Shown here: positions 1 through 64,000 of the stretch, one piece after another
Layout of the letters: each line of letters begins with the position of its first letter
Position numbering within the stretch: position 1 is the stretch's first letter
Assembly (NCBI RefSeq): GCF_052324685.1
Contig: NC_135219.1
Coordinates: forward strand, 25,051,032-25,115,031
Direction of reading: 5' to 3'
DNA length: 64,000 nt
Source: Brachyhypopomus gauderio
Lineage: Eukaryota; Chordata; Actinopteri; Gymnotiformes; Hypopomidae
The notes under the pieces: generated by a model
What the model saw: only the letters and a program-made list of their open reading frames with translations
What the model was told of the DNA's origin: nothing
The model's database searches: none
Position numbers and translations under genes: made by a program

Positions 1-139
1 CGGAGTCGATCAGGGCCAGTAACCGATGTTCCCCGGAACCCCTCCATGATAAAACTACTTGAGCAGTCAAGCCCGTGGCAGGGGAATACGTGGTCTGACC
101 CGTCGGAGCTTCCCCAGTCACCGGCGGGTCTGCCCTTTT
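1..139 (-). CDS. Ty3/Gypsy pol, N-terminal fragment (start of aspartic protease)
   Basis: This is the first part of the pol frame of an LTR retrotransposon running off the left edge. The frame has no stop from about 139 down to 2. It ends at the window edge with LLALIDS, the start of the retropepsin active site (Asp-Ser-Gly in the family), which would process the Gag-Pol polyprotein. It overlaps the end of gag by about 20 bases in the -1 frame, so a programmed -1 frameshift is the likely expression mode. Reverse transcriptase and integrase would lie outside the window. The family call rests on the combined gag and protease context. Confidence 0.7.
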
Positions 140-1065
140 CCCTGCAGCTCGGGGCAGTCTGCGATTTTATGCTCAGTACCCCCACAATACAGGCATTTAC
201 CCCCTCGCATGCGGTTCTCCCTTTCTTGCCTTGAAAGGCGCGTATGGCCTAGTTGCATAGGCTGTTCGCCTGTTTCAGCAGGTCCGGACGAGGTGCCAGG
301 TGTGTCCGTGTGTAACACCACTCTACTCTGTGATCGCCGCTGCGTTTTACGGTCGCGCAACCAGTTGTCTATCCTGATCGCGAGGTCGATCATAGCGTCT
401 AGCGTGGTGGGTGTCTCTCTAAGGGCTAGTTCGTCCTTGATTTCTTCACTAAGCTCCTCCATGTATATGGCCCCGAGAGCCTCTGATCCCCAAGAGCTCT
501 CTGCAGCCAGCGTGCGGAAACTCGGGGAGTACTCGGCCACCGTAGCCCTACCCTGGCGCGTCCGCAGCAGTCTGGAACCTGCTAGACCGTCGGCCAGAGG
601 ATGGTAAAAGGCCTGACGCATGGCATTAGAGAAGCGGTCGAACGAGGCGCAGGTCTCAGGCTGCTTTTCCCACACCGGCGTGGCCCACTGTAATGCCTTG
701 CCCGAGAGCAAAGCCATTACGTAGGCTACCTTAGCCCGCTCGGTGGGGAATCGGGAGGGCTGCTGCTCAAAGACGAGTGAACACTGTATCAAAAACCCTC
801 GACACCCTTCGGGTTCCCCGGTGTAACGTGCGGGAGCGGGTAACGCGGGCTCCCCACGTGAGATGCTAGGAGGTTCGGGCACCGGAGAGGCGACAGACGG
901 CCCGGGGTGAGCGGCAGGCTGACTTGCCGCCTGAATGGCAGTGGACATGTTCTGAAGTTGGGTTAGTATCTGCTGTAAGACCTGCTCGTGCCTGCCTATA
1001 GCCTGCCCTTGAGCAGCCAGAGCCGTCCTCAGCTCGCTAACGTCCTGAGAGCCTGCTGAGTCCAT
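118..1065 (-). CDS. Ty3/Gypsy retrotransposon Gag polyprotein
   Basis: The likely start is the Met at 1065 (MDSAGSQDVSEL), giving about 315 residues. The open frame continues upstream to 1326, but that part lies in the repeat-rich leader/LTR. The order is a coiled-coil-like N-terminus, a proline-rich linker, a retrotransposon Gag domain (around ALPAPARYTGEPEGCRGFL and FYHPLADGLAGSRLL), a basic stretch and a CCHC zinc knuckle near the C-terminus (CLYCGGTEHKIADC, spacing C-x2-C-x4-H-x4-C). Gag would assemble the particle and bind the element RNA. The frame is intact and followed by an overlapping pol frame, so this copy may be young. It is a retrotransposon gene, not a host gene. Confidence 0.85.
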   Translation of the reverse strand: MDSAGSQDVSELRTALAAQGQAIGRHEQVLQQILTQLQNMSTAIQAASQPAAHPGPSVASPVPEPPSISRGEPALPAPARYTGEPEGCRGFLIQCSLVFEQQPSRFPTERAKVAYVMALLSGKALQWATPVWEKQPETCASFDRFSNAMRQAFYHPLADGLAGSRLLRTRQGRATVAEYSPSFRTLAAESSWGSEALGAIYMEELSEEIKDELALRETPTTLDAMIDLAIRIDNWLRDRKTQRRSQSRVVLHTDTPGTSSGPAETGEQPMQLGHTRLSRQERENRMRGGKCLYCGGTEHKIADCPELQGKGQTRR

Positions 1066-1828
1066 GGTAGGCTGAGTTGTTCTGTAACGAGGGTCCTCAG
1101 GGTACAGAGGACCCACGGGGTTTTTGTTTGATGGACTCAGGAGCAAACTCAAAAGCACAAATAGCGAACTGAGACCTCCGCGAGGAGCGGGAAACGCAGA
1201 AAATAAAAACAGAGAAAAGTCTCTGAAAAACCAAACTGAAAACACACGGAGGCAACAACTCAACGTGTCGGTAAGAACTGGAGCACAAACGAACAAAATA
1301 ATGAAACCTGAGAACCAAAAACACACGGAGGCAATAACTCAACGTGTCGGTAAGAACTGGAGTGCAAACGAACAAAATAATGAAACCTGAGAACCAAAAA
1401 CACACGGAGGCAATAACTCAACGTGTCAGTAAGAACTAGAGCACAAATGAACAAAATAATGAAATGGTACAGGAAGGGTACAGCGAGGGAAAACTTGAGG
1501 TAGGCCAGGAAGGGCGCAGGAGAGAGACTCGAAGGGAACAGGGGAAAAAACGAGAGACCAAAGTACGAAAGATTTGAAGAATACCGGCTGGCAGTACGTG
1601 CGAGAGGCAACAAACAACTCAGCAGTGAGGCACTGCAACTGTGCCTGTTAAATAGGGGAAGGCACAGCTGCAGGTCCTTACTGCTGATTGCGTCTCGTTA
1701 GGTCGTGAAGGCGTGCACTCCTCCTAGTGGCGACAGGAGGGACGGTCCTGGACCCAGCCCTGGTTGGAGTGGGCAGAGCACGCCCTCTGTTGGCGACAGG
1801 AGGGACGGTCCTGGACCCAGCCCTGACA
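1066..1828 (-). mobile_element. LTR and 5' leader of the Ty3/Gypsy element
   Basis: On the minus strand the LTR begins at 1828 with TGTCAGGGCTGGG, the usual TG start. Within it a 36-base block occurs twice (about 1729-1764 and 1792-1827), and a 79-base unit is repeated three times nearer gag. The exact LTR 3' end and primer-binding site could not be fixed. The partner LTR is outside the window. A related LTR fragment with the same TGTCAGGGCTGG start lies near 14962. Confidence 0.6.
1243..1480. repeat. 79-bp tandem repeat, three units, in LTR/leader
   Basis: Units begin at about 1243, 1322 and 1401 with CACACGGAGGCAA and each contains CAACGTGTCGGTAAGAACT or a one-base variant. They lie between the LTR start and gag, where copy number may vary between family members. 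Confidence 0.8.
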
Positions 1829-2043
1829 CAATATTTAGTTCTCAACTAATAGTATCTTTTCATATTGTTTGGTATCTGAAGGATTTAACTATGAATTCCT
1901 TGGAGGGTTTGGCAGCAACTACTTTTGATTGATATCAACACAGACAATTTGGTGAAAATAAATTATATTTATTTAAAACCAACTATCCTAAAACACAAAC
2001 AGCATCAAGAAGGATCAGTATATTTACAGTGAAGTCTCAGCAT

Positions 2044-2086
<43 letters not shown>

Positions 2087-3738
2087 GGGGAGGAGAGTAA
2101 AGGTTAGCGTGCATGCTTGAGGAGGCTGGATTTGTTATCTTGGTTCTCCTATGGGGAACAAAGCAACTAAAATGGCGCTGACTTCAAACAGTAGTGCAGT
2201 GTGCCTGTATGTTAATGACCTCAGCTGATTTATTCTAACGTGGTCAGAACAAAGGGTAATGGCACTAGCTTAACAAATGAAATTAATGTGGTGTATCAGT
2301 TATTAATCAGTGTTAATAAAAACAGATCTCATGCACAACACCGAATGTATGAACAAACCTTGATGAAGATTTTGAACACAAAAACACTGAGAAGGTTTTA
2401 GACTCTCACATGTTGAGAATTTTGGGTGGTTTCGTCGTCCTCTCGGAATTCTCCTGGAATTAAGAGGGAATTTCCACCACATGTTCCTCATCGTCCAGGT
2501 TTCCTGGGGATCCTTCTGGAAATGGGAGTCTAGGAATGTGTATGTATGTATAAATGCTGATCATCATTCCACTGACTCACGCACATTACTGCCGCCTAGT
2601 CACAGAGAGACAGAAGGCAGTAAACATGCTATTGACCATGAGTTACACCACTTGGATAGTGAAGGTCCACCTTCCTATTCTAATAGACATGTCCTTGAAC
2701 ATTTCCTTGAACAAGGAAATAGAGTTTAGCCTCTCTAACTTGCCTTATGCAACAGAATGAGAGAAATTCAAGCTAATTTGGAAAACCACCTCTAGGTCAT
2801 TTCGTACATTAATAGAGTCACAGCCGTTTTCCATTAGGGACAGTTACACTCAGCTTTGCAAAGCCCTTGCTGAGGAGTATTAGCCCTTTTTTGAGGAAAC
2901 ATCAGTGTAGCGGATACATATGTTAGTTTATGGATTGTGAACGAGGCACCATCCTGATTGCTCAGGAACCAGTATTGTGATAACGGAGATAGGTGGAATA
3001 TGGTTTGATCAGTCTCATTACTAAAGGGTTAAGTTCTGGTTCCGCGCAGTGACCTAATACCATCAATCAAAATATGTATTTACCACCGTGACCAGATGAA
3101 TGAATGTCCACATTTATTAAATGGTTAATATGGCAATTGATATGAAGAATAGCATATGAATGATTTGGCTCAAAATGAAACTAAACCTATATGTAAATCT
3201 ACTAATCTAAACCAGGGATATAATAGTGAACAACAAAGAATATAAAATTAAACAACAATAGCGAATGATAAGCAGTTATCGACGGTCATGAGATTTAAAT
3301 GGATTATATGACTACCCTAAGGCTTGCCTAACTAGCGTAGGACCCAGGGACTGACACGAGATCTTTAGAGAGAGAATAGAAAGGAGAAAGAGAAAGTTTG
3401 GGCAGGCTAATGGTAACAGTGTTTACTATTTTGGACTCGGGGAGGAATAGAAGCTGGCAACCCCTAATCAGCATATGAACTGAGCGTCTTACTTTGAAGA
3501 AGAGGCGTGGTTACGCGGACCAACTGGAACCAACGGTTCATTTCCTGAGGCAGCTAAGGTCTGCGGAGCAGGTCACGTGAGACGGCTCGAATCGCGGATA
3601 CTTAGCCTTGGGCACCTAGTGGACAGTACTGTGGAGCTCTTCAGTACTTCCATGTATATGCTCAACATTGTTTATTTTGTCAAACAACACTGTTGAATCA
3701 GAAAAAACAGCATGACAGATTTAACATCACCAGTGTAC
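1829..3738. other. Intergenic sequence, no gene recognised
   Basis: AT-rich sequence with only short chance ORFs. No splice-supported exon, RNA gene or complete transposon was recognised apart from the GT microsatellite. Confidence 0.5.
2047..2084. repeat. (GT)n microsatellite
   Basis: Uninterrupted GT dinucleotides, about 19 units. Confidence 0.95.
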
Positions 3739-3888
3739 ATTTACACCAGGGGTGCCCAATACGTTGATCACGATCTACTGGTCGATTGCGAAGGAAGCGA
3801 GGGTAGATCGCATGACTTAAAAAAGTAGGGAATGAATGACAGGCTATCATCTATCTGCACTGAGAGTTGTCTTTTGATTGATATACAG

Positions 3889-4151
3889 CAGGGGTGCCCA
3901 TTACATCGATCGCGAAGGAAGTGTCGGTCGATCGCGAAGGAATGCGGGTAGATCGCATGACATTAAAAAGTAGTGGATGAATGACAGGATATCGTCCATC
4001 TGCTCTGACGGTTGTATACACTGCCCCGGTAACAATTTACGTTCGCTACAACCCCCCCCCATCAACAAATTACACTCGGAGCGAAGGAAGATCTTTCTGA
4101 CTTGGTCATCTTATAAGTAGCTCGTAACCTGAAAATTAGTGGGCACCCCTG
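3889..4151. mobile_element. Nested short hAT element, TSD ATATACAG
   Basis: A 263-base element with ends CAGGGGTGCCCA and TGGGCACCCCTG, closely related to its host element. The 8-base duplication ATATACAG is exact at 3881-3888 and 4152-4159. It has no coding capacity and is probably a MITE of the same family. Confidence 0.92.
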
Positions 4152-4309
4152 ATATACAGGGTAGCCAATGTGACGTCTGAACGTTTGACACCCTATGCAT
4201 GCGCGTTAAACCGTGCTAACTTGTTTAGTTACCTTGCTGTAGCTAGTCTCCAATTTATTTAAACTAAATACAACAAAGGGTATAAAAATGAGTGCTGTAG
4301 CTGGTCCGA

Positions 4310-4857
4310 GTAAGAAGCCTAAAACCTACCACTTCATACAGAATGCAAGAATTTGTTTTTCACTATGTCGTATTCTAAGTGTGTTTGCCTCATCTGTCAG
4401 TGTGCCGTTGGTATTCCAAAGAAGGGAAATGTGGAGCAGCATTTTTGGACTGTTCATGAAAACTATGACATTGACTTTCGTACAATAAGCGGGCTGAGAA
4501 GGAGAAAGGTGAAAGAACTAAAATCCCAGTTGTCCGAACAGCAGTAATTTTTCTCACATCTGACCACAAAAGTGCCACCGAAGCATCATTTCGTCTGAGT
4601 CACTTAATTGTTAAGCAAAGAAGTCCTTCCAAGAAGGAGAGATGATAAAAGAGGCATTTGTTGAAGCCGCTAATTCCTTGTTCCAAGACTTTAAAAACAA
4701 ATCGGAAATATTATCTTCAATCAAAGCTTTCCAGCTATCGCGGAATACAGTTTGCACAGTGCTATGAAGCCATGGTCGAGGATTTGACCCAGCAATTTTG
4801 GAAGGATATTGCGGACTGCGAGTGTTTCTCACTACAATTAGACGAGTCACACTAGTA
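4310..4857 (+). pseudogene. Broken hAT transposase, GTF2IRD2/ZBED5-like
   Basis: Pieces in different frames resemble the N-terminal half of GTF2IRD2/ZBED5-type hAT transposases: a zinc-finger-like segment (KCVCLICQCAVGIPKKGNVE, 4377 onward), then RRRKVKELKSQLSEQQ, then EAFVEAANSLFQDFKNKSEI and CECFSLQLDES. At least two frameshifts and in-frame stops separate them. The catalytic core and dimerisation region are absent. The family assignment is from remembered motifs. Confidence 0.75.
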
Positions 4858-5086
4858 TGTATTGTAGATGAAACTCAAATTCAATAAAAAAACTTTATTT
4901 ATCCTAAAAGGGGAAAAGGAAAGAAAGAGTACACAATATTAAATAGTAATAATAATAACTTAAATAATGCTAATATAGAAGAAATTAATTTATGTTCTGC
5001 ATTTATATTGTAGGTGGATCATTTTGACTTGGTCATCTTATAAGTAGCTCACAAGCTGAAAAGGTGTGGGCACCCCTGATTTACAC

Positions 5087-5410
5087 ACTTTAAATCCCCA
5101 AAATCAAAACCGTTTTTTTGTTTTTTGACTTTTTTTCTGTATTAGATTATGGAAACACAAGCCTTGAGGTGAATAAATGTGTTGGCCCAAATGTCTACTT
5201 CAGTTTGAATCCTGAATTATCATTCTGCTGTATGTACACCTTGAGATAACCAGTGGCCATTTTCAGCCCATTTTCACCCTCTTGTACTAGTACACTTTAA
5301 CACTGGTTGTACATATAGGAAAATGATCATTCAGGGCTCAAACTAAAACAGATAGTTGGACCAACATATTGATTCAGCTCCAGGCTTATGTTTCCATCAT
5401 TTTGGTTTGA
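5087..5410. other. Intergenic sequence, nothing recognised
   Basis: AT-rich, no ORF or repeat structure identified. Confidence 0.5.
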
Positions 5411-6162
5411 CATAAACTCCAGCCAAACTAAGCCTTTTCTTTTCTATGATGTCCAAAAGTATATAAAATCTAAAATATCCACTAACAAATATAACAAATA
5501 TCAACTAACAAAATAACCCACAACTATTTCAGTTGTTTTGCACATGTCCTTGTCAAAGACAAACATTTACAAATAATGGCAAGGGAGGTGTTAATATTTT
5601 CATCTTTGAGTTAGTTAGAACAGCTATCAATCACTTCGAATGCGTCAGCTGGTCACTGTTGTGGCTTTTTGGTTGGCCCACTACCCCTCCCCCTTTCACC
5701 TCGCCAGACAGAGGTGAGAAAAGCTGTCATTCAAAGTCAGCAGCTCACTCCGGTCCAATAAAACGAATGATTTCAAGAGTAGATAGATGTAGCTTTGCAG
5801 TTTGAGTACAGATGACATAACACAACGCTGCGATGTCTGTCTACTCTTGAATTCTGTTGTTTATATTGGACCGAAGAGTGGTGGTGGCTTTGAATGGTAA
5901 CATTTCACACCTTCTTCCTGGTGGGCTGTGAATGGGGGAGAGGTTGTGGGCCAATCAAGAAGCTGCAATAGCAACAAGCTGATGCCTTCGAAGTGATTGA
6001 TAGCTGTTCTAACCAATAGTTCAAGCTGAAAAGATTAACACCTAATTTGCCATGATTTGTAAATGTTTGCAGTCCTGGATTATTTTGTTTTGTTGAAATT
6101 TTGATTGCGTATACTTTTGGACATCACAGAAAAGAAAAGGCTTACTTTGGCTGGAGTTTATG
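5411..6162. repeat. Foldback (imperfect inverted) repeat
   Basis: The left arm begins CATAAACTCCAGCCAAACTA at 5411. The right arm ends with its near-exact inverse at 6162. Matching blocks recur along both arms, for example AACAGCTATCAATCACTTCG near 5620 and its inverse near 5995. The centre is near 5810. The arms, about 350-390 bases each, are clearly related but diverged, with indels. There are no coding features. A foldback DNA transposon or an old inverted duplication could explain it. Confidence 0.8.
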
Positions 6163-8500
6163 TTGAGTTTTTTGAGTACAGCATTGAACAAGAAGTTAGC
6201 AGGAACAACAGCTAAATATCAACTATATTAGATGACAATATTAGATGACAATATTAGATGATTAAAATGTACATTTCATAAATGATTAAGATAACACAAC
6301 CTGAAATAATCAATCTTAAATGTTCACCTTTTGGCAAAAAACCTGTAATATTTAAGTTTTGATAAGATATTGGTACTGGAAATTCCATCAAGCCAGCCAA
6401 TAAAAAAACAACCTTTTACTCAAGAGAATGGAAAATGTGTTTCCCCAAAGCTGCTTCAGTGCCTGATGTTCAAACCGCAAATCCAATCCGCTTTATTTGC
6501 TCTTTGTTGCCATCTCTTACATAAATGTTGAAGGCTGAAGGTTCTTTGAAGTCGTTTCACTCTTCAGATGAAAGACATGATTGGTAGGGAGCACAAACAC
6601 AAATGTTGCTATAGGCAGTAATGAAATGAAACAACTAATCCGTCACTGAAAAACTAAACTACCATGTGACTGTGCTGACCTTTGACCTGCAGAGAAAATA
6701 GTTTCCTTTTAAAATCAGGATCTACAGATCATGCAGTGGATACTAAATACAATGGAGTTTTTTTTTTTAGCAGAAGAACAATGAGCCATGTAGAGTTTAT
6801 TTCCAATGCGTGCCCTATATCATGCTTTAATTTGATATGCACTCTGAGACACGGTGCAGATATATCCCTATACCTCAGGCACCTGCATTTCCATTCCAAT
6901 CTTCATGGAAATGAGGCCAGATGGCACTTACAGTCACTTCTCTCAAGTGAAAGCCAGAGACAGTATGTGTTCACAGCTGGTGGAATAATTACGTGGGCAG
7001 GCCAAAGAGCCTGCTCTGGTTCCTGCAGACGGCCAACTATCTGGACTGGGAGAAGAGAAATTGCAGTTAGCATGACCCCCATGGGTTAAATGGTTAATGT
7101 GTGCTTAGTTTTAGAAGACACTCCCTAGAATAAGCAGCCTGCCTTTTCTTTTGGTCTTCATTGTGCTTTGCTCTGCATGCGACCAGAGCAAGCACTCATT
7201 CAGATTACTTATTACTTATTACTAGCATAATATTCTTATCTGATCCCAACTCTTTCATGCTTAATTATAAGCCCTAATTTGTGTTCACATATGATATTTT
7301 AAATATACATTTATATTTGGGACAGTATACATATACGTTTTACACCCTCTATAAAATGTATGCTATTTATGTATTAATATTTACAAAAGCTTAAAATGTT
7401 TTTCATTTGTAATCAATTATTTAATTACCACAGCTGTCAACTCTGATTTCGCCAGGATGAGATCTAAGTGATGATTACATGTAGAGGCACTGTACTAATG
7501 TACAAATAAGAGTGGCAATGAGCTCACAGTGGTGTCAGGCAGAGCTTACAGTCATCTTTGCTTCATGTAAGAACAAGTTCAGACATCTGCCATGGTTTAT
7601 GTGATATCAAGATTAATTCATGTCAGATATTCCTTTCTGAATAGTAGTTAAGGTTTATAATGTATAACAGTCAACACTGTACTCCATATTCAAACTAATT
7701 CAATGTATTACATGAAGATGTTAATTAGCTGATGAGTTGAGTGAGGTGCATTTAAAGAGGTACGACAATAAACTGTGCAGTGGGAGGATATTTCTGAAGC
7801 AGAGAGATGCTGTTTTTACTGTCCTCCTGTGTAAGCAATTAGTATTAGGCCCATATTTTAGTCCCACTTATTTTAGTTAATTTGGTTGTACTCGCTGTGC
7901 TATGAAATGTGATAAATGTGGATGCATTACTTGTTGAATTGTTTTCACTGCATTGCTTTAAGTCTCAATATTGAGAACCCAAATCCTTTAATTTCATTGT
8001 TTTGCAATAGAAAGCATGAATGAGCAGAGAGAGCCCCCTACTGTCCAAATCTACTCTAGAAGATATGGAACTGCTGGGATTTAGTCTTAGCTATTTTTCT
8101 ACTTTACATAAATGCTCAGTAAGGAAAACAATATTTCCAAAGCCATGAAATAACAGACTATCGCAAGTGGTGAGCATATTTGTGTGAACATGAGTGAGAG
8201 TTTGCATGTTTGCATTAAGTGTGTGTGTAAGGAGTGAAGAGTAATAAGTATTTTCCGTGGCCTGTGTGTATATGCATGTTTGTGTGGTAAGGACTGAAGA
8301 GAAAGAAGCAGTTTCCATGGCCTCAGGAACATAGCAGCAAGTATAGCAGCACAGTAATAGTGGAGCTGTTTGTTTATTTTGTGCATGTACATACATAGTT
8401 ACAACCCCTGTTTTCACTGCCCCACCCCACATCAACCTTCTCTGTCTCCTCCCCCTGCGCATCACTGTCTTCTATCCAGAGTGCAGTGTTGGAGAAGGGT
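6163..8500. other. Intergenic sequence, no gene recognised
   Basis: Mostly unique-looking AT-rich DNA. ORFs at 6682-7089 and 8091-8465 have no recognisable domain or splice signals. The stretch 6780-7080 is less AT-rich and could be a conserved noncoding element, but that cannot be tested here. Confidence 0.45.
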
Positions 8501-8881
8501 AATGCTGCAGGCCGGAGCCCCGGTGGGCGTGGGTAAAGGGCGGAGCATGTGTCAATCATTTTCGAATGCAGCCAATCAGATACTAGACTTTCGTTGTCAA
8601 TCAATTTTTATTAAGCCAATTATCAGCCAGAGTTAGCTGTCAATCATTTTTTAATGCAGCCAATCATCTTAACAGATCTGCCAAATGAAGGCGGAAACTG
8701 CACGGAGAAGCTCTTTAAACAGAAGTATATGCCATTCTTGCACAAAAGTAGCTGAATAAAAACATTAGAAGAGCCATGACTTTAGACATTTTTATATCAA
8801 AGTTTAAAATACTTCTCACTTGTTATTCTGGAACGACAGTTTAATGTTTTTTTCCCTTTATTGCACGTATTGCATCATTTA

Positions 8882-8944
<63 letters not shown>

Positions 8945-9840
8945 GAGTGTAAATTGTTAGCGGAGGGGAGGTGTAAATGGACACAAATTAAGTATTATAT
9001 CGCGATCGATCGCCAAGTATAAACGCCTCCGCCGAGCAGAGCGTTGAGTAGCGATTTCGATTGGAGGATCGTGCTCTATTTTTTATTATTAATTTTTTTG
9101 CTGATGCTGGTCCAGCGTGTCGCGTGCCACTGATTATGCCTCAGCGTGCCAACGGTGGCCCGCGTTGGCAATTTCTACAATGGTTATAATATTCAAAGGC
9201 TCTACAGCAGGGGTTGGCAACCTATGGCACGCGGGCCACCGTTGGCACGCCGAGGCATAATCAGTGGCACGTGACACGCTGGACCAGCATCAGCAAAAAA
9301 TTAATAATAAAAAATAGAGCACGATCCTCCAATCGAAATCGCTACTCAACGCTCTGCTCGGCGGAGGCGTTTATACTTGGCGATCGATCGCGATATAATA
9401 CTTAATTTGTGTCCATTTACACCTCCCCTCCGCTAACAATTTACACTCGCCACATGATGTAAATGATGCAATACGTGCAATAAAGGGAAAAAAACATTAA
9501 ACTGTCGTTCCAGAATAACAAGTGAGAAGTATTTTAAACTTTGATATAAAAATGTCTAAAGTCATGGCTCTTCTAATGTTTTTATTCAGCTACTTTTGTG
9601 CAAGAATGGCATATACTTCTGTTTAAAGAGCTTCTCCGTGCAGTTTCCGCCTTCATTTGGCAGATCTGTTAAGATGATTGGCTGCAGTAAAAAATGATTG
9701 ACAGCAAACTCTGGCTGATAATTGGCTTAATAAAAATTGATTGACAACGAAAGTCTAGTATCTGATTGGCTGCATTCGAAAATGATTGACACATGCTCCG
9801 CCCTTTACCCACGCCCACCGGGGCTCCGGGCTGCAGCATT
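8501..9840. repeat. Long palindrome (about 0.61-kb arms, about 65-base spacer)
   Basis: The left arm 8501-9164 starts AATGCTGCAG. The right arm 9230-9840 ends CTGCAGCATT. The arms are nearly identical inverse copies, including the blocks around GGAGCCCCGGTGGGCGTGGG and GCGATCGATCGC. The size difference is mostly a (TA)n tract present only in the left arm. The inner edge of the right arm carries CAGGGGTTGGCAACC, which resembles a hAT terminus, so the unit may be a palindromic hAT derivative. Confidence 0.92.
8888..8941. repeat. (TA)n microsatellite in one palindrome arm
   Basis: About 27 AT units. The matching place in the right arm (near 9452) has none, so the tract expanded after the arms formed or was lost from the other arm. 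Confidence 0.9.
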
Positions 9841-9878
9841 ACATATATGTGCAGTGTTGTGGCCTAAACATGTAACCC

Positions 9879-10710
9879 ACAGGTGTCAAACTCAAGGCCC
9901 GCTGCGGCATTTTATGTGGCCCACGAGAGCTTAAAAAGCCAAATTGTCAAAAAATAAAATAAGTAAAAGTGAGCAAAAACTACATTTCCCACAATTATGT
10001 TACCCGCGAAGTGACGGCATCTCGACACTGTGGTGTTTCCATATCGATGCGATTTTCCTAATAAGTGTAATTGAGAAATACAAATAATGATCCCAAAATG
10101 TCCAGGAAGAGAAACGTTGATGCAGATAGAAGGGTGTTTCAAGAAAGGTGGGAAAGCGATGTTTGCGCTTCAAGGAGAAAACCGGGTATGAAGCGGTGGC
10201 GGATGTCAAAGAGTATAATACGTTGGCATTTTGCAACCAAACACGGAGCTATGTATGCCAAAATTAGACATAAAAAAAAAACGACGAATTGTCAAAGAAT
10301 TAAAAAGCAAAGTGCGATCACAACAGAATGTGTTCACAACCACAAACGAAGCGGCAGTAAATGGTAGCTTAATTTTGGCTGAAGAAATCGCCGCACTTCA
10401 GTCTTTTTCAGAAGGAGCGTTATTTGATATTTCAAGTTTTGAACAAAGTAAATGTGATATATTTGATGAATTTTTCTTTATTCACATAGTTTGATCGTTG
10501 ATTGATGGAGTAATGTGGGTTTCATAACCTAATAAATTTAAAGGATTTATGTTATAATAACAGTATATAATATTTGTTACTTTAATAAGTAATAAATTCA
10601 GAGGTATTTAACATTAAGGAGTAGGTACATTTATAAGTTACATATGGCCCTCCGTGGGTAACGATTATGCAGATGTGGCCCGTGGTTAAAATGAGTTTGA
10701 CACCCCTGAT
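9879..10710 (+). mobile_element. hAT-like transposon, TSD TGTAACCC
   Basis: The left end is ACAGGTGTCAAACTCA and the right end is the inverse of TCAGGGGTGTCAAACTCA. TGTAACCCA flanks both sides (9871-9879 and 10711-10719), so the exact cut is uncertain by one base. It holds a decayed transposase fragment. Confidence 0.88.
10081..10480 (+). pseudogene. hAT transposase N-terminal remnant
   Basis: Frame-shifted pieces read MSRKRNVDADRRVFQERWES, then KRRIVKELKSKVRSQQNVFT and ILAEEIAALQSFSEGALFD. This is the N-terminal region of SCAND3/GTF2IRD2-like hAT transposases. Several frame changes and an early end after the SFSEGA block show it is dead. Confidence 0.7.
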
Positions 10711-10719
10711 TGTAACCCA

Positions 10720-11305
10720 TGCATTAGTCTATCTTCCTGCTTATTTTCCATGTGTGCTGTTTACTGTTAAGGACCTTGCTTGTTGCCTTGTTGGGTTGTT
10801 AATGTTGTTGTCATCATGTTTGTCTAAAAGGCTTTTATTAGGTTTTGTGTTTTGTTAGGTTTATTTATTTATTGGTTGTATTTTGGTTGGTTACTGTCTA
10901 TTGTCCCATAAATATATATATATATATATTACTGTTTACCTGTTATCCTTTGTTCTTTGCTGATCCCTTCAGGGAGAAAATATGTATGCACCTATATTTG
11001 TATGTATTCAAATATATATGTATTGTATATTCTGGCTAGGTTCCAGGGTAGTGCCATAGAGACAGAAACATGACTGACATGCACAACAGAAATTTTATTT
11101 ATATACAACAGTTGTTGTCACAAAGCAGCTTTGCAAGTGTCAGAGTCCAAGCCCCCATTGAGCAAGGGCGACAGTGGCAAGGAAATCTCCCTAAGGGCAT
11201 GAGGAAGAAACCTTGAGAGGAACCAACCAAGACTTTGTCCTCCTCTTGCCGACGATATTAAACACAACGTATTCAAGATTATATATATATATATAAATTC
11301 AAGAT

Positions 11306-11335
<30 letters not shown>
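10720..11335. other. Intergenic sequence with a LINE-tail fragment
   Basis: A segment at about 11092-11250 (ACAACAGTTGTTGTCACAAA onward) matches blocks at 20445 and 24745 that belong to the LINE family described there. The rest is AT-rich with TA tracts at 10912-10929 and 11281-11335. No gene is seen. Confidence 0.6.
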
Positions 11336-11336
<1 letters not shown>

Positions 11337-11683
11337 TAGGGGTGGGACGCGATTAAAAAAATTAATCGAATTAATCGGAAGCTTTGTAATTAATTAATCA
11401 AAATTAATCGCATTTTAATCGCATTTCAGTATTTAACATGAGAAATATTAATTTAAGTTTGAATGATGAATGAATCAATGAACATAATCAAACTTCAACA
11501 TCTTGTTTATTTTTCCACCAGTCTACTACACAGACCAATATATGAGTGCAGAAAACAGTTCAGAACATTGGAAATTCTGACCAAAAATGTTGTTTAATTT
11601 TGGGAGTTTTGCTCAGGATATTGGAAGAATTGAAGTAAATCAGAAGATGTTTTTTAATACCATTTTAGATGGTATACTTTTCT

Positions 11684-12800
11684 TCAATTTCCCAGGCCTC
11701 TGCCACAGGCATCTCCATAGTGCCTAGAAGTGGTCTTCTGCATGCTCAAAGCAAATGACTGGATCTTCCATTCATCATCTATAATATGAGCTGTCACACC
11801 AAGATCATTCTTGTTGCTAACAGAGCTCCAGTGATCCCCAGTCAGAGCCACATTTGTGGCGCTCTTCACAATAACCTGTTTTACTTCCCTTTCACAATAA
11901 CCTGTTTTTTTTCCCTCGTTCTTACGTACAAGGTTAAGAAGTACTTGGTGCTAAGAACGTTTTGGGAAACTCACCCCTGGACGGTAGTTCATAACTTGCA
12001 TCAGTTGACGCAATGTGCAGCGCTTCTTGTAAGCCTTTCTTCGAGAGAGCGAACAACACAAATAATATGACGCGTCATGTATAAACTCGCGAAAGTTTAA
12101 TCCAGTCTTAATGGTCCAATGAAGGTACTTTAAAAACCAGGACATTTCCTCACTTTAAAAAAAACCCGGGACGACCGGGACAGGATGTGAAATGCAGACG
12201 TTTAGGTCACCCTATCGTACTAGGAATACATTTAGCAGCTAAGTTATCATTACTGACCTGCGCGTTAAGCTGGGCGTACACTGTGCGATTTTTGGCCCAT
12301 TTTCAGCCGATTTTTCACTCGTTTCGGCTCAATCGCGTGTCGTGCATCGTATAGTTTACACAGGTAAACGAGGAGCGATTCACACCTCACGACCAACTCC
12401 CGATCAGAAATCGCAGCGTCGCAAGAATATCAAACATGTTTGAAATTCAAATCGCTCCTCGTGAGAGTATCGCACTGTTGAAGCAGCTCCACGAGCCGAC
12501 TCTCCGCAACGAGTTAGTCGTACAGTTTGAGCTGGAGCTGAGTACACGATTTAAAATATCGTACAGTGTACGCCCAGCTTTAGCTGCAACATGTTTTGCG
12601 TTGAGGTGGTAACGAAGGGTGGAAGTGCTCCTGTGATAAGCGAACTCCTTCCTACATAAAGTGTAAATAACACTATTTTTGTTTGAACTTCCATCTGGAA
12701 GTTTCTTATATTTAAATTTCCCATCCACCAGCGTAGCCTCTTTAGTCATCTGCATCATGCTCATCTTATCGTGCGTCCATATAATCTGTACGCCTGGAAC
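11684..12800 (-). pseudogene. ZBED1-like hAT transposase remnants
   Basis: The N-terminal piece at about 12600-12770 holds a BED-type finger (YTLCRKEFAYHRSTSTLRYH followed by LNAKH; one expected Cys pair is incomplete). A later piece at 11684-11869 reads TGDHWSSVSNKNDLGVTAHI and DEWKIQSFALSMQKT, the catalytic-core region of ZBED1-type proteins. The region between is deleted or replaced by other sequence and no continuous frame exists. Confidence 0.75.
12268..12579. mobile_element. Harbinger-type MITE, TSD TTA
   Basis: A 312-base element with inverted ends AGCTGGGCGTACACTGT and ACAGTGTACGCCCAGCT, flanked by TTA on both sides (12265-12267 and 12580-12582). The 3-base TTA duplication and non-coding interior fit PIF/Harbinger MITEs. 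It is inserted in the decayed hAT. Confidence 0.85.
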
Positions 12801-13051
12801 TCGTGCACTGAGAAACATTCCACGATGCAAAAGTGTATCGTGCGTTAAAATGCGTTAATTTTTTTAGTGCGTTAATTTTCCTGTAATTAATTAATCGAAA
12901 TTAACGCGTTAAAATCCCACCACTAATATATATATATATAGAGTGTATATTAGGGGTGTGATGAGATCTAATGGGGACAATAGAGACGTAACTCCGCGAG
13001 ATTTCTCATCGCGTTAAAAATCTCTCGAGATTTGTGATCCAGCAAGCAGCC

Positions 13052-13282
13052 AGAATGACGTCGGAAAATACAGGCATTACTATCGAAGATGCACTCGCCA
13101 CTTTCAAATCGCTTGTTTGGCAGCATTTTGGGAACCCGGCGGAAATTATAAATGGCAAGAGAGTGACTGATAAGACACGGACCATATGCAAATATTGTAT
13201 GAAAATAAAGCTGTACACCGCGGCCAATACAAGCACAATGCAGAGACATTTACAACACCACCACAGCTCAGTACTCAAATAA
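13052..13282 (+). pseudogene. hAT transposase BED-finger fragment
   Basis: An open frame reading MTSENTGITIEDALATFKSL, then a BED zinc finger: ICKYCMKIKLYTAANTSTMQ with Cys-x2-Cys, followed by a His pair in RHLQHHH. ZBED4/ZBED1-like transposases start this way. The frame stops at 13282 and no catalytic core follows, so this is an N-terminal remnant. Confidence 0.75.
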
Positions 13283-13515
13283 ACATATCTCTCTTGAATA
13301 GAGGTAGCAGGGACAGAAAGGCGCTTTGGCAAGTTGAGACAGCAAAGGATATCGGGAGCAGTGTGTAATAGGCTAATATGTGGACATGCTAATATTCTTA
13401 AAAATGAACATGGCAGTATAGTTGCAGCAAATTCAGTGACATACTTGGACAGGCTCTGTTTGCACTATTTGCACTCTGTATTGACAGAGAAGAACTTTTT
13501 GTTTTGCACATAATA

Positions 13516-13838
13516 CAGTGAGTCGCCGCTTAACGACGGGTCTGGATAACAACGGACCGCAGTTATGACTTTTTAATTTATTTCGCACGGTGCGCGGAGG
13601 AGCAGTGGCAGCACAGTGGAGTGTTGTGGGGTGTTGTGTACGATAAGGTGAGGCAGCGCAGCCTCCACCGCAGCCCATCTCGGCAACGCGATCACTCTTT
13701 CTCACGCTGTACGCACGAGAACATTGTTAGTCTTTTTTCTATACTGTATTTACGATCAAAGCGTATCAAAGCTTTACGATCAAAGCTTTACGATGGACTT
13801 TTCAGTCTCTAACCCCGTCGTTAAGCGGGGACTCACTG
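13516..13838. mobile_element. pogo/mariner-type MITE, TSD TA
   Basis: A 323-base element with inverted ends CAGTGAGTCGCCGCTTAACG and CGTTAAGCGGGGACTCACTG, flanked by TA (13514-13515 and 13839-13840). TA targets and these ends suit pogo/Tigger-type elements. It is non-coding and nested in the hAT. Confidence 0.85.
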
Positions 13839-14159
13839 TAATATTGTTTGCGCTTGAAAAAAGGAGAAATATTTAATCTTATTTATTTTATTTTAACTTT
13901 TATGAAATTTTATTTTAATTTCAATTTGTAAAGGAAGAAGTTTATTAAAAGTTTATGCTTACATAATGCATGTTAAGAGTTATAATAAAACAATTCAAAA
14001 TGCATGTGTAACTCAGTTAAATAAAAGTCTGTTGTCCAGTCATATAATTTGTCATTTTAGTGTTCTTAAAATCTCATCTCGTCTCGTTCTCATGAACCCA
14101 ATATCGTGTCTCGTCTCGTGAGCTGAGTGTCTCGTCACACCCCTAGTGTGTATATATAT

Positions 14160-15264
14160 TAGAGGTGTGCCAAAAAATCGATTCATATATCAAAAATCGA
14201 TTCTCATTTACTTCGATTCAGAATCGATTTTAAATGTCCCAAAATCGATTCTAAGTCGCGTTACGTAATTACAAAATTACGCGAGACTTTACGCAGCAGG
14301 TTCTGGGACACACTCGTGTGCGGAAAGGTTTCATAACAGATGGAGGAAAGAGATATTTAACCTGTTCCGTCTTCATTTAAGCCAAAAATATGGGTTCATT
14401 TTGGTATTTATGAATGCCAGGGAAGACCGAACTTGACACAATGTAGCTCTTGTGCAAGGCGTGTGTAATGCGGTGAGGACGGGAAGGTACACACAGCGTG
14501 AAATAATATAGAGAAGGGTGGACACGAATGCCAGCTCGCAAAAGCAATACGTTTGACACTCGTCACATGTATTAGTGAGAGGGAAACGCGCACAGCGACC
14601 CAGAACGAACGAACAAACAAAACAACACGGGAGACTCAACGCACAAGAGAATAGAAACCAAAACCGTGAGAGCACAGAGTAAATAGAAACAAAAAACAAC
14701 GCGGAAAATACAATGCGAGAAAAATAACAGTTAACCGTAGTGAGATGGGAGAAAGAAACAAAACAACAACAGTAACTAAAAAACAGTTTGGATAAATGCA
14801 ACGCGAAAACGAAACCAAGGACGCCGGAAGAAGTAATTGGCAAAAACCCTTCCCAAAAATAAAGGCAAAACGGATAGGAAGAAATGCAGGATTGGGAAAA
14901 CTTGAGATGAGTCAGGAAGCCCAGCCACGGCTGGGGGAACAGCATCCGAGCCAGCCCTGACAGCTTGTAAAATGAAGCTCAAGAATTTTGGTAACAACAA
15001 AAAGCATTTTATTTTACCAAAGCACATTATTTTTGTTAATTAAATGTGAGACACTTTATTTTCTGTATTTGTCATTCTGTCTTGCAAAGCAGACTGTAGT
15101 AGATCAAGCAGATTTTATAGACTTAAGCAGAAATATTTATAAATCAAATCGTTTTTTGAATCGAAAATCGTTTTGAATCGAAAATCGATTTTGAATTGAA
15201 TTGTGGCCCCCAAAATCAGAATCGAATCGAATCGTTAGATAGTAAACGATTCCCACCCCTAATA
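14160..15264. mobile_element. hAT-like element in (TA)n with inner LTR fragment
   Basis: The ends are TAGAGGTGTGCCAAAAAATC and the inverted GATTCCCACCCCTA, with several AATCGATT blocks near both ends. Both flanks are TA microsatellite. The middle (about 14600-14962) is LTR sequence related to the Ty3/Gypsy LTR at 1828. No transposase was recognised. Confidence 0.7.
14600..14962 (-). mobile_element. Ty3/Gypsy-like LTR fragment
   Basis: On the minus strand it starts at 14962 with TGTCAGGGCTGGCTCGG, like the LTR at 1828, and shares the block GGAAAACTTGAG. The far boundary and target duplication could not be found. ORFs across it are chance frames. Confidence 0.55.
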
Positions 15265-15274
15265 TATATATATA

Positions 15275-15676
15275 TTCTTTTGCAATCAACGAACACGCTG
15301 CGCTAAGGTAAGAAATAGTTAAAGCGCAACATTTTATATATATATATATATATTTTATGGCAAGCCGTTCAGGAAAAAACTATATATATAGAATGACTGC
15401 TAAGTCTGAATATATGGAATGAAACCTGAGAATATGGAATGAAGTCTGAATATATGGAATGAAACCTGAGAATATGGAATGAAGTCTGAATATATGGAAT
15501 GAAACCTGAGAATATTGAATGAATGTCTGAATATATGGTATGAAACCTGAGAATATGGAACGAAAGTCTGAATATATGGAATGAAAGTCTGAATATATGG
15601 AATGAAAACCTGAATATATGGAACGAAAGTCTGAATATATGGAATGAAAGTCTGAATATATATTCATATATATATA

Positions 15677-15744
<68 letters not shown>

Positions 15745-16225
15745 ATATATATATATATATATATATATAGGATATATATTCATTCCATATATTCAGGTTT
15801 TCATTCCATATATTCAGACTTTCATTCCATATATTCAGACTTTCGTTCCATATTCTCAGGTTTCATTCCATATATTCAGACTTTCATTCAATATTCTCAG
15901 GTTTCATTCCATATATTCAGACTTCATTCCATATTCTCAGGTTTCATTCCATATATTCAGACTTTCATTCCATATATTCAGACTTCATTCCATATATTCA
16001 GACTTCATTCCATATTCTCAGGTTTCATTCCATATATTCAGACTTTCATTCCATATATTCAGACTTCATTCCATATTCTCAGGTTTCATTCCATATATTC
16101 AGACTTAGCAGTCATTCTATATATATAGTTTTTTCCTGAACGGCTTTCCATAATATATATATATAAAATGTTGCGCTTTAACCTTTTCTTACCTTAGTGC
16201 AGCGTGTTCGTTGATTGCAAAAGAA
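15275..16225. repeat. Long palindrome built of short tandem units with (TA)n core
   Basis: The outer arms match as inverses: TTCTTTTGCAATCAACGAAC from 15275 and its inverse ending at 16225. Inward are AAGCCGTTCAGGAAAAAACT on the left and its inverse near 16130. Then come arrays of about 18-25 base units, TCTGAATATATGGAATGAA alternating with CCTGAGAATATGGAATGAA, on the left, inverted on the right. A TA tract at about 15660-15775 forms the core. The arrays differ in unit number. It has no credible coding potential. Confidence 0.93.
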
Positions 16226-16739
16226 AACATTACCAGTCTTGTCTTTAGCCTTTTATTAAAAAATACACATAGGTCTTAATACAGAGATCTCTGGAGAGCT
16301 CACATTACCTAATCATGTCACCCCATGTGCAGATCTGAAGCTGTCTGCTCTCTTCACCATTATATATGCTTTCCTCTAAACATAGGAGCTGCACTTTCCA
16401 TAGTTCAACCTACAGCTGTCTCTAATCTGGAAGCGAGGTCTTACTACCTGGCTTCACGACATAAGGCCACAGTGGGCCTTCTCTTACACATCCCATTTTT
16501 AGCCTACTGCAGACGCATGGAGTATTGGAAATGGCACACAAGCGCTTACACTGTCATTCTTACTAACAAGCAACTTGATCCTTAATATAATGTAAGCAAA
16601 ACATATAGTGATTAATATTAGAGATTCGATTCATACTTTATGACTAGTCAAAATATATAAATTATGATAAGCTGTTGATTCAATACTGTAATGTAAACAA
16701 ACTATGAAGGGATTAAGATGAAAATCACAACAATTTATA
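16226..16739. other. Intergenic sequence, nothing recognised
   Basis: No gene or repeat boundary is recognised. The ORF at 16325-16585 has no known domain. Confidence 0.45.
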
Positions 16740-17485
16740 TACAGAGGTTGGACAATGAAACTGAAACACCTGGTTTCCTGGTTTTAGACCACAATATTTG
16801 ATTAGTATGGTGTAGGGCCTCCTTTTGCGGCCAATACAGAATCAATTTGTCTTCGTCATATACAAGTCCTGTACAGTGGTCAGAGGGATTTAAGCCATTC
16901 ATCTTGCAGGATAGTGGCCAGGGGCCTCATGTACAAAGACTTGCGTGGATTTCTTACAAAAAAATTGGCGTACGTACAAATCCAGAAAATGGCGTATGCA
17001 AACAAAAATCCAGATGTAACAAACCGTGCGTACGCCGAAATCCACGCACCTTTCTTTTGTACATCCCAATCAACGGGGAATTGAGCGCACACGAGAGAGT
17101 GGTTGACTCCTCCTGTGACACGCCCCCCTATACATACGCAAATTCATTTAAATTTGCCCTGCACCTGAGAAGTTTTCTCTCTGATCTATCACAAACCACA
17201 AATGGGGAAATAAGAGGAAATTCACCGAATGTTAAGTGGAGTCGCTCCTGAATGAGGTAGAGGCGTGGAAAAAAATGTTTGTTTGGCATGTTGTGGCATT
17301 ACGGAAAAGCACAAAAGATCTGAGTGGGATAGCGTGTGTTAAGCTTTAAATGTTGTGGGGTCAGAACAATGCACACTGGCAGAATAATATAATGCACCTA
17401 AAAAATATCAGTGATGCGCTCACTAGCATCAGGGACTCAATAAAATAATTGGTTAAAATTTAAATGCTGTCTCTTACCTTTTTAT

Positions 17486-18290
17486 ATTGTAGCTATTATT
17501 TGTTGCCTTGCTTGTATAGCACCTGGGTTAGGCTGTGCATTAATTTGTCCTGGCTCTGGGTCCGCTAGTTGCTCCACCGCCTCTAACAATGGCACGGCAT
17601 ACCTGTGCGCAACATTATACAGGACCCCACATGCCCTCACAATACGACACACCTTCTCTGGTCGATACACGAGCATTCCCCCAGTCCTGTCCAGGCAGCG
17701 CAACCCCTTTTCAGCTGCCCAATCACCCTCTCCACGACTGTATCTCCGCTCCCGGTCAGTCTATGGATTACAAAGGGTCATCAGCCACGTCTGAGCGCGT
17801 AGCCGCTGTTTCCTAAGTAATTTAACAGTTACCCACGTTTTAAATTAATTATTCTAAGCTGGAAATGTCAAATGCTTTTATTTAAATGCTTTAAATTTGT
17901 TGCTTACCAAGAAGCCACCCGTCACGCACTCTGCCACCTTGTAATCTTATCCCAACCATGCTGTTTGTAAGGATGTACGAATCATTGTGTTGATCCAGGC
18001 CAACGTGCCACTACATTAGTAAGGCACATTTTTTGCATCATAGATTATTTGCACATTTATGGAATGAAAGTGCTTTCTATTCACAAGTAAATTCCTCCTC
18101 AGATGGTGCCTTTATAGAAATGTGTGTGCAATCAATCGCTCCAATTACACTAGGAAAACCGGCTATCGCTGCAAATTGCGCTTTAATGTTTGCCAGGTCA
18201 ACCGCTTCATATGGGAACTTTATATTAACTAGCTGACATTCAGATAATCCCATCCAAAACAGCTAGCATGGCCCGGCTCAAAGATGACTG
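17486..18290 (-). pseudogene. HARBI1-like transposase pseudogene
   Basis: The upstream part (about 18210-18060) reads AQFAAIAGFPSVIGAIDCTH then ISIKAPSEEEF, the conserved Harbinger block with a catalytic Asp. A stop follows. The downstream part (17486-17703) reads LRCLDRTGGMLVYRPEKVCR then IVRACGVLYNVAHRYAVPLL, the C-terminal segment of HARBI1-type proteins, preceded in another frame by VVERVIGQLK with the catalytic Glu. Stops and frameshifts make it non-functional. The accompanying Myb-like gene was not found. Confidence 0.82.
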
Positions 18291-18505
18291 GTATGTCCCC
18301 GACCGGTCTGCCAGTCACCAGGAAGCCGAGCATTGTCAGAACCTGTAAAGGAACTGGCAATACGCAAATTGGACCCAACTTAGCTCAAGAGGACAGCTCT
18401 TGGAAATCTGAAATGGCTTATAAGCAATATCTTCCAGTAATGCCAACGCTGCCATCTCCCAAAAACTCCAGCGCAAAATTTAATGCATGTTTATATAATC
18501 TAGGC

Positions 18506-19447
18506 CAGTGGTTCTCAAACTTTTTAGACAAAGTACCACCAATTGTCAAACGAAAAACCTCCACGTACCATCACCTCCCCCCCCCCAAAAAAAAAGCGCT
18601 GTTTGGCCAGTTTAAGACCGGGGGGGGGGGGGGGGGGGGGACGTAAATTGTTACCGGGAGGATGTAAAATGGACACGAATTAAGTATTACATCGCGATGG
18701 TTGGCGCCAGAGAGCGAACTAGTAACTCATTGAATCATAGATATGGATCAGAGGTAAATAAACTAGATTTTTTTCGGCGTGAGATATCGGATGTGTGGCG
18801 TGTGAAGACAGTCAAATGCGTGTGTCTCACACTCAATGCGTGAGAGTTGGCAACCCTGCTCATTACACACATATGTTATAATGTAGTTCTCCTGTAGTTC
18901 GAACAAAAAGTCTTCTTGCGACATGCCCTCATACTCATATCGCACGTAAACGAGCAAGTTGGCTAAATCTGCGACTTCTATGGATTCATCTAACTGCAGT
19001 GAGAAGCATTTACTCATTTTAATTCTCTCGGTCAATATTTGTCTGACGTTGTCCGCCATTTCATCAATTCTGCGAGTGACCGTGTCGTTTGAAAGAGGCA
19101 CCAGGTCGAGCTGTTTAGCGACATTTTCTCCGCACATAATACGAGTCATCCCTTTTGCCAACGGTAAACAAAAGTTCCTCACCAATTATGTGGGGCTTAC
19201 CCGCTTTGGCAAACCGCAAACTAGCATGGTAGGAGGCTTCCTGTGCCTTGGAGACTGGGGTCGCTGTATTCTTTATTGTGGATTTGCGCTGTTTCAGATC
19301 TTTTAGTTTCTGAATTTCAGGACTTGTCATAATTCTGTTTTAATTAAAAAAATGTTTTTTGTGTAAAAAAACTCAAAGCATCTTTTATTTTCCGAGCTCA
19401 TCTGGCGTACCACCAGTGGTACGCGTACCACAGTTTGAGTACCACTG
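18506..19447 (-). mobile_element. hAT transposon nested in the Harbinger, TSD ATCTAGGC
   Basis: The ends are CAGTGGTTCTCAAACT and the inverted AGTTTGAGTACCACTG. The exact 8-base duplication ATCTAGGC lies at 18498-18505 and 19448-19455. It holds a poly-G tract near 18620 and a decayed transposase. The same family is at 51143-52016. Confidence 0.93.
18763..19330 (-). pseudogene. hAT transposase remnant (ZBED/SCAND3-like)
   Basis: Two overlapping frames: 19330-19115 (SKAQEASYHASLRFAKAGKP) and 19185-18763 (MCGENVAKQLDLVPLSNDTV, CFSLQLDESIEVADLANLLV). The CFSLQLDES block matches the catalytic region of SCAND3/GTF2IRD2-type proteins. A frameshift joins them and the C-terminal half is missing. Confidence 0.78.
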
Positions 19448-20330
19448 ATCTAGGCTAAGTGGAAACACGTTGAATGATTATTTCAGTAAGGCAGTGAAAT
19501 TGTCTGATTATTTTCTGTTTTATTTTCTGATTAATTTACTTTATTTTACACAATACAAGCTTTATTACAATGTGTGAGCAAATGGTATCTTAATAGTTTT
19601 TATTTCAATGCATCACCTCTAAGTGTCGCTAACTGATGAAAACACATTAGAAACATGCGTTCACCTGAAGTGAAAGTGTCGTGGGTGTACTTTCTCATGT
19701 TCAAATCACATTTAGAATATCTGACCGTTTGCGTGGAACATAGCATATGCAATGTTATTGTGCATACATGAGGCCCCAGGTCACTACGTGATGCTGGTCG
19801 AGGAAAACGTTTCCTGACTCGCTCCTCTAAAACACCCCAAATAATAATTTTTGATCAATAATTTTTGATCTGGTGACTGTGCAGGCCATGGGAGATGTTC
19901 AAATTCACTTTCATATTCATATTTGAACCATTGGATGCACATGGTCCTCCAGAATGGTTCGGTAGTCCTTGGCAGTGACGCACCCATCTAGCACAAGTAT
20001 TGGGCCAAGGGAATGTCATGATATGGCAGCTCAAACCATCACTAATGCTTCACTCTGGGTACTCTGGGGATTTGCACTTCTTGCACCACTGAAACCGATG
20101 TTTGGCCTTGGCATGAGCAGCCTGGCCATGTATATTGACCCTGTGGAGCTCCCGACGGATAGTTTTGGTGGAAACAGCTCTTACCCTGCAAATTGAACCT
20201 TCACACTCTGCTCTTACTAGTGCAATGTACAATTAATGAAGATTGGCCATCAGGCTGGTCCAATTTAGTCATGAAACCTCCCACACTAAAATGACAGGTG
20301 TTTCAGTTTCATTGTCCAACCCCTGTGTAC

Positions 20331-20354
20331 ACACACACACACACACACACACAC
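20331..20354. repeat. (AC)n microsatellite
   Basis: About 12 AC units directly next to the Tc1 right end, followed by CTCACCGGCCACTTTATTA, a terminus like the Tc1 at 35951. Confidence 0.85.
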
Positions 20355-20414
20355 TCACCGGCCACTTTATTAAGTACACCTGTCCAACTGCTCATTAATG
20401 CAACTGTCAATCAA

Positions 20415-21750
20415 TTAATCAGTCAAAATTTATATAGCGATTTTTACAACAGTTGTTGTCACAAAGCAGCTTTACAAGTGTCCTCGTCTCAGTATTTCTC
20501 AGACAGATGGGCAGCCATATGGAAAAATAAAACAGGGAAAATTATCTCTGTATAGGATTATATGTGAGACAGATGAGATTATAAACATTTCTGGAGTGTG
20601 GCAGCAACTCTGGCATTGAAGTAAACTATTTCAGCCTAGCTAAAAAGGCAGAACCAGAAGGTAACATAGGCTTGGGGGTATTCTGAGACAATGGCATCCA
20701 TCCACTGCACTGTCAACAAACTTGAGTGACCACGAGCAGTGACAGGATGACAGCACCAGCGCCCCAGTCTACCATAAAACCCTTCGTCTATGAACCCCTG
20801 GATCTGTACTTTTATCTAAGGGGGGATATTAATTATCAAACGCTAAACTAAATAAGTACGTTTTCAACCTAGACTTAAACATTGAGACTATGTCAGAGTC
20901 CTGGACACATTCTGGAAGGTTATTCCATACTTGGGGGCATGGACGTAATTTTGTTATAAAAAGTGGGTGGGGGGGCATGGATTCGTCGCTATTTAAATAT
21001 TTGGTTTTAACCGTAAAAACTGGGGGGGACCAAAGCCGGCTTTTGAAAAAGTGGGTGAGACGTCCCCCTCGTTCCCCCCCAAATTACGTCCGTGCTTGGG
21101 GGGCCTTATAATAAAAGGTTCTACCCCCTGCTGTTACCTTATTAATTGTCGGAACTAATAAGAGGCCAGCACCCTGTGATCTTGGCGAACGTGGCGGTTC
21201 ATAATAGGAAATAAGTTCCTGGAGGTAATTAGGAGCAAGCTCGTGCAGTGCATTATAAGTCAGTAGAAGAAATTAAAAATCAATACGGAATTTAACTGGG
21301 AGCCAATGCAGGGCTGATCTGATATGATCAAATTTTCTAGTTCTAGTCAGAACTCTGGCTGAGGCATTTTGAACTTTGAAGTTTATTTAGATTCCTATAT
21401 GAGCATCCTGACAGTAATGAGTTACAGTAGTCTAATCTGGAGCTAACAAAGGCGTGTACCTATTTTTTTGCATCATGCTGTGATAATGCATTTCTTAGCT
21501 TGGCTAGCTTGGCAACTGAGCCAGGTGTAATGGGGTAGATCTGACATTTTCTGTCTTGCAGCCTTTGGGCCCAGAAGAACTTCCGTTTTGTCCCCATAAA
21601 GTTGGAAGAAGTTTAGGGAAATCCAGCATTTAACATCTCTTACGGGAAGCCTCAATTTTACCTAAACTGAGTTTGTCATCAGGTTTGGCTGATATGTAAA
21701 GTTGAGTGTCATCTGCATAGCAGTGAAAGTTGACACCATGTGTGTTTATA
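20415..21750 (-). mobile_element. L2/CR1-like LINE, 3' fragment
   Basis: It aligns by eye over most of its length with the copy at 24720-26290 (shared blocks GTTGTTGTCACAAAGCAGCTT, GCATTTTGAAC, TAATCTGGAGCTAACAAAGG). Coding sense is minus. The C-terminal RT region is decayed by stops. A 157-base MITE interrupts it at 20938. Confidence 0.75.
20938..21094. mobile_element. Short hAT-type MITE, TSD CTTGGGGG
   Basis: A 157-base insert with inverted ends CATGGACGTAATTT and AAATTACGTCCGTG, flanked by CTTGGGGG at 20930-20937 and 21095-21102. The related LINE copy near 25619 shows the uninterrupted site with a single TTGGGGGG, confirming the insertion. Confidence 0.9.
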
Positions 21751-21839
21751 ACTATGTCCAATGAAATGAAAATTGTGAAGCAATTATTGGATAAAGAAAA
21801 GTGTTAGTGGAATTTTGATTCATATGCACACAGTTTGCA

Positions 21840-22640
21840 CACAGCTTTATTGAGAAAAGAAGTATGGAGGAAGGTAATGTTGAAACAGTTGGCACTGAAG
21901 AAATGGCCACCAAACGGTCAGTCAAGTTAACTGAGAAGGCAATTGAGAACAAACTATACAGGCTACCTGGCTCCAGGAGAGGATTTCTAGCCCCGACTCA
22001 CAACTCTAAGGAGGGAAGTTACCAGTTTAATCACATTAGCTGATAATTTGCCAACAGTGAAAGAAATAATGCAGGCAAAATTTAATCCAGTTCTCCAATA
22101 TTTTGTTGACATCACTGAACAATTAGGAGATCTTTTACCTGAAGATGAGAAAGAGGCAGATATTAACAACTGGTTTGAGCCTAAAATGACAGTTATCAGA
22201 TAGTTTCTTCAGTAAACTAACAAATAGATGGAGCAGGAGACCTTGAGCTTAACACGAACAAACCAAGAATCACAAGCTGAGGAAGAGATAAACCCTGATG
22301 ATAGTGTGTCACAAGTGAGCCATAAGTCCAATAAACTAAGCAAGAAGGCCCATGTGCTGGACGCTCAACTGTTGTGTCTTCTTGTGGATCAGTTTGTGTT
22401 ATTGAAGAGGCCAAGCTCTCTGGTCTAGTAGAACATGCTGCTATTCTAGAGAAGAAACAAGAGTTAGAAATGGAAGAAGTACGCATTAAAGCAGCTAAAA
22501 AGAAGTTAGATCTAGATGCAGCTACTGCAGAAAAAAGAGCAAAAGTCAGAATATTGAAACAGAATAAGAAGTCAGAGGATGGCATGAGTAGCTACCTGCT
22601 CCCTCATGCAGCAGGTGGTGTAAGAGTGAAAGAAGAGGGA
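21840..22640 (+). pseudogene. Degenerate retrotransposon gag-like ORF, possibly BEL/Pao
   Basis: Fragments in several frames form an acidic, coiled-coil-rich protein: MATKRSVKLTEKAIENKLYR, then NPVLQYFVDITEQLGDLLPE, then AILEKKQELEMEEVRIKAAK and LDLDAATAEKRAKVRILKQN. Repeated Lys/Glu heptads and the LDLDAATA segment resemble the N-terminal region of BEL/Pao-type fish retroelements, from memory. Multiple stops break it and no pol follows. A decayed host retrocopy is an alternative. Confidence 0.5.
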
Positions 22641-22646
22641 AACCCC

Positions 22647-22648
<2 letters not shown>

Positions 22649-22689
<41 letters not shown>

Positions 22690-22690
22690 A
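22649..22690. repeat. (CT)n microsatellite
   Basis: CT repeats with one interrupting AT. Confidence 0.9.
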
Positions 22691-22774
22691 GATAGATCAG
22701 GCCTTCTTACAAAAGCCAGGCATCACTAAGGCCATTGCAAGATGTAAGACGTCAGGTTGCTACAGTAAACACTG

Positions 22775-22958
22775 CACCATTATTTGCAAATAAATTCTTT
22801 AAAAGTTAGACAAAATGATTTTCTCAATTTTTTTTTCAGATTTTGTCTCCTATAGTTGAGGTCTACCTATGATGTCAATTACCGGCCTCTCTCATCTTTT
22901 TAAGTGGGAGAACTTGCACAATTGGTGACTGACTAAATACTTATTTTCCCCACTGTAT
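22775..22958. mobile_element. Tc1-like element, right-end fragment
   Basis: The block ending CTTATTTTCCCCACTGTA resembles the terminal region of fish Tc1-like elements, with GTTGAGGTCTACCTATGATG inside. The left end was not found. Confidence 0.5.
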
Positions 22959-23054
22959 GTATGTTTAAATCAATGGATGTTTAAATTAATGCTCACATAC
23001 TGAACCTGTATTTTATATCTTTTTTGCATGCTTCTACAATATGATTCCATACAA

Positions 23055-23505
23055 GCTCCTGTCAGTTAAGGAAGCTGAGGCTACAATTCACACAGGCTCA
23101 CCAAAACTGGACAATAGAAGATTGGAAAAATGTTGCCTGGTCTGATGAGTCTCAATGTCTGCTGCGACATTCAGATGGTAAGGCTCGAATTTGGCGTCAA
23201 CGACATGAAAGCATGGATCCATCCTGCCTTGTATCAACGGCTGGAAGTGGTGGTGCAATGGTGTGGGGGATATTTTCTTGGCACACTTTGGGCCCATTAG
23301 TACCAATTGAGCATCGTGTCAACACCACAGCCTACCTGAGTATTGTTGCTGACCATGTCCATCCCTTTATGACCACATTGTCTTATGATGGCTACATCCA
23401 GCAAGATAAGGTGCCTTGTCATAAAGCACGAATCATCTCAGACTGGTTTCTTGAATATGACAATGAGTTCACTGTACTTGAATGGCCTCCTAGACACATA
23501 ATCTT
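23055..23505 (+). pseudogene. Tc1 transposase fragment
   Basis: The plus strand carries the central part of a Tc1 transposase in shifted frames: GSGGAMVWGIFSWHTLGPLV, then TAYLSIVADHVHPFMTTLS and IISDWFLEYDNEFTVLEWPP. It ends abruptly before the SPDxNPIE motif. It is closely similar to the element at 35951-36734 read in reverse. Terminal repeats were not found. Confidence 0.8.
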
Positions 23506-24535
23506 GATATGTCTAGAGTTAGTGAATGTAAATTTTTGATGAATTCTGCATGAAACAAGGCAGACCATTTCTTGAAAAATATTGTTTATTGGTAATCATG
23601 GAGGCACTATTATATTATTTTAGACTCTGCATACCTGGTCGTAGGATCAGAGCTTGAAATGTAGATTAATCCTCCCATTTTTATATAATTCTTTTAACCA
23701 TTTTTAGACAAAACTATGAAAATATTTCAAAATATATGAATTGTATTTTCTGTTAATATGTGTGTTAAAGGATTCTTGTCTTCTTTGTGTTTTACAGTAC
23801 ATTTTGTCTTGTGGCCATCCATCATATGAAAGCATGCAATGTGCTATGCTTTCAAACACACATTCCCATTAACCTTTAATTACCTCTTGTCCAGATCAGA
23901 CATGCTGCACTTGTATGGCAGCATGATGTGATACTTCATTCTTTGCTACATAACTGCTATTTTTTTTACTTGGTTTTTTACTTTTTTACATAATTAAACT
24001 TGTGCTGTCACTGAAAACAAATGGTGCAGAGCCTGGCTGTACAGAGCTTCAAGATAATCAGGGATGTTAAATGCTTTGTGAACTGGGAGGTTTGCCTGAT
24101 GCTGAATTAAACCATCCAAAGAATCTAACATCTGCTTGAAACACAGACAAAACCTTAACATAATAGTGCCATCTACAGGTAGATGTGAGACTGAAGGAGT
24201 CTTATTCATATTCACCAGCACCACTCCTGTCCTCTCCGGTCTGCTGTCACAGAGTTCAGTTCTGGCTTAAATCTGCTGCATCAATCTTCAAAGATGATTA
24301 TTGATTAAGAAGAAGAAGGTGATGTATACATGTTGCTTAGTTTTCTAAAGGGAGCTGATTTATAAATTAGTTTTTTTTAAGTGAACGAGTCACACATTCA
24401 ATGGTCCTGCATTTAGTGATAATCAAACCGAAAGGCTGTGGTAGCGCACTACACAATCACCAATCTATAGAGCCTGAGGAAGGCTCGAGCAGTCTCACTA
24501 GATGAGAGCAATGCACAGCACTAGATGGTTGGACC
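23506..24535. other. Intergenic sequence, nothing recognised
   Basis: AT-rich, with short chance ORFs only. Confidence 0.45.
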
Positions 24536-26290
24536 TGTGGGTTTAAATCAAATCAAATCAAAATGTTTTATAGTTTTATATAATTTTAAGTTAATTTTAT
24601 AAGTAACTTTAATAAGTTTTTTCTTGCTGTAACTTACATCTTGGGAGGGCTTATACCTATTCAGGTTGCTACGGTAATAAGTGCAATTTCCCACCTGGGA
24701 TCAATAAAGTATTTCTGATTCTGATTCTGATGTATATAGTGCTTTTTACAACAGTTGTTGTCACAAAGCAGCTTTACAAGTGTCTGAGTCCTAGACCCCA
24801 GTGAGCAAACCAAGGGTGACAGTGGCAAGGAAAAACTCCCTAAGGGCACGAGGAAGAAACCTTGAGAGGAACCAAGACTCAGAGGGGGAACCCATCTGAC
24901 GCCAATCACCATAACAAAAAAAAGATGGGAATGATAAATCACTCATCTTTGTGTGTATTTATATTTATATTTTGTGTTCTCTATGTTATTCTTATTACAG
25001 TTCTTAAACTTCTTGATGGTTGGTAATAGTAGTCCAGGGCCATGGAGATACAACCATAACATAGATTTTGGGGTGGTGAGAGGGGCCAGGTGGGTTGATC
25101 CTTCATCCACAGCTGGTTAGGCAGGAGGTGACTGCCCCAGGGTGGATATGAGGAAAGGCTCGTCTCTCCTCGTCTCAGTATTTCTCAGGTAGGCATACAG
25201 CCATTTGGAAAAAGAAAAGAGGGACAATTAGCTCTGTATGGGATCATATGAGGGACAGAGGAAATTTAAACATTTCTGGAGTGTGGCAGCAACTCTGGCA
25301 TTAAATTATTGCAGCCTAGCTAAAAAGGCAGAACTGAACCAGAAGGTAACACAGACTTGGGAGCATTCTGAGACGTTGGCATCCATCCACTACACCGTCA
25401 ACAAACTTGAGTCACCATGTGCAGTGTGACAGGATGACAGCACCAGTGCCCCAGTTTACCATAAAACCCGTCGCCTGTGAATCCCTAGGTCTGTACTTTT
25501 ATCTAAGGGGGCACATTAATCACCAAACGCTAAACTAAATAAGTGGGTTTTCAACCTAGACTTAAAGATTGAGACTGTGTCAGAGTCCCGGACACATTCT
25601 GGAAGGTTATTCCATAGTTGGGGGGCCTTATAAGAAAAGGATCTTCCCCCTGCTGTTACCTTATTAATTGTTGGAACTAATAAGATGCCAGCACCCTGTG
25701 ATCTTAGTGGACGTCGGGGTTCATAATAGGAAATAAGTTCCTGGAGGTAATCAGGAGCAAGCCCGTGCAGTGCTTTATAAATCTGTAGAAGAATTTTTTA
25801 ATCAATACGGAATTTAACCGGGAGCCAATGCAGGGCTGATAGGACTGGTCTAATATGATCAAATTTTCTAGTTCTAGTCAGAACTCTGGCTGCGGCATTT
25901 TGAACTATTTGAAGTTTATTTAGATTCCTATTTGAACATCCTGACAGTAGTGAGTTACAGTAGTCTAATCTGGAGCTAACAAAGGAGTGCACCAATTTTT
26001 CTGCATCATCATGTGATAATGCATTTCTTAATTTGGCAATGTTACGGAGATGTAGAAAAGCTATCCTAGTAGTATTATCTATGTATCTATAGATCGGAGT
26101 AGAGTATGACGCCTAGGTTTTTGGCTACTGTGCCAGGTGTAATGGGGTAGTCTGCGAGATTAAGCATTAGATCTGGTATTTTCTGTCTTGTGGCCTTTGG
26201 GCCCAGGAGGAGAACTTCTGTTTTGTCCTCATTAAGTTGGAGGAAGTTTAGCGACATTCAGCATTTAACATCTCTTACACAAGCAGTGAT
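24536..26290 (-). mobile_element. L2/CR1-like LINE 3' fragment with adjoining LINE tail
   Basis: The first part (24536-24735) ends GGGATCAATAAAGTATTTCT plus TGATTC repeats, typical of fish non-LTR tails. From about 24735 the sequence matches the LINE copy at 20415. At 25995-25798 the minus strand is open and encodes SRLDYCNSLLSGCSNRNLNK then LQIVQNAAARVLTRTRKFDH and LHWLPVKFRID, the C-terminal part of L2/CR1-type reverse transcriptase. The 5' part is missing. Confidence 0.82.
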
Positions 26291-26809
26291 AGGGAACAGG
26301 TTAGGGTGGTATTTTAAAAATGGGTTTTCAAAAGGGTGTTCATCATCAATGTCAATAAAAGTGCATTTGATGGTCATTGTAGCTGTATTCAGAATGGTTC
26401 TTTAATTCACTATAGAAAAGTTATTTTTATTTGCTATAACAACTGAGCAGTGTATCAAAATGACAGTGTTCTAAGATAAGGTAATCGAAGACAGCAAATT
26501 CATGGTCAATTAGTAGTCAGGCAGTAATTCACCATCACAAGGGCCATTTATTTCAAACTGAAAAATTTGCCTCATCTTAAAACAGGCTCTCTTGCTGTTA
26601 CATTTTACAACAGATTTTACAGTACACCGGTCATTTACCTCATCAATTCACTCGTCCCTTTGACTGCTATTATGTCAAATCCAGACTCTTGTTAAATGTA
26701 TTAACTATTTTTCTTTGCAATTTGTTGCTATTTATTAGTACGGAAATGTACACTTGCTAGTTTAGTTTAGTGGGGTTGGTTATCTTGACTGTGAGGTAGA
26801 CATCTAGCA
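26291..26809. other. 3' flank of serpina1-like copy A
   Basis: No gene is seen before the serpin 3' UTR. AATAAA on the minus strand at 26736-26731, about 75 bases past the stop, is a plausible polyadenylation signal. Confidence 0.6.
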
Positions 26810-26835
26810 CTATGCAGTGGGGTCGGTTATCTTGC
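26769..26835 (-). repeat. Duplicated C-terminal/stop segment in copy A 3' UTR
   Basis: The coding end (AAGATAACCGACCCCACTGC) recurs about 47 bases downstream as AAGATAACCAACCCCACT, after the stop. Copies B and C show the same arrangement. Confidence 0.8.
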
Positions 26836-29220
26836 CCATGAAGAGGATGCTCTTGGTACCGTCCTCCACAATGAAGACTAGGAAGGGTCGGTTGAGTTTC
26901 ATGATGTCTGGCAAGGACATTGGCATGATCTCTAGAGTGGTCACAGCTGCTGCTTCAGTGCCCTTCTCATCAACACTGAGTACTGCCTGATGGAGAACCT
27001 GTGGAGAGGTCACACATATGAATGAGGAAAAGGTTTAGATATGTAAGGAAAGTCAAAAACACAGATTGTACCTTCATCTTGTCTGTGCATTCATTCCAAC
27101 TCAGGTTTGTCAAACATGTTACAACATGTGTCCACTAACAACCTAGAATCAGACGGCGGACACAATTGCTGCAAAGAACCACATTTATTCAAATCAGAGG
27201 CGGAACTAACTCCTATAACCTCGACCTTTCCAACACGCACGTTACGAGATCGGCGCGGCATAATAATCACACATACAAAATACAACCTACACAGAAACAC
27301 ACACTGATGTAAAGACAAAGATTACCACTCGGACAACGACAATAAACAAAATCACACATGACCAAATCACAATGTCTAACAGTAATGAACAATTCACACC
27401 GGATCAAATCATAATATTTAACCGAACTAACAACCGAGACATACGAAAACCCTCGCAACACTTAACTAGGTACGAATACACAGCGGGAACAACCATATAG
27501 TACAAGCAAGACCAAGACACATTACAACCAGATCAAAAGGACAGTTACATATAACATAGGAAACTCAACAAGGAACCGAAACGAATCAAAGACGACAGAA
27601 CCGCAACAGACCTTGACACCTTGATACCAGACTGATCACAGAAACCCTAAAATGACACGGAGGCTTGAGAGCGCGACAAAGAACATTAACACCGTGAACC
27701 AACCTACAAAAATAGACCCACAGGGAACACATGAACTCAACCAGACTATATACAAACTCATCAAACCAAATAATTCCAAACAGCTGATAAGGATAACATT
27801 GGGTAGGGATAAAAAAAAGGGGCGTGACGAATCAAAACATCGACGAAAGGGAACAGAGGGAGGGAACAAGGCAAGATACGCACAAAGGGGCGGAGTTAAC
27901 GTTACATCCACTTTCTCCACATACCTTAGAAGCCTTTAGTTTGGTCTCCTCACTGATTCCTGAAAAGTTAGCACTTTCTGAGAATGCATCAACTATTCCC
28001 ATTTCCTTCAGAGTGTCTCCAAGGGATGAGGAAGCAGAGATGGAGAATTTGGGCATATATAGTGTCACAGATCTACAGAGATAAATAGATAATTTTTTAA
28101 TTTTTATTATTGTCAAAACACATTCACTTATTAAATACATACTTTTTTGCTAAAATGAAAACACTGGTGACTAAAATTACCTTCTGACAACATTGTCATG
28201 CCAATACTTTAGGTGAACCTTACAGATGTCTTTTTCCACCTCCTCCATTTTTCCTTCATCAGGCAGAATAATCATCATAGAGGTATTTCCTTTATATGGG
28301 ACCATGATGACAGAGGTGAAGTTATTCCAGTCATGGAAGAATTTGTATCGTCCAGTTCGCTTCATCATCTCCACAGTTACTTTTGTATCCCCATCCACAT
28401 GGAAGTCAGCTTTGTGAGTGTTCTTCACTTGAAAAGGCTTCACCCATTTACCTTAGAGAATGGTATTTAAGACTTGTTACTGTAGTTTTTGTGAAACACA
28501 AAGAAAGCATTAAAACATTTGTGGATTCTATTTAGATGCTATACCTCTGAAATATATATAGTTGATAAGCATCATCAGAGTGTCTTGGTCTAGATCCTTG
28601 ACCATGTCAGTGATCATATCCTTGGTCTTTTTGGCAATAAATTTGTTGACCTCTTGCACGGCCACGTCTGGTTTGCTAAAGTCCACACTAAAGGCTTCTC
28701 CATGGTAGAAGTGCTGAGCATCCTTCAGAAACTTCTCTACAGGCTTAAACCCTTCTCGCACTGCAACGGCACTTCCTGCCTCCAGCAGCATGGAGTCCTG
28801 GCTATGGGTCAGCATGTGGAGTAGGTGCTCATAGCCTTCATTGACCTGATCGGGTGTGAGGGTACTGTAGCCCAGGGTGCTGAACATTTGTGAGTGGGTC
28901 TCACCCTTGGCTCCCAGGGCCAGCATGGACAGAGCCATGGAGATGCTGAGTGGGGAGAAAAAGATATTCTTGCCTTTTGCATCAGGCTGGCTGACCAGCT
29001 TTTTATAGAGGGAGAAAGCAAAGTCAGTATTGTGAGGTGAGAGTCTGTGGCAGGAATCCTCTCCTCCATCGTGGTGAGGGTGGGGTTCATCTTTGCCATG
29101 GTGAAGATGTTTATGGTGATCTGCTGAATGATCTCCATGATCATGCCCCTCATGTTGGTCACCCCAGGCCACTGTCAGCAGCAGGGCAACTGTCAAACAC
29201 CACTGGACCTTCCCCCACAT
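26810..29220 (-). CDS. serpina1: Alpha-1-antitrypsin-like serpin, copy A
   Basis: A secreted serine-protease inhibitor of the serpin A clade. Coding exons are 29220-28545, 28451-28181, 28072-27925 and 26998-26810, with GT-AG junctions in matching phase. They total 1284 bases and 427 residues, near the usual 418-430. The start Met opens a signal peptide (MWGKVQWCLTVALLLTVAWG), followed by a histidine-rich segment and the serpin fold beginning DFAFSLYKKL. The hinge GTEAAAVTT leads to a loop ending LEIMPM/SLPD. Alignment to human antitrypsin puts Met at P1, as in the elastase inhibitor. The C-terminus LFMGKITDPTA is typical. N-glycosylation sequons NFT, NTS and NFS are present. It is probably liver-expressed. 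Intron 4 carries a solo LTR close to the donor. The frame is intact. Confidence 0.95.
27136..27906 (-). mobile_element. Solo LTR in intron 4 of serpin copy A, TSD TCCAC
   Basis: A 771-base insert reading TGTAACGTTAACTCCGCCCC from its minus-strand start. TCCAC lies exactly on both sides (27131-27135 and 27907-27911). The 5-base duplication, TG start and absence of coding sequence indicate an LTR left after recombination, although the far end reads TTA rather than CA. Copies B and C have no such insert. Confidence 0.8.
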
Positions 29221-31302
29221 TTTATCACCTGCAGAAAGAGTGCCATATTGATTCTGTGTTGAATGGTATTGGATTTCTGATACTGCACTTTCAAATCAAA
29301 TAATTGATTAGAAATTGGAGTCATACATAATACCTACACAGTTTTTAGTAGTAATAATGGAGAATTGTTTTGTTTGTCACTTAGAATCATACCAAAATTT
29401 TTGAACATGTCTATAATTGTTGTGTTCCTCTGTTTGATTCTGTGTTTGTATTGTGTGTCTGTTTTGTACATATTACTCACTTGTGTCTCAAGAATGGACA
29501 CACACACACACACACACACACACATTGCTTAACAACAGAATCAAATAGAAAATCCAATCATTCAGTCCAGCCAATTTTTATTAACTTTATATTGTTATAA
29601 AATATTAACTTTATTATGTCACATGATAGCTGCACCTGTTAGGCACTGAAGGATTCCTTTGCTCAAATGAAACTTATATGAGTGAAAACTGCAACATTAA
29701 GCAGGCCAGGTTATATGTAAGAGCAGATGTTCCCAACCTTTCACAACTCACTGTCCACTAAACATACCACAAAAATTCAGCTGCCCACATGAAAATGTAA
29801 TCATCCATTTACAATTGAATCAAATACAGCACAATAAAGTAGCCTAACAAATTTTGAATGCATAATCAGACAACAACAAAAAAACACATTTCCTTCATTT
29901 TGGTTTAAGCTTGGTTTGCTCAGTCAGGGATTCAGTTGCCGATTCCCTTTGGCCCGAGAATCGCAGTGGCCCCAGAATCTTTCGCTGTGAAAGATCCTGT
30001 TTTTAACTATTTACCCATGTTGAGAATAATTCACTCAAGGTGACACTAATTAACTGGTAATATGGTTTCTCAGTCAATTTTACAGTTCCAGTCCAATAAA
30101 TGAGCTCAACCTAAATATTTTATTTTTGCAAATCATTTATGTAATATCAGTTATAACTAATATTACATTTTATTCAATATTTATGTATATTTAAAGGATT
30201 TCAGTTTGCATAACAGAATAAAGAAAATCTTTTGACCAATGACCCCCTAGCAGTACAACTAAAACCCACTGGGAGGCCATGGATCAAATGTTGAAAACCA
30301 TTGTTAGTGTAAAGAATATACCTAGGACACTTAGGATATCTAGTTTTCTACTGTGAGATGTTTAAGCTCTGTTTGCTTTCTTTTTATCCATTGAGAATAG
30401 TGAGACAATCTCATAATTGTATCATCTGCATGTTTTCATTATAATATTGTATGTTTCTATAATGTCATTCAAAGTTAATTTAACAGAATACATAATGAAT
30501 AATAAATAGATAATGAAGTGACTACTGCAGTATTTATAGAGACCTGGAGGTTCAGAAGTGCTGGAGTCCACAGTTTGGTGGTACAGCTCCTCAAACAAAC
30601 ATGCTAACCTTGGTTATTACTTGATGAGTTCAATGAAGAGTTTTTGAGCAGCAACCAAACAGTGCTGGACTCTAACCCTACAGGAGCAGGACATCTCCTG
30701 AGTAGACTCAGTAGGTTTGATTTTTAGAATCAATAGTTGATTTATAAAAAGCAATAAAATGTATCATTTTGATAGTCATATGTTAGGAGGTTTATTTATG
30801 CTACATATCAATTAGTTATAGACCTACCAGTAAAAAGCGTGGGAACTGCCATCTCGACAGATTATATATTTTTTATAAATCTGCAGTTTTCTGTTTGCAA
30901 TATCTTAGCACATTAAACACTAACCAGATTTATATTCATGGAAGAATATTGCATGTGTAATAATTGTGACAGTAAAACATAGTTTAATGTACTATACTAT
31001 GATTTGGACAGAGAAACAAGTGTTAAATATATACCAAAGGTGTTAGTTTCATTTTAACCAAATCTTTGAATATATTTTTACTTGTTGGAAAAATAAATGT
31101 TACAATGTTTTTTAAAAGGTGAAATTTACCAGGGCCATACAGGAAATGTAGATTCTACAACATTTGCATAAATCTGAATTAAAAAAAAATCACATACCAC
31201 TGTAATAAATTGTAACATAATTTTAACATAACATTTAACATAATTTTTGAATTTTCTGAAATTGTAGATGTGTTTAGGTCTTCAAAATTTTTGCATTTTG
31301 AA
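29221..31302. other. Intron 1 of copy A (inferred)
   Basis: About 2.1 kb between the first coding exon and the predicted non-coding exon 1. It is AT-rich, with (AC)n at 29499-29523. A stretch at about 29722-30306 (GTTCCCAACCTTTC to AAATGTTGAAAACCATTG) may be an eroded hAT, but its ends were not proven. Confidence 0.6.
29499..29523. repeat. (AC)n microsatellite
   Basis: About 12 AC units. Confidence 0.9.
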
Positions 31303-31395
31303 ATACTTACCATCTGTGTCTTCCCAGCAGAAGTAAGGATTGAATTAAATCATTTTATAAGAAATGACTGAGGTAAATATTTGAAACATTAACCA
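31303..31395 (-). promoter_or_regulatory. serpina1: Copy A core promoter and non-coding exon 1
   Basis: On the minus strand, GGTTAATGTTTC (31394-31383) resembles the HNF1 site of antitrypsin promoters. A TATA box (TATAAAATG, 31359-31351) follows. About 40 bases on comes a splice donor, GATG/GTAAGTAT at 31311/31310. The same order occurs upstream of copies B and C. The transcription start is inferred at about 31325-31330. Confidence 0.75.
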
Positions 31396-31619
31396 ATTCC
31401 CAGCCCACTTTCTGTGAAGCCATAGTTCATGCGCTGACTAGATAAAATGATGCAACATGTCATTGAATTGTATTGTTACTACGTTGGTAGAAATCTTATG
31501 AATGCAAAATCTTAATAATGAAATGACTCGATAAGGAGTTCTAAGCATGTCTCATTCTATTAAAAAAACTACTCAGTTGGGTTTATTAAATCACTATTAT
31601 GAGTAAATCATTGTGTCAT

Positions 31620-32350
31620 TGTGGGCTCCACCACCTCCTGTCAATCTAATTACGTGTCTTTGTAGGCCCGCCTCCTTGTGTCATCGGTCTTCGTTTTGGT
31701 AGCCACGCCCCCTTGTCTCAGCTGTACCGTGTTTGTATTATGTGTGGTATTTAGTCTCTGTGTTCATAAGGGTTGGTGCGGGTCAAAAGTTGTGTGTTTC
31801 ATGAACTGCGTACGCTGTAGAAATATCCAAGGTATATCTAAGCAATGTTGAAAACAAATGTTTGAGAATTATTTGTGTGTTTCCTGATTTGAGAAACACT
31901 GAAGTATTGTTGGAAGTATTGGAGACTTGATGGAAGTCAAAATTGAGTAATGTTTGGCCAATGTTGTTAGTAAGGTTGGATCCTATGTTTATAATATGCT
32001 TGACAGTATTTATGGTATGTTGTATTTATGATCGTGTTATGATATTTCCTCTGTGTCTCCTTGACTTCCCTTGTCTATACTGTTAATGTGTTCATGAGTG
32101 TTCAGTTAAAGTTTACCCTGTGTGTATTGTTATCCTGGATGTTAGTGTCTTGGTTTCATTAATCTTAGTTTGGTTTAGTAAGTCCTGGTTTAATATAAAT
32201 ATATTGAGTTTATTCTGTCCTACCCTCTTATTACGTGGATTAGTTGTTCTTGGTGTAAGTGTGTTTACTAGCTGTTATGCCTGGTAAGTCTCATGCTCTA
32301 CGAGACTGGCTCTCTTCAGCAAGTGTGTCCACCCCAGTTATTGTGCAACA
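31620..32350 (+). mobile_element. LTR-like sequence
   Basis: It begins TGTGGGCTCCACCACCTCCT, contains GCCCGCC and CACGCCCCC motifs like other LTRs here, and could end GTTATTGTGCAACA. No target duplication was found, so the limits are uncertain. Confidence 0.4.
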
Positions 32351-32949
32351 CCCCCCACGTTACACACTGTCCATCCACAAAACAGAATCATCCTGCATGT
32401 TCCCATTAAATTCATATTCTGATCTTTTCCTTACTTTCTAGTTACTTGTATATCAGTATGAATGTATATCACTCCTTTAGTTTTATGATGGTATTATGTA
32501 GTCTAGGTAGTCTTGTTGAAATGTTGGCCATCAATTAAATTTCATCTCATGGCATATTTGTGGGTAATGCAACTTGCTACAATGCTGCTCAAGATGCAGG
32601 CAAGTAGATTTAGCATTAGCATTAGGGCTAGCGTGAGCATTAGGTTTTAGGCTTGGGATGATACAAGGGCATGAGGAATAATGGAAATGTGTTTAAATAT
32701 TTGACTTCTTGGCCTTTTAAAAGGTACATTTTCTACACATGCTAGCTGACTTACAACAAAGAATACTAATATATGGGTTAGCAATGGTATTGAATTATTA
32801 GAAACCAATAAGTTTCTCGGGGGACTTTGATTTTGTTTTGAGAGCAAATTACTTGTTAATGGCATTCTTGCACTTAAGTGTCATTCAGTTAGAAATTACA
32901 TATGTAGACAAAAACATTTGTTATATGACCAAATAGTAAGAATATAACA

Positions 32950-33760
32950 TGCTGGAGCAGAAGTGTGATGGGGATGGAGTGTAATAAAAGGAGGTGGTCA
33001 TGCCAGTCTCAGGGAAAATGGAGGTTTTAATGAGTAAAGTGCACAAACCCAAAACCCGTGAACTAATCCAAATTAAAGATACAATAACCAGCAGTCAACT
33101 GGTACATAAACAAGACATATATAGACAAACAAACAAACACTCACTACATTCTATATTCACCGTTTTGGCAGGCATGACATAAATCAAAGAAATTATAATA
33201 CAATTACAACACAAAGTACAAATACCCTTTCCCCACTACCTCACCAGCTTCTCCGCCAACCTCTCACACATGTATACATACAAATATACATGCAAACACA
33301 CAACATCCTGATGTATGACCATACGTCATGGTACATCTAGGCTAATCTTAACATCAGGATCGCAAGTGCAAGTGTATACTTATTAATAACACTAACAAGA
33401 ACACACACACATCATACAAGGACCAATCAAGTACAACTAATGATAACCACCAAGCAGCACTAGTGTCATGTTTAGCTCCGCCCCCACCTGTCAATCTAAG
33501 GTTTTGTTTTGCACTCCTGTCTGTCATTTTCTTGTTTTGGATTTTCATGTGTTTTTAGTCTGCCATGGCCCGTCATCCATATCCTGCCCTTGGTTAGTGT
33601 TCAGCTGTCTTGATTACTTGCTTTTTTAGTCTGTGTATTTAATCCCTGTGTTTGCTCATTTTTGTTGTTAGTTATTGTAAGTACTTGTGCTTTGTGTGTG
33701 TGCTACTTTCTTCCTGCTCATGTTTCAATCTATGAAAGAGGCCCTGCTAATTTGGTGATT
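32950..33760. mobile_element. LTR-like fragments
   Basis: From about 33464 the sequence TGTCATGTTTAGCTCCGCCC resembles the start of other LTRs in the window. It fades out after about 33720. The preceding 500 bases look like reverse-oriented repeat sequence. No ends were fixed. Confidence 0.35.
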
Positions 33761-34963
33761 AAATCCTAAATCCAATTCATAGCCAAGAGCTAAAATGTTT
33801 GCCTGTGTTAAAAACATGGTGTAAATCAAAAAACAAGACTTTGGCCAGACTGTGGGCCTGTTTCAAGTGTTCATACATGTTATTGATCATAATGAGCAGT
33901 GGCCTCCAGCCATCTAGCTTTGAGACAACCTAAAATGGGTCAACATGAGTTAAAAAGCTAAAGGTCCATGGCTAGATTTTACAAATTGGAAATGGAATTG
34001 ATATTAGGGCAAAAGGATGATAATAATGTATCTCTTTTGATCTGCTATTCTTGCACACTGACGCCATGACATCATGCCAAGAACATAGACGGATTAATAC
34101 GTAATAGTAGCAGCATTCAGGAATGGAGTACTTGGCAACATGCTTTAGCCTTTAGCCTTTAGGATAAATGCAGTAAAAAGAAAATATTTAGCAAAAAAAA
34201 CAAACAATTGGTTGCTCATGCTCATGTCTCAAAAGGCTTTGTGAGCGGGGTCTGAATAATGTTCACTGTAGATTTGAAAAGGCAAAAGGAAATGTTTTAT
34301 TATGGACAGTGGACCACATGCACTTTGGTCCATGTTTACACTGCTCCACATATTATTATATCAACTGTATGATTAGGTCCAAACCATGACTTTGAATATA
34401 AAATAATCATTATACAAGACTGAATGCTATTTCTCCTTATATGTTAATTGCATCTACAAATTTTGTATTTGTTTACTACTTTTGATTTATTCTGATTGAG
34501 TGCCACAGACACAGGCAGTGGAATATAGGCCCTCAGGAATATGACTGACCATATTCACACTATTTGTTTTCTCATAAAGCAGGCAAGTGGCTGTTTCCAA
34601 CAGTCTGTTTACATTTCACCTGTTTTGAATATGTTAAACTGCATGTTATAGCTAAAGAGTGGTCATTTGTTTCCTGTAGGGATATTTATTGATATTGCAG
34701 TAAACTATTGGTCCACCGAAGTTGTGTAATCTGCAAATCTACAACCTTTAGAACCTTGACCAATAGGTCATTGTAACAGCAGACGTTAATATATAGAGGA
34801 ATCAGCAGTGAGTGAAAGTGCACAGCTTTGAAGGGTGTTTGTTCTCATAGAGAGGAATCCAGTCAGGAGGGCGTTCAGGCACACATAATGCCTACTACAT
34901 TCCAAAAAATCTGAAATCACTTGTTGGGGATGTGGGTAAGCTTAATATAGACTAAAGATGAAT
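33761..34963. other. Intergenic sequence, nothing recognised
   Basis: No ORF of interest or repeat boundary. Confidence 0.45.
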
Positions 34964-34968
34964 ATGAT

Positions 34969-35482
34969 TGTCACATAGGGCTATGCCCCCTCTCCTAGCT
35001 GTCACTCCGGTTTCTCGTGTTTGTGTTGTTCCCTGCTCCTTGATCCCATCCTGCTTGTCTGTCTCCATGGTTTCCCCTTGTCTGCCACACCCTTGTCATC
35101 AATGTTTCCAGCTGTGTCTGTTTAAGTTCAATGCATTTATAGTCCCCGTGTCTCCCATGTCGGTTGTCGGTTATTTTGTTCAAACCTGTTCCGTGTGATC
35201 GCTGCCATATGTACATTCATGTTCCTTGTCATCGTTGCCGTTTGTGAGTTTGCTCCTTTGTGTTTTCCGTTATCTGTGTGTTTTGCTCATCCCTTCGTAG
35301 TTACCCTGCCTTGTTGTTTTCGTTCCCCTTAGTATGCCCGTGTACATTTCATGTTCGCACTGCCTGCCTGTTATGACCCCTGCCTATGATTACGACTCTG
35401 CCTGTGGGATTCCTGTTAATAAATCTCGCTCTCCTCAGCGTTTGTGTCCGCGTGCATGCTCTGTAGCGTGCAGATCGTTACA
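34969..35482 (+). mobile_element. Solo LTR, TSD ATGAT
   Basis: A 514-base unit starting TGTCACATAGGGCTATGCCC and ending GCAGATCGTTACA, flanked by ATGAT at 34964-34968 and 35483-35487. It is the same family as the LTRs of the element at 38138-39988 (shared start and GCTGTCACTCCGGTTTC), but in the opposite orientation. Confidence 0.93.
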
Positions 35483-35950
35483 ATGATAATGGCACAATTT
35501 GAGAGGGTCCTGTCATATGTATCTGTAGATGTTAGATGTTGGATGAAAATTTAAGATTGTGAATAGCCAGTTTGTACAGTGCTTCAGATTGGCAAGAGAA
35601 GCATAATATGGTCAAGCTGCTTTCCTGATTTTCTGTTCAATTAGAAAAATTTGCATCTCTCACCTTCAGTTAAGTCAGCTATTATAATTAAACAATGTAT
35701 TTGAAGAGAACAACCAGCAAGGAAAAGGTCAAATACAATCACAGAAAGTTGAAAGCTTGTTAATAAAACTTACAACATAAAGCCCATACATTCTTATGCC
35801 ACACCCATTTACAGCCACACCCACTGCACATAATGTCCCCCTCACAGTTATAACAATAGGCCTGCAGAGGCAAATATATTTAGGTGGGGTGAATAAACTC
35901 AACCCAATCGATGGTTTACAACCCCGGTTATTCTTCAATGACACAATATA

Positions 35951-36734
35951 CACTCACCGGCCACTTTATTAGGTACACCTTGCTAGTACCGGGTTGGACC
36001 CCCTTTTGCCTTCAGAACTGCCTTAATCCTTCGTGGCATAGATTCAACAAGGTACTGGAAACATTCCTCAGAGGGTCTGGTCCATATTGACATGATAGCA
36101 TCACACAGTTGCTGCAGATTTGTCAGTTGCAAATCTATGATGCAAATTTCCCATTCCACCACATCCCAAAGGTGCTCTATTGGATTGAAATCTGGTGACT
36201 GTGGAGGCCATTGGAGTACAGTGAACTCATTGTCATGTTCAAGAAACCAATCTACGGTGATTTGCACTTTATGACATGGCACAGTATCCTGCTGGAAGCA
36301 GCCATCAGATGGTACACTGTGGTCATAAAGGGATGGACAGGATCAGCAACAATACTCAGGTAGGCTGTGGCGTTGACACGATACCTGATTGGCACTAATG
36401 GGCCCAAAGAGTGCCAGGAAAAAAATCTCCCACAGCATTGTACCACCAGCACCAGCCTGAACCACTGATACAAGGCAGGATGGATCCATGCTTCCATGTT
36501 GTTGATGCCAAATTCTGACCCTACCATCTGAATGTCACAGTAGAAATCAAGACACATCACACCAGGCAATGTTTTTCCAATTTTCTATTGTCCATTTTGA
36601 TGCTTGGTTTTAACTGCAGCTGATTGTCTAGGCCATGTCTACATGTCTTGAGCTGCTGCCATGTGATGGCTGATTTTGACATTTGTGTTAATGAGCATTT
36701 GGGCAGGTGTACCTAATAAAGTGGCCGGTGAGTG
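35951..36734 (-). mobile_element. Tc1/mariner element, TSD TA
   Basis: A 784-base element with inverted ends CACTCACCGGCCACTTTATT and AATAAAGTGGCCGGTGAGTG, flanked by TA at 35949-35950 and 36735-36736. It carries two overlapping broken transposase frames. Confidence 0.93.
35983..36569 (-). pseudogene. Tc1 transposase remnant
   Basis: The first part (36569-36252) reads MEAWIHPALYQWFRLVLVVQ then FFSWHSLGPLVPIRYRV. The second (36282-35983) reads TVDWFLEHDNEFTVLQWPPQ, SPDFNPIEHLWDVVE and ends VLKAKGGPTRY. The last catalytic motif SPDxNPIExLW is kept. The N-terminal DNA-binding domains are absent and a frameshift near 36270 separates the halves. Confidence 0.85.
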
Positions 36735-36736
36735 TA

Positions 36737-37789
36737 AACCATACAGTATTTTTCACTTTAGCGTTGTTCTTATCTCATTGGGAAAAGAGGGAATTTTGGT
36801 CAGACACAGTTGCATATCTTCAAGTTAGGAAATTAAACTGGTATTATATTTTTCAGTTAGTTGGGCGTAATTTTCCTTTCATGTTTAAGTCACATTGAAC
36901 AATGTAGTGTTATAGTTGAGGGCACACAAGTTTATTTAATACTGTTATTTATGACTGGAGGTCTGAGTGTGGAAGGCTCTGACTGGGAATGAGATTTCTC
37001 TGGCTATCCAGTTTGTTGCTTTCTTTATTGTTGCTTTTCTCATTGCATTCACACATTACAATCATTTAATCCCTCACTGGTTTACTTGTCCCTGTGATTT
37101 TTTTTTATACTTGAAGAGTATTAAAGTGAGGCACAAGACATATGATGTTTGGTGGACTATATTAAATATATCCCCAAGTCCCAAGCCCCGGCAGCCAATT
37201 CCACAGCCCCGGTGGCTGCAATGCCTCCTAATACCATCCCCCGGCCTGCACGTGCGGCCGAGGCTCAGGAGTGGCCTGCAAAAACACCCTCGAACACATT
37301 CTCCATTGGGCGGCCTGCTAGCAGAAGTCCGTATTTGTGGTACAACGGTTTTATAGTTATAGTTGTGGTTCTAGATCCCAGGCCAAGTAGTCACAGTCCC
37401 TTCGGTGTAGATGGTGAGCCTCAGGTAGGAGCTAGCACCAGCACGTCCTCTTGTGGAAATGGCACATCCAACCCCAGCATCAGTACATCCACCAGCAAGC
37501 CAGACCAGACCAGGTGCTTGTAGGTGCTTGTATCCAATCGTCTTGGGTGGAGGCATGCAAAAAGATAGACAACATGCCAGTGGCTCCGGCAGGCTAATCT
37601 ATAGCAGCATAACTAAAGGGAGGGGTTCAGAGGTCACCACAGTCATGAGGGCTCACTGAGACATTGCTTTCCAGTCAAGTCATTGTCACAAATAGAGTGA
37701 TGCCATGACACAGCTGGATGACAGCATCAACATCTCAGATTACCAGAAATCTCAACGTCTGGGGGCCCCCAAGCCCCTACACCTTATAA
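36737..37789. other. Intergenic sequence with unassigned ORFs
   Basis: An ORF at 37149-37523 (124 codons) is rich in Pro, Ala, Ser and Thr (SQAPAANSTAPVAAMPPNTI) and more GC-rich than its surroundings. It may be a retroelement scrap. An overlapping frame at 36967-37356 looks hydrophobic at first but has no support. Confidence 0.35.
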
Positions 37790-38137
37790 GGGGAATATTA
37801 GCTGAAGGCTTGATTAAACAGGTGAGTCTTAAGTCTAGATTTAAAGATTGGAACTGTCAGAATCTCGGATTGGAGCTGGAAGGCTATTCCATAATTGAGG
37901 AGCCTTAAAGGAGAAAGCTCTGCCTCTGGCTGTAGTCTTATAAATTTTCGGAACTCTGAAAAATCCAGCATTTCGTGAGTGCAAAAGGTGAGATGGGTTG
38001 TAGTAAGCAATGAGATCACTCAGATATTGTGGGGAAAGACCATTTAATGCCTAATAGATTAACAGAAGAATTTTAAATTCAATTTGATATTTAATCGGAA
38101 GCCAGTGTAATGCCGCGAGAGTGGGACTAATATGATC

Positions 38138-39412
38138 TGTAATGTTTGACGCATTGCAGCGCATGGAGGCAGACACAAACACTGAGGAGAGTGAGATTTA
38201 TTCAAGGGAATTCCATATTCAAGGTCATGATAACAGGCAGAGGTCATAACAGGCAGGCAGTCCGAACAAGACAGATACATGGGCATACTGACACAGAAAC
38301 TAAACAAGGCAGGGAAAGGCAGAACAGGCAGGAACAAACAGAGCAGACTCTCCAAACGACATAACAAAAGGCAAGAGGGCACAGATGAGCACAATGCAAA
38401 AGAGTACAAGATCGCTAATAGACATGAGACACAAAACAACCGATAACGACATGGGAAACACAGGTACTATAAGTAGCTCTTATAGCTACTTATAGCGCTT
38501 GAGGCGCTGAGGCAGAACAAGACACAGCTGGAACCACTGTCGACATGGGCGTGGCAGACAGAGGAAACCATAGAAACAAACAACAAACCGGGATAAACGA
38601 GCAGGGAATAACACAGACACGAGGAACAGGGAAACCGGAGTGACAGCTAGGAGAGGGGGGCATAGCCCTACGTGACAGTACCCCCTCCTCTAAGCGTGCC
38701 ACTCCGGGGCATGCAAAGGCGGACAGGGGAGCAGACTAGGACAAGACAGGGAACCACAGGGCATGGCGAGAGACAGCAGACACAGGACAGGACATCCCAG
38801 GACAGACAGGAGGGACAGGATTGGGCAAAACAGGGCATGGAGACTGGAGCATTTGCGAGACAGGAGACGTGGAGACTGGCCAGGAGCTAGACGGGGACAT
38901 GACTTCATAAACAGGACCAGGGCGAGGTATGGGAGCAGGGCTCAGCAAGACAGGACTGGAAGCAGACACGGGAGTGGGGCCAGGAAACAGGGCTGAGGCT
39001 AACACAGAGGCAAATACACTATGGACAATGGACACCGGAACAGGAACAAAGTGGGTCACAATCAGGGGAACAGACATGGGGACAGGAACCGAGATGACAC
39101 CACTGGACACAAACACGGGAACAGGCAACCACCCCCTCTGGGTCGCAGGAACAGGAACCGGCGATGATCCTTTCTGGGTCACGGGAACAGGAACTGGCGA
39201 CGACCCCCTCTGGGTCGCGGGAACAGGAGGCTGAGGTAATGAGACGTCCTTGGGGGGCGGGACCGCCGAACTGATGTCCTCAGGGGTGGAGCCGCCAAGC
39301 CGATGTCCTCGGGGGGCAGGACCGCCAATCTGACATCCTCGGGAGGTGGGACCGCCAAGCCGACGTCTTCGGGAGGCTGAGCCAGCCACTCTTAAGGGGA
39401 GTGGCCACTACT

Positions 39413-39443
<31 letters not shown>

Positions 39444-39988
39444 TCTTGCTCCCTCGCTGTGTCCATGTATGATCGGTTGTTATGTAACACTTGATGCATT
39501 GCAGAGCATGGAGGCGGACACAAACGCAGAGGAAAGCAAGATTTATTCAAGGGAATTTCATATTTGAGGTCGTGATAACAGGCAGGGGTCATAACTGGCA
39601 GGCAGTTCGAACAAGACAGATACATGTGCATACTGACACAGAAACTAAACAAGGCAGGGAAACGTGGAACAGGCAGGAACAAACAGAGCAGACTCTCCAA
39701 ACGACATAACAAAAGGCACGAGGGCACAGATGAGCACAATGCAAAAGAGTACAAGATTGCTAATAGACATGAGACACAAAACAACCGAAAACGACATGGG
39801 AAACACAGGGACTATAAGTACACAGAACTAACAAGACACAGCTGGAAACACTGACGACACAGGCATGGCAGACGGGAAACCATAGAAACAGACAAACAAG
39901 GTGGGGTCAACGAGCAGGGAACAACAGACACGAGGAACAGGGAAACCGGAGTGACAGCTAGGAGAGGGGGGCGTAGCCTTACGTGTCA
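38138..39988 (-). mobile_element. Non-autonomous LTR retrotransposon, TSD TGATC
   Basis: The LTRs are 39478-39988 (5' in element sense) and 38138-38677. Both are TG...CA bounded and similar, sharing GCATTGCAG, ATTTATTCAAGGGAATT and GGCAGGCAG blocks. TGATC flanks the whole element (38133-38137 and 39989-39993), and the LINE continues across. A polypurine tract (AGAGGAGGGGG) just before the 3' LTR on the minus strand sets the orientation. The interior is only about 0.8 kb and encodes no RT or integrase, so mobilisation would need proteins in trans. Confidence 0.92.
38736..39389 (-). CDS. Proline/valine-rich ORF inside non-autonomous LTR element
   Basis: An open frame of 217 codons fills most of the interior of the LTR element. 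It is rich in Pro, Val and Ser, with short repeats such as SSPVPVPVTQKG and SSPVPVPATQRG, preceded by GGP/GGS repeats. It has no zinc knuckle, protease or RT motif. It could be a degenerate gag, or open by chance from repeat structure. No function can be assigned. Confidence 0.3.
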   Translation of the reverse strand: MAGSASRRRRLGGPTSRGCQIGGPAPRGHRLGGSTPEDISSAVPPPKDVSLPQPPVPATQRGSSPVPVPVTQKGSSPVPVPATQRGWLPVPVFVSSGVISVPVPMSVPLIVTHFVPVPVSIVHSVFASVLASALFPGPTPVSASSPVLLSPAPIPRPGPVYEVMSPSSSWPVSTSPVSQMLQSPCPVLPNPVPPVCPGMSCPVSAVSRHALWFPVLS

Positions 39989-39989
39989 T

Positions 39990-40871
39990 GATCAAATTTT
40001 CTAGCTTTAGATAGGACTCTAGCTGCAGCATTTTGTACAAGTCTTTATGGACTGTTTAGAGCATCCAATTAGAAGATCATTACAGTAGTCAAATCTTGAT
40101 GAGACAAAAGCATGGACCAGCTTCTCTGCTAATGAAAGTAAGTGTCTCAGCTTGGCAATATTATGTAAATGGAAAAAGGCAGCCTTAGTGACTGCGTGTC
40201 AAATGAAAGATCCGAATCAAAAGTGACACCTAAGCTTTTTGCGATTATTGAAATACCATCTAGGGCAGAGGTCACTAACAGGCGGAACGCAGTCCTGTCC
40301 GGACCCAATCTCATTCCTGATTAACTTTGCAAATTTCTATTTCCGTGGTCCGCAACCAACGGACCTCGGTCCGGATACGAACCCAAATGCCATCCCATCC
40401 GGACCCAGAATTTAATTTTGACGGGCATTTATTTCAGGGCTATTGAAAAAACACTCCGTCACGAGTGTTCACACACGCCCCTGACTATCATCTGCATAGT
40501 AATGAAAGCTAATACCATGCCTATGAATGATAGTGCCCAGCATATATCATGGAAATATGGAGCCCATATTTTACCTTAGAACGGTCTGAGCATTCATTAT
40601 TTACTAGAACAAATTAGTAATTAGTAGTTAACTAGAACAAAATCTGTCAGGTAGGACCTGAACCATGAGTGTGCTTGACCTCTTATACCAATGAGTGTCT
40701 CCAGCCTATTAAGTAGAATATTATGATCAATGGTGTCAAAAGCAGCACTGAGGTCTAGCAGTATGAGAAAAGAAATGTGTCATTTATCAGAGGATATTAA
40801 GAGATTGTTCAGTACTTTAGTAAATGCTGTTTCTGTGCTGTGATGGGGTCTAAATCCAGACTGAAATAACT
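39990..40871 (-). pseudogene. LINE RT, C-terminal decayed part
   Basis: The LINE continues from the RT frame at 41450-40872, with stops and the hAT-like scrap at 40267-40480. Conserved nucleotide blocks match the copies at 20415 and 24720. Confidence 0.6.
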
Positions 40872-41450
40872 CTAAGACATGTTCTGTCTGTAAGAAGAAG
40901 AGAGTTGTGAAGAAACTACTTTCTCTAAAATTTTGGATATGAATGACAGATTAGAAATTGGCCTATAGTTGGACAGTTCCCGGGGGTTAAGACCAGGTTT
41001 TTTTGAACTGGGAATGTAGCCCAGGCTCAGAGAATAATTAATTATAGTAAGTAAAGGTTCTACATTGCTATGCAGTAATTCTTTAAGTAGATGTGTTGGT
41101 ACGGCATCTAGTATGCATGTGGATGGGTTTGCAGATTCCACCAATGAAATAAGCTCCTCACGAACAATTGGGGAGAAGGACTCTAACAGGGCATCAGAGC
41201 TGACCAGACAGCTGTCAAGGTGCATTGGCATGTTGACAGGCTCTGAGATAGCACTACTAAATTTTTCCCTAATTTTATCAATCTCATTAAAGAATTTCAT
41301 AAAATTGTTACTGCTACAGGCTAGTGGGATTAGTGAATTGAAATGTGTCACAGGAGGAGTCAACCGCTCTCTCATGTGAGAGGCTCTTGCTATCTTGCTC
41401 TTTCTCTTCCTCTTGGTCGCTGCTCTACTTATTTTTCTTCTTCCTTGCAT
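40872..41450 (-). pseudogene. LINE reverse transcriptase, N-terminal RT part
   Basis: An open frame of 192 codons with the RT finger region: [20 protein letters not shown] then [10 protein letters not shown], preceded by SCILDAVPTHLLKEL-like sequence. This is diagnostic of L2/CR1-clade RT. The frame ends before the catalytic YADD block. Confidence 0.85.
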
Positions 41451-41681
41451 AGTGAGGCAACCTGCATTGGTTGGTATTTTTGTTAGGTATTATTCTTGTT
41501 ACTTTAATCTATTATGGTTATGTTATTGTTTTATATTTTGTTGGATATTGAATAAATCTGGTTAATTGTGTAGCTACGATCTTCCTTGAGTACAACTATA
41601 CTGGGCCAAATGAGCTCATTATTAATATCAGGTAAAGGTAAATCAATACTAACACCAATCCCCTCAAAATTATCCCATCTG

Positions 41682-42039
41682 TGTCACGGTGGTTTGGCCA
41701 CCAGAGGGCGTGTGTACCCACACGCCCTTGCACTAAGCCACTACCCCGGTCACAATCACCAGACTACTGACACCTGTTCTTTGTTATTGTGCACTCTTTA
41801 TTTTCCCACAGGTCATGCAGTCCAGTGCTGCACATTTCCAGAGGACAACACGCCTTCTACACGATCTGCACTTACAGAGAAGAGGACTTAGTCAATCTTT
41901 CTATTTTTGTCCTGTGCTCTTCGTGAGCATTTGCGCTTTGCTTTGCTGTTTTCTTGTGCTCGTTTCTACTTGTGTTCATGGAGAATAAACATCCTGACAC
42001 ACAACCATTGCCTCCGGCCGCTTCTATACCTCCATCACA
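41682..42039 (+). mobile_element. Solo LTR, TSD ATCTG
   Basis: A 358-base unit starting TGTCACGGTGGTTTGGCCAC and ending CCTCCATCACA, flanked by ATCTG at 41677-41681 and 42040-42044. AATAAA near 41985 is a possible LTR polyadenylation signal. Confidence 0.92.
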
Positions 42040-42475
42040 ATCTGCTGCACATGTTTATGATAAACCTCTGATAAAGCAGGCTAGTTGTTTATTGCAAGAA
42101 ACTTAATAAAGTTGGTTAGGTATATTTGATAAGTGAGATCTTTGAGATTCTTACTATAATTTGGAGTCGGATATTTTATTACGTTTTATTCACGTCAATC
42201 CTTCACCTATTTCCTTCCTTGGTTGAAGGCAAGCAGGTAGGTTAGTTAAATCTCATAACTTGGTTAAATATCATAACTTGGTTAAATATCATAACTAAAA
42301 CCCCTACATTGTTCTCCCTTTCATTTGTTGTTTCATTAGTTGTTAAATACTTGTTGTTTATTAAATGTGTAGTGATATCTATTTGTATTTTATAAACTGT
42401 TGATAAATGGTGCACCTCCCAAAATATAGGAACGTTTTTATTATGAGCTTTTACTGCCCTGCTGTTTTCCTGTGC

Positions 42476-42855
42476 CAGATGGGTTTTGGGCACACTAATA
42501 CTCACTGAACTTAGAGCAGATGGGTTTTGGGCACACTAATACTCACTGAACTTAGAGCAGATGGGTTTTGGGCACACTAATACTCACTGAACCTAGATCA
42601 GATGGGTTTTGGGCACACTAATACTCACTGAATGTAGGACAGATGGGTTTTAGGCACACTAATACTCACTGAATCTAGAACAGATGGGTTTTAGGCACAC
42701 ATACTCACTGAACCTAGATCAGATGGGTTTTGGGCACACTAATACTGAACCTAGATCAGATGGGTTTTGGGCACACTAATACTCACTGAATCTAGAACAG
42801 ATGGGTTTTAGGCACACATACTCACTGAACCTAGATCAGATGGGTTTTGGGCACA
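42476..42855. repeat. 41-bp minisatellite, about 9-10 units
   Basis: The unit starts CAGATGGGTTTTGGGCACAC, continues TAATACTCACTGAAC, and recurs about every 41 bases with a few shortened units. Variants alternate TTTTGGG and TTTTAGG. There is no coding sense and no spacer/repeat structure of the CRISPR kind. Confidence 0.93.
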
Positions 42856-43371
42856 GAATAGCAAGTGAGGATGCTATTAAAAGGGCATATTGCTTGCACT
42901 GCTGATGAAGGACCTCTTTCAGAAACTTCCTGTTTATGTGGTAACTTTGTGTATTTCACTAAAATGTTTAATATTTAAATATATATATTGAGATATAAAA
43001 ATTGTAGTGAAGTAGGCTACTCCAAGTTTCCAGAGAAACTGAATGTTTTGGACAGAGGTCCTTCATCAGTTGTGCAAGCAAAATGCTTCAGAATCAATGC
43101 GAGGACGAACCATTTATTTCCACGGGCTTCTGAAATTCCAAGAGTGTATATGATGTATATATGGTTTCAGTGGTACCCTTGTTTCTTAATGTAGTCTTGG
43201 ATATTTTTTGTACACCTCCACAGATTTTATAGTTCATAAGGCCATTACCCACACTTTCTGGCTGAAATGAAAGAAACTATTGTGACACACGGTGCAGGCA
43301 CAGAATCCTTACGGTCACTCACGAACGTCACGTTTATTGTACAAATATAGAGCGAATAACGCACACGCAAC

Positions 43372-43998
43372 AATACATTTACGGCATTTAGCAGACGCTC
43401 TTATCCAGAGCGACTTACAAAGTGCTTTGCATCTGATCACAGAATTCATCCTAGGAAATAGTACAGATAGGCCAGAATTCAATATACCATTGAGTCAGAC
43501 TACTACTAAACTACAGGAGTCAATGTCATTACCTAGTGTTTTGCAAGTTAGACATTTGCCAAGAAGCACAAATAACCATAGACAGACATACAATTTAAGA
43601 ACAACGGCAAGTGTTATCAGCTGAGTTAGAGCTCTGGTAAGAACTCAACAAACAGGTGGGTCTTCAATCTACGCTTTAAGATAGCAATAGACTCTGCAGT
43701 CCTAGCTGCTAATGGAAGATCGTTCCACCATCTTGGAGCCAGGACGGAGAATAGTCTGGAGCTTTGTCAGCATCAGTGTGTGAGACTGAGGGGGCAGTCG
43801 TGGCCTGGCGGTTAGGGAACTGGTCTTGTGACTGGAGGGTCGTGGGTTCGATTCCCAGACCTGAGGCCATGACTGAGGTGCCCCTGAGCAAGGCCCTTAA
43901 CCCTCAATTGTTCACTTGTATAAAAAAAAAATGAGATAAAAATATAAGTCGCTCTGGATAAGGGTGTCTGCCAAATGCCATAAAATGTAAATGTAAAT
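43372..43998. mobile_element. LINE-tail and SINE insert within the 3' LTR
   Basis: The left part (to about 43785) is an inverted L2-type tail beginning GGCATTTAGCAGACGCTCTT. The right part is a tRNA-derived SINE with a similar tail in plus orientation. Comparison with the clean LTR at 46077 shows that the block is inserted. Confidence 0.8.
43791..43998 (+). mobile_element. tRNA-derived SINE with L2-type tail
   Basis: The tRNA-like head contains A-box TGGCCTGGCGGTTAGGG and B-box GGTTCGATTCC for RNA polymerase III. After the body comes the tail AAGTCGCTCTGGATAAGGGT then GTCTGCCAAATGCC, ending in ATGTAAATG repeats. This fits fish V-SINE-type elements mobilised by L2 LINEs. Confidence 0.88.
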
Positions 43999-45452
43999 GA
44001 GACTCAGACAAAGACGTGCACGGGACACTTCGAGAATGCACATTAAATAGACAAACCACAGAAGCTTAGAGTGATAACGAGACGAGCCACAGGTGAGACA
44101 GAAGAACAGGTTCAGACACAACAACCACACCCACGGAGATACACAGACGCAGACATCTAGACGTAGACAACATAAACACACGCCCAAAGGGGAGGGGTCA
44201 GGGGCTGTACCGTGACAGAGCCCCTCACCAAGGGCACTACCCGTGCCGGGGTGCCAACAGAACTGAATCCCCGAACCCACACCGATGGGCGGATCCGGAG
44301 CCCTCAGTCCTGCGTCTGGGAGATGACCGCCTTCATTGGAGAGCCCTCCAACACCCTAGAACACCCTCCCTGTGAAGACAGGGAGACATAGACATAAAGA
44401 CACATTCACAAAAACACAAATAGGAACTGTGTTAGAAATTCTGAAACCCAAGTGAGCACAATGAAAGTCAGAAGCAGTTGGGTTAGATAATAAAGTACAA
44501 TGATTTATTTCAACAAAGCATGGATTAACCCCTGAGATCTCCGTTACAAACACGCCAGGTATCTGTCACAGAGAGAGCTAATTCCCCCTTCCGAGCTCTC
44601 ATCTTTTATATGTTTAATCATCAATACACACGGTGTCCACGAGGTGATCAACCAAATGTGATTGGACAATACATGAAATAATTAACACTGATTTGACAGA
44701 TGCATATGACGCATGTCCCCTCCACGCTCAGCATCCTCGTGATGTCCCGGCAGACTGAGTGTCGCCGTAGTCCCTTCCAAGTAGAGATTAGGCGTCTCCA
44801 GCGAGGTCAGTTTAGGAACACCAGAGGAACATCAGATTAGGCCTCAGCTGAGGCCAGAGAACACACACATACACATCTGAGGCCTACTGAAGTCACGAGA
44901 ATGGCTTCAGTGCCATGATCAACACACGTATATGTAAAAGATCTCTAACACCTATCTCTAATGTGTTAAATGTATACTAAGAATGCCTGACATAAATGGA
45001 AATCACCAAATTTCCACCACAGAACACTGATGGACAGTGGTACGAAAGGTAAAAGGGGATTTGGGAGAAAGAAACACAGGGACAGACACAAACAGGCACA
45101 CACACAAATGGAGCCAGGCTTCGTGCCTGTAGGAGAGCAGGCTTCGGAGCTGCAGGCGCTGCCGTAGGCGGTCCTCCTTCTGCCCTTGCCGCAAACCCTC
45201 TGCTGGGTGCAGCGCGGCTGGCGGACGCCCTTGCAGCCCTCTCAGTGGTCATGCGACCAGTCTCTCTGGCAGCCCCCGAGGGGCGCGCTGCCAACACTCA
45301 TTCTCTCCTCTTCGAGGACCCCACCAAGGAACTTCACCTCCTCCGGGTGATCACTTCCCTGATCTGGCCTCCTGAGCGGTGCTCTCTACCTCCATGTCTT
45401 CCTCGCCGCCTGAGCGCCAGATCCTCGGTTCTATCGAGGACTTGCCCCGGGA

Positions 45453-46185
45453 TTAGTCCATGGTGCTCCTCTTGGAGGGATAGGGAGAGACTTTCTCCAT
45501 CTGACCTCTCTTCCCCCTCACGGTTTCACCGGAGTACTCCGAGGGGGGTGGGCTCAAGTCCTCCTCCTCCGAGCACGGCTCACAATTCTCTGCCTCCGTG
45601 TACGGCTCTCTGTCCGAGTGCTTGGACGGAGGAGGGCGTTCTTCTTCCTCGTCCTCACCATAATACTCGTTGGGGGCCGAGTACACAGACGGAGGAGGGC
45701 TTCCTTCTTCTTCATCTAATACTCGGTGGGGGCCGAGTACACAGACGGAGGGGAGCTCTCCTCCTCTTTGGAGTCTTCCTCTGACTCCTCTCCCTCACTC
45801 TCGGGAGTCTTTTCCGCTGAGCAGAGCTCTAGGGAGCCTACCCTCAGAGGCGAGAGGTCTCTAGTGGGAGAGCGGTGTCTCTCCTTCCACAGCCTCGCCG
45901 CGGCTTCGCGGAAGTAGCAGCAGGTGCGCGCACAATGGGTCCTGCTGCATCTCCTCGATGGTCACTGGGGCATCGCGGTGCTGTGCAGGAGAAGAGGCAT
46001 GGTGGTGGCTGCTGGGCCTCTTCCCCTTCTTGGCATGGGTCGTGTATACTGGCATTTTTTGGTCGGATCGTCTTTCTGTGATGCGCGATGCAAGGCGAAG
46101 GACAAGGCACAGAATCCTTATGGTCACTCACGAACGTCACATTTATTGTACAAATATAGCGCAAATAGCGCACACAACAATACAC
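45453..46185 (-). CDS. Charged ORFs inside LTR element, function unknown
   Basis: Two neighbouring frames. The first, starting near 46045, reads MPVYTTHAKKGKRPSSHHHA then DAPVTIEEMQQDPLCAHLLL. The second (45686-45453) is strongly acidic and repetitive (EYYGEDEEEERPPPSKHSD, CEPCSEEEDLSPPPSEYSGE). The position just after the 5' LTR is where gag would sit. No zinc knuckle, protease or RT motif is present. Frameshifts may separate parts of one original ORF. Confidence 0.35.
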
Positions 46186-46620
46186 ACATCAACGTGTGAG
46201 GCTCAGACAAAGACGAGCATGGGACACTGCACGAACGCACATTAAATAGACAAACCACATAAACCCCGAGTGATAACGAGACGAGCCACAGGTGAGACCG
46301 ATGAACATGTTCAGACACAACCACACCCACAAAGATCCACAGATGCAGACAACTAGACGTAGACAACATAAACACACGCCCAAAGGGGAGGGGTCAGGGG
46401 CTGTACCGTGACAACTATAAAATCATAATCATGTTTTTTTTTCTACATATTGTAAGGAAAATTAACTCAGCCTGAAAGTAGATATATTGATATATGCAGA
46501 TATATTTCTTCTGTAAATCCAATGTCTGGCTAAACCTGAAGAACATTTAATGTTTGCCTGAATTTGTTGCTAACTGAAATGAAAAAAGTACAACAGCACT
46601 CTCTCAGTTTTGTTCTTTAA

Positions 46621-46745
46621 AATGTATGGGAGGTGTTTCCAGTATGCAGTGGGGTTGGTTATCTTGACTGTGAGGTAGACATCTAGCACTATCCAGTGAG
46701 GTTGATATCTTGACTGTGGGGGAGTTTAGCACTATGCAGTGGGGT
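46621..46745 (-). repeat. Triplicated C-terminal/stop segment in copy B 3' UTR
   Basis: After the stop, the segment ending the coding exon recurs twice in diverged form (around 46720-46695 and 46690-46650): GTCAAGATATCAACCTCACT, then GTCAAGATAACCAACCCCAC. Copies A and C have one extra unit. Confidence 0.75.
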
Positions 46746-48592
46746 CGGTTATCTTGCCCATGAAGAGGATGCTCTTGGTACTGTCCTCCACAATGAAGAC
46801 TAGGAAGGGTCTGTTGACATACACCCTGAATGGCATTGAGAAGAGCATAATTTCAACTGTGGTCACAGCTGCTGCTTCAGTGCCCTGCTCATCAACACTG
46901 AGGACTGCTTGGTGGAGAACCTGTGGAGGTAAATTGATCAATCTTTATCTGATCTCTGCTTTCATGGCTACTCAGGATTAAACAGATTAAAATAAATCAT
47001 ATTATCTTGCAGATGCTGTAATGTTTTCTTGCATGCTGTTTACTAAATATTTATGCCTGTAATCAGAATATTTAGCATTTTAATTTGTACCATATTAGTA
47101 ATAGTTTTAGAATGTTAAATGCACCAGAACAATTGTTTTTAATCTATTTTTAAACCATTGGCTTCCATGTATTCCATACAATTGTAATGATATTACAGCA
47201 TATTTTTTATTGAATTGCTACTTCAGATACCTTGGACACCGCCACGTTGGACGCCTCACTGATTCCTGAAAAGTTAGCATTTTGTGAGAATGCATCAACT
47301 ATTCCCATTTCCTTCAGAGTGTCTCCAAGTGATGAGGAAGCAGAGATGGAGAACTTGGGCATATACAGGTCTGCATTCATAGATCTGGAGAAAAGATATC
47401 TCTGAGTTTAAAAAGCACTCATGTTGAAATGCATTAAGTCAAGAGTTTTTAGAACATTTGCAAGAGATAAAAGGTTTGTGATGTGATAGTCAAATGTTAA
47501 TATTTGTAAGTGAACGTTTGTTTCATATGGAAGGAAACAGATATATGACCTTCTAAGGAGTTTGTCATGCCAGAACTTGAAGTGGTCCTTGGACATTTGG
47601 TTTTCCACCTCCTCCATTTTACCTTCATCAGGTAAGATGATAATCATAGATGCATTTCCTTTATATTGCATTTTGATGATAGAGGTGTAGTTAGTCCGGT
47701 CATAGTAGTAATTATATTTGCCATTTCTAGACATCATGTCCACAGTCACCTTGGTGTTTTCATCCACGTGGAAGTCAGCTTTGTGTGTGCGCTCCACTTT
47801 AAAAGGATCTTGCCATTTACCTTAAAGGATGGAATTCAAAGATTGTTAATGACATTTAGGTGAAATATCTGTAAAATCTTTTAATCACTGGTAAATTTCT
47901 TAAGTGCCTACTATACCTTTAAAATATATATAGTTGATAAGCATCATCAGAGTGTCTTGGTCTAGATCCTTGACCATGTCAGTGATCATATCCTTGGTCT
48001 TTTTGGCAATAAATTTGTTGACCTCTTGCACGGCCACGTCTGGTTTGCTAAAGTCCACACTAAAGGCTTCTCCATGGTAGAAGTGCTGAGCATCCTTCAG
48101 AAACTTCTCTACAGGCTTAAACCCTTCTCGCACTGCAACGGCACTTCCTGCCTCCAGCAGCATGGAGTCCTGGCTATGGGTCAGCATGTGGAGTAGGTGC
48201 TCATAGCCTTCATTGACCTGATCGGGTGTGAGGGTACTGTAGCCCAGGGTGCTGAACATTTGTGAGTGGGTCTCACCCTTGGCTCCCAGGGCCAGCATGG
48301 ACAGAGCCATGGAGATGCTGAGTGGGGAGAAAAAGATATTCTTGCCTTTTGCATCAGGCTGGCTGACCAGCTTTTTATAGAGGGAGAAAGCAAAGTCAGC
48401 ACTGTGAGGTGAGAGTCTGTGGCAGGAATCCTCTCCTCCATCGTGGTGAGGGTGGGGTTCATCTTTGCCATGGTGAAGATGTTTATGGTGATCTGCTGAA
48501 TGATCTCCATGATCATGCCCCTCATGTTGGTCACCCCAGGCCACTGTCAGCAGCAGGGCAACTGTCAAACACCACTGGACCTTTCCCCACAT
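46732..48592 (-). CDS. serpina1: Alpha-1-antitrypsin-like serpin, copy B (altered reactive loop)
   Basis: Coding exons 48592-47917, 47820-47550, 47384-47231 and 46920-46732, all GT-AG and in phase; 1290 bases, 429 residues. Signal peptide, histidine-rich segment and first exon are almost identical to copies A and C. Exon 2 of the coding set is quite diverged (KWQDPFKVERTHKADF, YNYYYDRTNYTSIIKMQYKG). The hinge GTEAAAVTT is intact, so inhibition is expected. The loop reads VEIMLF/SMPFRVYV. By alignment to human antitrypsin, P1 is Phe, which should favour chymotrypsin- or cathepsin G-like enzymes over elastase. The third coding exon has two extra codons at its start compared with copy A (SMNADLYMPK). 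Expressed function is inferred, not shown. Confidence 0.95.
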
Positions 48593-49062
48593 TTTATCAC
48601 CTGAAGAAGGACTGTACTGATCTAAAATTAGAACTACATGTGAGTAATTCTCAGTACAGTGTTATTTTATAAAGGAATTAAAGTAATATAAATAAGAAAC
48701 ATCTACAACACAATGTATGCAGGGATAGATATTTCTTAAAGTACTCTAAGCTTTAGGTTTCTATTTGTTATATACTTCTAAGATATAATGAATGTACTGA
48801 TCTAAATTTGTAATCACACTTGTATATTGTATGTTGTATTTTGTATATTTTATATATCTTTACACATGATAAAAATATATAAATACACAAAACATTTACA
48901 AGATACTTAATTTGATATAGATTATAGAATATAGATTTTAAAACTAAATAATTAACTGAAAAATTAAGGTTAGTGACTTTTAAAAGCAAATTTTGAAAAC
49001 AGCAGTAACCAAAATCATTTTAATCTTTACTGTTTCAAATTTGCAGATATCTTATGGTATAT
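48593..49062. other. Intron 1 of copy B (inferred)
   Basis: The 70 bases next to the coding exon are the same as in copy C and unlike copy A. The rest is AT-rich. Confidence 0.65.
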
Positions 49063-49170
49063 TTACTTACCACCAGCACCCTGTCAGTAGAAGACTGTTG
49101 GAATTGAGTTAATTTCTTTCATTTTATAGTGTCGGAGCTGTCAGCTGAGTACACTCCTTCAAACATTAAC
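49063..49170 (-). promoter_or_regulatory. serpina1: Copy B core promoter and non-coding exon 1
   Basis: On the minus strand: GTTAATGTTTGA (49170-49159, HNF1-like), TATAAAATG (49128-49120), then a short exon ending GCTGGTG/GTAAGTAA at about 49071/49070. The layout matches copies A and C. Confidence 0.75.
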
Positions 49171-51142
49171 TATCTAGCCAGCACGGCATTATGTGAAGTC
49201 ATATACAGTGTAATGCTACAACATTCTATAATATTAGACAATGGATAAAAAGATTAAATTATACTATACCAATTTAGTGTAACAACTAATATCTCACAAT
49301 TTTGCTGCCTTACATGATGATGCATCACAGATGTATGATAAAATTATATTTAAAACACTCTATGCCCCTGTTTGCTTCAGGATCAATTGTATTGATATCT
49401 GTATTGATTCTTTGTTCAAGTGTTTATTATCATCCAGCAGCCATCTCTAACATAATAATGAGTTAAAATATTAACAGTGGTAAGGGGAGATAACTAAAAA
49501 AAGTCAAATGTATATATAAGAAACACAGAAAGATATACATAAAATATACATACATGTAACAGACCAGGCAGAGGTGGATCCAACTGTGGAACAGCATTGC
49601 CTTTATTCAACAAGAAACAATTGCCTGAAGTGACTAACACAAAGCACAAACAGTAGCATGGAACACAGCAGTATTACATGGAATTTGGGGCCGGTCCAGA
49701 GGGGCCAGAGGAGCAGAGTCCGGGAGTTACAGGAGGACTAGACATGGTACAAGGTCTAGGAAGGAGGCAGAGGTCAGAGCACGGGTAGACAATCAGGCAG
49801 AGAGAATGCTTGGTATGCGGCTGTAGAAATATATTATTTGATTATGAGTAATTATAAGGGGCAGCACCCTTAAATTTCATTGAAATATGTATTTGATAAC
49901 TGGAATAGATAAAATTGATATATCAGTCTCATTAACGAAGGTGAAGCTCAGAGTCTGTGCAGTGACCCAATACCACTGGTTGCAATATATTTGACACAGT
50001 AATTGGTTTAATGAATAAATGCTAATTTTATTGATCAATAGATATCAGCAATTTAACATTATAATGCATACAACGCATAAGGTTGAATCGGAGGAAGGAC
50101 AAACCAACTGAATTTAAACTATGAAGCAGAAACCTCCACAGACCATTTAAACCAATGTTAACCAACCCAATGTTTTATATCTATTCTTAGCTAGTTATGC
50201 AATGTAAGCTACGAACTCAGGAACGGGGGGGGTGCGAGAACGCTATTATGCATGAGCACCTGCAACTGTAAACAGTTGCTCAAAAGAGGGAATATTTGTT
50301 ATGTGTATTGAACTAGGGCATTTTATTATGTGGGCAGGGCCGGCGCCAGAACATATACAGTGAGAGGGCGTCAGAAAATTTCGGGGGGCGAACGTAAGTT
50401 GTTGAGCTGGGGGGGGGGGGGGGGGGGGGGGGGGGGCTGTGTGCATGTAACGATTGTCAAGCGTTGTCAAAATAGCATGGGTTTATTTTGCACAGTTACT
50501 TCCGTTTAGTTCCTTATGTTTCTATGTTTGCTCTTCATTGTTAGTTTCCTAATCCTCTACAGTTTGTTTCTTCGTATCGCTTATGTCTCCCTGTCACTTG
50601 TGTTTTCTGTGTTTTGTGCTTCCCTTCATATCTATTACATTCTCTTTACTTTCATTAGTCTTCTGCAAAATTAGCTGCCCTATTAACTAAAACTCTCATC
50701 AGCACACCAAAGTACACACTTACGCTACCAATACAACTTAAAATATTTTCTGCACAACATACATTCATGTGGAAACAAAATTAACATGTTAAATGAGCGA
50801 AAATAAATATAATGTTGCAGAGACGAACTGGGTTGCCAACTCTCACGCATTGAGCGTGAGACACACGCATTTGACCGTCTTCACACGCTCTCACGCCACA
50901 CATCCACGCCGAAAAAAAATCTAGTTTATTTACCTCTGATCCACATCTATGATTCAATGAGTTACTAGTTCGCTCTGGTGCCACCCACTGGCAATCGATT
51001 GCGATATAATACTTACCCCCCCACCCCCACCCCGTAACAATTTACGTTCGCAGAAACTCACGAAACACAACCAGGAATAACGTTTCCACATTCAGTTACC
51101 AGCCCTGAACAAGACAAAGAACAGGGATTAAATACACTGGAT
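49171..51142. other. Intergenic sequence between copies B and C
   Basis: It contains LTR-like sequence at about 49559-49830, a poly-G tract of about 27 at 50410-50436 next to GGCCGGCGCCAGAAC (a likely transposon end), and a hAT-family fragment at about 50820-51060 that repeats sequence found near 51640-51850. No gene is seen. Confidence 0.55.
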
Positions 51143-51906
51143 CAGTGGTTCTCAAACTGTGGTACACGTACCACTGGTGGTACGCAGAGCACCCCGCGGT
51201 GGTACGCCAGATGAACTCGGAAAATAAAAGATGCTTTGAGGTTTTTTTTTTTTTTACACAACACATTTTTTTTTATTAAAACAGAATTATGACAAGTGCT
51301 GAAATTCAGAAACTAAAAGGGATTACTCGTATTATGTGCGGAGAAAATGTCGCTAAACAGTTCGACCTGGTGCATCTTTCAAACGACACGGTCACTCGCA
51401 GAATTGATGAAATGGTGGACAACGTCAGACAAACATTGACCGAGAGAATTAAAATGAGTAAATGCTTCTCACTGCAGTTAGATGAATCCCTAGATGTCGC
51501 AGATTTAGCCAACTTGCTCGTTTACGTGCGATATGAGTATGAGGGCATGTCGCACGAAGACTTTTTGTGCTGTAAACCAACCACTACCAACACGAACTAC
51601 AGGAGAACTACATTATAACATATGTGTGTAATGAGCAGGGTTGCCAAATGCGTGAAACACACGCATTTGACCGTCTTCACACGCCACACATCCGATTTCT
51701 CACGTCGACAAAAAAAAAATCTAGTTTATTTACCTCTGATCCACATCTATGATTCAATGAGTTACTAGTTCGCTCTGGCGCCAACCATCGTGATATAGCC
51801 TAATACTTAATTCGTGTCTATTTTACATCCTCCCGGTAACAATTTACATTCGCCCCCCCGCCCCCCCCGTCAACAACTTAAACTTGCCAAACAGCTTTTT
51901 CTTTTT

Positions 51907-51937
<31 letters not shown>

Positions 51938-52016
51938 GGGGGGGTAGTAGGTGGTACGTGGAGGTTTTTCGTTTGACAGTTGGTGGTACTTTGTCTAAAA
52001 AGTTTGAGAACCACTG
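51143..52016 (+). mobile_element. hAT transposon, TSD CACTGGAT
   Basis: The ends are CAGTGGTTCTCAAACTGTGG and the inverted AAAGTTTGAGAACCACTG, with exact duplication CACTGGAT at 51135-51142 and 52017-52024. It is the same family as 18506-19447 in the opposite orientation, and likewise has a poly-G tract (about 51917-51944). Confidence 0.93.
51289..51618 (+). pseudogene. hAT transposase remnant
   Basis: An open frame of 109 codons: IMCGENVAKQFDLVHLSNDT then CFSLQLDESLDVADLANLLV. It is the sister of the fragment at 18763. The part between EIQKLK and GITRIMCGEN is deleted relative to that copy, and the C-terminal half is missing. Confidence 0.78.
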
Positions 52017-52024
52017 CACTGGAT

Positions 52025-53636
52025 TAACAAGGGAAACAGTTGCTTTAGCAACCATTACAGTAGCATTCCAAAGGTGGTAAAGAGACCATTGCAATAGCTC
52101 AGCCTGAATGAAACATAGGTATGCATAAGTTTGTCTAGTCATGTCTACACATTTGATTTCTAATTTTTGCTATGGTGGAAGGCTTATTTTTTTATTGCTG
52201 TAAGATGGCTGATAAATCACAGATCACAGAGTCCATTATTATCCCAAGATTTTCCACTTGGTCTTTGCAATTAGTAGATGGGACTGAGCTGCAGGAATAG
52301 TTGCCTGAAGAAATGTCATTTTCAGTTATAGGAGGCTCTAGTGAACCTCCAGGCATATACATATGGAGCAGTCTATGGTAGCTCTCCCTCATGTGAGTAC
52401 CCATGTGAATTAGCTACATGTGACTAAGCCTTGTAGTGTTTCCAAGGGCCACTGTACTTCAAATACCTCTATCTGACCATTTCAACTGACACAATTCCAG
52501 TGAGAAGGCGCTCAGCTCTTAGTTGTGCTCTTTCTGCTAACTTCTACTGCTCCTTGGTCACAGGAACGCTACTAGCATCCTCCAGTCGTACCAGTGTTCT
52601 GCTATCGCTTCTTTTTGCTGGACTATTACTGTCACTAGAAGTGAAAATAAAATTCTACTTTTAACATAAGTGTTGCTTCCCAGTGGAAGACCACTCAGTG
52701 AGACAGGAAATTATTTCTGAATACGATTTTATTTCTGAATATGATTTTAACAACTGGTTAAAATGAGAGTAAATGGCTCTGTGGTAACCCCTTATGTAAA
52801 TGAATGTTAATGTGGTGAGTGTGGATGCAGGGTGAAAAACCTTTTAATCTGCCATGATGCAACACATTATGTAACTCCCGCTGACCTTCAATTAACCTTT
52901 GGGGAATTAACAGTTTTTGATCTTATCACCTTCGGAAAATAGGGAATCTCTGCTTACATAAGTGAAATTGGAGAATGTGAGATTTCTGTGATTTACTGTG
53001 AGAATGTGTTCTACATTCTTAGTTTTATGTCCTAATCTCAGGTTGTTAATGTTACCGGATGATATTAATTTTGGACAAAACAACAACAATAATAATACAT
53101 TAGATTTATATAGCACCTTTTACAGAAGAGCTTAAGGACACTTAAGAGTATATAAATATTAAAAATGTTATTTTTACAAGATGCTTAATGTCATGCGCCA
53201 GGTGTGTGTTTGTTTGTTTACCCAGGTTTGAAGAATATTCCAGTTCCACAGAACTTCACTAGCCCATGTGTTAGATGAAACATTAAGATGTATGGCAAAC
53301 AGGGCTAATGTCATAACTTACACCATTGCTATTATAGAATGTTACAATTGGCATACCATAACAAATTAAGGGACATTCATTTCAATTCATAAATATTTCT
53401 TACTACTTACGTGTAATCAAAATTATTTGTTTATTAATACTTCCATTAATGCATGTACTGAATACAGCTATATTTTCCTCAGTGAAGACATTCTGTAAAC
53501 CCTCTTGCTGGCAAAACATTGAACTTTTGGTTCTGTTTATAGGATTAAAATGACAGTTTGCTGTTAAGTGAAATGAGTGTAGTTCATTAGCACACAGATT
53601 GACTGCTACACTGTGAGGGAGACATTTTCCACTATT
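52025..53636. other. Intergenic sequence 3' of copy C
   Basis: No gene is recognised. A short repeat tail at about 53083-53160 (ATTAGATTTATATAGCACCT) resembles fish SINE/LINE 3' sequence. Confidence 0.5.
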
Positions 53637-53683
53637 CAGTGGGGTCGGTTATCTTGACTGTGAGGTAGACATCTAGCACTATG
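53637..53683 (-). repeat. Duplicated C-terminal/stop segment in copy C 3' UTR
   Basis: The second unit reads GTCAAGATAACCGACCCCAC, even closer to the coding version than in copy A. Confidence 0.75.
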
Positions 53684-55788
53684 CAGTGGGGTCGGTTATC
53701 TTGCCCATGAAGAGGATGCTCTTGGTACTGTCCTCCACAATGAAGACTAGGAAGGGTCGGTTGAGATTCATGATGTCTGGCAAGGACATTGGCATGATCT
53801 CTAGAGTGGTCACAGCTGCTGCTTCAGTGCCCTTCTCATCAACCTTGAGGACTGCCTGATGGAGAACCTGTGGAGAGGTCACACATATGAATGAGTTGAG
53901 CTTACCACACTCTAAAGGGTTATCTTCATGATTATAATACCTGACAAAACTTATTGATCTTTTTCAAGTTTCTGAATTCATATCTAATCTAATCTTTTTA
54001 TCAACCTTCATTTTATATTACCAGACTAAAATAAATATATGTATATCATATATATAACAGTAATTATTAATAATTAGTAGTTAAAGCTTTACAATGCTAT
54101 ATATGTAAAAAAAAAAAAAAAGAAAAGTAAGGCAATGGTTTAAATTGTGCACAAAGATTAGGGAAAATTTGTTTATGCAAATATGGCACCGATCCAAATG
54201 TTGCATCTGTCTACATTTTCACTACATATGGACAGTGTCTTAACAAATTATCAGTATCATATCTCTGTAAATGAAGGTAAAAGACTAATGCCTATCTTGA
54301 AATTGCACTCATTATTACTGTCTTCAAAAGGTGCTACCGTGACATTACAAAACATCTCCTGAGAATGAGTTTAGTTTCTTCTCATACCTTGGAAACTGCC
54401 ACTTTGCTCTCACTGATTCCAGAGAAATCTGCACTATCTGAAAATGCATGAACTATTCCCATTTCCTTTAGAGTGTTTCCAAGGGATGATGAGGCAGAGA
54501 TGGAGAATTTGGGCATATACAGGTCTATGTTGCTGGCAAAGAGAGAACAGACATTGGACAGAATTTTAACATTGAATGGTGTAACCTCAAACTTTTAGGG
54601 CCAGTTTTACATTTTACATCAGAGTGACATTTTATGTTAGAATATACACATAAAAACACATTACCTTCTGAAGAGTTTGTCATGCCAGTACTTAAGGTGG
54701 TGCTGACATATGGTTTTTTCCACCTCCTCCATCTTTCCCTCGTCAGGTAGAATGATCATCATGGATGTGTTTCCTTTGTATGGTACCATGATGATGGAAG
54801 TGAAATTATCTCGATCCTGGTAGAAGTCATACCGACCGGTTCTTTTCATCATGTCTACAGACACCTTTGTCTTCTCATCCACACTGAAGATAGCTTTGTG
54901 AGTGTTTTCCACTTCAAAAGGCTTCTCCCACTTACCTGAAAGGATACAATTTAGAGTATTGTTAATGCACATATAACATTAACAATCCTCTACAGAAAAC
55001 ATAAAAATATATACATAAAAAGGTAATAAAACACTGGATAAAAGCATTAAAACACTTGTAGATTACACATACATTGTGTGGAAATACATAAATACCTCTG
55101 ACTATGTATTACCTCTGAAATATATATAGTTGATAAGCATCATCAGAGTGTCTTGGTCTAGATCCTTGACCATGTCAGTGATCATATCCTTGGTCTTTTT
55201 GGCAATAAATTTGTTGACCTCTTGCACGGCCACGTCTGGTTTGCTAAAGTCCACACTAAAGGCTTCTCCATGGTAGAAGTGCTGAGCATCCTTCAGAAAC
55301 TTCTCTACAGGCTTAAACCCTTCTCGCACTGCAACGGCACTTCCTGCCTCCAGCAGCATAGAGTCCTGGCTATGGGTCAGCATGTGGAGTAGGTGCTCAT
55401 AGCCTTCATTGACCTGATCGGGTGTGAGGGTACTGTAGCCCAGGGTGCTGAACATTTGTGAGTGGGTCTCACCCTTGGCTCCCAGGGCCAGCATGGACAG
55501 AGCCATGGAGATGCTGAGTGGGGAGAAAAAGATATTCTTGCCTTCTGCATCAGGCTGGCTGACCAGCTTTTTATAGAGGGAGAAAGCAAAGTCAGCATTG
55601 TGAGGTGAGAGTCTGTGGCAGGAATCCTCTCCTCCATCGTGGTGAGGGTGGGGTTCATCTTTGCCATGGTGAAGATGTTTATGATGATCTGCTGAATGAT
55701 CTCCATGATCATGCCCCTCATGTTGGTCACCCCAGGCCACTGTCAGCAGCAGGGCAACTGTCAAACACCACTGGACCTTCCCCCACAT
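53679..55788 (-). CDS. serpina1: Alpha-1-antitrypsin-like serpin, copy C
   Basis: Coding exons 55788-55113, 54935-54665, 54532-54388 and 53867-53679, GT-AG and in phase; 1281 bases, 426 residues. Signal peptide, histidine-rich stretch and first coding exon are nearly identical to A and B (PDAEG for PDAKG is one of few changes). The second coding exon is distinctive (KWEKPFEVENTHKAIFSVDE, YDFYQDRDNFTS). The loop is GTEAAAVTT...LEIMPM/SLPDIMNLN, so P1 is Met, as in copy A and human antitrypsin. The third coding exon starts SNIDLYMPK and is three codons shorter overall than in copy B. The NFS sequon of A and B is DFS here. The frame is intact. Confidence 0.95.
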
Positions 55789-56261
55789 TTTATCACCTGA
55801 AGAAGGACTGTACTGATCTAAAATTAGAACTACATGTGAGTAATTCTCAGTACAGACACATATTATTTTGTTAAAGTTATTTTTTAACAGTGTTACTTTA
55901 TAAAGGAATTAAAGAAATATAAATTAGAAATATCTACAACACAAGATGCATGCAGGGATAGAAATTTCTTAAAGTATTTAGGAATGTACTCTAGGCTTTA
56001 GATTTCTATTTGTTATGTACTTCTAAGAGAGAATAAAAGATTTCTAATTAGTGCAAGCCAGTTAAAATTAGTGGAATCAACACAATTCATGACGTCTGAG
56101 CAAAATCTTGATGAGAACTTTTACTTTCTGAACTTGGAATGTCCATCTCTGTTCGATAATATTCAGAAAATATAAGGCTAAAAGGTGTTGTTTTTCTTTC
56201 TTCTTGGTGATTTTGAAGGGTTTATTACTCCCTTTATATTTGGGACACCAGATCAGCAGTA
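55789..56261. other. Intron 1 of copy C (inferred)
   Basis: The first 70 bases next to the coding exon match copy B. Nothing else is recognised. Confidence 0.65.
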
Positions 56262-56368
56262 CAGTACTTACCTTAAGCGTCCTGTAAGCAGGAGACTGTT
56301 GAGATTGAGTTCATTCATTTTATAGCCTGTTAAATGTCAGCTGAGTACAACCTTTTAAACATTAACCT
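56262..56368 (-). promoter_or_regulatory. serpina1: Copy C core promoter and non-coding exon 1
   Basis: On the minus strand: GGTTAATGTTTAAAAGG (56367-56351, HNF1-like), TATAAAATG (56324-56316), and an exon ending GGACGCTTAAG with donor GTAAGTACTG (56272/56271). It has the same spacing as copy B. Confidence 0.78.
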
Positions 56369-58347
56369 AGCCCACTTTGCATTATTTGAAGCTAGTCATG
56401 ATTTACTCTCACACAACAGTGATGCAATGTGTTGTAGGACTGTTGTATTACTAGATTTCATTTGAAAGGTTTTTAATATATAATACAATTACATGTTAGT
56501 TTAATTGTTTAATTGTATTTTTTTTTTTACATTTTATGTTCATTGATCATTATGTTGAAACTGGAAAATAATGGTTTAATGTCTTCATGGAATAAAATGC
56601 TCTTGGTATAACTATCCTAATAATTGGATGCTTGTGTCAGTGCTGGAAATAGTTTGAAGAGGTTACATTGTATGTTCCCAATTTGTAGGACATGTAAAAG
56701 AAAATAATTTTAAAAGTGAAAACAAAATTATCAATAAAAACACTCTTCTTGGAATTTCAAAAGAAATCTGTCTGCTTTCAATCTATCAGCCTATAGCAAA
56801 AATGTGCATTTCACATATGCATTCATTATATTACAAATACTTTTAGTTTTAAGTTTTTTGTCAAAATGTAAAACATAGATATCTAAAAATGTTTTACATT
56901 CTAAATACTGGGATTGTGACTTATATCTGGTGACCTATGACTTTTAAAGGAAAATAGTCTGTATCAGATCAGACAAGAAAAACAAACAGATACAGTGTAT
57001 GACAGTGTTGGCGTTTTTCAGTCCCTGTATCTGCATATTCTAAGAGCACTTTGTACAATCGATCAGTTACTCCTACATAGTTCAGTGAGCTGTGAATAGA
57101 TGGGTCAAGCACCAGTTACTAAAAACACTGTTACAGTGTTGTTTTGAAGTTGATCATAAAGATGAAATACATAATTTTATTTGATTTTGTATTTGCATTG
57201 AAAATAATCAGTTGTATATTAACAGTGGCATTTATCAATTGTTTCCAAAATATGTTACCCTAATTCAATGCCATGTTTATGCCAACTTTATTTATTGTTG
57301 ATCAGTAGATATTTGTAAGTAATAATAGTGTAAGCATAGTGGAAATGTAACTACCTTACATAAGCAACACCCTCTGCCCAATCACAGGCCAAACACACTG
57401 TGGACTGAATGTATTACTTCACAGAATATATTTGCTAATGGACTGTATGAGTTATTAGAATCAGTGTATTTTCTACTGGAGAATATGCACTTCTGGACTG
57501 GACTGTGCATTTCTAATAGAACTAAACGAGTTTTATTGCTACAACCAAGCTTTGACCATTTTTTATTTCTGGAACAAAGCAACACTTTTTGCAGATGATT
57601 TGCTTCAGAATTGTTTACATATACATTGATATTCCAAGTAATGAAAAAGATCTTTTCATTTTCAGTAATGGCTTGAAAAGTTCCAACTAACTCAGAGCTA
57701 ATGCGCCATCTGGTGGACAGAAACTAAGCAGGCACGCTTTAGGTGACTTACCTTCCTAGCTATGACAAGAAAGATTAATAATTAACTTTTATTACCCTAT
57801 CAAACTCTGGTAACCTTAGCAAAATTGTAGAGAGAAAATTGGTTTTAAATAAGTTTTTTTTAAGTGAATTTTGTTTATCTTTGTTCCATGTGGTTACATC
57901 AAGGCTATAAAGGACACATACCCAACTGGGACAGTCCACCACTTCTAAGAATGATGTGTACTCTCTGTTTGCCTGCTGTTTGCCAGGGTCAGCAAAATCA
58001 ATAATTTTCAACATGTGTGCAAGAAAACAACTTCAGATGGAGTTTGGACAGTTTCATGAACCCTTCATAATCTTTACATCAGGAGGCTCTTTGCTAGCAG
58101 TTTTCAGTCCTCCATGTGCAAGTAGGAAAACGTAGGTTTGAAGTTGAGCACTTTTAGGTAAAACTATATCCTCCTGTCATTTTAGGACTTCAACATGTTG
58201 CTTAATGTTGCTTTGATAGTTAAAGCAATCTGTCATCCCATCCTCTCCCAGACAATGAAGTGCTCCTAGTCCTACAAAGCCCATACAAATACATCAATGA
58301 TCTTTTGTCTTCCCTCACATCAAGTTTCTCTCTTTTTTACCTGCTAT
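56369..58347. other. Intergenic sequence upstream of copy C
   Basis: No gene, RNA or delimited element is recognised. ORFs at 57382-57585 and 57775-58014 have no domain. Confidence 0.45.
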
Positions 58348-59499
58348 TACAGCACCCTCCATAATTATTGGTATAATTATCTATTATTATCTATAATTAT
58401 CTATTATCTACTAGCTATTTAACTAGTACTCCTAGTTAAAATGTGTTTAAATAAATTATTTATTTATTGCAGAAGCATAATCTCACTGTGAAAAAAATGG
58501 AAAAAATCAACCTTCAAACAAAAATAAAGAAAGAAAAAATCCTGACTAAGAAATAATTATTTCCCATAAAATGGCCTGTTTCACAATTATTGGCACCCTT
58601 AACAATTTCTTGGAAATAAATGTATTTGAACCATTTATGTCATTTCTACTGTAGATTATAAACTGGATCAATAAACTGTATCTAGCAACCTTTAAACACT
58701 TGAACTACCAGCATTTTCATACGACTCTTCTTCCAGAGAGTGCCAAATGGCAGTGCTTGGGTAATTTGCATCCCATTAGGCCATCCTTTGTTATGTACAT
58801 ACAGCCACTACTAGGTAATGACAAACGGGGGGATGGATGAAAGTGTGAACTATGTTGATCCAAAAGACTCAGACGGAGAAGAAAAAACCCTTTCAGAAAA
58901 ATCTGAACTTTAGCTATTTTGACCAATCAGCATGTCTCCTTTTGCAGTGAGAAAACAATCCAAAATTATAAGGAGGCAGACTTGAGATGTTTTGGAATTA
59001 TAGTTCAAATAATGTCTTTGTGTCAGTTTTATAATAAAGAGTAAGATGACTGCAGACATAGGAAAACAAACATAAAAAGTGCATAAACTTTATATAATAA
59101 ACTGCACCAAAGTAAATAGCTACCTATATGGCTACATGCTAAGTGAAAGAAAATAGAATAAAGGTTTCTCACTATAGTAAAATATTACAATAATACACAA
59201 TGCAGGTAAATGAGATGGATTCTATATTTATTTTTTAAATGTTGTTTTTGCAGCCATTAGATTGAAATATGCCAGTACCAGGTAACAGTGAACAGGGTTG
59301 GGTGTGATGAGTGATAGTGTGAACAATGATGATAATGATTATGCATGTATCCACCTACATGTGGATAAAAATCTATGTCACTGTATTTCGCTTACTGTGG
59401 GAACCATTTATGTCATTTCTACTGTAGATTATAAACTGGTGGTATGTTCTCCAAAGCTCACTGTAAGAGAATTAAATCAAATGGTTGATTATTGGGGTT

Positions 59500-60035
59500 A
59501 ATGTAGATCAGGTGCTATCTACATGCCAACAATCTGTTTGGGAGGCATGCATGAAGAAAGCCGTTTCTGAGTTATACCCATAAGCATAAACAGGTGGAGT
59601 TTGCCAAGTATGTCAGATGAGACTAAGATAGAGATTTTTGGCAACAAACAATCTAAGTGGGTCTGGTGTAACACCAAGGATGAGTACCCTGTAAGGATAC
59701 ATGTGATCATGAACTCTTTGAAATATCAGGACATTTTGAATTAGAATCTGGTGGCCTCTGCCAGAAAGCTGAAGATGTGTCTTCACTGGCACAAAATCAA
59801 GCTCCTCTCATGGCCATCTCAGTCCCCAGACCTCAACCCAATAGAAACCCTGTGGGGTGAACTGAAGAGGAGAGTGCACAGGAGAAGACCAAGTGTTCTG
59901 CACGATTTAGAGAGGTTGTGCAAAGAGGAATGATCAAAGATCTCTTTTTCTGTATTCCCCCATCTTGTGAAGAGTTATAGGAAAAGATTAAGTGCTGTCT
60001 TGTTGGCCAAAGGAGGTTGTATAAAGTACTAACAC
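59500..60035 (+). pseudogene. Tc1 transposase, C-terminal remnant
   Basis: Frames in series read SDETKIEIFGNKQSKWVW, then [35 protein letters not shown] and [20 protein letters not shown], ending ...LLAKGGCTKY-like sequence near 60030. The last catalytic motif is present but stops and frameshifts interrupt the protein. The N-terminal helix-turn-helix domains were not found. Confidence 0.85.
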
Positions 60036-60169
60036 CAGGGGTGCCAATAATTGTGGCACACATGATTTCATTCAAAATAATTATTTCTTAATGTGTGATT
60101 TTTTTCCCACCAAATAAAGGCACTTGAATGAAAGCTTAGATTTTGCTTTTTTTCATTTGCATTGTTGTA

Positions 60170-60170
<1 letters not shown>

Positions 60171-60214
<44 letters not shown>
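60171..60214. repeat. (TA)n microsatellite
   Basis: About 22 TA units near the Tc1 right end. Confidence 0.9.
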
Positions 60215-60218
<4 letters not shown>

Positions 60219-60556
60219 TTATTAGAAACCAAAGAACACTTCTTAACCAGGGGTGCCAATAATTATGGAGGGTGCTGTATATGCAAATGTATTTAATTAG
60301 GGCTTCCAGTACAATACATAATAGTTTTCTGAATCTGATAAATTAATTAGCATTATAGCAAAGTTTGGGATTAAATATGCAGTGAACATAAACTTTGTCA
60401 TGACTTTTATGAAACTGTGAGCTCATCATAAATTAGTGGTTGTAAAATTTGTAACTCATTCCCATCTTTTGCCACATTCAGTGGTCTGAGCTGGGGACCA
60501 GCCCTTCTTAAGCATGAACATTCATAGCTATGTCCTTGTGTTGGATTGAGCCAGGT

Positions 60557-63145
60557 CTAGCTAAACAGTGCCCAGAACTCTGGCTGATGCAACATGAAGA
60601 TACAGTAGGTGAGAATCCACAGGAGCAGAACCTTGTGCAGTACCTCAGTCTCAGCACTTATGACATCAGGCTTTACATCCCTGCAGAACACAGAGTTCAT
60701 ATAACAAACACATGAGACAATACAAAATAACTAATGACAATTATCAGAAGTAACTTATAGGATGTTCAGCCTTACTTTGCTGTTTTTGACGTATCAGCTA
60801 TCTTTGGCTCCTTCACCGTTATGATGAAATTACTTTGATGTGTACAGCTTCCTAGTTCCGTATAATCTCCATCTTCTAGATTGCTCTGCATAATGAACTT
60901 AACCTCACTAAGATTTTCTTCCTGTCTGATTGCATTTTCTGAGTAAGATCTCTTCTTCACAGAAACTGACTCTGTATCCATATAGTCGCCAGAGGCTTTA
61001 TTGTGTAGTCTTCCTTCTGTTTCAGGAGAACATCCTTTGTTTAAAGTTCTGACTGTCTCAAAACTATTGTGAAGATCAACTTCATAAGTATTGAGTTCAG
61101 GGAACTTGTTATCATTTTGGCTAAATGTAGGGGGATCTGTGGCCAATCCCATGTTCTTATGGCATGTAGGAATGCTCTCAGTATATAAGAGCTTAGCTTC
61201 TGGTGTGTGCTTCTCAGGATTTTGTATGTCTTCGGATAGTGATTGGAGGCTTTGCACTGCAATCTCCACAGAGGGATATAAGTAGTGCCATTTTCTTTCT
61301 CCTTGATATACATCAAGTATACTGACTTCATGCAAATTGTGATGGGCTTTCTGGGCATTTACAACTGCACATAGTCTGAGCTGTAAGCTTGATTCATCAT
61401 GAAGCTCAGATTCGTGGTGCTCCAGTTCTAGGATGTAACTGTAGGCATCTTCCTCATCTGAGTCCAGGGTAAGCAGAACAGATTCCTCTGAAACATAGGA
61501 AGAGCACTCATCATCTTTCTCCATACATACTGAATGGCTCTTGGACTCTGACAAGGAGCTCCAACAAAGTCCCTCAGTGGAACAACAGAGTCCATTTGAG
61601 AAGATGAATTTCTCTTTCCTTGGCAATATATCACTGCAAAGAGCAGATGAACGTAGGCAGTGGTGAGAAGCAGACATGTCCATATTCTGAGGAAGAGCAG
61701 AAAACTCTCTCTGCCAGTCAGAAGAACAGCCCTGATCTTCTTTCAGAGAATCCAGTGAAGGGCTGGCTAGTGCACAAATGCGACGGTTACTAGTGGAGTT
61801 AAATGTGTGTTCTTGACTCACGTTGGATAAATCAACCTGAATATATGCAGGAAGCAAATTTAAAAAGGAAAGAGCTTGTATTTGACATGCCTAATTATGT
61901 TTTTCACTGTATGACAATGAACTTACATGCTTTTTTTATGTTAGCAATGATTAAGAAGATACTCACATCTTTATCTTGAAAGTATTTGAGGAACTGAGCC
62001 ACATATGTGATGACAGACTGTTCGTCTGGGGAACACACCATCATGTCTGCAACAGTACAGAATTAACTGTACATTAAACTATATATAAAAGGTAATATCA
62101 TGCACTCTCTGTGTACTGTACCCTGACTATTGGCCAACTAAAATCTTTTCTCATTGTAAACCACTAAATATTTCTGAAAATGTCTGTGGAATTTAAGCTT
62201 CAGAATAAGTGAAGGAAGGTTTTAGATGTTCATTACCTTCTTTTTGTAACAGTGCTGGGATTCCTAGACTCTGCTCTGCCAAGGTGAAGACATCTGTTAA
62301 ATTCTGCCTGGGACTGGTGGACAGAGCTGCATTCATATCCACCAGTTCAGGTTTGGCACACTTTACAAGGGCCAGAAATGCTAAACCATCCCTCCAGCTT
62401 TCACTGAAGTCACAGACCTCTACACCGTATCTAAAGAAAAAAGCAATGTTTTACGTTTTTCACATAAAAGCAGTAAACAGCAGCAACAACAGCAACAAAT
62501 AACACAATGTGAACACAGTAAGTCTTCAGTATAACTCAGATAGAAGCAAGCTCCTGCAGCCCTTACAGTGAAGTGGACATGTTTGCCCAGTTCAGCAGTG
62601 CTGTAATGGCCTTGCTGCGGTACTTGGGCTGACTAGACAACCCGCCACTTTTGGAGAGATGAGTGTCGCTCTGCTCAACACTGGGGGGCGCTGGAGAGCT
62701 GCAGGCAGAGGAGTCACTCTTAGGTAGAGAAGCAAGGCTAGACAGAGATGAGAACCTTTTCTCAAGGTTTCCTGTCACTTCCTTTAACTGTTGGAGAAAT
62801 TGTACAAGTCTGTTCAAATTTATAAAATTCAGCAAAATTTTTATATACTAAACCACAAGCTCCAGGGCAATTCATTATTCTCTACCTGAAATGAAACTAT
62901 GATATTCCAGATAAGCCCTAGTACAACCGAAGACCTGCCATCAGCAATGTCTGCAGCTTCTACATTTACAACTTTCACCTAAAATGAAAACACATACATA
63001 TTAATCACAGATATGAGGACATAATAATCAAAATTAGCCATTTTAAGCTAACGCAACTCACATTTCTATCTTCAAGGAAATCCAGAGCCTTCACAATATT
63101 GTTGAGACTGAAAATATAATTTGTAGATGGTCTGAACCTGTAAAG
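60557..63145 (-). CDS. clmn: Calmin, 3' exons (CH domains to C-terminal anchor)
   Basis: Calmin is a calponin-homology, membrane-anchored, actin-binding protein. Exons from the 5' side are 63137 (or 63145)-63062, 62978-62886, 62787-62567, 62430-62237, 62046-61967, 61836-60776 and 60680-60557. All junctions are GT-AG and phases agree. The first two hold the end of CH domain 1 (FRPSTNYIFSLNNIVKALDF; ADIADGRSSVVLGLIWNIIV). The third is the linker. The fourth and fifth hold CH domain 2 (YGVEVCDFSESWRDGLAFLA; DMMVCSPDEQSVITYVAQFL). The 353-codon central exon is acidic and Ser-rich, shorter than I recall for mammals. The last exon encodes VLHKVLLLWILTYCIFML, a tail-anchor membrane helix, and stops ten residues later. 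The 5' exons lie beyond the recognised region. Confidence 0.93.
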
Positions 63146-63573
63146 CTGGAAAGAAATCTGAGATCACAATCTCCATAGTGATTAATGGCCTTTCTGCTCT
63201 GCCAAACAAACTCTCTCATCTCAATCCCCCAGGCACACAGGACATAGCCAGGTATGTCAGCACACACCTCCCAAGAAAAGCACATAACAGTTTCAATGGG
63301 GGAAGAAAATGTATGAGCACATTGTATGTATCAGTTTTATTTTGTGAGGTTTTATCTCACCTCCACAGATTTTCATTTCTTGCTACAGCAATGATGTGAA
63401 GTTCAAGACCTTTCAAGATGAGTTCAAGATTTTTCTAGACCCCACATTATATCAGTTTATACACTTTTTTGAAGAGCCATATTTTGAAAAGATGAAGACA
63501 GATACAAATTTAACTGCAATAATGGATTCTATTTAGTCATCCTGCCATTTAATTTTATCTACAAAGCTCAGTG
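63146..63573. other. clmn: Intron of clmn, nothing else recognised
   Basis: Upstream of the first recognised CH exon. No further calmin exon was found up to the window end. Confidence 0.6.
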
Positions 63574-63910
63574 TGTCACGTTACGGCCCCTGACCCCTCC
63601 CTTTTGGGCGTGTGTTTACGTTGTCTCCGTCTAGTCGTTGGCGTCTGTGGATCTCCGTGGGTGCGGTTACGTCTGAATGTGTTCATTCGTCTCACCTGTG
63701 GCTCGTCTCGTCATCACTCGGGGTTTATGTGGTTTGTCTATTTAATGTGCGTTCGCGCAGTGTCCCGTGCTCGTCTTTGTTTGAGTCTAACACGTCTTTA
63801 TATGTACGTGTTCTATGTGCGCTGTTTGCGCTATTTTTGTTATAAATAAAGTAACGTTCGTGAGACCGTGGGACTCGTGCCTCATCCTTCACTCTGCCGC
63901 GAGCGTTTCA
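63574..63910 (+). mobile_element. Solo LTR in clmn intron, TSD CAGTG
   Basis: 337 bases, TGTCACGTTACGGCCCCTGA to CTGCCGCGAGCGTTTCA, flanked by CAGTG at 63569-63573 and 63911-63915. It has the same length and sequence family as the LTR at 46077-46413. It contains AATAAA near 63844. Confidence 0.94.
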
Positions 63911-64000
63911 CAGTGCTGCACAGTTTATTAGTTCATCTGTGGTTATTAGTTCATCTAATAAGAAAACCAATTAATGTACAAATGACAAAGGAAAGCATTT

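Follow-up and report, generated by a model that had tools for sequence, protein, structure and literature searches.

How can neighbouring genes be almost identical in one exon and strongly different in the next? This question is raised by three SERPINA1-like tandem genes (A, B and C; four coding exons each, minus strand) in the window, a stretch of 64,000 nucleotides from the knifefish Brachyhypopomus gauderio (Gymnotiformes). The array extends from the ATG of C at 55788 to 26810, where the stop of A ends; both limits had been given correctly by an earlier sequence-only reading, as had the length of the first coding exon (exon 2), which has 676 nt and AG/GT splice borders in A, B and C. That reading preferred recent gene conversion of exon 2 over protein selection, and this view is supported by the per-exon distances at silent sites, by tests on identical runs and by the position of the tract edges. 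It is considered highly probable that nonallelic gene conversion has acted repeatedly among three old tandem paralogs, in exon-sized islands.

Outside the window, one further copy is known (P0069). Nearly the whole serpin profile (Pfam PF00079; cut-off 27) was matched by C (P0001, 409.8 bits) and B (P0003, 424.4 bits), the identities of both proteins having been checked, and gene A was scored via an annotated isoform, P0002, identical to A over 365 residues but without exon 5 (324.3 bits). In the accessible text of one study, vertebrate group V2 (clade A, SERPINA1-like) is defined by coding introns at antitrypsin positions 192a, 282b and 331c (PMC4476131). The first two coding introns interrupt codon 226 after base 1 and codon 316 after base 2, and in A the third lies after base 3 of codon 365. 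These positions correspond to the definition, residue 225 of the query being aligned with residue 191 of antitrypsin and the resulting offset of 34 being assumed constant downstream; small indels in exon 4 place the third intron after codon 367 in B and 364 in C. The hinge of inhibitory serpins has Glu at P17, Gly at P15, Thr or Ser at P14 and small residues at P12-P9. With the hinges EKGTEAAAV (A, C) and EQGTEAAAV (B), all three genes are predicted to encode inhibitory serpins.

Exon 2 (A, 28545..29220; B, 47917..48592; C, 55113..55788) has recently been homogenised. Across the 226 codons that start in it (678 nt), A and B differ at 5 nt, A and C at 4, and B and C at 7, with NG86 dS values of 0.014, 0.014 and 0.029, respectively, which bears out the near-identity, silent sites included, that had been noticed earlier. 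The strong divergence described for the next exon was also confirmed. Exon 3 (271 nt; A, 28181..28451; B, 47550..47820; C, 54665..54935) is old and differs at 66 (A/B), 59 (A/C) and 73 (B/C) per 270 nt, and its dS reaches 0.85, 1.31 and 1.54, an approximately 50- to 90-fold rise in silent divergence within the same genes. Fourfold sites gave the same picture, the fractions differing in exon 2 and exon 3 being 1/94 vs 5/17 for A/B (Fisher p 2.6e-4), 1/94 vs 12/23 for A/C (p 2.1e-9) and 2/95 vs 9/18 for B/C (p 3.8e-7). In the coding alignment, identity was unbroken over up to 478, 251 and 242 bp in the three pairs, lengths that were not attained in 2000 column shuffles of each pair (largest, 154). 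Local silent identity between otherwise old paralogs, by which gene conversion is recognised, is found here. No footprint of GC-biased conversion was detected in GC3, which in exon 2 (0.57-0.58) is not above that of exon 5 (0.60-0.65) or of exon 3 of C (0.58).

The per-exon silent distances had been proposed as one of the checks, with values near zero expected in exon 2 and much higher ones in exons 3 and 4. This expectation held for exon 2 and, in all pairs, for exon 3, while exon 4 (A, 27925..28072, 148 nt; B, 47231..47384, 154 nt; C, 54388..54532, 145 nt) showed a lower dS for A/B (0.22) than for A/C (0.61) and B/C (0.56). The centre of exon 4 in A is B-like, and this site pattern, together with the low dS, suggests that an A/B patch of the exon was probably converted. 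In exon 5 (189 nt; A, 26810..26998, ending with the stop, reactive loop ..LEIMPM-S..; B, 46732..46920, loop ..VEIMLF-S..; C, 53679..53867, with the reactive loop), dS is only 0.023 for A/C and 0.28 and 0.25 for A/B and B/C. A and C are homogenised in this exon, which was converted as well. The earlier picture is supported for exon 2 but incomplete: exon 5 and probably part of exon 4 were included, the loop block of B was spared, and other ostariophysan fishes show a matching protein pattern.

These observations could be explained if nonallelic gene conversion recurs between old paralogs during double-strand-break repair. Because the introns are now almost unalignable, conversion would be limited to exon-sized islands of homology, stopping at or near splice sites. 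Exon 2, as the longest island (676 bp vs 271, 145-154 and 189), would be overwritten most often, and exon 5 and part of exon 4 at times, while exon 3 and the loop of B would keep their old differences. The products would be inhibitors with a common N-terminal half and differing C-terminal, protease-facing halves. The role of break repair, the dependence on homology length, the patch common to A and B in exon 4 and the effect on specificity are inferred. The fact that exon 5 (189 nt) is more clearly converted than exon 3 (271 nt) argues against a pure length rule.

It is also possible, though on balance doubtful, that conversion strikes all exons and that selection shapes what is retained, overwrites of exon 3 and, most of all, of the reactive loop being purged for erasing inhibitor specificity, so that a uniform N-terminal half and protected, variable C-terminal modules would result. 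This would be a refinement of gene conversion rather than an alternative to it. The loop of B speaks in its favour: a block of 16 codons with dS 1.26 and dN 0.41-0.45 adjoins 25 homogenised codons at the 3' end with dS 0 and 21 codons on the 5' side with dS 0.21-0.30, and 20 of the sites differing between A and B lie in this 48-nt block vs 5 in the other 141 nt (Fisher p 7.6e-10), a contrast to be read with the block limits having been picked after the alignment was viewed. In addition, the P1 residue, as placed by alignment to an antitrypsin-loop chain, is Phe in B, whereas A and C have Met there. However, A and C have one common loop and exon 5, implying that loops are sometimes overwritten, and a diverged block is able to halt a tract without selection. 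Moreover, exon 3, which has no loop, is equally old, and its dN/dS of approximately 0.11-0.25 gives no sign of diversifying selection across this exon.

The tract edges bear on the route of conversion. At the 3' edge of exon 2, A/C identity runs 3 nt beyond the donor, and B, otherwise homogenised, departs from A and C at two of the final 5 nt of the exon; the drop in similarity noted at or just past the 3' splice site is confirmed. At the 5' edge, the 11 nt above the ATG of A (8 of them 5'UTR) are identical to B and C, beyond which only acceptor-like similarity is left. B and C are identical over 67 nt upstream of the ATG, 59 of them in intron 1; this stretch lies in the 5'UTR end of exon 2 and the end of intron 1, common to B (48593..48792, minus strand) and C (55789..56037, minus strand), and is followed by an older tract with approximately 9% divergence (12 of 133 aligned nt differing) and then by unalignable sequence up to the promoter region. 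The intron-side extents of about 70 (B/C) and 15 (A) bases suggested before were right to about 10 bases. A short-word search of 17 kb upstream of gene A did not find a B/C-like promoter and yielded only matches of 10-15 nt. The A/B and A/C tracts in exon 2 end approximately 5 nt or less from splice sites, and A/C identity around exon 5 takes in 28 nt of intron 4 as well as 32 nt after the stop. In comparison with shuffles, intron 3 showed excess similarity in none of the three pairs, and introns 2 and 4 showed short traces only.

Edges lying almost exactly at both splice sites of exon 2 in A are what would be expected if the exon had been replaced via reverse-transcribed mRNA. For the locus as a whole this route is very unlikely, since a full-length cDNA donor should often bring exon 3 too, yet exon 3 is old, and since the identical intron bases of B/C (intron 1) and A/C (intron 4) place those tracts at the DNA level and not at the cDNA level; for exon 2 of A alone, a cDNA route is possible. 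Another concern is that near-identical tandem copies of 676 bp are a place where assemblers can fail, and a single assembly forms the basis of the analysis. Nevertheless, a collapse or a copied consensus in exon 2 has very little probability, because the copies differ mutually at 4-7 sites, the tract extent varies by pair, B and C have the older diverged shell around their tract, and the protein pattern is found in other species.

This pattern was examined at the protein level, B. gauderio being the sole source of DNA and introns. Two protein searches (best 120 of 7991 and best 120 of 7990 scored candidates) gave 133 proteins together; 64 of the 120 from the first search, with gene A, entered earlier comparisons, and 46 sequences were used in trees. 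For the ratio and change-point tests, 92 of the 133 proteins were hand-picked and gene A was added; this selection passed over many isoforms, many nearly identical copies and many species with a single copy, while a fused model (P0057) and two proteins labelled partial (P0060 and P0077) were retained. At least two rows were available for 19 species, which became 18 as Carassius gibelio did not reach the difference required in exons 3-5; some rows are annotated isoforms, and Tful_10 and Tful_111 may represent one annotated locus. Near-identical paralogs are hidden because the database was clustered at 90% identity.

Among the matches listed, protein mismatch in exons 3-5 was divided by that in exon 2; between species, this ratio had a median of 1.10 (3586 pairs), and among ostariophysans a between-species median of 1.37 with a 97.5% limit of 2.89 (1812 pairs). 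Within species, 34 of 68 listed pairs exceeded this limit, distributed over 9 of 18 species; among them were 3 of the 6 B. gauderio pairs (maximum 13.7) and 10 of the 15 Chanos pairs (maximum 17.4). An exon 2 unusually alike between paralogs was observed in 9/14 ostariophysan vs 0/4 clupeomorph species among these matches, a contrast that is not significant (Fisher p 0.08). Change points lay within 6 residues of an exon junction in 8 of 13 species (p 2.4e-5 against a uniform expectation), but the same holds for 178 of 460 similarly supported pairs between species. Several other ostariophysans carry a matching pattern in their proteins, and conversion may be its cause there too.

Tree tests for conflict between the tract and its flanks were significant only in part. 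For exon 2 of A, C and two Electrophorus relatives, species grouping beat ortholog grouping (AU p 0.003 against the latter), and for exons 3-4 in Gymnotiformes, ortholog grouping was preferred without significance (dlnL 8.4, AU p 0.14). In piranhas and pacus, species grouping was rejected for exons 3-5 (AU p 3e-5 and 2e-6), orthologs being joined across genera in the tree, which indicates that the paralogs there are old and not newly duplicated; for exon 2, species grouping was preferred, again not significantly (alternative p 0.10 and 0.19). The exon 2 tree also contained two ortholog clusters, Colossoma 26, Acnodon 32 and Pygocentrus 33 (support 94), and Metynnis 31 and Acnodon 30 (support 96), and it recovered the B. 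gauderio trio with support 52. Neither partition gave a significant result in Prochilodus or Trichomycterus, and in Astyanax only exon 2 did. If the genes had been duplicated recently and exons 3-5 had then diversified fast, a similar exon 2 and different exons 3-5 would also result. Such a history is possible from proteins alone in Chanos and Hoplias, whose exons 3-5 also group by species. For the knifefish array it is extremely improbable, given the nearly saturated silent sites of exon 3, the almost unalignable introns and the piranha-pacu orthologs. Stronger purifying selection on exon 2 alone, suggested by its nearly identical proteins, has a practically negligible probability, because its silent sites are nearly identical too and because exon 2 changes between species nearly as fast as exons 3-5, so that constraint is no explanation.

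No earlier report of such a serpin array was found in the open-licence literature. In the available parts of a study on duplicated serpins and snake venom, SERPINA3-like genes are described as having breakpoints of recombination at nt 332 and nt 953, and no recombination evidence is reported for SERPINA1-like genes (PMC12646145). Mammalian SERPINA1/SERPINA3 arrays resemble the knifefish array in clade (A), intron positions, tandem copies and loop variation. According to the accessible text on bovine SERPINA3, most differences between SERPINA3-1 and -3 fall in the loop, and the bovine SERPINA3 genes are alike in exons as well as introns (PMC2373789). In cattle, divergence is thus concentrated in the loop of young copies, whereas in the knifefish a young exon 2 is set among old introns and old exons 3 and 4. 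Exon-level nonallelic gene conversion is described, in the sections available, for duplicate exon 26 of newt Nav1.4 (PMC8476164). In both newt and knifefish, as far as that text goes, tandem-copy conversion homogenised substitutions within one exon; the newt duplicate exons carry toxin-resistance substitutions, whereas in the knifefish the N-terminal exon is homogenised and the C-terminal exons differ. The insect serpin-1 of Manduca has alternative reactive-loop exons in one gene, joined by alternative splicing. It shares with the knifefish a common N-terminal body and variable C-terminal loop exons, the knifefish variants differing in being separate genes subject to conversion of DNA.

The usual account of serpin evolution is one of a conserved body and a fast-evolving reactive loop. 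In this array, even the body is divided, into an N-terminal exon evolving in concert and C-terminal exons with long-lived paralog identity, and whole-protein gene trees and ortholog calls in these fishes can be misled. Whether homology or selection sets the tract edges can be tested naturally in the array, which also offers natural chimeras with a single scaffold and several differing protease-facing modules. A broader and unlikely, if attractive, reading is that ostariophysan SERPINA1 arrays form a constant/variable system, in which the N-terminal exon is overwritten repeatedly across lineages and selection removes conversions of the specificity exons or loop. If so, the array would keep a tuned common body together with a reservoir of old, diverse specificities.

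B was also considered as a chimera with the lineage of paralog D, as the exon 3-5 tree joined B and D (support 99). This idea was dropped: exon-wise tests were favourable but non-significant in exons 3 and 5 and spoke against it in exon 4, and B has the A/C state where fixed differences occur (exon 3, 3/3; exon 4, 1/1; exon 5, 4/5). The joining of B and D is probably a long-branch grouping.

In the three SERPINA1-like genes A, B and C of Brachyhypopomus gauderio, the first coding exon (exon 2) was replaced recently, against an old exon 3. Exon 2 gave silent distances (NG86 dS; pairs AB/AC/BC) of 0.014/0.014/0.029, against 0.85/1.31/1.54 for exon 3; the values were 0.22/0.61/0.56 for exon 4 and 0.28/0.023/0.25 for exon 5. 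Fourfold sites agree with the contrast between exons 2 and 3, with differences of 1/94 vs 5/17 for AB, 1/94 vs 12/23 for AC, and 2/95 vs 9/18 for BC. Because exon 3 combines a low dN/dS (approximately 0.11-0.25) with silent sites close to saturation, it shows the true age of the copies. The longest identical runs (478, 251, and 242 bp) lie above all 2000 shuffles per pair (shuffle maximum 154). The silent sites demonstrate nonallelic conversion between tandem copies in B. gauderio. Searches of an open-licence full-text library, which mostly lacks subscription papers, listed no earlier account of fish serpins with conversion confined to exon 2; some of these searches had a different focus.

Among the protein matches listed, annotated B. 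gauderio alpha-1-antitrypsin homologs ranked top. By sequence comparison, the gene C protein is P0001 and the gene B protein P0003, and P0002 is identical to gene A over 365 residues. The genes follow the transcriptional order C, B, A on the minus strand, each with coding exons of 676, 271, 145-154, and 189 nt. Their intron sites correspond to antitrypsin positions 192a, 282b, and 331c, as in vertebrate group V2, which PMC4476131 defines by these introns. An own copy of D (P0069, a fourth B. gauderio paralog) was not found in the window, where tblastn matched A, B, and C only.

The reactive loop of gene B contains 16 codons with dS 1.26 and dN 0.41-0.45, followed by 25 codons with dS 0 and preceded by 21 codons with dS 0.21-0.30, the block limits having been set after inspection of the alignment. 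The loop reads EIMPM-S in A and C and EIMLF-S in B, giving a Met at P1 in the first two genes against a Phe in gene B; protease targets are no more than inferred. Selection against conversion of the loop may have acted in these genes. Hypervariability of murine serpin reactive loops is already known.

At the 3' side of exon 2, A/C identity reaches 3 nt beyond the donor, and gene B carries two mismatches within the final 5 nt of the exon. At the 5' side, gene A holds 11 identical nt ahead of the ATG (8 of them 5'UTR). B and C are identical for 67 nt upstream of the ATG and then differ at 12/133 aligned nt, which points to two layered B/C events, the older extending deeper into intron 1 than the younger. 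A/C identity in exon 5 spans 28 nt of intron 4 and 32 nt beyond the stop. A cDNA donor is disfavoured as the conversion source, since two tracts include intron sequence. Introns 2 and 4 retain only short traces of similarity, and intron 3 similarity was not above shuffles for any of the A/B/C pairs. Judging from the tract edges, nonallelic conversion would be confined to homology islands remaining between diverged introns, and its length would favour exon 2 as such an island.

As a constraint control, the protein mismatch in exons 3-5 was divided by that in exon 2, with between-species pairs as baseline. The between-species median was 1.10 for all species (3586 pairs) and 1.37 for ostariophysans (1812 pairs; 97.5% limit 2.89). 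Within species, 34/68 pairs, spread over 9/18 species, exceeded 2.89 (Brachyhypopomus, Colossoma, Tachysurus, Prochilodus, Pygocentrus, Metynnis, Hoplias, Astyanax, and Chanos), representing 9/14 ostariophysans vs 0/4 clupeomorphs (Fisher p 0.08); in other species, proteins close to this boundary owe it partly to common descent, so the species count as only partly independent. Electrophorus, Trichomycterus, Acnodon, Neoarius, and Clarias fell below this limit, the first two exceeding 2.44, the looser limit from all species. Of 19 species examined, 13 had clear change points, and in 8 of these the best single one lay no more than 6 residues from the exon 2/3 junction; among between-species pairs of like support, 178/460 were equally close to a junction. 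Two further pairs, Neoarius 64/67 (change at residue 315) and Pygocentrus 17/33 (at 363), switch close to other exon junctions.

Within-species paralogs were also compared one exon at a time. The tree built from exon 2 of 46 sequences places Brachyhypopomus A, B, and C in a weak cluster (support 52) next to Electrophorus 4/28 (98), trio and pair together receiving 99. Species-wise paralog clusters also appear for Trichomycterus (98), Prochilodus (97), Astyanax (98), Hoplias (100), and Chanos 81-93 (100). Departures from this are the ortholog clusters Colossoma 26 + Acnodon 32 + Pygocentrus 33 (94) and Metynnis 31 + Acnodon 30 (96), and the two Clarias genes fail to group together. The exon 3-5 tree joins Brachyhypopomus C with Electrophorus 4 (96) and Colossoma 8 with Pygocentrus 17 (100), besides further cross-genus groups; paralogs of Hoplias, Chanos, and Neoarius cluster by species even there.

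Taken together, the formal tree tests were mixed. For Gymnotiformes, ortholog grouping was rejected in exon 2 (AU p 0.003) and preferred, not significantly, in exons 3-5 (p 0.10 for grouping by species, or 0.14 with exons 3-4 only). For piranha-pacu, species grouping was rejected in exons 3-5 (p 3e-5 and 2e-6) and preferred, not significantly, in exon 2. The alternative grouping was rejected for Astyanax exon 2 (p 0.008), exons 3-5 favouring neither decisively, and the tests decided for neither grouping in Prochilodus and Trichomycterus.

Gene A intron 4 (26999-27924) measures 926 nt, compared with 310 nt for gene B and 520 nt for gene C, and the alternative last exon of the annotated isoform P0002 (27091-27168) is read from it; this ending would yield a serpin without a reactive loop. 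In genes B (46643-46756) and C (53610-53703), a tandem duplication carries the end of the coding sequence into the 3'UTR, in units of 43 and 47 nt. Elsewhere in the window, an open frame with Ty3 capsid and retrotransposon gag domain matches (118-1338, minus strand) and a UnaL2 LINE 3' element (43378-43431, minus strand), the sole Rfam match at the gathering threshold, were identified. An inverted pair of about 700 bp with 84% identity (18496-19156 and 51315-52026), one copy of which sits between genes B and C, is probably a mobile element. A minus-strand open frame of 372 residues (60772-61890) gave no Pfam hit at E 0.01 and may be one exon of an adjacent gene. Strong A-over-T skew (0.42) occurs at 38001-40000, and GC-rich tandem repeats at 39118-39377.
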